From Nectonema munidae (taxonomy: Eukaryota > Nematomorpha > Nectonematoida > Nectonematidae), in NCBI GenBank assembly GCA_030549495.1, contig JAUIRK010001060.1, positions 403,501 through 467,500 of the forward strand: 64,000 bases of DNA, read 5' to 3'. This document shows, piece by piece, positions 1 through 64,000 of the stretch. The notes below the pieces were generated by a model. It was not told the DNA's origin and did no database searches. It saw nothing but the letters and a program-made list of their open reading frames with translations. Each line of letters starts with the position of its first letter. Within the stretch, counting starts at the first letter, position 1. The translations under genes and the position numbers were made by a program.

Positions 1-1067
1 CAATTCTATTTTCTCTTTTTATAATTTTATTTTCTCCTTTTCCAATTCTATATTGTCCTTTTTCAATTCTATTTTATTCTTTTGCAATTCAATTTTGTTC
101 TTTTTCAATTCTATTTTATTCTTTTCCAATTCCATTTTGTCATTTTGATATTCTATTTTCTCTTTATTCAATTCTATTTTCTCTTTTTTCAATTCTATTT
201 TCTCTTTTTTCAATTTTATTTTGTGCTTTTCCAATTCTATTTTATTCCTTTTCAATTCCATTTTGTCCTTTTTCAATTCTATTTTCTCTTTTTATAATTT
301 TATTTTCTCCTTTTCCAATTCTATTTTGTCCTTTTTCAATTCTATTTTATACTTTTGCAATTCAATTTTGTTCTTTTTGAATTCTATTTTATTCTTTTTT
401 AATTCCATTTTGTCATTTGAAATTCTATTTTCTTTTTTTTCAATTCTATTTTCTCTTTTTTCAATTTTATTTTGTGCTTTTCCAATTCTATTTTAAACTT
501 TTTCAATTCCATTTTGTCCTTTTTCAATTCTATTTTCTCTTTTTATAATTTTATTTTCTCCTTTTCCAATTCTATTTTCTCCTTTTCCAATTCTATTTTA
601 TTCTTTTGCAATTCTATTTTATTCTTTTGCAATTCAATTTTGTTCTTTTTCAATTCTATTTTATTCTTTTCCAATTCCATTTTGTCATTTTGATATTCTA
701 TTTTCTCTTTATTCAATTCTATTTTCTCTTTTTTCAATTCTATTTTCTCTTTTTTCAATTTTATTTTGTGCTTTTCCAATTCTATTTTATTACTTTTCAA
801 TTCCATTTTGTCCTTTTTCAATTCTATTTTATTCTTTTGCAATTCAATTTTGTTCTTTTTCAATTCTATTTTATTCTTTTGCAATTCAATTTTGTTCTTT
901 TTGAATTCTATTTTATTCTTTTTTCAATTCCATTTTGTCATTTGAAATTCTATTTTCTTTTTTTTCAATTCTATTTTCTCTTTTTTCAATTTTATTTTGT
1001 GCTTTTCCAATTCTATTTTATTCCTTTTCAATTCCATTTTGTCCTTTTTCAATTCTATTTTCTCTTT

Positions 1068-1823
1068 TTATAATTTTATTTTCTCCTTTTCCAATTCTAT
1101 TTTGTCCTTTTTCAATTCTATTTTATTCTTTTGCAATTCAATTTTGTTCTTTTTAAATTCTATTTTATTCTTTTTCAATTCCATTTTGTCCTTTTGATAT
1201 TCTATTTTCTCTTTATTCAATTCTTTTTTCTCTTTTTTCAATTTTATTTTGTGCTTTTCCAATTCTATTTTATTCCTTTTCAATTCCATTTTGTCCTTTT
1301 TCAATTCTATTTTCTCTTTTTATAATTTTATTTTCTCCTTTTCCAATTCTATTTTGTCCTTTTTCAATTCTATTTTATTCTTTTGCAATTCAATTTTGTT
1401 CTTTTTCAATTCTATTTTATTCTTTTTCAATTCCATTTTGTCCTTTTGATATTCTATTTTCTCTTTTTTCAATTCTTTTTTCTCTTTTTTCAATTTTATT
1501 TTGTGCTTTTCCAATTCTATTTTATTCCTTTTCAATTCCATTTTGTCCTTTTTCAATTCTATTTTCTCTTTTTATAATTTTATTTTCTCCTTTTCCAATT
1601 CTATTTTGTCCTTTTTCAATTCTATTTTATTCTTTTGCAATTCAATTTTGTCTTTTTGCAATTCTATTTTATTCCTTTTCAATTCCATTTTGTCCTTTTG
1701 ATATTCTATTTTCTCTTTTTTCAATTCTATTTTCTCTTTTTTCAATTTTATTTTGTGCTTTTCCAATTCTATTTTATTCCTTTTCAATTCCATTTTGTCC
1801 TTTTTCAATTCTATTTTCTCTTT
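1068..1823. repeat. Clear example of the 252-bp (12-unit) higher-order repeat
   Basis: Three consecutive copies of the same ordered set of twelve 21-bp variants are spaced exactly 252 bp apart. For example, the variant containing GTGCTTTTCC recurs at about 999, 1251, 1503 and 1755. The order is: GTGC unit, ATTCC unit, CCATTTTGTCC unit, CTCTTTTTA unit, TAATTTTATTTTCTCC unit, GTCC unit, ATTCTTTTG unit, CAATTCAATTTTG unit, ATTC unit, CCATTTTGTCC unit, ATATTC unit, CTC unit. Read on the minus strand each copy gives an open frame of 78 codons, bounded by the TAA made where the CTCTTTTTA unit meets the TAATTTT unit. The same 12-unit order recurs with local gains and losses of units to about 35.5 kb, for example at 17.64-17.89 kb and 25.43-25.68 kb. 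Confidence 0.9.
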
Positions 1824-1889
1824 TTATAATTTTATTTTCTCCTTTTCCAATTCTATTTTGTCCTTTTTCAATTCTATTTTATTCTTTTG

Positions 1890-4800
1890 CAATTCAATTG
1901 TGTCCTTTTCCAATTCTATTTTATTCTTTTGCAATTCTATTTTGTGCTTTTCCAATTCTATTTTATTCTTTTGCAATTCTATTTTGTCCATTTGAAATTC
2001 TATTTTCTCTTTTTTCAATTCTATTTTCTCCTTTTACAATTCTATTTCATTTTCTCTGTTTTCAATTCTATTTTCTCTGTTTTTTTCACTTTTTTCATTT
2101 CTATTTTGTCTTTTTCCAATTCTATTTTATTCTTTTGCAATTCTATTTTGTTCTTTTTCAATTCTATTTTATTCTTTTCCAATTCCATTTTGTCCTTTTG
2201 ATATTCTATTTTCTCTTTTTTCAATTCTATTTTCTCTTTTTTCAATTTTATTTTGTGCTTTTCCAATTCTATTTTATTCTTTTGCAATTCAATTTTGTCC
2301 TTTTGCAATTCTATTTTCTCTTTTTATAATTTTATTTTCTCCTTTTCCAATTCAATTTTGTCCTTTTTCAATTTTATTTTATTCTTTTTCAATTACATTT
2401 TGTCCTTTTGATATTCTATTTTCTCTTTTTTCAATTCTATTTTCTCTTTTTTCAATTTTATTTTGTGCTTTTCCAATTCTATTTTATTCCTTTTCAATTC
2501 CATTTTGTCCTTTTTCAATTCTATTTTCTCTTTTTATAATTTTATTTTCTCCTTTTCCAATTCTATTTTGTCCTTTTTCAATTCTATTTTATTCTTTTGC
2601 AATTCAATTTTGTTCTTTTTCAATTCTTATTTAATTCTTTTCCAATTCCATTTTGTCCTTTTGATATTCTATTTTCTCTTTTTTCAATTCTATTTTCTCT
2701 TTTTTCAATTTTATTTTGTCCTTTTCCAATTCAATTTTGTCCTTTTTCAATTCTATTTTATTCTTTTGCAATTCAATTTTGTTCTTTTTCAATTCTATTT
2801 TATTCTTTTTCAATTCCATTTTGTCCTTTTGATATTCTATTTTCTCTTTTTATAATTTTATTTTCTTCTTTTCCAATTCTATTTTGTCCTTTTTCAATTC
2901 TATTTTATTCTTTTGCCAATTCAATTTTGTCCTTTTTCAATTTTATTTTATTCTTTTTAAATTACATTTTGTCCTTTTGATATTCTATTTTCTCTTTTTT
3001 CAATTTTATTTTCTCTTTTTTCAATTTTATTTTGTGCTTTTCCAATTCTATTTTATTCTTTTGCAATTCAATTTTGTCCTTTTGCAATTCTATTTTCTCT
3101 TTTTATAATTTTATTTTCTCTTTTCCAATTCAATTTTGTCCTTTTTCAATTTTATTTTATTCTTTTTCAATTACATTTTGTCCTTTTGATATTCTATTTT
3201 CTCTTTTTCAATTCTATTTTCTCTTTTTTCAATTTTATTTTGTGCTTTTCCAATTCTATTTTATTCCTTTTCAATTCCATTTTGTCCTTTTTCAATTCTA
3301 TTTTCTCTTTTTTTTTTTATTTTCTCCTTTTTCAATTCTATTTTGTCCTTTTTCAATTCTATTTTATTCTTTTGCAATTCAATTTTGTTCTTTTTCAATT
3401 CTATTTTATTCTTTTTCAATTCCATTTTGTCATTTTGAAATTCTATTTTCTTTTTTTTCAATTCTATTTTCTCTTTTTTCAATTTTATTTTGTGCTTTTC
3501 CAATTCTATTTTATTCCTTTTCAATTCCATTTTGTCCTTTTTCAATTCTATTTTCTCTTTTTATAATTTTATTTTCTCCTTTACCAATTCTATTTTGTCC
3601 TTTTTCAATTCTATTTTATTCTTTTGCAATTCAATTTTTTTCTTTTTCAATTCTATTTTATTCTTTTCCAATTCCATTTTGTCCTTTTGATATTCTATTT
3701 TCTCTTTTTTCAATTCTATTTTCTCTTTTTTCAATTTTATTTTGTGCTTTTCCAATTCTATTTTATTCCTTTTCAATTCCATTTTGTCCTTTTTCAATTC
3801 TATTTTATTCTTTTGCAATTCTATTTTGTCTTTTTATAATTCTATTTTATTACTTTGCAATTCTATTTTGTTCTTTTCCAATTCTATTTTATTCTTTTGC
3901 AATTCTATTTTGTGCTTTTCCAATTCTATTTTATTCTTTTGCAATTCTATTTTGTCCATTTGAAATTCTATTTTCTCTTTTTTCAATTCTATTTTCTCCT
4001 TTTACAATTCTATTTCATTTTCTCTGTTTTCAATTCTATTTTCTCTGTTTTTTTCACTTTTTTCATTTCTATTTTGTCTTTTTCCAATTCTATTTTATTC
4101 TTTTGCAATTCTATTTTGTTCTTTTTCAATTCTATTTTATTCTTTTCCAATTCCATTTTGTCCTTTTGATATTCTATTTTCTCTTTTTTCAATTCTATTT
4201 TCTCTTTTTTCAATTTTATTTTGTGCTTTTCCAATTCTATTTTATTCTTTTGCAATTCAATTTTGTCCTTTTGCAATTCTATTTTCTCTTTTTATAATTT
4301 TATTTTCTCCTTTTCCAATTCAATTTTGTCCTTTTTCAATTTTATTTTATTCTTTTTCAATTACATTTTGTCCTTTTGATATTCTATTTTCTCTTTTTCA
4401 ATTCTATTTTCTCTTTTTTCAATTTTATTTTGTGCTTTTCCAATTCTATTTTATTCCTTTTCAATTCCATTTTGTCCTTTTTCAATTCTATTTTCTCTTT
4501 TTATAATTTTATTTTCTCCTTTTCCAATTCTATTTTGTCCTTTTTCAATTCTATTTTATTCTTTTGCAATTCAATTTTGTTCTTTTTCAATTCTTATTTT
4601 ATTCTTTTCCAATTCCATTTTGTCCTTTTGATATTCTATTTTCTCTTTTTTCAATTCTATTTTCTCTTTTTTCAATTTTATTTTGTCCTTTTCCAATTCA
4701 AATTTGTCCTTTTTCAATTCCATTTTGTCCTTTTTCAATTCTATTTTCTCTTTTTATAATTTTATTTTCTCCTTTTCCAATTCTATTTTGTCCTTTTTCA

Positions 4801-7200
4801 ATTCTAATTTCTCCTTTTCTAATTCAATTTTGTCCTTTTTCAATTTTATTTTATTCTTTTTAAATTACATTTTGTCCTTTTGATATTCTATTTTCTCTTT
4901 TTCAATTCTATTTTCTCCTTTTTCAATTTTATTTTGTGCTTTTCCAATTCTATTTTATTCCTTTTCAATTCCATTTTGTCCTTTTTCAATTCTATTTTCT
5001 CTTTTTTCAATTTTATTTTGTGCTATTCCAATTCTATTTTATTCCTTTTCAATTCCATTTTGTCCTTTTGATATTCTATTTTCTCTTTTTCAATTCTATT
5101 TTCTCTTTTTTCAATTCAATTTTGTCCTTTTGCAATTCAATTTTGTCCTTTTTCAATTCAATTTTGTCCTTTTGCAATTCAATTTTGTCCTTTTTCAATT
5201 CTATTTTATTCTTTTGCAATTCAATTTTGTTCTTTTTCAATTCTATTTTATTCTTTTTCAATTCCATTTTGTCCTTTTGATATTCTATTTTCTCTTTTTT
5301 CAATTTTATTTTGTCCTTTTTCAATTCTATTTTCTCTTTTTATAATTTTATTTTCTCCTTTTCCAATTCTAATTTGTCCTTTTTCAATTCTATTTTATTC
5401 TTTTGCAATTCAATTTTGTTCTTTTTCAATTCTATTTTATTCTTTTTCAATTCCATTTTGTCCTTTTGAAATTCTATTTTCTTTTTTTCAATTCTATTTT
5501 CTCTTTTTTCAATTTTATTTTGTGCTTTTCCAATTCTATTTTATTCCTTTTCAATTCCATTTTGTCCTTTTTCAATTCTATTTTCTCTTTTTATAATTTT
5601 ATTTTCTCCTTTTCCAATTCTATTTTGTCCTTTTTCAATTCTATTTTATTCTTTTGCAATTCAATTTTGTTTTTTTTCAATTCTATTTTATTCTTTTCCA
5701 ATTCCATTTTGTCCTTTTGATATTCTATTTTCTCTTTTTTCAATTCTATTTTCTCTCTTTTTTCAATTTTATTTTGTGCTTTTCCAATTCTATTTTATTC
5801 CTTTTCAATTCCATTTTGTCCTTTTTCAATTCTATTTTATTCTTTTGCAATTCTATTTTGTCTTTTTATAATTCTATTTTATTCCTTTGCAATTCTATTT
5901 TGTTCTTTTTCAATTCTATTTTATTCTTTTGCAATTCTATTTTGTGCTTTTCCAATTCTATTTTATTCTTTTGCAATTCTATTTTGTCCATTTGAAATTC
6001 TATTTTCTCTTTTTTCAATTCTATTTTCTCCTTTTACAATTCTATTTCATTTTCTCTGTTTTCAATTCTATTTTCTCTGTTTTTTTCACTTTTTTCATTT
6101 CTATTTTGTCTTTTTCCAATTCTATTTTATTCTTTTGCAATTCTATTTTGTTCTTTTTCAATTCTATTTTATTCTTTTCCAATTCCATTTTGTCCTTTTG
6201 ATATTCTATTTTCTCTTTTTTCAATTCTATTTTCTCTTTTTTCAATTTTATTTTGTGCTTTTCCAATTCTATTTTATTCTTTTGCAATTCAATTTTGTCC
6301 TTTTGCAATTCTATTTTCTCTTTTTATAATTTTATTTTCTCCTTTTCCAATTCAATTTTGTCCTTTTTCAATTTTATTTTATTCTTTTTCAATTACATTT
6401 TGTCCTTTTGATATTCTATTTTCTCTTTTTCAATTCTATTTTCTCTTTTTTCAATTTTATTTTGTGCTTTTCCAATTCTATTTTATTCCTTTTCAATTCC
6501 ATTTTGTCCTTTTTCAATTCTATTTTCTCTTTTTATAATTTTATTTTCTCCTTTTCCAATTCTATTTTGTCCTTTTTCAATTCTATTTTATTCTTTTGCA
6601 ATTCAATTTTGTTCTTTTTCAATTCTTATTTAATTCTTTTCCAATTCCATTTTGTCCTTTTGATATTCTATTTTCTCTTTTTTCAATTCTATTTTCTCTT
6701 TTTTCAATTTTATTTTGTCCTTTTCCAATTCAAATTTGTCCTTTTTCAATTCCATTTTGTCCTTTTTCAATTCTATTTTCTCTTTTTATAATTTTATTTT
6801 CTCCTTTTCCAATTCTATTTTGTCCTTTTTCAATTCTAATTTCTCCTTTTCCAATTCAATTTTGTCCTTTTTCAATTTTATTTTATTCTTTTTAAATTAC
6901 ATTTTGTCCTTTTGATATTCTATTTTCTCTTTTTCAATTCTATTTTCTTTTTTTTCAATTTTATTTTGTGCTTTTCCAATTCTATTTTATTCCTTTTCAA
7001 TTCCATTTTGTCCTTTTTCAATTCTATTTTCTCTTTTTTCAATTTTATTTTGTGCTTTTCCAATTCTATTTTATTCCTTTTCAATTCCATTTTGTCCTTT
7101 TGATATTCTATTTTCTCTTTTTCAATTCTATTTTCTCTTTTTTCAATTCAATTTTGTCCTTTTGCAATTCAATTTTGTCCTTTTTCAATTCAATTTTGTC
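1890..7200. repeat. Three copies of a ~2-kb composite block
   Basis: A distinctive off-pattern segment (CTCTGTTTTC, then CTCTGTTTTTTTCAC, then TTTTTTCATTTC) occurs at 2051-2110, 4019-4078 and 6051-6110, giving offsets of 1,968 and 2,032 bp. Sequence on both sides recurs with the same offset. The second and third copies are alike from about 3.74 to 5.2 kb and 5.77 to 7.2 kb, including odd single-unit variants such as CAATTCAAATTTG and CAATTCTAATTTC. This is a second level of repeat organisation above the 252-bp unit. The 64-bp difference in spacing is about three 21-bp units, so it fits whole-unit gain or loss. Confidence 0.8.
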
Positions 7201-8084
7201 CTTTTGCAATTCAATTTTGTCCTTTTCAATTCTATTTTATACTTTTGCAATTCAATTTTATTCTTTTTCAATTCTTTTTTATTCTTTTCCAATTCCATTT
7301 TGTCCTTTTGATATTCTATTTTCTCTTTTTTCAATTTTATTTTGTGCTTTTTCAATTCTATTTTCTCTTTTTATAATTTTATTTTCTCTTTTTCCAATTT
7401 TATTTTGTGCTTTTCCAATTCTATTTTATTCTTTTGCAATTCAATTTTGTCCTTTTGCAATTCTATTTTGTCCTTTTTCAATTTAATTTTGTCTCTTTGC
7501 AATTCAATTTTGTCCTTTTTCAATTCTATTTTATTCTTTTGCAATTCAATTTTGTCTTTTTCAATTCTTTTTTATTCTTTTCCAATTCCATTTTGTCCTT
7601 TTGCTATTCTATTTTCTCTTTTTTTCAATTTTATTTTGTCCTTTTTCAATTCTATTTTCTCTTTTTCAATTTTATTTTCTCTTTTTTCAATTCTATTTTG
7701 TTCTTTTCCAATTCTATTTTATTCTTTTTCAATTCCATTTTGTCCTTTTGCAATTCTATTTTCTCTTTTTATAATTTTATTTTCTCCTTTTCCAATTCAA
7801 TTTTGTCCTTTTTCAATTTTATTTTATTCTTTTTCAATTACATTTTGTCCTTTTGATATTCTATTTTCTCTTTTTCAATTCTATTTTCTCTTTTTTCAAT
7901 TTTATTTTGTGCTTTTCCAATTCTATTTTATTCCTTTTCAATTCAATTTTGTCCTTTTTCAATTCTATTTTCTCTTTTTATAATTTTATTTTCTCCTTTT
8001 CCAATTCTATTTTGTCCTTTTTCAATTCTATTTTATTCTTTTGCAATTCAATTTTGTTCTTTTTGAATTCTATTTTATTCTTTT

Positions 8085-8900
8085 TTAATTCCATTTTGTC
8101 ATTTGAAATTCTATTTTCTTTTTTTTCAATTCTATTTTCTCTTTTTTCAATTTTATTTTGTGCTTTTTCAATTCTATTTTCTCTTTTTTCAATTCTATTT
8201 TCTCTTTTTTCAATTCTATTTTGTTCTTTTCCAATTCTATTTTATTCTTTTTCAATTCCATTTTGTCCTTTTGCAATTCTATTTTCTCTTTTTATAATTT
8301 TATTTTCTCCTTTTTCAATTCTATTTTATTCTTTTGCAATTCAATTATGTCCTTTTGATATTCTATTTTCTCTTATTCAATTCTATTTTCTCTTTTTTCA
8401 ATTCAATTTTGTCCTTTTGATATTCTATTTTCTCTTATTCAATTCTATTTTCTCTTTTTTCAATTCAATTTTGTCCTTTTGCAATTCAATTTTGTCCCTT
8501 TGATATTCTATTTTCTCTTTTTCAATTCTATTTTCTCTTTTTTCAATTCAATTTTGTCCTTTTTCAATTCTATTTTCTCTTTTTATAATTTTATTTTCTC
8601 CTTTTCCAATTCTATTTTGTCCTTTTTCAATTCTATTTTATTCTTTTGCAATTCAATTTTGTTCTTTTTGAATTCTATTTTATTCTTTTTTAATTCCATT
8701 TTGTCATTTGAAATTCTATTTTCTTTTTTTTCAATTCTATTTTCTCTTTTTTCAATTTTATTTTGTGCTTTTTCAATTCTATTTTCTCTTTTTTCAATTC
8801 TATTTTCTCTTTTTTCAATTCTATTTTGTTCTTTTTCAATTCTATTTTATTCTTTTTCAATTCCATTTTGTCCTTTTGCAATTCTATTTTCTCTTTTTAT
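8085..8900. repeat. 605-bp offset local duplication
   Basis: The segment beginning at the CATTTGAAATTC variant near 8,100 recurs near 8,705. It includes a run of three CTCTTTTTTCAATTC units followed by GTTCTTTTCC or GTTCTTTTTC. The same block appears again near 19.9 kb, and in altered form near 32.05 and 35.04 kb. It is one of several medium-scale copies made by unequal exchange inside the array. Confidence 0.65.
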
Positions 8901-11900
8901 AATTTTATTTTCTCTTTTTCCAATTCTATTTTGTCCTTTTTCAATTATATTTTATTCTTTTGCAATTCAATTTTGTCCTTTTTCAATTCTATTTTATTCT
9001 TTTTCAATTCATTTTGTCCTTTTGCAATTCTATTTTCTTTTTTTATAATTTTATTTTCTCCTTTTTCAATTTCATTTTGTTCTTTTTCAATTCTATTTTA
9101 TTCTTTTCCAATTCCATTTTGTCCTTTTGATATTTTATTTTCTCTTTTTTCAATTCTATTATCTCCTTTTCCAATTCTATTTTGTCCTTTTTCAATTCTA
9201 TTTTATTCTTTTGCAATTCAATTTTCTCCTTTTTCAATTCTATTTTCTCTTTTTATAATTTTATTTTCTCCTTTTCCAATTCTATTTTGTCCTTTTTCAA
9301 TTCTATTTTATTCTTTTGCAATTCAATTTTTTCCTTTTTCAATTCTATTTTCTCTTTTTATAATTTTATTTTCTCCTTTTCCAATTCAATTTTGTCCTTT
9401 TTCAATTTTATTTTATTCTTTTTCAATTACATTTTGTCCTTTTGATATTCTATTTTCTCTTTTCCAATTCTATTTTCTCTTTTTTCAATTTTATTTTGTG
9501 CTTTTCCAATTCTATTTTATTCCTTTTCAATTCCATTTTGTCCTTTTTCAATTCTATTTTCTCTTTTTATAATTTTATTTTCTCCTTTTCCAATTCTATT
9601 TTGTCCTTTTTCAATTCTATTTTATTCTTTTGCAATTCAATTTTGTTCTTTTTGAATTCTATTTTATTCTTTTTTAATTCCATTTTGTCATTTAAATTCT
9701 ATTTTCTTTTTTTTCAATTCTATTTTCTCTTTTTTCAATTTTATTTTGTGCTTTTCTAATTCTATTTTATTCTTTTGCAATTCAATTTTGTCTTTTTGCA
9801 ATTCTATTTTATTCTTTTGCAATTCAATTTTGTTCTTTTTCAATTCTATTTTATTCTTTTCCAATTCCATTTTGTCATTTTGATATTCTATTTTCTCTTT
9901 ATTCAATTCTATTTTCTCTTTTTTCAATTCTATTTTCTCTTTTTTCAATTCTATTTTCTCTTTTTTCAATTTTATTTTGTGCTTTTCCAATTCTATTTTA
10001 TTCCTTTTCAATTCCATTTTGTCCTTTTTCAATTCTATTTTTTCTTTTTCAATTTTATTTTCTTCTTTTCCAATTATTTTTCTTTTTCAATTCTATTTTA
10101 TTCTTTTGCAATTCAATTTTGTTCTTTTTGAATTCTATTTTATTCTTTTTCAATTCCATTTTGTCATTTGAAATACTATTTTCTTTTTTTTCAATTCTAT
10201 TTTCTCTTTTTTCAATTTTATTTTGTGCTTTTCCAATTCTATTTTATTCCTTTTCAATTCCATTTTGTCCTTTTTCAATTCTATTTTCTCTTTTTATAAT
10301 TTTATTTTCTCCTTTTCCAATTCTATTTTGTCCTTTTTCAATTCTATTTTCTCTTTTTATAATTTTATTTTCTCCTTTTCCAATTCTATTTTGTCCTTTT
10401 TCAATTCTATTTTCTCTTTTTATAATTTTATTTTCTCCTTTTCCAATTCTATTTTGTCCTTCTTCAATTCTATTTTATTCTTTTGCAATTCAATTGTGTT
10501 CTTTTTCAATTCTATTTTATTCTTTTTCAATTCCATTTTGTCCTTTTGATATTCTATTTTCTCTTTATTCAATTCTTTTTTCTCTTTTTTCAATTTTATT
10601 TTGTGCTTTTCCAATTCTATTTTATTCCTTTTCAATTCCATTTTGTCCTTTTTCAATTGTATTTTCTCTTTTTATAATTTTATTTTCTCCTTTTCCAATT
10701 CTATTTTGTCCTTTTTCAATTCTATTTTATCCTTTTGCAATTCAATTTTGTTCTTTTTCAATTCTATTTTATTCTTTTCCAATTCCATTTTGTCCTTTTG
10801 ATATTCTATTTTCTCTTTTTTCAATTTTATTTTGTGCTTTTCCAATTCTATTTTATTCTTTTGCAATTCAATTTTGTCCTTTTGCAATTCTATTTTCTCT
10901 TTTTATAATTTTATTTTCTCCTTTTCCAATTCAATTTTGTCCTTTTTCAATTTTATTTTATTCTTTTTCAATTACATTTTGTCCTTTTGATATTCTATTT
11001 TCTCTTTTTCAATTCTATTTTCTCTTTTTTCAATTTTATTTTGTGCTTTTCCAATTCTATTTTATTCCTTTTCAATTCCATTTTGTCCTTTTTCAATTCT
11101 ATTTTCTCTTTTTATAATTTTATTTTCTCCTTTTCCAATTCTATTTTGTCCTTTTTCAATTCTATTTTATTCTTTTGCAATTCAATTTTGTTCTTTTTCA
11201 ATTCTTATTTAATTCTTTTCCAATTCCATTTTGTCCTTTTGATATTCTATTTTCTCTTTTTTCAATTCTATTTTCTCTTTTTTCAATTTTATTTTGTCCT
11301 TTTCCAATTCAATTTTGTCCTTTTTCAATTCTATTTTATTCTTTTGCAATTCAATTTTGTTCTTTTTCAATTCTATTTTATTCTTTTCCAATTCCATTTT
11401 GTCCTTTTGATATTCTATTTTCTCTTTTTTCAATTTTATTTTGTGCTTTTTCAATTCTATTTTCTCTTTTTATAATTTTATTTTCTATTTTTCCAATTCA
11501 ATTTTGTCCTTTTTCAATTTTATTTTATTCTTTTTCAATTACATTTTGTCCTTTTGATATTCTATTTTCTCTTTTCCAATTCTATTTTCTCTTTTTTCAA
11601 TTTTATTTTGTGCTTTTTCAATTCTATTTTATTCCTTTTCAATTCCATTTTGTCCTTTTTCAATTCTATTTTCTCTTTTTATAATTTTATTTTCTCCTTT
11701 TCCAATTCTATTTTGTCCTTTTGCAATTCAATTTTGTCCTTTTGCTATTCTATTTTCTCTTTTTCAATTCTATTTTTTTCTTTTTCAATTCAATTTTGTC
11801 CTTTTGCAATTCTATTTTCTCTTTTTTCAATTCAATTTTGTCCTTTTGCAATTCAATTTTGTCCTTTTTCAATTCTATTTTATTCTTTTGCAATTCAATT

Positions 11901-14900
11901 TTGTTCTTTTTCAATTCTATTTTATTCTTTTCCAATTCCATTTTGTCCTTTTGATATTCTATTTTCTCTTTTTTCAATTTTATTTTGTGCTTTTTCAATT
12001 CTATTTTCTCTTTTTATAATTTTATTTTCTCTTTTTCCAATTTTATTTTGTGCTTTTCCAATTCTATTATTTTCTTTTGCAATTCAATTTTGTCCTTTTT
12101 CAATTCTATTTTCTCTTTTTTCAATTTTATTTTGTCCTTTTCCAATTCTATTTTTCTCCTTTTTCAATTCTATTTTCTCTTTTTTCATTTCTATTTTGTT
12201 CTTTTCCAATTCTATTTTATTCTTTTTCAATTCCATTTTGTCCTTTTGCAATTCTATTTTCTCTTTTTATAATTTTATTTTCTCCTTTTTCAATTCTATT
12301 TTTTCTTTTGCAATTCATTTTGTCCTTTTGCAATTCTATTTTCTCCTTTTTCAATTCTATTTTCTCTTTTTTCAATTCATTTTGTCCTTTTGCTATTCTA
12401 TTTTCTCTTTTTCAATTCTATTTTCTCTTTTTTCAATTCAATTTTGTCCTTTTGCAATTCAATTTTGTCCCTTTATATTCTATTTTCTCTTTTTTCAATT
12501 CTATTTTCTCTTTTTTCATTTCTATTTTGTTCTTTTCCAATTCTATTTTGTCCTTTTTCAATTCTATTTTCTTTTTTTTCAATTCTATTATCTCCTTTTC
12601 CAATTCTATTTTGTCCTTTTTCAATTCTATTTTATTCTTTTGCAATTCAATTTTCTCCTTTTTCAATTCTATTTTCTCTTTTTATAATTTTATTTTCTCC
12701 TTTTCCAATTCAATTTTGTCCTTTTTCAATTTTATTTTATTCTTTTTCAATTACATTTTGTCCTTTTGATATTCTATTTTCTCTTTTCCAATTCTATTTT
12801 CTCTTTTTTCAATTTTATTTTGTGCTTTTCCAATTCTATTTTATTCCTTTTCAATTCCATTTTGTCCTTTTTCAATTCTATTTTCTCTTTTTATAATTTT
12901 ATTTTCTCCTTTTCCAATTCTATTTTGTCCTTTTTCAATTCTATTTTATTCTTTTGCAATTCAATTTTGTTCTTTTTCAATTCTATTTTATTCTTTTTCA
13001 ATTCCATTTTGTCCTTTTGAAATTCTATTTTCTCTTTTTTTCAATTCTATTTTCTCTTTTTTCAATTTTATTTTGTGCTTTTAATTCTATTTTTCTTTTA
13101 ATTCATTTTTCTTTTCAATTCATTTTGTTCTTTTTCAATTCTTATTTAATTCTTTTCCAATTCTATTTTGTCCTTTTGATATTCTATTTTCTCTTTTTTC
13201 AATTCTATTTTCTCTTTTTTCAATTTTATTTTGTCCTTTTCCAATTCAATTTTGTCCTTTTTCAATTCTATTTTATTCTTTTGCAATTCAATTTTGTTCT
13301 TTTTCAATTCTATTTTATTCTTTTCCAATTCCATTTTGTCCTTTTGATATTCTATTTTCTCTTTTTTCAATTTTATTTTGTGCTTTTTCAATTCTATTTT
13401 CTCTTTTTATAATTTTATTTTCTATTTTTCCAATTCAATTTTGTCCTTTTTCAATTTTATTTTATTCTTTTTCAATTACATTTTGTCCTTTTGATATTCT
13501 ATTTTCTCTTTTTCAATTCTATTTTCTCCTTTTTCAATTTTATTTTGTGCTTTTCCAATTCTATTTTATTCCTTTTCAATTCCATTTTGTCCTTTTTCAA
13601 TTCTATTTTCTCTTTTTTCAATTTTATTTTGTGCTTTTCCAATTCTATTTTATTCTTTTGCAATTCAATTTTGTCCTTTTGATATTCTATTTTCTCTTTT
13701 TCAATTCTATTTTCTCTTTTTTCAATTCAATTTTGTCCTTTTGCAATTCAATTTTGTCCTTTTTCAATTCAATTTTGTCCTTTTGCAATTCAATTTTGTC
13801 CTTTTTCAATTCTATTTTATTCTTTTGCAATTCAATTTTATTCTTTTTCAATTCTATTTTATTCTTTTTCAATTCCATTTTGTCCTTTTGATATTCTATT
13901 TTCTCTTTTTTTCAATTTTATTTTGCTTTTTCAATTCTATTTTCTCTTTTTAATTTTTTTTCTCTTTTTTCAATTTTATTTTGTGCTTTTCCAATTCTAT
14001 TTTATTCTTTTTCAATTCAATTTTGTCCTTTTTCAATTCTATTTTCTCTTTTTTCAATTTTATTTTGTGCTTTTTCAATTCTATTTTCTCTTTTTTCAAT
14101 TCTATTTTCTCTTTTTTCAATTCTATTTTGTTCTTTTCCAATTCTATTTTATTCTTTTTCAATTCCATTTTGTCCTTTTGCAATTCTATTTTCTCTTTTT
14201 TTAATTTTATTTTCTACTTTTTCAATTCTATTTTATTCTTTTGCAATTCAATTATGTCCTTTTGATATTCTATTTTCTCTTATTCAATTCTATTTTCTCT
14301 TTTTTCAATTCTATTTTGTCCTTTTCCAATTCTATTTTATTCTTTTTCAATTCTATTTTCTCTTTTTCAATCAATTTTCTCTTTTTAATTCTATTTTCTC
14401 TTTTTCAATTCTATTTTCTCTTTTTCAATTCTATTTTCTCTTTTTCAATTCAATTTTGTCCTTTTTCAATTCTATTTTTCCTTTTAATTCTATTTTCTTT
14501 TTTTCAATTCTATTTTTCTTTTTTATTTTATTTTGTTCTTTTTCAATTCTATTTTATTCTTTTTCAATTTCATTTTGTCCTTTTTCAATTCTATTTTCTC
14601 TTTAAATTTTATTTTCTCCTTTTCCAATTCAATTTTGTCCTTTTTCAATTTTATTTTATTCTTTTTCAATTACATTTTGTCCTTTTGATATCCTATTTTC
14701 TCTTTTCCAATTCTATTTTCTCTTTTTTCAATTTTATTTTGTGCTTTTCCAATTCTATTTTATTCCTTTTCAATTCCATTTTGTCCTTTTTCAATTCTAT
14801 TTTCTCTTTTTATAATTTTATTTTCTCCTTTTCCAATTCTATTTTGTCCTTTTTCAATTCTATTTTATTCTTTTGCAATTCAATTTTGTTCTTTTTCAAT

Positions 14901-17900
14901 TCTATTTTATTCTTTTTCAATTCCATTTTGTCATTTGAAATTCTATTTTCTTTTTTTTCAATTCTATTTTCTCTTTTTTCAATTTTATTTTGTGCTTTTC
15001 TAATTCTATTTTGTCCTTTTTCAATTCTATTTTATTCTTTTGCAATTCAATTTTGTTCTTTTTCAATTCTATTTTATTCTTTTCCAATTCCATTTTGTCA
15101 TTTTGATATTCTATTTTCTCTTTATTCAATTCTATTTTCTCTTTTTTCAATTCTATTTTCTCTTTTTTCAATTTTATTTTGTGCTTTTCCAATTCTATTT
15201 TATTCCTTTTCAATTCCATTTTGTCCTTTTTCAATTCTATTTTTTCTTTTTCAATTCTATTTTCTTCTTTTGTATTCAATTTTGTTCTTTTTAAATTCTA
15301 TTTTATTCTTTAGCAATTCAATTTTGTTCTTTTTGAATTCTATTTTATTCTTTTTCAATTCCATTTTGTCATTTGAAATTCTATTTTCTTTTTTTTCAAT
15401 TCTATTTTCTCTTTTTTCTATTTTATTTTGTGCTTTTCCAATTCTATTTTATTACTTTTCAATTCCATTTTGTCCTTTTTCAATTCTATTTTCTCTTTTT
15501 ATAATTTTATTTTCTCCTTTTCCAATTCTATTTTGTCCTTTTTCAATTCTATTTTATTCTTTTGCAATTAATTTTGTTCTTTTCAATTCTATTTTATTCT
15601 TTTTCAATTCCATTTTGTCTTTTGAAATTCTATTTTCTTTTTTTCAATTCTATTTTCTCTTTTTTCAATTTTATTTTGTGCTTTTCAATTCTATTTTCTT
15701 TTTTTCAATTCTATTTTCTCTTTTTTCAATTCTATTTTGTTCTTTTCCAATTCTATTTTATTCTTTTTCAATTCCATTTTGTCCTTTTGCAATTCTATTT
15801 TCTCTTTTTATAATTTTATTTTCTCCTTTTTCAATTCTATTTTATTCTTTTGCAATTCAATTATGTCCTTTTGATATTCTATTTTCTCTTATTCAATTCT
15901 ATTTTCTCTTTTTTCAATTCAATTTTGTCCTTTTGATATTCTATTTTCTCTTATTCAATTCTATTTTCTCTTTTTTCAATTCAATTTTGTCCTTTTGCAA
16001 TTCAATTTTGTCCCTTTGATATTCTATTTTTTCTTTTTCAATTCTATTTTCTCTTTTTTCAATTCAATTTTGTCCTTTTGCAATTCAATTTTGTCCCTTT
16101 ATATTCTATTTTCTCTTTTCTATTTTCTCTTTTTTATTTCTATTTTGTTCTTTTTCAATTCTATTTTATTCTTTTGCAATTCAATTTTGTCCTTTTTCAA
16201 TTCTATTTTCTCTTTTTATAATTTTATTTTCTCCTTTTCCAATTCAATTTTGTCCTTTTTCAATTTTATTTTATTCTTTTTCAATTACATTTTGTCCTTT
16301 TGATATTCTATTTTCTCTTTTCCAATTCTATTTTCTCTTTTTTCAATTTTATTTTGTGCTTTTCCAATTCTATTTTATTCCTTTTCAATTCCATTTTGTC
16401 CTTTTTCAATTCTATTTTCTCTTTTTATAATTTTATTTTCTCCTTTTCCAATTCTATTTTGTCCTTTTTCAATTCTATTTTATTCTTTTGCAATTCAATT
16501 TTGTTCTTTTTGAATTCTATTTTATTCTTTTTCAATTCCATTTTGTCTTTTGAAATTCTATTTTCTTTTTTTCAATTCTATTTTCTCTTTTTTCAATTTT
16601 ATTTTGTCCTTTTTAATTCATTTTGTCCTTTTTCAATTCTATTTTATTCTTTTGCAATTCAATTTTGTTCTTTTTCAATTCTATTTTATTCTTTTCCAAT
16701 TCCATTTTGTCCTTTTGCTATTCTATTTTCTCTTTTTCAATTCTATTTTCTCTTTTTTCAATTCTATTTTCTCTTTTTCAATTTTATTTTGTGCTTTTCC
16801 AATTCTATTTTATTCCTTTTCAATTCCATTTTGTCCTTTTTCAATTCTATTTTTTCTTTTTACAATTTTATTTTCTCCTTTTCCAATTCTATTTTGTTCT
16901 TTTTCAATTCTATTTTATTCTTTTGCAATTCAATTTTGTTCTTTTTCAATTCTATTTTATTCTTTTTCAATTCCATTTTGTCCTTTTGAAATTCTATTTT
17001 CTTTTTTTCAATTCTATTTTCTCTTTTTTTCAATTTTATTTTGTGCTTTTCCAATTCTATTTTATTCCTTTTCAATTCCATTTTGTCCTTTTTCAATTCT
17101 ATTTTCTCTTTTTATAATTTTATTTTCTCCTTTTCCAATTCTATTTTGTCCTTTTTCAATTCTATTTTATTCTTTTGCAATTCAATTTTGTTCTTTTTCA
17201 ATTCTATTTTATTCTTTTTCAATTCCATTTTGTCATTTGAAATTCTATTTTCTTTTTTTTCAATTCTATTTTCTCTTTTTTCAATTTTATTTTGTGCTTT
17301 TCCAATTCTATTTTATTCCTTTTCAATTCCATTTTGTCCTTTTTCAATTCTATTTTCTCTTTTTATAATTTTATTTTCTCCTTTTCCAATTCTATTTTGT
17401 CCTTTTTCAATTCTATTTTATTCTTTTCCAATTCAATTTTGTCCTTTTTCAATTCTATTTTTTCTTTTTTTCCTTTTTCAATTCTATTTTCTCTTTTTAT
17501 AATTTTATTTTCTCCTTTTCCAATTCAATTTTGTCCTTTTTCAATTCTATTTTATTCTTTTTCAATTCCATTTTGTCCTTTTGATATTCTATTTTCTCTT
17601 TTTCAATTCTATTTTCTCTTTTTTCAATTTTATTTTGTGCTTTTCCAATTCTATTTTATTCCTTTTCAATTCCATTTTGTCCTTTTTCAATTCTATTTTC
17701 TCTTTTTATAATTTTATTTTCTCCTTTTCCAATTCTATTTTGTCCTTTTTCAATTCTATTTTATTCTTTTGCAATTCAATTTTGTTCTTTTTCAATTCTA
17801 TTTTATTCTTTTTCAATTCCATTTTGTCCTTTTGATATTCTATTTTCTCTTTATTCAATTCTTTTTTCTCTTTTTTCAATTTTATTTTGTGCTTTTCCAA

Positions 17901-20879
17901 TTCTATTTTATTCCTTTTCAATTCCATTTTGTCCTTTTTCAATTCTATTTTCTCTTTTTATAATTTTATTTTCTCCTTTTCCAATTTCATTTTGTCCTTT
18001 TTCAATTCTATTTTATTCTTTTGCAATTCAATTTTGTCTTTTTGCAATTTTATTTTATTCTTTTTCAATTCCATTTTGTCCTTTTGATATTCTATTTTCT
18101 CTTTATTCAATTCTATTTTCTCTTTTTTCAATTTTATTTTGTGCTTTTCCAATTCTATTTTATTCCTTTTCAATTCCATTTTGTCCTTTTTCAATTCTAT
18201 TTTCTCTTTTTATAATTTTATTTTCTCCTTTTCCAATTCTATTTTGTCCTTTTTCAATTCTATTTTATTCTTTTGCAATTCAATTTTGTTCTTTTTGAAT
18301 TCTATTTTATTCTTTTTCAATTCCATTTTGTCATTTGAAATTCTATTTTCTTTTTTTTCAATTCTATTTTCTCTTTTTTCAAATTTATTTTGTGCTTTTC
18401 CAATTCTATTTTATTCCTTTTCAATTCCATTTTGTCCTTTTTCAATTCTATTTTATCTTTTTATAATTTTATTTTCTCCTTTTCCAATTCTATTTTGTCC
18501 TTTTTCAATTCTATTTTATTCTTTTGCAATTCAATTTTGTTCTTTTTCAATTCTATTTTATTCTTTTTCAATTCCATTTTGTCCTTTTGATATTCTATTT
18601 TCTCTTTTTTCAATTTTATTTTCTTCTTTTTTCAATTTTATTTTGTGCTTTTCCAATTCAATTTTGTCCTTTTTCAATTCTATTTTATTCTTTTTCAATT
18701 CCATTTTGTCATTTGAAATTCTATTTTCTTTTTTTTCAATTCTATTTTCTCTTTTTTCAATTTTATTTTGTGCTTTTCCAATTCTATTTTATTCCTTTTC
18801 AATTCCATTTTGTCCTTTTTCAATTCTATTTTCTCTTTTTATAATTTTATTTTCTCCTTTTCCAATTCTATTTTGTCCTTTTTCAATTCTATTTTATTCT
18901 TTTGCAATTCAATTTTGTCCTTTTTCAATTCATTTTATTATTTTCTTAATTAATTTTGTCTTTTTTCAATTTATTTTATTCTTTTTCAATTATATTTTGT
19001 CCTTTTGATATTCTATTTTCTTTTTTTTCAATTCTATTTTCTCTTTTTTCAATTTTATTTTGTGCTTTTCCAATTCTATTTTATTCCTTTTCAATTCCAT
19101 TTTGTCCTTTTTCAATTCTATTTTCTCTTTTTTCAATTTTATTTTGTGCTTTTCCAATTCTATTTTATTCTTTTGCAATTCAATTTTGTCCTTTTGATAT
19201 TCTATTTTCTCTTTTTCAATTCTATTTTCTCTTATTTCAATTCAATTTTGTCCTTTTGCAATTCAATTTTGTCCTTTTTCAATTCAATTTTGTCTTTTTG
19301 CAATTCAATTTTGTCCTTTTTCAATTCTATTTTATTCTTTTGCAATTCAATTTTATTCTTTTTCAATTCTTTTTTATTCTTTTCCAATTCCATTTTGTCC
19401 TTTTGATATTCTATTTTCTCTTTTTTCAATTTTATTTTGTGCTTTTTCAATTCTATTTTCTCTTTTTATAATTTTATTTTCTCTTTTTCCAATTTTATTT
19501 TGTGCTTTTCCAATTCTATTTTATTCTTTTGCAATTCAATTTTGTCCTTTTGCAATTCTATTTTCTCTTTTTATAATTTTATTTTCTCCTTTTCCAATTC
19601 AATTTTGTCCTTTTTCAATTTTATTTTATTCTTTTTCAATTACATTTTGTCCTTTTGATATTCTATTTTCTCTTTTTCAATTCTATTTTCTCTTTTTTCA
19701 ATTTTATTTTGTGCTTTTCCAATTCTATTTTTCAATTCAATTTTGTCCTTTTTCAATTCTATTTTCTCTTTTTATAATTTTATTTTCTCCTTTTCCAATT
19801 CTATTTTGTCCTTTTTCAATTCTATTTTATTCTTTTGCAATTCAATTTTGTTCTTTTTGAATTCTATTTTATTCTTTTTTAATTCCATTTTGTCATTTGA
19901 AATTCTATTTTCTTTTTTTTCAATTCTATTTTCTCTTTTTTCAATTTTATTTTGTGCTTTTTCAATTCTATTTTCTCTTTTTTCAATTCTATTTTCTCTT
20001 TTTTCAATTCTATTTTGTTCTTTTCCAATTCTATTTTATTCTTTTTCAATTCCATTTTGTCCTTTTGCAATTCTATTTTCTCTTTTTATAATTTTATTTT
20101 CTCCTTTTTCAATTCTATTTTTTCTTTTCCAATTCAATTTTGTCCTTTTGATATTCTATTTTCTCTTTTTCAATTCAATTTTCTCTTTTTTCAATTCAAT
20201 TTTGTCCTTTTGATATTCTATTTTCTCTTATTCAATTCTATTTTCTCTTTTTTCAATTCAATTTTGTCCTTTTGCAATTCAATTTTGTCCCTTTGATATT
20301 CTATTTTCTCTTTTTCAATTCTATTTTCTCTTTTTTCAATTCAATTTTGTCCTTTTGCAATTCAATTTTGTCCCTTTATATTCTATTTTCTCTTTTTTCA
20401 ATTCTATTTTCTCTTTTTTATTTCTATTTTGTTCTTTTTCAATTCTATTTTATTCTTTTGCAATTCATTTTTCCTTCATCTCTTTTCTCTCTTTTTATAA
20501 TTTTATTTTCTCCTTTTCCAATTCAATTTTGTCCTTTTTCAATTTTATTTTATTCTTTTTCAATTACATTTTGTCCTTTTGATATCCTATTTTCTCTTTT
20601 CCAATTCTATTTTCTCTTTTTTCAATTTTATTTTGTGCTTTTCCAATTCTATTTTATTCCTTTTCAATTCCATTTTGTCCTTTTTCAATTCTATTTTCTC
20701 TTTTTATAATTTTATTTTCTCCTTTTCCAATTCTATTTTGTCCTTTTTCAATTCTATTTTATTCTTTTGCAATTCAATTTTGTTCTTTTTGAATTCTATT
20801 TTATTCTTTTTTAATTCCATTTTGTCATTTGAAATTCTATTTTCTTTTTTTTCAATTCTATTTTCTCTTTTTTCAATTT

Positions 20880-23250
20880 TATTTTGTGCTTTTCTAATTC
20901 TATTTTGTCCTTTTTCAATTCTATTTTATTCTTTTGCAATTCAATTTTGTTCTTTTTCAATTCTATTTTATTCTTTTCCAATTCCATTTTGTCATTTTGT
21001 TATTCTATTTTCTCTTTATTCAATTCTATTTTCTCTTTTTTCAATTCTATTTTCTCTTTCTTCAATTTTATTTTGTGCTTTTCCAGTTCTATTTTATTAC
21101 TTTTCAATTCCATTTTGTCCTTTTTCAATTTTATTTTATTCTTTTTCAATTCTATTTTATTCTTTTGCAATTCAATTTTGTTCTTTTTCAATTCTATTTT
21201 ATTCTTTTTTAATTCCATTTTGTCATTTGAAATTCTATTTTCTTTTTTTTCAATTCTATTTTCTCTTTTTTCAATTTTATTTTGTGCTTTTCCAATTCTA
21301 TTTTATTCCTTTTCAATTCCATTTTGTCTTTTTGCAATTCTATTTTCTCTTTTTATAATTTTATTTTCTCCTTTTCCAATTCTATTTTGTCCTTTTTCAA
21401 TTCTATTTTATTCTTTTGCAATTCAATTTTGTCCTTTTGCAATTCTATTTTCTCTTTTTATAATTTTATTTTCTCCTTTTCCAATTCAATTTTGTCTTTT
21501 TTCAATTTTATTTTATTCTTTTTCAATTATATTTTGTCCTTTTGATATTCTATTTTCTCTTTTTTCAATTCTATTTTCTCTTTTTTCAATTTTATTTTGT
21601 GCTTTTCCAATTCTATTTTATTCCTTTTCAATTCCATTTTGTCCTTTTTCAATTCTATTTTATCTTTTTATAATTTTATTTTCTCCTTTACCAATTCTAT
21701 TTTGTCCTTTTTCAATTCTATTTTATTCTTTTGCAATTCAATTTTGTTCTTTTTCAATTCTATTTTATTCTTTTTCAATTCCATTTTGTCTTTTGAAATT
21801 CTATTTTCTTTTTTTCAATTCTATTTTCTCTTTTTTTCAATTTTATTTTGTCCTTTTCCAATTCTATTTTGTCCTTTTTCAATTCTATTTTATTCTTTTG
21901 CAATTCAATTTTGTTCTTTTTCAATTCTATTTTATTCTTTTCCAATTCCATTTTGTCCTTTTGATATTCTATTTTCTCTTTTTTCAATTCTATTTTCTCT
22001 TTTTTCAATTCTATTTTCTCTTTCTTCAATTTTATTTTGTGCTTTTCCAGTTCTATTTTATTACTTTTCAATTCCATTTTGTCCTTTTTCAATTCTATTT
22101 TATTCTTTTTCAATTCTATTTTATTCTTTTTATTCAATTTTGTTCTTTTTAAATTCTATTTTATTCTTTAGCAATTCAATTTTGTTCTTTTTGAATTCTA
22201 TTTTATTCTTTTTCAATTCCATTTTGTCATTTGAAATTCTATTTTCTTTTTTTTCAATTCTATTTTCTCTTTTTTCAATTTTATTTTGTGCTTTTCCAAT
22301 TCTATTTTATTCCTTTTCAATTCCATTTTGTCCTTTTTCAATTCTATTTTATCTTTTTATAATTTTATTTTCTCCTTTTCCAATTCTATTTTGTCCTTTT
22401 TCAATTCTATTTTATTCTTTTGCAATTCAATTTTGTTCTTTTTCAATTCTATTTTATTCTTTTGCAATTCAATTTTGTTCTTTTTGAATTCTATTTTATT
22501 CTTTTTCAATTCCATTTTGTCATTTGAAATTCTATTTTCTTTTTTTTCAATTCTATTTTCTCTTTTTTCAATTTTATTTTGTGCTTTTCCAATTCTATTT
22601 TATTCCTTTTCAATTCCATTTTGTCCTTTTTCAATTCTATTTTATCTTTTTATAATTTTATTTTCTCCTTTTCCAATTCTATTTTGTTCTTTTTCAATTC
22701 TATTTTATTCTTTTGCAATTCAATTTTGTTCTTTTTCAATTCTATTTTATTCTTTTTCAATTCCATTTTGTCATTTGAAATTCTATTTTCTTTTTTTTCA
22801 ATTCTATTTTCTCTTTTTTCAATTTTATTTTGTGCTTTTCCAATTCTATTTTATTCCTTTTCAATTCCATTTTGTCCTTTTTCAATTCTATTTTCTCTTT
22901 TTATAATTTTATTTTCTCCTTTTCCAATTCTATTTTGTCCTTTTTCAATTCTATTTTATTCTTTTGCAATTCAATTTTTTTCTTTTTCAATTCTATTTTC
23001 TCTTTTTATAATTTTATTTTCTCCTTTTCCAATTCAATTTTGTCTTTTTTCAATTTTATTTTATTCTTTTTCAATTATATTTTGTCCTTTTGATATTCTA
23101 TTTTCTCTTTTTTCAATTCTATTTTCTCTTTTTTCAATTTTATTTTGTGCTTTTCCAATTCTATTTTATTCCTTTTCAATTCCATTTTGTCCTTTTTCAA
23201 TTCTATTTTCTCTTTTTATAATTTTATTTTCTCCTTTTCCAATTCTATTT
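20880..23250. repeat. ~5.8-kb offset duplicated block, copy A
   Basis: Ordered unit variants here match those at 26,695-29,040 with a constant offset of 5,814 bp in the left part and 5,796 bp in the right part. The shared features include rare variants: GTCATTTTGTTATTC, CTTTCTTCAATTT, and ATCTTTTTATAATT replacing CTCTTTTTATAATT. The 18-bp change of offset implies a small indel between the copies. Confidence 0.75.
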
Positions 23251-26200
23251 TGTCATTTTTCAATTCTATTTTCTCCTTTTCCAATTCTATTTTGTCCTTT
23301 TTCAATTCTATTTTATTCTTTTGCAATTCAATTTTGTTCTTTTTCAATTCTATTTTATTCTTTTGCAATTCAATTTTGTTCTTTTTGAATTCTATTTTAT
23401 TCTTTTTCAATTCCATTTTGTCATTTGAAATTCTATTTTCTTTTTTTTCAATTCTATTTTCTCTTTTTTCAATTTTATTTTGTGCTTTTCCAATTCTATT
23501 TTATTCCTTTTCAATTCCATTTTGTCTTTTTGCAATTCAATTTTCTCTTTTTATAATTTTATTTTCTCCTTTTCCAATTCTATTTTGTCCTTTTTCAATT
23601 CTATTTTATTCTTTTGCAATTCAATTTTGTCCTTTTTCAATTCTATTTTCTCTTTTTATAATTTTATTTTCTCCTTTTCCAATTCAATTTTGTCTTTTTC
23701 AATTTTATTTTATTCTTTTTCAATTACATTTTGTCCTTTTGATATTCTATTTTCTCTTTTTTCAATTCTATTTTCTCTTTTTTTCAATTTTATTTTGTGC
23801 TTTTCCAATTCTATTTTATTCCTTTTCAATTCCATTTTGTCCTTTTTCAATTCTATTTTCTCTTTTTATAATTTTATTTTCTCCTTTTCCAATTCTATTT
23901 TGTCCTTTTTCAATTCTATTTTATTCTTTTGCAATTCAATTTTGTTCTTTTTCAATTCTATTTTATTCTTTTTCAATTCCATTTTGTCCTTTTGATATTC
24001 TATTTTCTCTTTATTCAATTCTATTTTCTCTTTTTTTCAATTTTATTTTGTGCTTTTCCAATTCTATTTTATTCCTTTTCAATTCCATTTTGTCCTTTTT
24101 CAATTCTATTTTCTCTTTTTATAATTTTATTTTCTCCTTTTTCAATTCTATTTTATTCTTTTGCAATTCAATTTTGTCTTTTTGCAATTCTATTTTGTCT
24201 TTTTGCAATTCTATTTTATTCTTTTTCAATTCCATTTTGTCCTTTTTCAATTCCATTTTGTCCTTTTGATATTCTATTTTCTCTTTTTTCAATTCTATTT
24301 TCTCTTTTTTCAATTTTATTTTGTGCTTTTCCAATTCTATTTTATTCCTTTTCAATTCCATTTTGTCCTTTTTCAATTCTATTTTCTCTTTTTATAATTT
24401 TATTTTCTCCTTTTCCAATTCTATTTTGTCCTTTTTCAATTCTATTTTATTCTTTTGCAATTCAATTTTGTTCTTTTTCAATTCTATTTTATTCTTTTTT
24501 CAATTCCATTTTGTCCTTTTGAAATTCTATTTTCTTTTTTTTCAATTCTATTTTCTCTTTTTTTCAATTTTATTTTGTGCTTTTCCAATTCTATTTTATT
24601 CCTTTTCAATTCCATTTTGTCCTTTTTCAATTCTATTTTATCTTTTTATAATTTTATTTTCTCCTTTTCCAATTCTATTTTGTCCTTTTTCAATTCTATT
24701 TTATTCTTTTGCAATTCAATTTTGTTCTTTTTCAATTCTATTTTATTCTTTTTCAATTCCATTTTGTCCATTTGAAATTCTATTTTCTCTTTTTTTCAAT
24801 TCTATTTTCTCTTTTTTTCAATTTTATTTTGTGCTTTTCCAATTCTATTTTATTCCTTTTCAATTCCATTTTGTCCTTTTTCAATTCTATTTTTCTCTTT
24901 TTATAATTTTATTTTCTCCTTTTCCAATTCTATTTTGTCCTTTTTCAATTCTATTTTATTCTTTTGCAATTCAATTTTGTTCTTTTTGCAATTCTATTTT
25001 ATTCTTTTTCAATTCCATTTTGTCCTTTTGATATTCTATTTTTCTCTTTTTCAATTCTATTTTCTCTTTTTTCAATTTTATTTTGTGCTTTTCCAATTCT
25101 ATTTTATTCCTTTTCAATTCCATTTTGTCCTTTTTCAATTCTATTTTCTCTTTTTTTAATTTTATTTTCTCCTTTTCCAATTCTATTTTTTCTTTTCCAA
25201 TTCATTCCTTTTATCTTTTTCTCTTTTTCAATTCTATTTTCTTTTTTTCAATTCATTTTCTCCTTTTCCAATTCTATTTTGTCCTTTTTCAATTCTATTT
25301 TATTCTTTTGCAATTCAATTTTGTTCTTTTTCAATTCTATTTTATTCTTTTTCAATTCCATTTTGTCATTTGAAATTCTATTTTCTTTTTTTTCAATTCT
25401 ATTTTCTCTTTTTTCAATTTTATTTTGTGCTTTTCCAATTCTATTTTATTCCTTTTCAATTCCATTTTGTCCTTTTTCAATTCTATTTTCTCTTTTTATA
25501 ATTTTATTTTCTCCTTTTCCAATTCTATTTTGTCCTTTTTCAATTCTATTTTATTCTTTTGCAATTCAATTTTGTTCTTTTTCAATTCTATTTTATTCTT
25601 TTTCAATTCCATTTTGTCCTTTTGATATTCTATTTTCTCTTTTTTCAATTCTATTTTCTCTTTTTTCAATTTTATTTTGTGCTTTTCCAATTCTATTTTA
25701 TTCCTTTTCAATTCCATTTTGTCCTTTTTCAATTCTATTTTCTCTTTTTATAATTTTATTTTCTCCTTTTCCAATTCTATTTTGTCTTTTTCAATTCTAT
25801 TTTTTTCTTTTGCAATTCTATTTTGTCCTTTTTCAATTCTATTTTATTCTTTTGCAATTCAATTTTGTTCTTTTTCAATTCTATTTTATTCTTTTGCAAT
25901 TCATTTTGTCCTTTTTCAATTCTATTTTTCTTTTTCAATTCCATTTTCATTTGAAATTCTATTTTCTTTTTTTTCAATTCTATTTTCTCTTTTTTCAATT
26001 TTATTTTGTGCTTTTCCAATTCTATTTTATTCCTTTTCAATTCCATTTTGTCCTTTTTCAATTCTATTTTCTCTTTTTATAATTTTATTTTCTCCTTTTC
26101 CAATTTCTATTTTGTCCTTTTTCAATTCTATTTTATTCTTTTGCAATTCAATTTTGTCTTTTTCAATTCTATTTTATTCTTTTTCAATTCCATTTTGTCC

Positions 26201-26694
26201 TTTTGATATTCTATTTTCTCTTTTTTCAATTCTATTTTCTCTTTTTTCAATTTTATTTTGTGCTTTTCCAATTCTATTTTATTCCTTTTCAATTCCATTT
26301 TGTCCTTTTTCAATTCTATTTTCTCTTTTTATAATTTTATTTTCTCCTTTTCCAATTCAATTTTGTCTTTTTTCAATTCTATTTTGTCCTTTTGATATTC
26401 TATTTTCTCTTTTTCAATTCTATTTTATCTTTTTTCAATTTTATTTTGTGCTTTTCCAATTCTATTTTATTCCTTTTCAATTCCATTTTGTCCTTTTTCA
26501 ATTCTATTTTCTCTTTTTATAATTTTATTTTCTCCTTTTCCAATTCTATTTTGTTCTTTTTCAATTCTATTTTATTCTTTTGCAATTCAATTTTGTTCTT
26601 TTTCAATTCTATTTTATTCTTTTTCAATTCCATTTTGTCCTTTTGAAATTCTATTTTCTTTTTTTTCAATTCTATTTTCTCTTTTTTCAATTTT

Positions 26695-29040
26695 ATTTTG
26701 TGCTTTTCTAATTCTATTTTGTCCTTTTTCAATTCTATTTTATTCTTTTGCAATTCAATTTTGTTCTTTTTCAATTCTATTTTATTCTTTTCCAATTCCA
26801 TTTTGTCATTTTGTTATTCTATTTTCTCTTTATTCAATTCTATTTTCTCTTTTTTCAATTCTATTTTCTCTTTCTTCAATTTTATTTTGTGCTTTTTCAA
26901 TTCTATTTTATTCCTTTTCAATTACATTTTGTCCTTTTTCAATTCTATTTTGTTCTTTTTCAATTCTATTTTATTCTTTTGCAATTCAATTTTGTTCTTT
27001 TTCAATTCTATTTTATTCTTTTTTAATTCCATTTTGTCATTTGAAATTCTATTTTCTTTTTTTTCAATTCTATTTTCTCTTTTTTCAATTTTATTTTGTG
27101 CTTTTCCAATTCTATTTTATTCCTTTTCAATTCCATTTTGTCTTTTTGCAATTCAATTTTCTCTTTTTATAATTTTATTTTCTCCTTTTCCAATTCTATT
27201 TTGTCCTTTTTCAATTCTATTTTATTCTTTTGCAATTCAATTTTATCCTTTTTCAATTCTATTTTCTCTTTTTATAATTTTATTTTCTCCTTTTCCAATT
27301 CAATTTTGTTCTTTTTCAATTCTATTTTATTCTTTTTCAATTCCATTTTGCCCTTTTGATATTCTATTTTATCTTTTTTCAATTTTATTTTGTCTTTTTT
27401 TCAATTCTATTTTGTGCTTTTCCAATTCTATTTTATTCCTTTTCAATTCCATTTTGTCCTTTTTCAATTCTATTTTCTCTTTTTATAATTTTATTTTCTC
27501 CTTTTCCAATTCTATTTTGTCCTTTTTCAATTCTATTTTATTCTTTTGCAATTCAATTTTGTTCTTTTTTAATTCTATTTTATTCATTTGAAATTCTATT
27601 TTCTTTTTTTTCAATTCTATTTTCTCTTTTTTCAATTTTATTTTGTGCTTTTCTAATTCTATTTTGTCCTTTTTCAATTCTATTTTATTCTTTTGCAATT
27701 CAATTTTGTTCTTTTTCAATTCTATTTTATTCTTTTCCAATTCCATTTTGTCATTTTGATATTCTATTTTCTCTTTATTCAATTCTATTTTCTCTTTTTT
27801 CAATTCTATTTTCTCTTTCTTCAATTTTATTTTGTGCTTTTCCAGTTCTATTTTATTACTTTTCAATTCCATTTTGTCCTTTTTCAATTCTATTTTATTC
27901 TTTTTCAATTCTATTTTTCCTTTTCCAATTCAATTTTGTTCTTTTTCAATTCTATTTTATTCTTTTGCAATTCAATTTTGTTCTTTTTCAATTCTATTTT
28001 ATTCTTTTTCAATTCCATTTTGTCTTTTGAAATTCTATTTTCTTTTTTTCAATTCTATTTTTCTCTTTTTTCAATTTTATTTTGTGCTTTTCCAATTCTA
28101 TTTTATTCCTTTTCAATTCCATTTTGTCCTTTTTCAATTCTATTTTATCTTTTTATAATTTTATTTTCTCCTTTTCCAATTCTATTTTGTCCTTTTTCAA
28201 TTCTATTTTATTCTTTTGCAATTCAATTTTGTTCTTTTTCAATTCTATTTTATTCTTTTGCAATTCAATTTTGTTCTTTTTGAATTCTATTTTATTCTTT
28301 TTCAATTCCATTTTGTCATTTGAAATTCTATTTTCTTTTTTTTCAATTCTATTTTCTCTTTTTTCAATTTTATTTTGTGCTTTTCCAATTCTATTTTATT
28401 CCTTTTCAATTCCATTTTGTCCTTTTTCAATTCTATTTTATCTTTTTATAATTTTATTTTCTCCTTTTCCAATTCTATTTTGTTCTTTTTCAATTCTATT
28501 TTATTCTTTTGCAATTCAATTTTGTTCTTTTTCAATTCTATTTTATTCTTTTTTAATTCCATTTTGTCATTTGAAATTCTATTTTCTTTTTTTTCAATTC
28601 TATTTTCTCTTTTTTCAATTTTATTTTGTGCTTTTCCAATTCTATTTTATTCCTTTTCAATTCCATTTTGTCCTTTTTCAATTCAATTTTCTCTTTTTAT
28701 AATTTTATTTTCTCCTTTTCCAATTCTATTTTGTCCTTTTTCAATTCTATTTTATTCTTTTGCAATTCAATTTTTTCCTTTTTCAATTCTATTTTCTCTT
28801 TTTATAATTTTATTTTCTCCTTTTCCAATTCAATTTTGTCTTTTTTCAATTTTATTTTATTCTTTTTCAATTATATTTTGTCCTTTTGATATTCTATTTT
28901 CTCTTTTTTCAATTCTATTTTCTCTTTTTTCAATTTTATTTTGTGCTTTTCCAATTCTATTTTATTCCTTTTCAATTCCATTTTGTCCTTTTTCAATTCT
29001 ATTTTCTCTTTTTATAATTTTATTTTCTCCTTTTCCAATT
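26695..29040. repeat. ~5.8-kb offset duplicated block, copy B
   Basis: This is the partner of the block at 20,880-23,250 and carries the same succession of rare unit variants. Local differences, such as a block carrying ATTCATTTGAAATTC near 27,590, show later unit-level loss after the block duplication. Confidence 0.75.
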
Positions 29041-31299
29041 CTATTTTGTCCTTTTTCAATTCTATTTTATTCTTTTGCAATTCAATTTTGTTCTTTTTGA
29101 ATTCTATTTTATTCTTTTTCAATTCCATTTTGTCATTTGAAATTCTATTTTCTTTTTTTTCAATTCTATTTTCTCTTTTTTCAAATTTATTTTGTGCTTT
29201 TCCAATTCTATTTTATTCCTTTTCAATTCCATTTTGTCCTTTTTCAATTCTATTTTCTCTTTTTATAATTTTATTTTCTCCTTTTCCAATTCTATTTTGT
29301 CCTTTTTCAATTCTATTTTATTCTTTTGCAATTCAATTTTGTTCTTTTTCAATTCTATTTTATTCTTTTTCAATTCCATTTTGTCATTTGAAATTCTATT
29401 TTCTTTTTTTTCAATTCTATTTTCTCTTTTTTTCAATTTTATTTTGTGCTTTTCCAATTCTATTTTATTCCTTTTCAATTCCATTTTGTCCTTTTTCAAT
29501 TCTATTTTCTCTTTTTATAATTTTATTTTCTCCTTTTCCAATTCTATTTTGTCCTTTTTCAATTCTATTTTATTCTTTTGCAATTCAATTTTGTTCTTTT
29601 TCAATTCTATTTTATTCTTTTTCAATTCCATTTTGTCCATTTGAAATTCTATTTTCTTTTTTTCAATTCTATTTTCTCTTTTTTTCAATTTTATTTTGTG
29701 CTTTTCCAATTCTATTTTATTCCTTTTCAATTCCATTTTGTCCTTTTTCAATTCTATTTTCTCTTTTTATAATTTTATTTTCTCCTTTTCCAATTCTATT
29801 TTGTCCTTTTTCAATTCTATTTTATTCTTTTGCAATTCAATTTTGTCTTTTTGCAATTCTATTTTATTCTTTTTCAATTCCATTTTGTCCTTTTGATATT
29901 CTATTTTCTCTTTTTCAATTCTATTTTATCTTTTTTCAATTTTATTTTGTGCTTTTCCAATTCTATTTTATTCCTTTCCAATTCCATTTTCTCCTTTTTC
30001 AATTCTATTTTCTCTTTTTTAATTCATTTTCTCCTTTTCAATTCTATTTTGTGCTTTTTCAATTCTATTTTATTCTTTTGCAATTCAATTTTGTCCTTTT
30101 GAATTCTATTTTCTCTTTTTTTCAATTCTATTTTCCCCTTTTTTCAATTCAATTTTGTCCTTTTCCAATTCAATTTTGATTTTCCTTTTTCAATTCTATT
30201 TTATTCTTTTGCAATTCAATTTTGTTCTTTTTCAATTCTATTTTATTCTTTTTCAATTCCATTTTGTCCATTTGAAATTCTATTTTCTTTTTTTCAATTC
30301 TATTTTTTCTCTTTTTTCAATTTTATTTTGTGCTTTTCCAATTCTATTTTATTCCTTTTCAATTCCATTTTGTCCTTTTTCAATTCTATTTTATCTTTTT
30401 ATAATTTTATTTTCTCCTTTTCCAATTCTATTTTGTCCTTTTTCAATTCTATTTTATTCTTTTGCAATTCAATTTTGTTCTTTTTCAATTCTATTTTATT
30501 CTTTTTCAATTCCATTTTGTCATTTTGAAATTCTATTTTCTTTTTTTCAATTCTATTTTCTCTTTTTTCAATTTTATTTTGTGCTTTTCCAATTCTATTT
30601 TATTCCTTTTCAATTCCATTTTGTCCTTTTTCAATTCTATTTTCTCTTTTTATAATTTTATTTTCTCCTTTTCCAATTCTATTTTGTCATTTTTCAATTC
30701 TATTTTCTCCTTTTCCAATTCTATTTTGTCCTTTTTCAATTCTATTTTATTCTTTTGCAATTCAATTTTGTTCTTTTTCAATTCTATTTTATTCTTTTGC
30801 AATTCAATTTTGTTCTTTTTCAATTCTATTTTATTCTTTTTCAATTCCATTTTGTCATTTGAAATTCTATTTTCTTTTTTTTCAATTCTATTTTCTCTTT
30901 TTTCAATTTTATTTTGTGCTTTTCCAATTCTATTTTATTCCTTTTCAATTCCATTTTGTCCTTTTTCAATTCTATTTTCTCTTTTTATAATTTTATTTTC
31001 TCCTTTTCCAATTTCATTTTGTCCTTTTTCAATTCTATTTTATTCTTTTGCAATTCAATTTTGTCTTTTTGCAATTCTATTTTATTCTTTTTCAATTCCA
31101 TTTTGTCCTTTTGATATTCTATTTTCTCTTTTTTCAATTCTATTTTCTCTTTTTTCAATTTTATTTTGTGCTTTTCCAATTCTATTTTATTCCTTTTCAA
31201 TTCCATTTTGTCCTTTTTCAATTCTATTTTCTCTTTTTATAATTTTATTTTCTCCTTTTCCAATTCAATTTTGTCTTTTTTCAATTCTATTTTGTCCTT

Positions 31300-32330
31300 T
31301 TGATATTCTATTTTCTCTTTTTCAATTCTATTTTATCTTTTTTCAATTTTATTTTGTGCTTTTCCAATTCTATTTTATTCCTTTCCAATTCCATTTTCTC
31401 CTTTTTCAATTCTATTTTCTCTTTTTTCAATTTTATTTTGTGCTTTTCCAATTCTATTTTATTCTTTTGCAATTCAATTTTGTCCTTTTGATATTCTATT
31501 TTCTCTTTTTCAATTCTATTTTCTCTTTTTTCAATTCAATTTTGTCCTTTTCCAATTCAATTTTGTCCTTTTTCAATTCTATTTTATTCTTTTGCAATTC
31601 AATTTTGTTCTTTTTCAATTCTATTTTATTCTTTTCCAATTCCATTTTGTCCTTTTGATATTCTATTTTCTCTTTTTTCAATTTTATTTTGTGCTTTTTC
31701 AATTCTATTTTCTCATTTTTAATTTTATTTTCTCTTTTTCCAATTCAATTTTGTCCTTTTTCAATTTTATTTTATTCTTTTTTAATTACATTTTGTCCTT
31801 TTGATATTCTATTTTCTCTTTTCCAATTCTATTTTCTCTTTTTTCAATTTTATTTTGTGCTTTTCCAATCCTATTTTATTCCTTTTCAATTCCATTTTGT
31901 CCTTTTTCAATTCTATTTTCCCTTTTTATAATTTTATTTTCTCCTTTTCCAATTCTATTTTGTCCTTTTTCAATTCTATTTTATTCTTTTGCAATTCAAT
32001 TTTGTTCTTTTTGAATTCTATTTTATTCTTTTTTAATCCCATTTTGTCATTTGAAATTCTATTTTCTTTTTTTTCAATTCTATTTTCTCTTTTTTCAATT
32101 TTATTTTGTGCTTTTTCAATTCTATTTTCTCTTTTTTCAATTCTATTTTCACTTTTTTCAATTTTATTTTGTGCTTTTCCAATTCTATTTTATTCTTTTG
32201 CAATTCAATTTTGTCCTTTTGCAATTCTATTTTCTCTTTTTATAATTTTATTTTCTCCTTTTCCAATTCAATTTTGTCTTTTTTCAATTTTATTTTATTC
32301 TTTTTCAATTATATTTTGTCCTTTTGATAT
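31300..32330. repeat. 2,991-bp offset duplicated block, copy A
   Basis: About 1 kb here matches 34,291-35,320 at a constant offset of 2,991 bp, which is not a multiple of 252. Shared rare variants include CTCATTTTTAATTTT and TTTTCACTTTTTTC. Copy A has a few private changes, such as CCAATCC for CCAATTC and CCCTTTTTATAA for CTCTTTTTATAA. Confidence 0.75.
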
Positions 32331-34290
32331 TCTATTTTCTCTTTTTTCAATTCTATTTTCTCTTTTTTCAATTTTATTTTGTGCTTTTCCAATTTTATTT
32401 TATTCCTTTTCAATTCCATTTTGTCCTTTTTCAATTCTATTTTCTCTTTTTATAATTTTATTTTCTCCTTTTCCAATTCTATTTTGTCATTTTTCAATTC
32501 TATTTTCTCCTTTTCCAATTCTATTTTGTCCTTTTTCAATTCTATTTTATTCTTTTGCAATTCAATTTTGTTCTTTTTCAATTCTATTTTATTCTTTTGC
32601 AATTCAATTTTTCTCTTTTTTCAATTCTATTTTGTTCTTTTTCAATTCCATTTTGTCATTTGAAATTCTATTTTCTTTTTTTTCAATTCTATTTTCTCTT
32701 TTTTCAATTTTATTTTGTGCTTTTCCAATTCTATTTTATTCCTTTTCAATTCCATTTTGTCTTTTTGCAATTCAATTTTCTCTTTTTATAATTTTATTTT
32801 CTCCTTTTCCAATTCTATTTTGTCCTTTTTCAATTCTATTTTATTCTTTTGCAATTCAATTTTTTCCTTTTTCAATTCTATTTTCTCTTTTTATAATTTT
32901 ATTTTCTCCTTTTCCAATTCAATTTTGTCTTTTTTCAATTTTATTTTATTCTTTTTCAATTATATTTTGTCCTTTTGATATTCTATTTTCTCTTTTTTCA
33001 ATTCTATTTTCTCTTTTTTCAATTTTATTTTGTGCTTTTCCAATTCTATTTTATTCCTTTTCAATTCCATTTTGTCCTTTTTCAATTCTATTTTCTCTTT
33101 TTATAATTTTATTTTCTCCTTTTCCAATTCTATTTTGTCATTTTTCAATTCTATTTTCTCCTTTTCCAATTCAATTTTGTCCTTTTTCAATTCTATTTTA
33201 TTCTTTTTCAATTCCATTTTGTCCTTCTGATATTCTATTTTCTCTTTATTCAATTCTATTTTCTCTTTTTTCAATTTTATTTTGTGCTTTTCCAATTCTA
33301 TTTTATTCCTTTTCAATTCCATTTTGTCCTTTTTCAATTCTATTTTCTCTTTTTATAATTTTATTTTCTCCTTTTCCAATTCTATTTTGTCCTTTTTCAA
33401 TTCTATTTTATTCTTTTGCAATTCAATTTTGTTCTTTTTCAATTCTATTTTATTCTTTTTCAATTCCATTTTGTCATTTGAAATTCTATTTTCTTTTTTT
33501 TCAATTCTATTTTCTCTTTTTTCAATTTTATTTTGTGCTTTTCCAATTCTATTTTATTCCTTTTCAATTCCATTTTGTCCTTTTTCAATTCTATTTTCTC
33601 TTTTTATAATTTTATTTTCTCCTTTTCCAATTCTATTTTGTCCTTTTTCAATTCTATTTTATTCTTTTGCAATTCAATTTTGTTCTTTTTGAATTCTATT
33701 TTATTCTTTTTCAATTCCATTTTGTCATTTGAAATTCTATTTTCTTTTTTTCCATTCTATTTTCTTTTTTCAATTTTATTTTGTGCTTTTCCAATTCTAT
33801 TTTATTCCTTTTCAATTCAATTTTGTCCTTTTTCAATTCTATTTTCTTTTTTTCAATTATATTTTCTCTTTTTTCATTTCTATTTTGTTCTTTTCCAATT
33901 CTATTTTATTCTTTTGCAATTCAATTTTGTTCTTTTTGAATTCTATTTTATTCTTTTTCAATTCCATTTTGTCATTTTGATATTCTATTTTCTTTTTTTC
34001 AATTCTATTTTCTCTTTTTTCAATTTTATTTTGTGCTTTTCCAATTCTATTTTATTCCTTTTCAATTCCATTTTGTCTTTTTGCAATTCAATTTTCTCTT
34101 TTTATAATTTTATTTTCTCCTTTTCCAATTCTATTTTGTCCTTTTTCAATTCTATTTTATTCTTTTGCAATTCAATTTTTTCCTTTTTCAATTCTATTTT
34201 CTCTTTTTATAATTTTATTTTCTCCTTTTCCAATTCAATTTTGTCTTTTTTCAATTTTATTTTATTCTTTTTCAATTACATTTTGTCCTT

Positions 34291-35320
34291 TTGATATTCT
34301 ATTTTCTCTTTTTCAATTCTATTTTATCTTTTTTCAATTTTATTTTGTGCTTTTCCAATTCTATTTTATTCCTTTTCAATTCCATTTTGTCCTTTTTCAA
34401 TTCTATTTTCTCTTTTTTCAATTTTATTTTGTGCTTTTCCAATTCTATTTTATTCTTTTGCAATTCAATTTTGTCCTTTTGATATTCTATTTTCTCTTTT
34501 TCAATTCTATTTTCTCTTTTTTCAATTCAATTTTGTCCTTTTCCAATTCAATTTTGTCCTTTTTCAATTCTATTTTATTCTTTTGCAATTCAATTTTGTT
34601 CTTTTTCAATTCTATTTTATTCTTTTCCAATTCCATTTTGTCCTTTTGATATTCTATTTTCTCTTTTTTCAATTTTATTTTGTGCTTTTTCAATTCTATT
34701 TTCTCATTTTTAATTTTATTTTCTCTTTTTCCAATTCAATTTTGTCCTTTTTCAATTTTATTTTATTCTTTTTCAATTACATTTTGTCCTTTTGATATTC
34801 TATTTTCTCTTTTCCAATTCTATTTTCTCTTTTTTCAATTTTATTTTGTGCTTTTCCAATTCTATTTTATTCCTTTTCAATTCCATTTTGTCCTTTTTCA
34901 ATTCTATTTTCTCTTTTTATAATTTTATTTTCTCCTTTTCCAATTCTATTTTGTCCTTTTTCAATTCTATTTTATTCTTTTGCAATTCAATTTTGTTCTT
35001 TTTGAATTCTATTTTATTCTTTTTTAATTCCATTTTGTCATTTGAAATTCTATTTTCTTTTTTTTCAATTCTATTTTCTCTTTTTTCAATTTTATTTTGT
35101 GCTTTTTCAATTCTATTTTCTCTTTTTTCAATTCTATTTTCACTTTTTTCAATTTTATTTTGTGCTTTTCCAATTCTATTTTATTCTTTTGCAATTCAAT
35201 TTTGTCCTTTTGCAATTCTATTTTCTCTTTTTATAATTTTATTTTCTCCTTTTCCAATTCAATTTTGTCCTTTTTCAATTTTATTTTATTCTTTTTCAAT
35301 TACATTTTGTCCTTTTGATA
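34291..35320. repeat. 2,991-bp offset duplicated block, copy B
   Basis: Partner of 31,300-32,330. It lacks the private CCAATCC and CCCTTTTT changes of copy A and so looks closer to the ancestral form. It lies about 400 bp before the change of repeat family at the array edge. Confidence 0.75.
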
Positions 35321-35729
35321 TTCTATTTTCTCTTTTTCAATTCTATTTTCTCTTTTTTCAATTCAATTTTGTCCTTTTAAATTCAATTTTGTCCTTTTTC
35401 AATTCTATTTTATTCTTTTGCAATTCAATTTTGTTCTTTTTCAATTCTATTTTATTCTTTTCCAATTCCATTTTGTCCTTTTGATATTCTATTTTCTCTT
35501 TTTTCAATTTTATTTTGTGCTTTTTCAATTCTATTTTATTCTTTTTTAATTCCATTTTGTCATTTGAAATTCTATTTTCTTTTTTTTCAATTCTCTTTTC
35601 TTTTTTTTCAATTCATTTTGTTCTTTTGCAATTCTATTTTCTTTTTTTATAATTTTATTTTCTCCTTTTTCAATTTCATTTTATTCTTTTTCAATTCCAT
35701 TTTGTCCTTTTGAAATTCTAATTTCTCTT

Positions 35730-37404
35730 TTTTAAATTCTATTTTGTCCTTTTACAATTCTATTTCATTTTCTCTGTTTTCAATTCTATTTTCTCTTTTT
35801 TCAATTCTATTTTCTCTTTTTTCAATTCCATTTTGTCCTTTTACAATTCTATTTCATTTTCTCTGTTTTCAATTCTATTTTATTCTTTTTCAATTCTATT
35901 TTGTCCTTTTGAAATTCTATTTTCTCTTTTTTCAATTCTATTTTGTCCTTTTACAATTCTATTTCATTTTCTCTGTTTTCAATTCTATTTTCTCTGTTTT
36001 CAATTCTATTTTCTCTTTTTTCAATTCTATTTTTTCTTTTCCAATTCTATTTTGTCCTTTTACAATTCTATTTCATTTTCTCTGTTTTCAATACTGTTTT
36101 ATACTTTTTCAATTCCATTTTGTCCTTTTGAAATTCTATTTTCTCTTTTTACAATTCTATTTTATTCTTTTGCAATTCTATTTTGTCTTTTGGCAATTCT
36201 ATTTTGTCTTTTTATAATTCTATTTTCTCTTTTTTCAATTCTATTTTCTCTTTTTTCAATTCTATTTTGTCCTTTTACAATTCTATTTCATTTTCTCTGT
36301 TTTCAATTCTATTTTATTCTTTTTCAATTCCATTTTGTCCTTTTGAAATTCTATTTTCTCTTTTTTCAATTCTATTTTGTCCTTTTACAATTCTATTTCA
36401 TTTTCTCTGTTTTCAATTCTATTTTCTCTGTTTTCAATCTTATTTTCTCTTTTTTCAATTTTATTATCTCTTTTTTCAATTCTATTTTCTCATTTTCCAA
36501 TTCTAATTTGTCCTTTTTCAATTCTATTTTATTCTTTTGCAATTCAATTTTGTCATTTGAAATTCTATTTTCTCTTTTTCAATTCTATTTTGTCCTTTTA
36601 CATTTCTATTCCATTTTCTCTGTTTTTAATTCTATTTTCTCTGTTTTCAATTCTATTTTCTCTTTTTTCAATTTTATTTTCTCTTTTTTCAATTCTATTT
36701 TGTCCTTTTTCAATTCTATTTTATTCTTTTGCAATTCAATTTTGTCCTTTTGCAATTCTATTTTCTCTTTTTATAATTCTATTTTCTCTTTTTTCAATTC
36801 TATTCTGTCCTTTTACAATTCTATTTCATTTTCTCTGTTTTCAATTCTATTTTATTCTTTTTCAATTCCATTTTGTCCTTTTGAAATTCTATTTTCTCTT
36901 TTTTCAATTCTATTTTGTCCTTTTACAATTCTATTTCATTTTCTCTTTTTTCAATTCTATTTTATTGTTTTTCAATTCCATTTTGTACTTTTGAAATTCT
37001 ATTTTCTCTTTTTTCAATTCTTATTTGTCCTTTTACAATTCTATTTCATTTTCTCTCTTTTCAATTCTATTTTATTCTTTTTCAATTCCATTTTGTCCTT
37101 TTGAAATTCTATTTTTTCTTTTTTCAATTCTATTTTGTACTTTTACAATTCTATTTCATTTTCTCTGTTTTCAATTCTATTTTCTCTGTTTTCAATTCTA
37201 TTTTCTCTTTTTATAATTCTATTTTCTCCTTTTCCAATTCTATTTTCTCCTTTTTCAATTCTTTTTTATTCTTTTGCAATTCAATTTTGTCCTTTTGAAA
37301 TTCTATTTTCTATTTTTTCAATTCTATTTTGTCCTTTTACAATTCCATTTTGTCCTTTTGATATTCTATTTTCTCTTTTTCAATTCTATTTTCTCTTTTT
37401 TCCT
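35730..37404. repeat. Edge domain of the satellite with a ~110-bp period
   Basis: Here the 252-bp order is lost. A new period is marked by GTCCTTTTACAATTC followed by ATTTCATTTTCTCTGTTTTC. The marker occurs near 35,745, 35,838, 35,948, 36,056, 36,271, 36,381, 36,594, 36,810, 36,919, 37,028, 37,138 and 37,333, so spacings are mostly about 110 bp or about twice that. The period fits four 21-bp units plus one 26-bp unit carrying a 5-bp insertion (ATTTC ATTTT CTCTG). A related CTCTG-type segment also sits inside the main array at 2.05, 4.02 and 6.05 kb. Divergent repeat families are usual at satellite borders. Confidence 0.85.
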
Positions 37405-37686
37405 TCAATTACATGATGGTCGAGTTGGTTGAAAGAGATCTCCTATTATTGAGACTATTTGAATGAAGTCAATGAATTTGTACGCCATTTTGATATTCAA
37501 AGAAGGAATTCTAGTTAAAAGGGCAAAGAAGGTGTTTCAACTCCACATTTACACAATCAACTTTTTAGAAGTAAAGAAAACTATTTGAAAATTTGCGATG
37601 TAGTTGATAAATCTGAATAAAATTATTTTTATTCTATATAAAGAATGACTCTACCAAGCTTATCACAATTTAAGGCAGAAAATTGA
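37405..37686. other. Unique AT-rich sequence at the satellite border
   Basis: First non-repetitive DNA after the array. No intact gene is seen. The + strand has short open pieces that could be the decayed upstream part of the hAT transposase relic that follows, but I cannot align them with confidence. Confidence 0.5.
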
Positions 37687-37815
37687 GAAATGTCGCCTTC
37701 AATCTATTTTCATTTACAACAATGTCAATTAACATCAACAGCAGTTGAAAGACTTTTTTCCTTTATGAAAAATCTTTTATCGAAATATAGGAATTATTTT
37801 CCTACCAACATATAA
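37687..37815 (+). pseudogene. hAT transposase C-terminal (dimerisation) relic
   Basis: A 42-codon open stretch ends in TAA at 37,813. It contains LTSTAVERLFSFMKNLLSKYR, which I read as the conserved C-terminal motif of hAT-family transposases: a Ser/Thr-rich start, then ERLFS, a spacer and a basic residue. In intact hAT proteins this segment forms the dimerisation region at the end of the transposase. Here it is preceded in frame by a stop at 37,684 and lacks the catalytic core, so it is a fragment. No terminal inverted repeats were found around it. The assignment rests on a short motif only. Confidence 0.55.
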
Positions 37816-38631
37816 TGTATACGTTACTTTACATAATGCTTACTTTACAATCAATAATTCTTTGCTTTTTTTCTTTGATTTTTTGAAATCTTCTTCTTCA
37901 ATAATTCTTTGAGATAACAATAAAAAAATTGAAAAAATTCATTTTCAAATATTTTAGGATCTTTTTTTGAAAGAAATGAATGAGAAAAGAGAGACTTTAT
38001 TTTATTAGATGTTTTTTCTTAAGAAGCATTTATAACTTATAAACACATCTATGTTTGATAAAAGCACTCAATTTTCTAAAAGTTGTCTATTTAACGAATA
38101 CTTTGTTGTAAAAACTAATAATTATCACTTTAAAAAAAGTGTAAATAGAGTTATATCTTTTCTTTGAATTAATGAAGACAACATTTTACCTCTAAAAGTC
38201 AAAAAATTCTTATAATAAAAGCAAAAAAAGGATAATTTTTAGGTCAAAAAAGATAGCGCTGTTTATAAGTTTTTGACACATATAGACTTTTGATTTTGAT
38301 TGATAGTACTTTGATTTTGATTGACAGATTGAATCGTAGCCGAATTTATAGAGATATAATTGAACCGCTTTTTTATAATAAATTTTTTTGTTTCAGAAGG
38401 TTGAGAATGAAAATTGACGATGTATGAAGTCTTTTCTTGCTAAATCATACTAAATTGCTTTTTGATAAATATAAAAATGATTTTCCTAAGATATACCTGA
38501 TATCGATGGAAAGAATGTGATTTCAAAGATAATAATATAAAAAAATTCTATTATTATATAATTTTAATAAATCAAATTTTTGATTCCTTAATTAAAAGGT
38601 TAATTAAAATATAAGAATTTTTGAAAGAAAC
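37816..38631. other. AT-rich intergenic DNA
   Basis: No gene recognised. It contains homopolymer runs and a short direct duplication of TTTGATTTTGATTGA at about 38,288-38,328. This is the region downstream of the calmodulin-like gene, which is transcribed towards it. Confidence 0.5.
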
Positions 38632-38637
38632 TTTATT
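38632..38637 (-). terminator. Candidate poly(A) signal of the calmodulin-like gene
   Basis: TTTATT on + is AATAAA on the minus strand, about 290 bp after the stop codon at 38,926-38,924. It is a plausible cleavage/polyadenylation signal, but AATAAA occurs often by chance in DNA this AT-rich. Confidence 0.35.
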
Positions 38638-38923
38638 TTAAAATTTCCACAAAACTTTTCTCTCACTTCCAGTTAAAAGCTCTTTTTGAAAGGCCGTTTG
38701 TGTGCGCATCTGTGCAGAATATGGACATCTATCTTGTACATCAAGTTAACAACGAACAAATGGGTGATGAAAAAATGGATGCATTCCGCTAAATCTTCCT
38801 TCACCTTTGTGCTTGGAGGATATATTGTGCGGATTATTATTGCGTGGTTGGTGGTACATAGGTAAGAGTGCTCAATCGTGTTCACGTGGAGTTTTTTGTG
38901 GACATTTCGTGTTAACGTCAGCA

Positions 38924-38958
38924 TCACCTGGATGTGCTTGTCATCATTGCAACGAATT
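38924..38958 (-). CDS. Calmodulin-like gene, terminal coding exon
   Basis: After ATTGTAG the sequence AATTCGTTGCAATGATGACA reads (E)FVAMMT, matching calmodulin EFVTMMT at residues 140-146. It is followed by S, T, S, R and TGA. Using the phase-1 junction from the previous exon restores E140, the last Ca2+ ligand of EF-hand 4. The C-terminus is two residues longer than the usual 148. The exon is only 35 coding bases, too short to find without knowing the family. Confidence 0.85.
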
Positions 38959-41900
38959 CTACAATACGAAAAAAGTTGCTAGAAGTCTCTTAAGAGAGCG
39001 AAACAAATAGGAATATAAGTGGTACATAATTGTTTGGATAAGGTATACAATTTGACAATCTAAATACACGATTAAATCCGCCATAAAATATATTTTAAAA
39101 CAAATTTTTGAACATTACTTAAAGTATTTGAATATTACTAATCAAATTTTTAGCTTTCAAATTATATGTTTATACTTTTCCAAATTTTATATTGTTGATG
39201 AATTTAAAAAGATTTTTGACAAAAATTCCAAAACATAAAATCCATTTTCTACTTTTTTATACTCAAATTCCTATAGTGATCTGGGATAGCTGTTTTAACG
39301 AAAAATTTTGATGATATTGATCACTAATGAAGTCGACAAGTTCTCATTCAGGCTTGCCCAAAGTGGTAAATATCTATCCTTTGGGGTCGATAAGAGTTTT
39401 CTGGGAGTTAATTATTGTTACATAGATGCTTAAAGGGGCTTGGTTATGTTATGGCGAATTAGATAAATATTCCGGCAGCAAAAAATCGAGATGTTTATGA
39501 AAGTTTTCTATTATTTGTATATAAAGAAAGAATAAAGTATTCTTTTAAGGTAACTTCCCATATGTTATTGCTCATGATCAGAAATGCGAAAAATGATTTC
39601 ATATTTTAATTCAATTTTTCTGGGGGCCAAGGAGAAATCAAATAATAATCTATGAAAACAGTTTGAGGAGATCGGTTCCAACTACTTGAATATTAAACTT
39701 GGCGTATTTGAATTTTGTAGAACAACTATTATTTTTTCCTTTTTTCAATCGAGTATAGACTGGAAAACGTCATGTAGTATTTTTACAACTTTTATAGTCA
39801 AGTTAGTATAGTGAAGAACAATTTTAGTATATAATGTAGGTATTTTAATATCAACATCTTTTTATTTGTTATTAATAAGATATTTAGAATAAAATATTCA
39901 TGAGATTTATATTGTTCTAATCTTTCTCTAATGTTTGGAATTGCAAAAAAAAATATTCAACAAAGATTCACATGTGTATTATTACTTTTTGCAAGTTTGA
40001 AGTGAAAAACTTCAAATGAATGAAACACTCAACTCTTTAAAAAAAATTTTTTTAAATAAAAATAATTCCAAATTTGGTTGAAATCAGTAAAGTAAGCATT
40101 AAAAAATGATCATTTTGAAACTTTCTTTTTGCAATATTGAGAGCACGCGATTTTCTTTCTTTTGTTGATGCTAAACGAAGTAAAAGTTCCATAAATTAGC
40201 GGTGTTTTTTTAATTTTTAGTTTTTAAATAGCACTTTTTATATAAAGCAGGTTAAAAATAAAAATAAAACAAAAAGCGCAAGAATCTTTTTCACAATGTT
40301 GTAAATATGTAACTAAAGTAAAATTAATATTTTTGAAAAGTTTTATTTTATAAATGAGATGATTTTGCATACACCCTCAAAATCAATCTAATAATTATTT
40401 CTGAATATGCATATGAGTATTTGTAATTTGTCAAGTAAACTTTTAATTTGTAATGTTTTTCTAATTTATTAAAAATTTGCAAAATCATTTGTCTGTTTGT
40501 TAAAACAGGAAATTACATATGATAAATATTTAAACTGTGCTGTACACGAAATCCAATCACATAAAAAATAAATCTGTCTATTTATTAAAAAAATCAATAT
40601 TATCGAACAATAGTTTAAAAACAAATTCAGGAAATTCCGTGGCTTTTGACGTGCCTATATATCAAAGCAATAGGAAATACGTTACCCTTGGAAAGCCATT
40701 CAAGACCACTGGAGTGATGGCTTTAAAAACACTCTTTTTTTCTCTTAAAATTTAGTTAACTTATGTAAGAGAGCTGAATGATTATTTTGAATTGATCAAA
40801 AAGTCCAATGAAATATTTCTTTATGGACTTGTATTTAATTAAAAAAAACTAAAAAAATTTTTTAAAAAATGTCGTTAAAAACGAAAAGACATTTTTCACG
40901 GTATAAAAAGCGGAAATAAAAGTGAATCGTTGATGCTAATTTAGAAATTCTAGTTAAATCGAAAATAGGAAAATCAGGCTAAACCTTCGTAATTCACTTG
41001 GCCGTCGCCATCATAGTCGGCGTCTCTTATCATCTCATCGACTTCATCATTCGTCAACTTTTCGCCCAAGTTCGTCATGACGTGGCGAAGTTCGCTAGCG
41101 CTAATGAAGCCATTTCCATCCTTGTCAAACACGCGAAACGCTTCCCGAGTTTCTTCCTCTCCATCCGCTTCCTTCATTTGCGCCGCCATGATTGCTATGA
41201 AGTTTGCGTAGTTTAAGTGGCCATTTCCTGAAAAGAGTAAAGAGCACATGCCCAATTCATTCTATGAAAAAAGATGGCGACATTTCTCAAACAAGTCCTT
41301 TTGTCTGAAAAAAATAATGGGCCTTTGATTAAAACAAATGGCGCTGATACAAAAGTTTTCCAAAAAGACATTATTTGTAAAAATTTATTTCAGTCATAAA
41401 AAAGCAAGTAAGAATATTTATCGATGCGTAAAGAACTCTTAAATCTTTGTTTGTTGCATTCATCTTTTCATTTTTTTATTCAGGTATATCCTTTCTAAAG
41501 CAAGGACTCTTGCATAATTTGTTTTATTAAATTAAGGGAGCTTTTATTTGAATCTTTTCACTTGGCATATCTATCTTATAAGCAGCATTTTTTGATTTTG
41601 GGCATGACAAAATTTCCATTTTCTTTCAAATTTTCTAGAATTTTATTGCTTTGACTAATCTTTAATTTGATCTTAACTGAATTAAAAAATCTTAGAGATT
41701 TTGAGCTGTTCTAAGCAGATTAAACTACGATTTTTGTTTCAAAACAAGTGTTATATTTTTTTTGACATTTTAACAAAACTTTCAAGGTAAAAAGTGTGTG
41801 TAAAATGATTTCTTTGTTAGTTTTACGCGCTACATGTCAAGATCTAAGTGTGCCAGTTGCAAATTATGTTAAAACTGCAGTGCTCGGCTAATCAGTGCGT

Positions 41901-44552
41901 TGGCTAACAGAAGGAAAATTTGTCAATCTTGACTTCGAGATGAAATAAAGTTTTTATGGTGATTTTCAAAAAAAGAAAGTTGTTGAAGCTCATTTCAAAA
42001 ATGAAGAAGGCTGTGTGAACTAAGCCAGGATTCTAGAGCAGCTGAGCAAATGAATCTTTAAATTTCAAGGGAAAGAATCCCATATTCTCTCTTTTGAAGA
42101 GAGTATACAAGCATTCGTTTTTAGAAAGATCGCGTCATGTTTGAAAAAGTTTGAGGATTGATCGAAGCGTTCTAGCTCCATCTCTACCAATCCCTTAAGA
42201 ATGAGATTACTAAACCCTTTCCTTCTCTACAAGGAGATTAATGAGAAATCTAATATGTACTGAACTTGATGCATCTTGCATTCCAGATAAAATCCAAGAT
42301 GAATTGGTAGATTAGAAATGATTCTTCTGAAATTACTCAATTCTCGTTTGCTTTGCAACAGTCATACTCTAAAGTCAGCTTTGTAGTCCTCTTCATCCGT
42401 GTTACATTTCTTTCTACCTAGACTAATGAGGAAGGCTTTTTTTGTTTCTTGATAATTTTAAAAAATAAAAAATCTAAGAATGTTGTAAAAGAAGAATATC
42501 TAAAGAGGCAAATTAATTTGAAGCACTTTTTTAAAAGATGAGAAAGGTCAATTTAAATCAGAATGAACAAAATCACTCGAGTTCCATAAGGTATTAATTT
42601 ATATTTTATGGATTCTTTTGAACGAAAGAATCTAAAAAATGGAAGTAATGAAAACGCTTATAGAGATATATTTTAGTAGAGAATAGCTGTGCCTATTGTT
42701 ATATGGAAGAAATTGATTAAACAGAAATACACATTAAGTTTGAAAAAATACAGCGCTTCATATCCGAAACATTCCATTTTTGGAACATTGGAACTAAAAA
42801 GCATTTTATCTATACAAAAAAAGAAGAAGTTTTTCAAAATATGAAAAGTAAATAAAATAATTTCTATATAATTTGATTGATAAAATAATAATGCTATTTT
42901 AACTAAAAAATATGTTTTAACTTGTAAAATTGTAGAATTGGCTTTAAAAAAACAAAGTTTTAAAGAAAAAGGCGACATTAAAACGCGTTCATTTTTTAAT
43001 ATAAAAAAATTAGTACGAATTTGGTTAAAGCACTTTTATTTGCATATACCACTAATTTTCTGAAATATTTTCTACTACTAGTTATTTTCTTTTACTGAAA
43101 CAAATGAATCAGATCAACTTTTGGAGATTGTAAGGCATTATTTCTTCTTTTCATGAATTAATGAGTTTGGAGAAAAATCAACTTAATTTAAATCTTCGCC
43201 GAGGTACGATATAAGTCTCTTTAACTTCTTACAAGCGTTTTTTCAATATTTGTAAAATCTGTCAGGAGAAAAACAGAGATCATTGGCTGATGCATTGGCT
43301 TCATGTTGAGAAGTAAACTACGTGAGTAATGAAAAGTAATGAGAAAACAGATTCCTTCTCACTTTTTTTTGGATGCTTTATCAACGTAACACTTTTAGAC
43401 ATTCTCAAATAAACTGCAAAATGGATTAAAACTTTGAAACAATTTGATAACCTAAATCCGAAAAATGACTTGAATTGGCATACTTAATTTAGTATAAAAG
43501 GTTTTATAATATTTTTTATATTTTCTTATCCTGGTTTTCTTCCTCCGAAGAATTCAAAGGTTTTTACGGTTAGGTAGTGCTCTGGCGACCCGATTCTAAC
43601 CTTGTTAGTAATCAAGCTATCACTAGGCAGGCATTAAGTTTGTTTCCCAAATTGGGAGCGTTTGCGTTAGGATTGTATCGTTCACTCAGCTGTATTTATA
43701 TATCTGAAACATACATTCTTGTAAAATAATATATATAACAAAGTATGCACTAAAAAGGGCCGGTAGGAGTTTAGTGGGGTGGAAAGTCCAGGTAGACCTC
43801 AACATTCCGGGCGGGCCACGATATCCGAAAGGATGGGTACGAACGTCACAAACAATACTTAACTTAACCGTATAACTTGTTGATGGCTTGTCAGCGCCAC
43901 TTTTATTTGCATTTATTATGAAGTTTGCTGATTTAATCATTTTATATGTAAGTTTCATAACATTTAAATTAATTTTGAATGATTTTTAGTAACTTTACTG
44001 AAATGTATCAAAAATAAGAAAGTTATTTGAGCTGTAGTAATTTTAAGTGCCGTTAAGATTACTTGTATTTTCTGATTTTACCAACTGAATAAGACTGAAT
44101 ATTAAAATATTTCATGAAAGTTTTGACGACATGCTAATTAAATTCTAAGGAGGGGAACAGGGGGTATTTATTTTCCCATTCCCTTGCTCTCCCATACTTC
44201 TCCTCTTTATTATGGTATTTTGTCTCTCTGGCTTATAGAAATGAGGGTATTTTTGAAAATCTATGATAAATAGGGAATTTATTAAAACGGCAATATTGTC
44301 TAGACCGCAAAAATTGTCAGTCACAAAGCAACTTGAATTTAGACAAGTTTGAGTGTGTGTGTGTGGGTGTGTGTCTGTGCGTATTAAGAACGACTTTCAT
44401 AAAGTTACCGAAAGAGTTGACTTCATTGATCAACTTTTGGAGTTCTTTTTCAGTTGGATTTTGTCCGAGTGAATGAATTATTTTGCCAAACTCTTTCACA
44501 GATATGATGCCATCATGATCTTTGTCAAACATGTCAAAGGCTTCCCTGAATT
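38924..44552 (-). CDS. Divergent calmodulin-like gene, 5' end not found (three exons)
   Basis: Joining 44552-44409, 41227-40985 and 38958-38924 on the minus strand gives an unbroken reading frame. It is collinear and gap-free with calmodulin from residue E11 to residue 146, then ends in STSR and TGA where calmodulin ends in AK. Calmodulin is a small cytosolic and nuclear Ca2+ sensor that binds and switches many target enzymes and channels. EF-hand loops 1 (DKDHDG), 3 (DKDGNG) and 4 (DYDGDG) keep their ligands. Loop 2 ([12 protein letters not shown]) has lost the acidic residues at positions 1, 3 and 12. The Met residues that grip targets are kept in the C-lobe (109, 124, 144, 145), but 36, 51 and 71 are Ile or Leu in the N-lobe. 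Lys115 is kept. Introns fall in the codons for E11, G59 and E140, all phase 1. The exon(s) for the start codon and about ten residues should lie above 44,560. They could be too diverged to spot or outside the window. Intact splice sites argue for a live paralogue. Confidence 0.88.
38959..40984 (-). other. Last intron of the calmodulin-like gene (~2.0 kb)
   Basis: Donor GTTTAG (weak, but GT present) and acceptor ATTGTAG. It is AT-rich. A 72-codon + strand open frame at 40,537-40,755 is not recognised and is probably chance. No other feature seen. Confidence 0.75.
40985..41227 (-). CDS. Calmodulin-like gene, exon for EF-hands 2-4 (243 bp)
   Basis: It begins at GAAATGG after CTCTTTTCAG and ends at GAAG before GTTTAG. 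It covers G59 to the first base of E140. Without the downstream splice the frame would run on for LA and stop, which explains an apparent early C-terminus. In the vertebrate calmodulin genes as I recall them, the same stretch is split into two exons of 107 and 136 bp, sum 243, so this gene lacks that intron. EF-hand 2 is degenerate. EF-hands 3 and 4 are near-identical to calmodulin, including [13 protein letters not shown] and the [13 protein letters not shown] helix. Confidence 0.92.
43545..43900. other. GC-richer patch within the intron, origin unknown
   Basis: This stretch contrasts with its AT-rich surroundings. It holds GGCGACCCGATTC near 43,584, GGGAGCGTTTGCG, and GGGCGGGCCACG near 43,811. 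TGGCGACCC resembles the primer-binding site next to the LTR of some Ty3/gypsy-type retrotransposons, so a decayed LTR fragment is one possibility. I could not define LTR ends or coding sequence, and leave it unassigned. Confidence 0.3.
44348..44381. repeat. Imperfect (GT)n microsatellite in intron
   Basis: GAGTGTGTGTGTGTGGGTGT followed by GTGTCTGTGCG, about 30 bp downstream of the splice donor of the EF-hand 1 exon. Confidence 0.85.
44409..44552 (-). CDS. Calmodulin-like gene, EF-hand 1 exon (144 bp)
   Basis: The acceptor TTGTTTAG (44560-44553) precedes AATTC, which completes the codon for E11. The donor is G followed by GTAACTTT from 44408. The exon encodes E11 to the first base of G59. Its 144-bp length is the same as the corresponding exon I recall for vertebrate calmodulin genes. 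It holds EF-hand 1 with an intact loop (D, D, D, Glu at position 12), the SLGQNPTE linker and the entering helix of EF-hand 2. Confidence 0.9.
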
Positions 44553-46660
44553 CTAAACAATTTCATTTCACATTAAAATCCACCTTTATCCACGTATGTA
44601 AGATGTTTCGTACTCAACACGTTTCGTAAGCGGTTTCAGGCCTTTCTTAACGAAGATATTTTCCGACATATTACGAACAAGATTTAAACATCCAAATGAA
44701 GATCGGTCTTAAGACAAATTCGGGTAGAGAGGAAGAATATAATAATGGTTTCCTTAATGTATGTCCACATGTATTTAAAACTAAAAAAAATATTAATTAA
44801 ATTTAATAAATGTTAAAGTATGTTTAAATCAGACTCTTTTAGGATCTCATTCTTTTATATGCACCTTATTTGCATTCTTTCAATATATTTTTTAATCTCT
44901 TATCATTTGAGTGACACTAATTAGCGGTTTAATTAGTCTTGAATGTGCTCAACTACTGAATTTTTAGTAACTTTACTGTAATTTTTTATTTTAAATTGTA
45001 CATTTTTTTCAATAAATTCTTCTTCTTCTTTGAACCTCTGCAATCACTGGTAGTTTGTGCTTAGATATAATTAGCAAGTCCTTAAATTAAATAATTATGT
45101 AAAAGGGGGTGTTGAAAAGCTTTCCTGATTATTGATTGAAAGAAATATACGCGTCTTTAAGATGAAAGAGTAATAAAAAAATTCAGAGAAATATTTTCTT
45201 CCCAAATTTACAATAATAAAATGATCTTGATCCTCATTGAGAGTAAAATTAGAAAAGAAAGAGTCAGAAAAGCTTAGTGAAAAGTGAAATTGAAAGATTA
45301 TTTGGATTATCTTGTTATAACATACGCAGTTAAAAATTAAATAAAAAATTGTCCTAGAGGAAGAAAAAATTGAAGGTAAATATTAAAAACATTTTAAATT
45401 GAAAATTTTACATAAAAAAATGATGAATAACTTATGTCATTTTTATGGAAAAATAAATTGACAAATGAATTGATACAATTTATAATGTAAATTGTAGAAT
45501 TTTTTTGTTAAGATAATAAGAACTGAAACAAGGTAAATTTATATTTTTGCCAAAAACACTTTTTTTGCAATTATTTAGATTCTGTATAATTTATCAGACA
45601 TATTCGTGTTTATTTTTAAACACAATTCGGTCTTGAATAAATTTTCTTAAACAGTTTTACCATAAAAAAATGACCTTGAAACATCGAGACATGGATTAAA
45701 TCCTATAGGAATATAAATCTTTTAAGGATCATGTTTTGAAAACGAATCATTTGCTATCTTTTAAAATGAGCTTTTTTTTAATATAATTCTAAACAAATTT
45801 TTTCATTTTATGGGATACTAATGCCCCATTGAACTTGAAAGGATTAGAAGAAATATCAAAAATGAAATAAAAATGCCATATGAATAAATTAGATAAAGTG
45901 AATTTCAAAAAAGATATTTAACAAAATATTGAACTAATTAAAAATGTACAAAATATTGAACTAATTAAAAATATTGACTTTTTAAAGAAAAAAATTGACT
46001 TAATTGACGTAATAAAATGTTTAAATTAAAAAATGAAGATATTTAGTGTATCAGTTCTTCAACCAATCTCAAAAACGTTCACCGAGAAAAATGGAGTTTA
46101 TTGGCTTTAACTCATATTATACGACTATTTAGCTAGTCCCAAAATAGCTACTTCTGAAAAAACTTGACCAAAATAGTTAATTTGGGACTGGTCATATAAT
46201 TGTCTGTTTCGACTAGGGAAAATTAGGTTTGGAAGAACACGATGATCATAATTTGTTTTTTTACAATATAAAACATTTTTATTTTTATTAATTTCTTTTT
46301 ACACCAGAAATATTCCTATTCATTATAAAAATGATGGGAAACTGTTCTCTTGAGAGGATTTCTATTTCTAGGTTTACAAAAGTAGTAAAGCTAATGAGAT
46401 ACTTTAATTAAAATTTATATAACATTAAAAAGGAGGTCGTATGTGCTAACATCAACGTCAAAACTTTTATATGGAGAAAGTTAAAGAATCAATACAATCT
46501 ATTTAAAATTCATAAGGCAAGGTTTTGTTAAAAAATCTTAACTATATTTATTCAATATTTGATGATATAGGTAATGCCACGTAAAAATTCAAATGTTGAA
46601 ATTTCTTCATTTTGGAGTTTATGTTTTAAACTTTGAATCCTTCCATTCATTTCTTTGGCT
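44553..46660. other. AT-rich DNA upstream of the calmodulin-like exons
   Basis: The short exon for calmodulin residues 1-10 and the first exon are expected on the minus strand here or further right. I searched by eye for TEEQ- and DQLT-type coding with a following donor and found none. The interval otherwise shows a 27-bp direct duplication at 45,921-45,973 and many A/T runs. Confidence 0.5.
45921..45973. repeat. 27-bp direct duplication
   Basis: ACAAAATATTGAACTAATTA followed by AAAATGT occurs at 45,921. Its first 25 bases recur at 45,948, head to tail. Confidence 0.85.
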
Positions 46661-47073
46661 TTTTTACTTTCTAGTAAAAAAGATAAATAAGCAAGCAGTC
46701 AGACAACTTAGTTCTTTGCATACTTTCTTCCTGATGAATGCCTCTTGAAAACCACCATAACGAAAGATGTGGGGAATCATATAGGGTCTGAATTGCTCGG
46801 TGCCATCCTTCAAGCTTGTTCGTGGTTCTTGGTAAACAATCACTCGACCTTTGTTCAAGACTCCAAATTATTGTTGAAAATAAAGGCTGCTTTCTCCTTC
46901 CTCCTGTTCTTTCTTCAAAATGACAGTATCATTCTTCCAACGCTTGCTCAATTTGAAGAGCTTCAAGGGAAACCAGCAATTCTTCAAATGCTTTAGTTAT
47001 TTCATCTGGGGGTAGGAATGCTAATTGCGCAAGCAATTAACAATAAAGTCGAAAGTTTGCATCATTTACATAA

Positions 47074-47505
47074 CTAATCGTTGTTAGACCAATACTTCAA
47101 ATTTTGCTCCAAATCGCCTGTGAAAGATGGAAAAAAGATCCATTCATCGCAAAGTAGAAAACTTTCTTTAGCATTCCCTGTTGCAATTGTTTTAAAATTT
47201 TCTGTTAAGTTTATCTCTGTAAGCGATTTCGGTTCGGGAGTGTAGAGCCTCTTTCCTTTTTGGCATGCAAGCCGAATTTTCACAATCAATACCTTACGTA
47301 ATGTTTTAGTGAACACCTCCTGTATTACCTCATTCTTCGCTTTAATTCGTCGCCCACATTTTCCTAAACAAAAGGAATTTTTTAAAAAAAATTTTTTCCT
47401 TTCTTCACGCTTCCAATAAATAGCTGGGCTTTTTTTGTCAAGAGTATAAGGATAGCATTTGTACAGTAGTTGTCTTCCTCCAAGTTTAATAAGAGTATAT
47501 TCCAT
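47074..47505 (-). pseudogene. Possible FLYWCH-type zinc-finger fragment
   Basis: A 143-codon open frame. Near its start it has GGRQLLYKCYPYTLD (residues 9-23), then YW (30-31), then CLGKC and basic residues (46-57). This resembles the FLYWCH domain pattern, a Gly-rich start, Tyr-x-Tyr, a Trp and two Cys, found in DNA-binding proteins and in MULE-related transposon proteins of invertebrates. The His pair that completes the Zn site is not evident, and the 86 residues after it are not recognised. Past the stop at 47,074 the minus strand has further open pieces (46,664-46,858) that could be a decayed continuation. I see no inverted repeats bounding it. It may be a transposon remnant, or the similarity may be chance. 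Confidence 0.35.
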
Positions 47506-49355
47506 TAGAAATTAGAAAACGTATACTGTTTGCAACTAAAAGTAATTAAGCATTAATATCATATAATTAGGCGTTAATCGGACATAATTAAGCTTAATTG
47601 CTCATATCATTTAGCTTAGAGTAAATAAACAAAAAAGTCATTTCTTGAGTAAATATCAAAAAAGCTTATTTCCTCCGAGCACCTTCACTCTTTGAGTTAC
47701 ACTTTCAACAAAAAGAGCTGTTCGCCAAAATAACTTTAAAATGTCAAACAACTCTTCTTCTGTACTGTCTGAATAGGAATTGTTGTTTTGACATTATGTT
47801 CTTCTGTGAAACATCAGGTCACGTGTGCTCTCTATTTGTACCAAATGGGAGATAGGTTGAAGCAGTAAATGTTGGCGGAAATGGAAGGAAGGCGAAGCGT
47901 GCATGACGAAATGATGTTGATGAGACTTATGGCAAGAATATGTTCCAGAATAGTGAGATCTGCGATGACGTATTTAAGCCATGATTTTGGTGTTTGAAGA
48001 AAAAAGACGAGACGAAGTAACAAAATTTTAATGATGGATCAGGATATGTTCTCGCATTACATCCAAAAGTGTCAGTCCAATTTAAGTGCAGAAGTGTTTT
48101 CAGAGATGGAATAGCTAAAGTAATCTGCGCTAACGAGTTCAGTTGCGGGTAAAATAATAATGCCGGTGTTAGCAAGTACCGGTGAAGATGATTTTTAGGG
48201 ATGCAGGTAAGTTTTAGTGGATTTTGCGAATACTTCCGATGTGCCTAGGCTGTTGAAGCAAGCCTTGCTGTTATGGACATATCTCGAGAAAGAAAACAAG
48301 GATTGCTTCCGTGCGTAGGTTATCCCGGGAAAAAGAAGAAGAGAGAGATCCTTCAAATGATGGAAAGATGTGAAAACATTGGTCTCAAAGAAAGCGATTC
48401 ACAAGAAGGAAATGGTGTAGACTATTTAAAAGGAAATACCTTTGTCAGGCTGATATGATAATCCTCTTTTGCAGAAAATGGAAGAATTTGAGTTTGTGTG
48501 TACGTACATGCTTCATTTATCAAGGATCTTTGTTTGAACGATTTCACAATGTGCGTAAAACTCTACAAGAAATACGGGTTTCTTTGACAACATCCAAACG
48601 CGCGAAGAAGTAAACTTGTAAACCAGTGCACTACTAAATGTTTCCAAGGGACATGCTTAAACCTCATTCAAGTATTCCTATTTCATGTTCTTCACTCAAA
48701 TCTACTCAAAAGATCTCTACCAGTTGGGTAAAAACTGAGGTGGATTTTGACTTTGATTCTAAGGAAGAAGAGTTGTGATTCATATATCTGTGTACAAGAT
48801 GTTATAAGTTAATATTCCTACTGTATACTTCGAGTAATACCCTAGATAAGCATTCATTCAAACAGCTCTTTTATATACACTATTCAGAAAGACTTAATTT
48901 TAGAAAAACATATTATAGCCGCGGTAAAGGCGTTCAGACTCTCTCATCACAATGAATACAGTAAAAAAAATTAGACTCATAAGTTATGGTTGCTTGATCA
49001 TAAGTATATGGAAGAGATATCCTGAGTCTTTGTTTTTTTTCAAAATAGCATTTGCATAGGTAAACTCAGCTCCTACAAGGTAAGTAGTCGGAAACGATGA
49101 CATCAATTATGAAAGTTTAACAATTTTAAACTAATATCCCCTGAAAGGACCTTTTTGATGTGACAGATCCCTTGAATTTTGCTAACGATTTTAACTGGTC
49201 GGTACCGATAACATTAGTGCTTCATGCTAGTCAAGTGTGACTTCCATTTGTATGATAACAAAGTTTACGCAAAAGAAGAATGTTTTAGTGAGGAAGATAT
49301 GAGTATCAGAATTGAAGCTGTTTTGCGAAAAGTTGAAACAATTTTATAAATCATG
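47506..49355. other. Intergenic region without recognised genes
   Basis: Slightly less AT-rich in 47.8-48.5 kb. Open frames at 47,832-48,023 and 47,927-48,175 (minus) and 48,273-48,458 (+) show no motif I know. 48.5-49.3 kb has broken frames on + that may belong to the transposase relic beginning at 49.36 kb. Confidence 0.4.
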
Positions 49356-49592
49356 CTTGCTAATTGTTCTGCAGAGATATCTCTTTCCAGAGTAAAATGG
49401 ATAAAAAAATGACCTTCTTTCAACGATTTATCTCAAAAGACGAGCTGTATATTGCGATTAAATTATTTTGATCATCTTACTGATGAGTTAGCAATCAATC
49501 CAGAAAGCTCGGAAGAAGATCTTCTAACACTACTTCACTTGTTTGCCTACACGCAAGAAAGAAATCAACAAAGGATGATAAAAGTAAATTAA
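49356..49592 (+). pseudogene. hAT-type transposase C-terminal relic
   Basis: One frame, broken by a single TGA at about 49,404, runs from 49,356 to TAA at 49,590. It contains NCSAEISLSRVKWIKK, then LSQKTSCILRLNYF. I read this as the hAT C-terminal pattern S-A-E-x-S-F-S-x-L-K-x-I-K followed by MSQERLxxLAxL, as in the dimerisation region of hAT transposases and their domesticated relatives. It ends with an ordinary acidic tail. The catalytic domain is not visible upstream and no inverted termini were found. It differs in motif from the relics at 37.7 and 56.6 kb, so it is probably a different hAT lineage. Confidence 0.45.
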
Positions 49593-50176
49593 AAATTTAT
49601 GTTTTAAAATATAAAATATATATTATAGATAAATCAAATTGCTTTCTTTATTGAAAATTTAATTATTATAAATACTCACTTATCTCTAAATCTTTTTCAC
49701 ACTCGCACACACAATCCTTTTTCATTGTCAAAATATTTTATTTACAAAATCTCTTCTTTTTGATCGTTTAATAAAACTCATATGAAACATAAAAAAAGTA
49801 AACATTTTAAAAAAAAAAAAAGTTTTAAAAAGGCTTCACGTTCATTTTGTTCTTAATCCGCGTCTAAATTCACGTTAACAATTTGCGTCTGCAAAGAAGT
49901 GCCATCATTCAAGCGCCTTTCTATTTAAATATATATTATATCTTTTTTTTAAATAATAATTTTAATATTAATGAAAAGTTCATAAACTTACATTAATTAA
50001 ATTTATGTAATCTTCAAATTATTTCAAATGACATTTATCCAAAAAAAATTTGAATACTATAATATTGCCAATATATATTATATTCCATTTTAAGTCAATG
50101 CTTTTTTCATTTCGATGGTTTTTTTTACATAAAAAATGGGTTATATTTTATTTATACTAAATAAAGTATATGAATG
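49593..50176. other. AT-rich spacer
   Basis: A/T runs, including an A-rich tract near 49,810. No gene or structured repeat recognised. Confidence 0.5.
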
Positions 50177-50488
50177 TTTCCAGAGATGGACCGAGAGGGG
50201 GGGGGGGGGGGGGGATAGGGGGGATGCATACCCCCCCCCCCACCAGCAATATATTCAAGAAAAATTAAGGTTGGAGTCCACCCTAAAATAGAAATCAAAA
50301 TTGATGAAGTCATTGATCGATTTTTAAAGCAAAAAGAAAGAAGAAAAGACTTTGTAATATCATTTTAATCATTTATTTTACATACGTTTTCAAATTTCTT
50401 CCCTAATAAAATGTGTAAAATATTTTGATAATATTAGTATCCCCCCCCCCCCCCCCCCCCCCCTCTACACAAAAGATTTCTGGATCCC
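50177..50488. mobile_element. Candidate short non-autonomous element bounded by poly-G and poly-C
   Basis: The left end reads TTTCCAGAGATGGACCGAGAG, then G18 (50,197-50,214), ATA and G6. This is followed by ATGCATA and C11 (50,231-50,241), so G6/C11 form a hairpin around ATGCAT. The right end has C23 (50,441-50,463) and then CTCTACACAAAAG and ATTTCTGGATCCC. In reverse this begins GGGATCCAGAAATC and leads to GAG plus poly-G, similar to the left end. Imperfect inverted termini of about 25-30 bp enclosing about 310 bp suggest a MITE-like element. No target duplication was identified. Confidence 0.35.
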
Positions 50489-52540
50489 CCACTGTGTTTC
50501 AATAACTTGCAAATTCTTTTCTTATGGTTTATTTTTATTCTTTGCACTTCTGTTTAATTTTTTAGAGGAGAATAGGAGGGGGGAACTCATATGTTTCACT
50601 CGGCACACTGAGATCCAAAGATGGTAGTAATCGTCAATATGAGTAAAATGAAACTTCTAATGACTAAAAGCCAATTCACTAGTTTATTTACTAATGTTTA
50701 CAAACTTTTGAAGAAAAAAATTTTTTTTTGTTTTTTAGATTTTGTTCATTTTTATTCCCAATATTTTAAACTGATATTTTAAAACGCTTTCACTAAAACA
50801 TGCTTTCATGAGTTTTAACGCCATCTATCTTTTTAGAAAAAGGCATTTAGGGGTGGGTGAAGCGTTTTAAAGTTGTTCTCGTCATTACCTGTATGCAAAG
50901 TTCCAATCATCTCTAAAGAAAACTTCATAGTATTTATCTTGATTAATAATTAATAATTCATTCGATCAAAAACTATATATTCCTAAAAATTAGCTTTAAT
51001 CAAAATTAATCTTTTGCCTCAATCAAAAATACCTGTTTCCTCATATAAGCTATAGGGATTTCCCTAGGTCAACTTTTAGGCTTATAAAGTATAAATAGCA
51101 AATTTAAAACCTTTCAGATTGATATTCATTCATTTAGACGCTTTGTAATTGTGATACATTTTTTATTGGAAGTGTACTTTTTTTATTCATTAATCTCAAA
51201 ATTTTTCTTGCTCAAATTTTTGAACCAAGAAAAAAAATTATTGATTTTCCGAAAATTGGAAAACTAATAATTTTTGCCGTAAATTCTATCGAAATCCGGA
51301 GAAAGGGAATAATGCAAAAATTAAGAAATCAGAAACTTGCGCCACCTGCTCTGTGCATCCCCTCTTATACATATAGAAAAGTTTGACCATAATTTACAGG
51401 TGCGTAATTGTTTACGGGAAGTATACACTAGATCCCAGCGTGGGACGAATATACTCTGGGTCTGTCCAGAGACGAGCATCGGAACATTAAATCAGTGATT
51501 AGAGTGCAGGCGCTAAGTTTGACCCCCTGAAACTTCCACTGGCCCCCTTGGATTTGATTGAAATAAACTAAAATTTTGTATTTATTTCCAAAAATTTATA
51601 TACAATATGGCGAAACAAATTATTCACAACTTCCAAATACGATTGAAGAACGACTCAAACAAAAAATCACAAGAATAGGGATAAATAATATTATGCATAA
51701 CATAACATACCAGCGTTTGCTTCAACATGTATTTTTAAATGTTAATTTTTTTTTGGTCTGACAAGAACCTAATTGGTTAGCTCCACCTTCTTTTTATATT
51801 TCAGATTATTTTTAGAATTCTTTTTTCTAAATAAATAAAAAAAAATAAAAAAAATAAATGAATCAGAAATATAGATTAGTATAGCTGGCATGTGCTGGGA
51901 AGGAGTTTTCTTGACACCAACATAATCATTTGTAAGTAGAAAGTATGTAATGAACTGCGTAGGATCGAATATATTTTAGGAGATTCTTCATCATAAGCGC
52001 ATATAACCAATGAGTTCATGACATTTAGTAATGAAGACATTTGATACACAAGTCATTCCGTACAGTAGTTGCTCATTTCGTAGCCAAAAGTTTAAAATAA
52101 AATATGCACGCAGCATTGAAAACAAAGTGCGAAATGTCTCGTGTCTCAAACAACACGTAATCGTTAGATGTAGCTGAAAATATGGAGACTAATATCTCTA
52201 GAAAAACACCTCTTACATATGTGATGTATTGCTTATATAAAAAAGGCCAGTGGTATATGATTTCTTGCCAATATACTTGATAGTCTAGATTCCGAGTTCT
52301 TAAACAGGTTTATAGACTATGATATAAAATTTTAGGATTCAAAGATAATACCGACTTTCTTAACGCTGAAGAATAAGAACCTCGATTTTACTTCTTAAAG
52401 TCGATAACTTTGGAGTACAAAAAAAGTTAAAAACTTAAAGCGGAGGGCAGCGTATTTGGCCAAGTTATAGAAAAGTTTTTCCCAAAATTATTTAAATACA
52501 AAATGGAATGAGTTAAATTCAGAAATAAAAAGTGATTTAA
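50489..52540. other. AT-rich intergenic DNA
   Basis: No gene recognised. A 61-codon frame at 51,576-51,761 (+) is unremarkable. 51.42-51.56 kb is less AT-rich and ends in a CCCC-containing stretch that could be more transposon debris. Confidence 0.45.
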
Positions 52541-52719
52541 TCTCAAAAATAAGGAGTTTTCTCTGAAGATTTGCTGGGCATGCATTTTAAAACAAATTTT
52601 CACAATAGCTCTGACAAAAGGATATTCGCATTCTGTAGTTGAAGACACTTTTTCTTCCCTTATAAACGACTTGATTCTTATCAGCGAAGAAGAAGGACAA
52701 CGTTCTTGATTAAAATCAA

Positions 52720-52876
52720 GAGTTCTTGGGCTTGGTTAGGTACTGGGTTTCGATAACTCAAGGTCTTGGGTTCGATCCCGCATCAAGCCTACTTTCTCAT
52801 AGTTCGATGCAAGCGGCACAATTGTGCCTTCTCGATGAAACACCCCACGGTACCTTTACCTTTACCTTTTATTGAG
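52720..52876 (+). mobile_element. tRNA-derived SINE
   Basis: A pol III box B, GGTTCGATCCC, is at 52,769-52,779. A box A-like TTGGTTAGGTACTGG lies about 37 bp upstream (52,732-52,746). A non-tRNA body follows, and the 3' tail is TACCTTTACCTTTACCTTTT (near 52,851-52,870), a short tandem of ACCTTT. Head, body and simple-repeat tail are the arrangement of a tRNA-derived SINE. It would not fold into a complete tRNA cloverleaf, so a functional tRNA gene is unlikely. Confidence 0.7.
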
Positions 52877-52879
52877 AAT

Positions 52880-55486
52880 CTTAGCTGACTTTACTACACT
52901 TTGTAAATAAATTAATGAAAATAAAAAGTGGTTGCAGTAACTACTTTAAATGGTTACTGTAACTATGCATAATATTATTATTATTATTCTTCGTAATTGT
53001 AATTAAAATACCATTAAATAAACACTAAAATTACTATTTTTGTTGTAAATTCACTTTCAGTGAGTTCTTTATATCATCAACATATTATGCATATATTCGT
53101 ATTGCTGACATAACAGAACAATATTGTAAATATTTGTTTATTCAAAAAAAATGAGTTAAATATCTCAATTCACATATATTAATAGTAATATTACTATAAA
53201 AATTGTAAAATTAAAACTTTTTATTTTCAGTGTTATAGTATTTAATTTTCGTTATAGAATAAATTTTTTTTTAATATATAGTATGCTTTAACTGCAAAAC
53301 AATCGCATCTACAAGTATGTAATTGAATTCGTGAGATTGACAAACATGTACTGTCTAATTTTAGTTGTAAAAATAATATAAATCAATTTGATGTATTGAA
53401 CACATGCAATAATAACTTTACTGAATGTGTGATCTTGAAATCTTTGTATATAAAATATTTAAATGCCAATTTGCGTATTCAAAAACATATGTTATATAAT
53501 ATTTTAAAAGTTTTCAATTTATTAATTCATTATATAATATTTATCCTATATATGATTTAAATCTAAATTTATTTATGTTCTTTACAGAACGTTTATGAGT
53601 AAAGATGAAAGAATGCTTCTCATAAAAGTCTTCTTTAATTTTGTCTTGCAAATTCAAATATATATAATAATATTTCCTATGAGAATTTAACTTTATGCAT
53701 ATTTATAGTCAATTTATATTCCTATTTTCAGAATGTTATGCGTACGAATGCTATGATATGGAACACAGGTGGCATCTGTCATTGACATAAATTTTAATAT
53801 GCTTGTGTACTTTTTAAAAATAAAAAATAAAAAATAATAGTTTAGAAGTATTCAGTCAGACTGAGTATTATGTATTTAAATAAAATTAGGATATAAAAAT
53901 GAAGCAGGCATGTATTGATTTTCCTTGAAATAAAAAAGAATGGCATAATTGTGTTATTCATAAAAATAATGAATTTAATAAAACATTTTTCGTTATTTTT
54001 TACATCAAATTTGTTGAATGAAAGAGACAAGCGTGAAAAAGTATAGAAAGTAAAAAATACTTTTTGACTTCCTGCATAACCGAGTGTGGTCAAGACCTGT
54101 ATGAAGCTTGATTGGGTGTAGAATTATTCTGCTTCCTCTACTATACAGCATACACTAATCCAGTAAACATGATCCATAGTATACATGCTAAATATCAAGC
54201 ACTAAAGCTTGATCTAACTCAAATCATATGTTTTTGATAATTCTCCTTCAAAAATGCAATGAAGAAGCAAAATTATGAATGTTTCTGTTCGCATTAAGTC
54301 AAGTATAAAGCTCTTTTTTCCTTTGCGTTAAAATGATTTCGTTTTTTTTGAAAACGGATTTGATAGGTATTGAAATAAACAATAAGTCGTGTACAATTTT
54401 CGTCTTTTAACGTCAATAATATTTTGGGAGAAAGTCTAACAAGTTTCAGGTCATTATGTGGTGCTTTCTTCAACGAAATGAAATAAGCTTATAAAAGCTT
54501 AAGACAAAGACGATTTTCCAATAAGCTAAATCACTTTTGAATGACAGCATTCATCAGTATAAATTTTTACTGATGCACTTTATAACACATCTTTCTATAA
54601 AATTTCACTTCATCTCTCTTTTTCCTACACACAAATTGAATGAATTCTTCTTCATGAAACTTCTACACGAATTTTTTGTGCACCTACTTTGATGCTTTTC
54701 TCACGCAGTCTTGATTTATCAACCAAGTTGTGTTAACCAGTGTCTACCAAATTGCGTGTGCCGTGAAAAAACTTCAGCCTACAGAAAAAATATTTAAGCT
54801 TAAGGATTTCTTTCAGAGATCACGGAATCATATATTGAGTGTAATCGCCTTTATCTGTTCTCTTTGATGATGTTGATTTTTGTATTTCCCCTATTCTTCG
54901 TGTTTATCTTGACTTTCTTCGTTAATATACTCTTAGATGTCATGAAGAATTTATCCATTTTTAAAAATAAAATTCAGTTAAATTACTTTATTCATTTTGT
55001 TGTGAGAATAAGTCAATTTTCATATATAAAATAATGTTTAAGTTAAAAATGTTTCTTCATTTGCATATACTATTTCCTTCTTTTTTTGTATAACATTTTT
55101 TGACCTTATTTTGACTAATAAAGTAACGGCCTCAAATTCTGTTATTTTCAAAGTGAAAATTCGAATTCTTGTATTGCAAAATTTGGATACAAGCTGAGAA
55201 AATTTATCAAACTTAAAAAAAAATGGGAACAAAATTAATTTCAAGTTATTTCAACGAGTTTATTCTCAAGATAAAAAAACGAAGTTTCAATCAAAGAACG
55301 GGTTATAAAAATATTTTAAAGTGGGAAAATCTTTGATATCATTTTGTGCGCGTTTATCTTTCTCTTTTTTCAAATACATATTTTTAAGTGAAATAATTCA
55401 GTGAAGTGTTTCGACAGTTCATATTGTTTGCGACTAAATTCATCAGTTTTTCTTAAAATAAAGTTTGAATTAAGAGATAAAAATGG
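52880..55486. other. AT-rich intergenic DNA
   Basis: About 2.6 kb with no recognised gene. It has a short (ATT)n stretch near 52,972-52,989. Minus-strand open frames of 68-83 codons (53,842-54,093 and 55,038-55,244) are hydrophobic, AT-driven and not supported. Confidence 0.5.
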
Positions 55487-55592
55487 CCAACCAATAACAA
55501 TTCATCGATAACAATTAACCAATAACAATTCACCGATGACAATTAACCAATAACAATTCACCGATAACAATTAACCAATGACAATTTAGCGA
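55487..55592. repeat. 28-bp tandem repeat, ~3.8 copies
   Basis: The unit AACCAATAACAATTCACCGA + TAACAATT repeats from about 55,489. Variants ATCGATAA, ACCGATGA and ACCGATAA appear in successive copies, and the last copy is degenerate (TTTAGCGAC). Each unit carries CCAAT and CGATAA. Confidence 0.9.
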
Positions 55593-56393
55593 CATAATCG
55601 AATACACATTTTACCGAAACTCTACAAGAGGCGAAGCAAAATTTTAATTAAAATGAAAAAAACAAATTTAAATTTATTTTCAATTCCAAAATGCTGTACA
55701 TTAATTCCAAGATGCATGGATAGGCAGGGATAGAGAAGAAATGGCCGTAGACCACTCAAGATACGAACTCATGATGTGGAATGTTTGTTAAGACATTTTG
55801 AACTGCGTACAGAAAGGCAAATAGGATAGAGCATCTTAAACGTAGGTATAATTAGGACACCAATGTAATATATGGAGATTTTTGCACTTTTGGACGAAAG
55901 AGCAAAATTTTAACGATGTAAAAATGGATCAATATTGTCAGGTAATAATTCATGTGCACCCCAGAGAAAGAAACATCTCTGTCCTTCTCAATACGGTTAA
56001 AAAAGATTTTTGATAAACAGGATTCTTATACGCGTTTTATTGATTATTATTTGAAAGCAGTAGTCTATAATCCTAGTCTTTTATTTTAATGGATGCGAAT
56101 TTGTACAATTTTTTTTAACTTTTCATTTATGTCAATAAAAATTACAAAACTATCTCTAACTTTTTTTTCATATAATAATAATAATAGAAGGTCGCAAAAT
56201 TGCTATCGATAAATAGTTGTCGGTGCATTGTTGAGGGTGAATTTGCCGGCTCCCATAAAAAAACATTATATAACAAATGTATGAACAAAAAATAAACATA
56301 AATAAACATATGAACAAAAAAGTTGAAAAATTGGGCATAGAGACTGTTTTAAAAGACTAAATCATGAACTTTTAGAAAATGTGCTCCCTGTTT
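55593..56393. other. AT-rich spacer
   Basis: No gene recognised. Includes a short (ATA)n run near 56,174-56,188. Confidence 0.45.
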
Positions 56394-56401
56394 CACTAAT
56401 G

Positions 56402-57235
56402 CAGTGGTTCTTAACCTTTAGGATCTGTTTACCCCTAAATATTATGAAAAAAATTGTATGACCCCTATACAATTCTTTTTGATTCAGCCGTTTAAAGTTA
56501 AAAACAAGAAAATTTACATGTTATATTTTATAATACAAACAATTGTTAAAAATTTATTTAAATTAATATAATCTAACAAATTCAGTATAATTTAATTCGA
56601 AGGCTGGTATTGTTTGTCAGACAAAAGTTTTTCAAAACATGGTGTAATGCTCGACAGACAGCATCTCGTGTCTGAATCAATTGCAAGTTTATTACGTGCT
56701 CTTGTTTTTAAAGACATCATCATTGCACAAAATCCAGTCTCTCAACGATAAGTTGAAGGTGACTGTATCTAAAAAATCATAGCACGTTTGGAAAGAATAG
56801 GATAAACGGTTTTTAATTTGGCCCAGAATGATGGAAGTGCTTGTTCGAAAAAAACGAGTTTTAATTGACTGTCTTCTCTTATTTGAAGAAACTCCACTTT
56901 GGCAGCAACATCAGAGTCATCAATGCTACTTTCGCTCACTGAAAAAGGTCTGCTGATCCAAATGTCATTAGAACGGCTATTTAACTTCAGAAAAGTTTTC
57001 AATTACTTGATTGCAAGCAACATGTATGAGATTTAAAACGATGTTTGATTTTAAGAGCAAAATTTAATTGATTGCATCATACAATCAGAATGAATACATC
57101 AAATAAAAATAGTTTTGCAACTGATGGAAGACGTTCATGAGGATACACTTTTTGATACCAAAAGTTTTTCATGACCCCTGCAAAAACTTCAAACGACCCC
57201 CAAATGGGTCACGACCCCAGGTTAAGAACCACTGG
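56402..57235 (-). mobile_element. hAT DNA transposon, internally deleted
   Basis: The left end at 56,402 is CAGTGGTTCTTAACCT. The right end (57,219-57,234) is its exact reverse complement, giving 16-bp terminal inverted repeats. The octamer CACTAATG is present immediately left (56,394-56,401) and right (57,236-57,243), a perfect 8-bp target-site duplication as hAT transposases make. One extra G separates the right terminus from the duplication. The interior keeps only the C-terminal part of a transposase on the minus strand. At about 0.83 kb it is much shorter than an autonomous hAT element, so most of the coding region has been deleted. The perfect duplication suggests a fairly recent insertion. 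Confidence 0.9.
56592..57002 (-). pseudogene. hAT transposase C-terminal remnant (ZBED5/SCAND3-like group)
   Basis: From 57,002 the minus frame reads through WISRPFS (residues 15-21) and FFEQALPSFWAKLKTVYPIL (about 51-70). This is the pattern seen at the end of ZBED5/ZMYM6/SCAND3-type hAT proteins (W-x-x-x-PF, then FW, then YP). After a stop, and with a frame change, the sequence continues as STYR*ETGFCAM and SLKTRARNKLAIDSDTR. These correspond to the conserved STYLCE-x-GFSAM and K-x-K-x-RN-x-L motifs of the dimerisation domain. The frame ends in TAA at 56,594-56,592. The DDE-type core is missing. The remnant lies wholly within the inverted repeats at 56,402 and 57,234, so it belongs to that element and is not functional. 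Confidence 0.82.
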
Positions 57236-57243
57236 CACTAATG

Positions 57244-57791
57244 GAAGAAGTTTCCATGGTCTTTTTTTGTGGTTTCTTAGTGGCTGAGGGAGGAGAGATG
57301 GAAATTGTAAAAAATCAAATTTTAGGTTTAATTTTTTGGCACCATACGTTTCGATCCAAGACACTTCGCCGTGGGACAACTCGTCGAACAGACATATCCT
57401 CGCTGACGATTCGTTGAATGGATGGCTATTTAAAAAGTGGCAGTACCTTTTTACTAATTTAGCAGGTAATTCACACTTTTAAACTGGTGAACTTTATCAA
57501 TCCATTAGTGGAATTTTGCACATGAGCGTTTAACAATTTCATTCGTATGTGTAAGCAGGGACGTTGATAAGGGCAAGTGGAGCTTTGACCACTCTAGGAT
57601 TTATTTTGCCCCCCCCCCCCTCTTTCTGAGAAACATATGAATGTATTATACCTTTTCTTATAGTCCCGGCCCCATTAAAATAAGTTCCACCCCTCCTTCC
57701 TGTGTTAGATTTTCCCACTCTTAACTTGGAATCTGGCGACTTGGGATGTAGTTTCTGCTACGCTATAAGTTTACTCTAATTACAATGTTGT
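57244..57791. other. Intergenic DNA with C-rich transposon-like debris
   Basis: It contains CAGGGACGTTGATAAGGGCA at about 57,557, and C12 at 57,609-57,620 followed by CTTTCTGAG. A GGGACGT start and a poly-C stretch recall the poly-G/poly-C element at 50.2 kb, but I cannot set boundaries. No gene recognised. Confidence 0.35.
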
Positions 57792-57818
57792 ATAAGATAA
57801 GATAAGATAAGATAAGAT
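57792..57818. repeat. (GATAA)5 microsatellite
   Basis: Five head-to-tail GATAA units followed by GATTTATTTTG. On the minus strand this reads AATAAATC then (TTATC)n, i.e. a poly(A)-type signal followed by a short tandem tail. That would fit the 3' terminus of a minus-strand non-LTR retrotransposon, but no coding part is seen next to it. Confidence 0.8.
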
Positions 57819-58690
57819 TTATTTTGAAAATGAAAAGAAAAAGTTAAAATAAAATAGGGAAACTGAGACATATATAGCGAATATATATTGTGGAAAACAA
57901 AATTACATTAATAAATAATAATCTATGTATTTAACAGTTATTTTGGAATACGATATGAAAGCAAATGAGAAAATAAGCAAATGTGGAATAAAAAATATGT
58001 GTAAATCCAAAGGTTTATAGAAACCGCTGAAGGAGGTATAAAAAGATCGTTCCTCTTTCAATGAAGGCAGTGCTTATCCTCAAACAAAATTGTTTAGCCA
58101 TTTTATGTATTGCCTGCATCAACGAAATCTCTGCGTGCGAAAGGCTGTGTGTGCAAATTGGAAAATGGAAGGCGAACGTTTTTAAATTTTCAAACAAGTT
58201 TAAATTTTAGCGCGAAATAAAATGCAATAAAATGAAATTCCTTTCCTAATACATAGAAAAGCTATTGATATTTTTTTCCTATGTTATATATATATATTAT
58301 AGGATAATACTTCTAACGGTGAGCTCATTTCTTTCAGTGCAGTGTCCAACTAGACTAAGGGTAAGAGGATCCGCGACTATTCGCTTTAAAAAGTCGCCAG
58401 AGTTTTCAAGTAAAATATGCTTATTATGTCACAACTTTTCCATTTTAGGTCCTCCTCATGAAGCTACAACATTTAGTCACTGTTAATTAGCCCTCCAAAA
58501 ATTAGAATATGTAGCACTTTGCGTACCCAAGTAAGGAATGACTGCAAGTTGCTCATTGCTCATAAAACTTTGGCATCCCTAAAATACTTAAAGGTCATTT
58601 GTGTTGTTTCCGTGGTCATACTTTGACCTGAGCGAACTTCATCGCGTCTTCAAGTGCAAGGACAAAACTTCTTTGCCCCACATGATTCTT
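57819..58690. other. AT-rich spacer
   Basis: No gene recognised. Small open frames at 58,015-58,197 (minus) and 58,265-58,486 (+) have no known motif. Confidence 0.45.
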
Positions 58691-58850
58691 ACTGCTAAAT
58701 GGACTCCGTTAAGCAAATTCAACAGATGGTTTATTGGTAGAAATCTAAAGCGTTTTACGATCCAGGGATCATGGGTTCGATTCCTAATCGTTACAGTCAT
58801 CATTACGACCCTTTACATGATATTTTTTGGATCAAGGTAAAAGTATAAAC
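58691..58850 (+). mobile_element. tRNA-derived SINE (degenerate)
   Basis: Box A-like TGGTTTATTGGTAG is at 58,727-58,740, and box B GGTTCGATTCC is at 58,774-58,784, about 35 bp after it. Spacing and sequence fit an internal pol III promoter of a tRNA-derived SINE. The arms around them do not make a good tRNA. The body (CATTACGACCCTTTACATG) is unlike the SINE at 52.7 kb, so it may be another family. Ends are uncertain. Confidence 0.55.
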
Positions 58851-59847
58851 AGCTAAATCAAGAGTGTCAAAAACACAGCCCTCAAGAGCTACAATGGAAG
58901 CGAAGAAAATATTCAATGAGTTAAAACTTCAGATTCCCATTTTTACATCTCCTTTTAGAGTTGATGCATCAGAATTAGGATTAGATTTTAAGCTGGAAAT
59001 CAAAGAAATATATACATGCGTTTGTGATCAAAAAAAAATTTTCACAACCAAATTAATCAATTTTGATCAATTACCTTGTTTCTAAACATCTCAAAAGAAG
59101 TTGGTTGCTTTCAAAAGTTCCACGTGTACTTGAAGCGATTTATTTTCAGTGTCAAAGTACGGAACATGACAAAGAAATGCTGATATCGATGAAACTTTGA
59201 GTGTTTCTTCTGTTACAAATAAAAGTACTGACTTTGATGAAAATGTTAAGGAGGTGAGAGGTCAAGTTTCTGAAAAATGGGAAAAGAAAAATTAAGAAGG
59301 AGAACTTGTTCCAAGCGTTTTTGAATTATTGTTGATTTTAATCATGCCACTCTGCGTCTTTTGAACGCTTTGTTACAAATCTACATTAGGGATGTAACTT
59401 TTTGAATTTTTTTATCAAATCAAAATGCCTGCTGTTTTATTCGATGAAACTTTTCATTTGAATTTAAAAAATATAGTTTTTGTTGCTTATTGCAAAAAAA
59501 AATGTCTGCGTGCATCGCTTTTTAGAAAAATATACGACTTGAAAATTCTCCTTCTTGCACAAAATTTTCACCAATTTCGAAAGAGTATGAAAACCTCTCC
59601 AATAATTTAAATTTTTACATTTTTTTTATTTTTTGCTTATTTGAATTTTTTTTTTTATTTTTGCCTATTTCATTGCAGACACTTCAACTCAGTTCGGCTT
59701 TATTTTTAAAAATGAGTCAAAAAGAAGATGTTCAAATCAAAAACTTACAAAAGATAATGTGTGTGAAGAGAAGACAAAGTTAACCATTAGTCACAAGCAG
59801 TTTGACACTTTTATGCAAAGTGCCAACAAGAAATCAAATAGTTTGAC
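58851..59847. other. AT-rich spacer, unrecognised open frames
   Basis: Frames at 58,864-59,085 and 59,425-59,610 (+) are not recognised. The latter part (from about 59,700) may contain decayed N-terminal coding of the relic that follows. Confidence 0.4.
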
Positions 59848-60605
59848 GTTATCTTGCATTATATGAATTTGAAAAGAACAGCCAAGTAAGAATAAAGAGA
59901 ATTGCAGAAGAGTTCAGACATTTATGGAAATTTCTAAACTTTCCTATCGTGCCACGTCAGCAAATCCTTTCCAAAATCAAGCATCTTGTTGATCTTTATG
60001 AAAAGTATAGAAAAAGGAAATCTGAGAGTGTTGAAAAGCCGCTGGTAAATCCTTTTTGATATTACTAAAGCTGATGGAATTTGGTTGTCTTCTGAAGATA
60101 AGGAACTACAACACTCAAATCAAAACATTCGGTCGAGTTGGATATAGTAGTGGAAAAGATGCTGGTATACTTTCAATCCATCCTTCTAAAAGAAAATTCG
60201 TTCAAAGTAGACCTAGTACTTCTGGCATTACCCAAATCACTCCAAGTTTTGAATTAGTTGAAGAAGATGATGATTTCTTTAATTTCAACAACGGAGAAAG
60301 CGATAATGATTTTGAATCGGCGGAAAAAAACTCAAAAAAATCATTCAACTTCATCTGCTGCAAAACTTGTTAGTGAACAGACATTATCGACAAATAAAAC
60401 AGCTTCTGTTTGTCAGTCACTTTCAGAAGATGGTATAGAACTTCCATCACGCACACAGGTTGGTCTTTGGAAACACATCATTAAGGAAGCAGAACAAAAA
60501 AGGATTAAAATCAAATCAATTTTACAAAAAGAATTTTTCTGTCTTTATTTTGATGGGAAAATGATTTTAAAGAAAGTGTATCAAGTTGGGAATTCTTTGT
60601 TGTAA
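59848..60605 (+). pseudogene. Frameshifted relic of a multicopy invertebrate protein family
   Basis: Three consecutive frames on + fit one ancestral protein. Piece 1 ends at a TGA near 60,057 and includes IAEEFRHLWKFLNFPIVPRQ, QILSKIKHLVDLYEKY and KPLVNPF. Piece 2 restarts in another frame as FDITKADGIWLSSEDKEL and then, after a further shift, FGRVGYSSGKDAG, followed by a Ser/Asp/Glu-rich linker. Piece 3, from about 60,330, has SEDGIELPSRTQVGLWKHII and FFCLYFDGKM, ending at 60,605. The order (helical segment with W and I-P, FDI, then LPxRxQxGxW and a hydrophobic-FDGK motif) resembles uncharacterised, often multicopy proteins of arthropods and cnidarians that I remember as possibly transposon-related. 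I cannot name the family. At least two frame changes mark it as dead, unless introns or sequencing errors explain them. Confidence 0.45.
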
Positions 60606-61245
60606 AAGTGGTTCTTCTAAAATCTATGCTGATGACATAACAGTGTGATCTTCTAAAGTTATCTTGAAGTAATCCTTTTTAGAAGAAAGTTGATCAAAAA
60701 TTGCTTTCTTATTAATGCGTTGTCTATAAACTCCAAAAAATCTATCTACATATGCCTTTTTCGTATAGCCTTGATAAATCTGTGTCTGATGTTGCTTTAA
60801 CTAAAATTGGCTTTCAAAGAGTTTTAAAATTTAATTTCTTGCGTTTAATGATTAATAACAATCTCACTTCGTCCGATCATATCTCACATTGCCCATAAAA
60901 ACAATGATTACACTTTACAAAAGCCTTTTTCTGCCTCACATCAGGTACAGTATCTTTAGTTGGGGCCACACAAAGAACACAAGTCTATTTTTTGTTCAAA
61001 AAAAGATTTTGAGAGTTATCTTCAACTTCAACCCCACCTCCCACACAAATAATCTCTTTCTTAATGACTCCATCTTGAAACTCAAGGATTTATACAATTT
61101 CAATGTCGCTCTTTCACTATACAAATACGTATACTTGTATATATTGTATTCTCTTATTAGGTATCTTGCTTATTCAACAATTCCGAAGAACTCTTCCTTT
61201 CCGACCCCATACCTTTTAAACAGTTTCAAAAGTGGTTGGTAGCTA
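60606..61245 (+). pseudogene. 5'-truncated non-LTR reverse transcriptase relic
   Basis: SKIYADDITV at 60,616-60,645 carries the YADD catalytic motif of reverse transcriptases (60,625-60,636). In a second frame, FLRLMINNNLTSSDHISHC (about 60,836-60,892) matches the FLGVxIDxxLTWxxHI element that follows the catalytic site in CR1/Jockey-type retrotransposons. A third frame (60,889-61,242) continues with LYKSLFLPHIRYSIFSWG, VQKKILRVIF and then LKLKDLYNFNVALSLYKYV, the usual thumb/connection region. Fingers, palm N-terminus and endonuclease are absent. Stops and frame changes make it inactive. It starts just where the preceding coding relic ends, as expected for a 5'-truncated insertion. Confidence 0.82.
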
Positions 61246-62443
61246 GCTATCTTCACTCCTACAATTTAATATTCTGAATGCTTTATCTCGAATTGCTGCG
61301 TGTGTAGGAACAATAATTATTATATATATGTTTACCGGCCAGCTCTAATTCTTGTTTCCGATATTATTAGCAATGTGTACAAAACTTGCTTTTCTCTCAT
61401 CCTTTCGTCATCCCCTTTATAATTTAAATAACTTAATATATCATTATTTTAACTTTATCCTACAAAACTTATCTTCTTTTTGTTTTGTTTTTAGTAAAAT
61501 TATTTTATTACCTGTTTTACATCTTCTAGCGGCTCTATTGGCAGTTTATTCCGACCTTCAAAAGTCATTGTTGTGTTTTCTCAAATTTTTATTGCGCCTA
61601 TCAAGTATATATATTGATCCACACATTGTTTATACTATCTGTGATCCCTTTTGTGAAACTTTTGAAAATAACGATATTATTATTATTACTCGAACAAATC
61701 TTGACTGAAATTTAAATTATCAACATGTTTCCCATTTGTGGATTAAGAATAAATTTGAAAATGCTAAAATATAATTGCAAAAGAACAAAACTGGATGTGA
61801 AAAAGACAAAATAAAATTAAAAGTGAATTGATCAAGGTAGAAATCCTTTATAAAAGTTTTTGGCTCAGCTATATTTAGTATTTTTTACGTATATTAATTG
61901 AAATGAAATAGAATTTGTTTTATTAAGTTTACCTAACCCAAAGGACAAACGGATAATTCACAAGATAACTTAATCGCATTGATGTGACTATTCTAGAATT
62001 GAATCAAATAATTCACAAAAGCGTGAATATGCACCCAATTCGCATCATTACTCAGCCTACGTACAAAATATCTTCTTAATGCCTCATTGATGAGGGATGA
62101 AATGAGAGATAAAAATGAAGAAATATGGGAGTACCTTTAGGTGAATAATGAAAGTTCATCATGAAAGTCGATTTTAGCGGTAGAATGAGTTAAACGTGTA
62201 AAAAAAGATCTATACAAATACAATTTTATTGAATTTATTAATTGTATTAGTAGAATGGTGATTACTTTTACTTAGCTTTTTTTATACACTAAAAATCAAT
62301 TATCTTATTTTATATTTGTATATAGCATATATATAGCATATAGTTGCTTTAGAAATGAAAGTGTTGGATTATCTAAAAATTTTAAAAGATCAAAAAGTTT
62401 CATCATGAAGAATAAAAAAACATCATTTTTATCCTCAGTCTCC
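61246..62443. other. AT-rich DNA, possibly the 3' part of the retrotransposon
   Basis: 61.25-61.70 kb has a 118-codon + frame (61,352-61,708) without recognised motifs and a short (ATT)n run near 61,674-61,688. It could be the 3' tail of the element above. From 61.7 kb to the trinucleotide array no gene is seen. Confidence 0.4.

Positions 62444-64000
<1,557 letters not shown>

What the first reader, a model, noticed from the sequence alone, without database searches (positions are those of the whole stretch)
1..37404. A 37-kb satellite with four nested levels of repetition
A 21-bp unit, a 252-bp 12-unit repeat, and composite blocks offset by about 2.0, 3.0 and 5.8 kb are all visible by eye. 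Offsets that are not multiples of 252, and copies differing by whole 21-bp units, suggest unequal exchange or replication slippage at several scales. Such nested organisation in a very short-unit, T/C-strand satellite resembles centromeric higher-order repeats but with a unit far shorter than a nucleosome.
Basis: seen in the sequence. Interest (0 to 1): 0.75.

Follow-up and report, generated by a model that had tools for sequence, protein, structure and literature searches.

The report
Transposon-end repeat grown into satellite

Summary
The repetition is real. It runs from left of the window (C748:398393) to window 37403: 42.5 kb, about 2,030 head-to-tail units, 1,796 of them exactly 21 bp, one orientation. 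A 12-unit order (about 252 bp) is real but loose. The 2.0, 3.0 and 5.8 kb offsets are among eleven block offsets between 2.0 and 11.8 kb: single duplications, not further regular levels. The new result is the origin. The 21-bp unit belongs to the terminal inverted repeats of a dispersed MITE/foldback-like element, 0-5 units per arm in nine ordinary copies; its end plus first unit matches 766 places genome-wide, control 3. Five further loci hold 7-57 units. The array shares an exact 36-mer with three other places, and its right edge holds the element's inner-junction 10-mer, though out of phase and with no second arm. Units at both edges are diverse, the centre homogeneous, as unequal exchange predicts. 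The array's 34-mer occurs at one place in a 212-Mb assembly, 3.6 kb from EF-hand exons, so a centromere is unlikely. Closest known case: Tetris of Drosophila virilis.

The parts
1..37403 (+). 21-bp tandem array, in-window part (1,788 units start inside the window); continues 5.1 kb to the left (C748:398393-403500)
   Evidence: TRF, wrap-around alignment
24290..25051 (+). three successive near-canonical 12-unit repeats (A-C-G-H-E-D-I-B-F-J-K-x), the first two 253 and 254 bp
   Evidence: unit encoding
3879..7878 (+). block pair at offset 2,032 bp; 721 bp exact; 96.5% identity over the compared 1,968 bp
21985..29039 (+). block pair at offset 5,795 bp; 99.3% identity over the compared 1,260 bp
31114..35364 (+). 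block pair at offset 2,991 bp; 98.6% identity over the compared 1,260 bp
37399..37408 (+). TTTCCTTCAA at the array's right edge, the 10-mer that marks the inner end of the repeats in the element's arm
   Evidence: window letters; element copies; 3 occurrences in 239,642 flank positions, both strands, two of them (by eye) in the element copy at C748:392708-393156
37424..38253 (+). diverged dispersed sequence next to the array, read by eye as remains of a hAT-type transposase end
   Evidence: genome copies at 64-88% identity; the hAT reading is by eye, no family search was run on it
61767..61822 (-). two or three stray units in the opposite orientation, probably a remnant of another copy of the element
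   Evidence: 79% match to the C337 arm; letters

Best explanation
The array is the overgrown arm of a MITE/foldback-like DNA transposon. Ordinary copies of the element are about 430-550 bp. Each reads: end (TATA)CCATTTTTAGTTC, 0-5 units of CAATTCTATTTTGTCYTTTTG, CCTTCAAC plus a T run, an AT-rich centre, and the mirror image. Shown: the element, its dispersal, its variable unit number, larger intermediate arrays, and that the long array is built of the same unit. Inferred: at this locus one arm grew by slippage, then by unequal exchange or break-induced copying once long enough. This spread a 12-unit set, and later larger blocks at offsets of 2-12 kb, through the array. The rest of the element was lost, or replaced by the adjoining hAT-like sequence. 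A non-LTR retrotransposon later split off about five units at the left edge. No protein is made from it and no host function is indicated.
For: Same unit: array units differ from the element's unit by 3.47 of 21 bases on average; 500 shuffled units at their best rotation give a mean of 8.9, minimum 6.1. An exact 36-mer of two units is found in the array (C748:398836) and at C157, C230 and C591 (these three were not read); 547 places match with up to 3 mismatches, a few of them in the array, control 0. Element: the end plus first unit matches 766 places, control 3; one copy as query gives 158 matches, both arms counting, with 40 of 503 candidates scored; the inverted-repeat layout was read in 10 distinct copies plus C729. 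Unit number over the 14 loci scanned (16 or more of 21 bases; same-copy L044 left out): 0-5 per arm in nine, larger in five: 57 (C337), 22 (C182), 14 (C265), 8 (C729), 7-8 (C601). The five were chosen because one search found arrays there, so the ratio is no census. C601 shows no second arm or clear element end and C182 one end only, by eye. Edge: TTTCCTTCAA lies at the array's right end. Exchange: one-off units are 32.5% (first 80) and 29.3% (last 82) of units at the edges, 6.0-9.1% between. Retrotransposon: 28 of 42 other matches end at the same 3' point, where the array resumes.
Against: The right-edge 10-mer is out of phase by about 10 bp with the junction in ordinary copies, and neither the centre nor the second arm follows it. 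The left edge (C748:396064, TATACC) scores 19 of 26 against the element's end, which 5 of 118 one-kb stretches of flank also reach, so it is weak. The array's commonest units are not the element's commonest unit, and the mean distance to that unit is flat along the array (3.28-3.64 per 100 units). Target duplication looks like TA but was judged by eye in a few copies. No autonomous partner was sought.
Confidence: 0.82

Rival explanations
1. The reverse order: a minisatellite existed first and the element's ancestor captured a few units, then spread them (as proposed by others for a Xenopus MITE).
For: A 2025 review (passages read) reports that route for the Tc1/mariner MITE miDNA4. The array's units vary more at several positions than the 155 element-type units collected, and the mean distance to the element's unit shows no trend along the array.
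Against: The element's own terminus (GTTCTATTTTGTCC) is a near-copy of the unit, in register, in most of the ten copies, by eye. The array's 34-mer has one place while the element's end has hundreds. Units within one change of the element's unit are commoner at the edges (7.5% of the first 80, 3.75% of the last 80) than in the middle (1.2%); the 80-unit cut was chosen after looking.
Confidence: 0.1
2. Assembly artefact: a short array inflated or shuffled by the assembler.
For: Reads were not available; the (TCA)519 run next to an exact 5,000-N stretch at the window's right end may mark a hard-to-assemble place on this contig.
Against: Copies differ by substitutions and indels; the longest exact repeat is 721 bp and the five block pairs aligned are 95.7-99.3% identical, which contig overlap would not give. 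Edge and centre differ in the way exchange predicts.
Confidence: 0.05
3. Centromeric (or other structural) higher-order satellite.
For: Layered repeats in one orientation; AT-rich; a weaker 10.46-bp component of the AA/TT pattern exists (power 25).
Against: One place only: 97 of 97 exact 34-mers on C748; of 157 matches to a second 34-mer every place listed is on C748, the rest were not listed. EF-hand exons 3.6 kb away, a transhydrogenase exon about 50 kb away. T tracts recur mainly every 7 bp (power 67 at 6.99), so helical phasing is partial at best.
Confidence: 0.03
4. A coding repeat: on the minus strand each unit reads as seven codons such as KKDKIEL, so the array would be a giant fibrous protein or its decayed gene.
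For: The seven most variable unit positions all fall on first or third codon positions of that frame. Rare new bases are about three times commoner per possible change at those sites (14 for 5 possible, against 28 for 33 at near-invariant sites, p 0.0007).
Against: Longest minus-strand stop-to-stop frame is 164 aa and each frame holds over 1,200 stops; 154 of 2,014 units carry A at position 21, a TAA in that frame, and 140 units are 20 bp. The unit belongs to a transposon arm. The skew of rare changes has a plainer cause: 30 of 67 singleton changes start from C, which is 17% of the bases, and the variable sites are mostly C.
Confidence: 0.01

Closest known systems
Tetris foldback transposon and its TIR-220 satellite, Drosophila virilis (PMC4079207; abstract and first part of the Discussion read)
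   Same: Non-autonomous inverted-repeat element; tandem repeats inside its arms that vary in number; the repeat shares a stretch with the outermost terminal part; some copies grow into long satellite-like arrays inside the element; unequal crossing-over proposed.
   Different: Unit 220 bp and up to 66 copies there, 21 bp and about 2,030 copies here. Tetris has 8-10 bp target duplications and its authors suggest Mutator; here the target looks like TA (by eye). Tetris amplification is placed in beta-heterochromatin; here one locus among genes and transposons. A 12-unit higher-order layer is present here; I saw none described in the parts of the Tetris paper read.
Xenopus MITEs miDNA4 (Tc1/mariner) and Xstir, as told in the review PMC12628747 (passages read)
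   Same: MITEs with an inner tandem array of variable length that can become a classical satellite; Tc1/mariner elements are known (recalled) for TA targets.
   Different: In miDNA4 the tandem repeat is thought to have been captured from outside; here it resembles the element's own end and lies in both arms.
Tandem-repeat-carrying MITEs of the clam Donax trunculus (title seen in the reference list of PMC12628747; paper not read)
   Same: By its title, tandem repeats within a MITE.
   Different: Not compared.

Membership tests
Satellite born from tandem repeats in a MITE/foldback arm (Tetris kind) | The repeat unit occurs inside the terminal inverted repeats of a dispersed element | tested here: met
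   10 distinct copies read plus C729; 766 terminus matches vs 3 control
Satellite born from tandem repeats in a MITE/foldback arm (Tetris kind) | Unit number varies between copies, with intermediates up to a long array | tested here: met
   0-5 per arm in nine of 14 scanned loci; 7-8, 8, 14, 22, 57 in the other five, which were chosen for having arrays
Satellite born from tandem repeats in a MITE/foldback arm (Tetris kind) | The long array is still bounded by element sequence | tested here: inconclusive
   Right-edge 10-mer present but out of phase and no second arm; left edge weak
Satellite born from tandem repeats in a MITE/foldback arm (Tetris kind) | Element is non-autonomous with target-site duplications | tested here: inconclusive
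   Copies of about 430-550 bp are too short for a transposase; TA or TATA beside several ends, by eye; autonomous partner not sought
Centromeric higher-order satellite | Array family present at each centromere, or at many loci | tested here: not met
   The array's 34-mer is on one contig only (as far as listed); unassembled copies cannot be excluded
Centromeric higher-order satellite | Binds the centromeric histone | not testable with these tools
   No chromatin data
Centromeric higher-order satellite | Regular multi-monomer higher-order period | tested here: inconclusive
   12-unit period real, lag-12 identity 15.7%, but only 5 strict copies; larger offsets irregular
Coiled-coil or fibrous protein gene | Open frame through the repeats | tested here: not met
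   Longest minus-strand frame 164 aa

The most novel reading that the evidence does not exclude
Each unit carries a near-copy of the element's terminal 14 bases, so if the transposase binds that motif (as described for Galileo and suggested for Tetris arm repeats), this locus is a cluster of about 2,000 binding sites that could soak up transposase, or attract cuts that drive its own growth.
Probability: 0.05. Interest if true: 0.6.

Novelty: new member of a known kind. Interest (0 to 1): 0.36.

Why it matters
It gives one genome in which the whole path can be read: many elements with 0-5 units per arm, a few loci with 7-57, and one locus with about 2,000 that has a 12-unit layer and kilobase duplications on top. 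That makes the step from transposon arm to layered satellite measurable, and suggests that higher-order layering can arise at a single locus near genes without a centromere.

Tried and rejected
Coding gene on the minus strand: rejected. Selection on the near-invariant unit positions: rare changes are unevenly spread, but C mutating more than T explains it well enough, so no claim. Hairpins as the cause of growth: neither strand of one 150-base piece folds (0 kcal/mol). Helical phasing of T tracts: main period 6.99 (power 67), with a weaker one at 10.46 (power 25). Pfam for the retrotransposon reading frame (L017:3977-4411) and for window 60859-61242: no family up to E 10; the reverse-transcriptase reading of the first rests on a FADD motif seen by eye plus genome copies with a common 3' end. 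Two of the seven Pfam queries (L023 end, L011) were badly cut and say nothing. Rfam over window 37000-64000: two matches, both far below the gathering score and at or beside the (TCA)n run. A four-unit 78-mer found 13 places on C337, C157 and C463 only (control 0), so other long arrays close to that consensus look few; diverged ones would be missed. Naming the organism: family searches for a mitochondrial marker did not complete. An 18-unit-spaced set on C106 could not be read. Literature: the listings and abstract starts named no such 21-bp element; only parts of two papers were read, so this says nothing about the rest.

Full report
Where it is. The window is C748:403501-467500 of an unnamed 211.6-Mb, 748-contig assembly, eukaryotic by its size and genes; the contig is 530 kb. 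The array starts left of the window at C748:398393 and ends at window 37403, 42.5 kb in all. It is 62% T, 17% C, 17% A and 3% G on the + strand, and 0 of 615 self-matches are inverted.

Anatomy. A wrap-around alignment splits it into 2,032 units, one of which is a 1-base end fragment; 1,796 are 21 bp. Eleven positions hardly vary; positions 1, 6, 7, 13, 15, 16 and 21 carry most differences. T tracts recur mainly every 7 bp, with a weaker 10.46-bp component. With the commonest unit forms as letters, a 12-letter order (A-C-G-H-E-D-I-B-F-J-K-M and variants in the last positions) recurs through much of the array; 47 copies of its first eight letters, 36 with F and a two-unit ending, 5 strict. Exact identity at lag 12 is 15.7%, at lags 11 and 13 1.4% and 2.6%. 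On top lie block duplications at 11 offsets from 1,968 to 11,802 bp, 95.7-99.3% identical in the five pairs aligned. Markov shuffles of the unit order show how much follows from local order alone: longest runs 4, 11-17 and 17-31 units for orders 0, 1 and 2, against 34 observed.

What it comes from. A search of the genome with translated units brought up other places with the same 21-bp unit. Flanks of some of them matched one another and a place 5.2 kb left of the array, where the sequence is an inverted repeat with units in both arms. That copy as a query gives 158 matches with only 40 of 503 candidates scored. Ten distinct copies were read and one more, C729: the ends read CCATTTTTAGTTCTATTTTGTC or close to it, in several copies next to TA or TATA; then the units; then CCTTCAAC and a T run; then an AT-rich centre; then the mirror image. 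The end with its first unit matches 766 places (393 and 373 on the two strands) with up to 3 mismatches, control 3. Two joined units match 547 places, control 0, a few of them inside this array, one exactly. Of the 14 loci scanned for unit number (L044, the same copy as L030, left out), nine have 0-5 units per arm and five have more: C337 57, C182 22, C265 14, C729 8, C601 7-8; the five were picked because one search found arrays there. In C601 no second arm or clear end was seen, and in C182 only one end.

How it most likely grew. The outer end of the element, GTTCTATTTTGTCC, is itself a near-copy of the unit, as the outer domain and TIR-220 share a stretch in Tetris. Shown: unit number varies between copies. 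Inferred: slippage adds or removes units while arms are short; once long, unequal exchange or break-induced copying dominates. The array carries the signature: one-off units make up 32.5% of the first 80 and 29.3% of the last 82 units but 6.0-9.1% in between. Near-element units are commoner at the edges, 7.5% of the first 80 and 3.75% of the last 80 against 1.2% in the middle, Fisher p 0.001 for the first 80 against all others, a cut chosen after looking; the mean distance to the element's unit is flat along the array, 3.28-3.64. The right edge holds TTTCCTTCAA, the element's inner-junction 10-mer, found 3 times in 239,642 flank positions; it is out of phase and the second arm is missing. The left edge resembles the element's end only weakly. 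There a non-LTR retrotransposon lies in the array: 28 of its 42 other genome matches end at the 3' point where the array resumes, and 5.4 units lie on its far side. So some of the array predates that insertion.

Against a centromere or gene. A 34-mer of the array occurs only here, 97 of 97; a second one with up to 1 mismatch gives 157 forward and 0 reverse, and every place listed is here, the remainder not being listed. EF-hand exons lie at window 40974-41261 and 44317-44562. Minus-strand heptads are broken by stops and 20-bp units. The long + strand frames are an effect of composition: units hold almost no stop codons on that strand.

Known and new. Satellites grown from repeats inside MITE or foldback arms are known: Tetris, up to 66 copies of 220 bp, and the Xenopus cases in a 2025 review. 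This is a further member with a much shorter unit, about thirty times as many copies and a 12-unit layer. The listings of five literature searches named none with this unit. The organism is unknown to me.

Noticed in passing
window 62444-64000: A perfect (TCA)519 run, 1,557 bp without one mismatch, ends exactly where 5,000 N begin (C748:467501-472500); whether the N are an assembly gap or withheld letters cannot be told.
   Followed up: partly
window 43744-43868: A GC-richer 125-bp dispersed repeat, probably a SINE: 39 other scored copies at 87-90% identity, 40 of 874 candidates scored; no Rfam family matched there.
   Followed up: partly
C106:158572-159328 (not fetched): Unit hits spaced exactly 378 bp (18 units) apart, three in a row, with another hit at 146505: perhaps a second array with its own higher-order period.
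   Followed up: no
C748:396190-398394 (L017:2690-4894): Non-LTR retrotransposon copy, relatives at 75-93% identity genome-wide, many lacking the 5' part, inserted in the left edge of the array.
   Followed up: partly
window 40974-44562: Two exons of an EF-hand gene, minus strand, by eye close to calmodulin but diverged.
   Followed up: no
L013:2647-3666; L024:458-991: Remains of transposases matching Pfam DDE_Tnp_1_7 (piggyBac type) and DDE_1 (pogo/Tigger type; type names recalled) on the same contig.
   Followed up: no
L016:5423-6640 (C748:388923-390140): An intact 406-aa open frame that looks by eye like a many-pass membrane protein; no Pfam family up to E 0.01.
   Followed up: no
window 46671-47511: Reading frames that look by eye like a MULE-type transposase; Pfam gave no match up to E 0.01.
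   Followed up: partly
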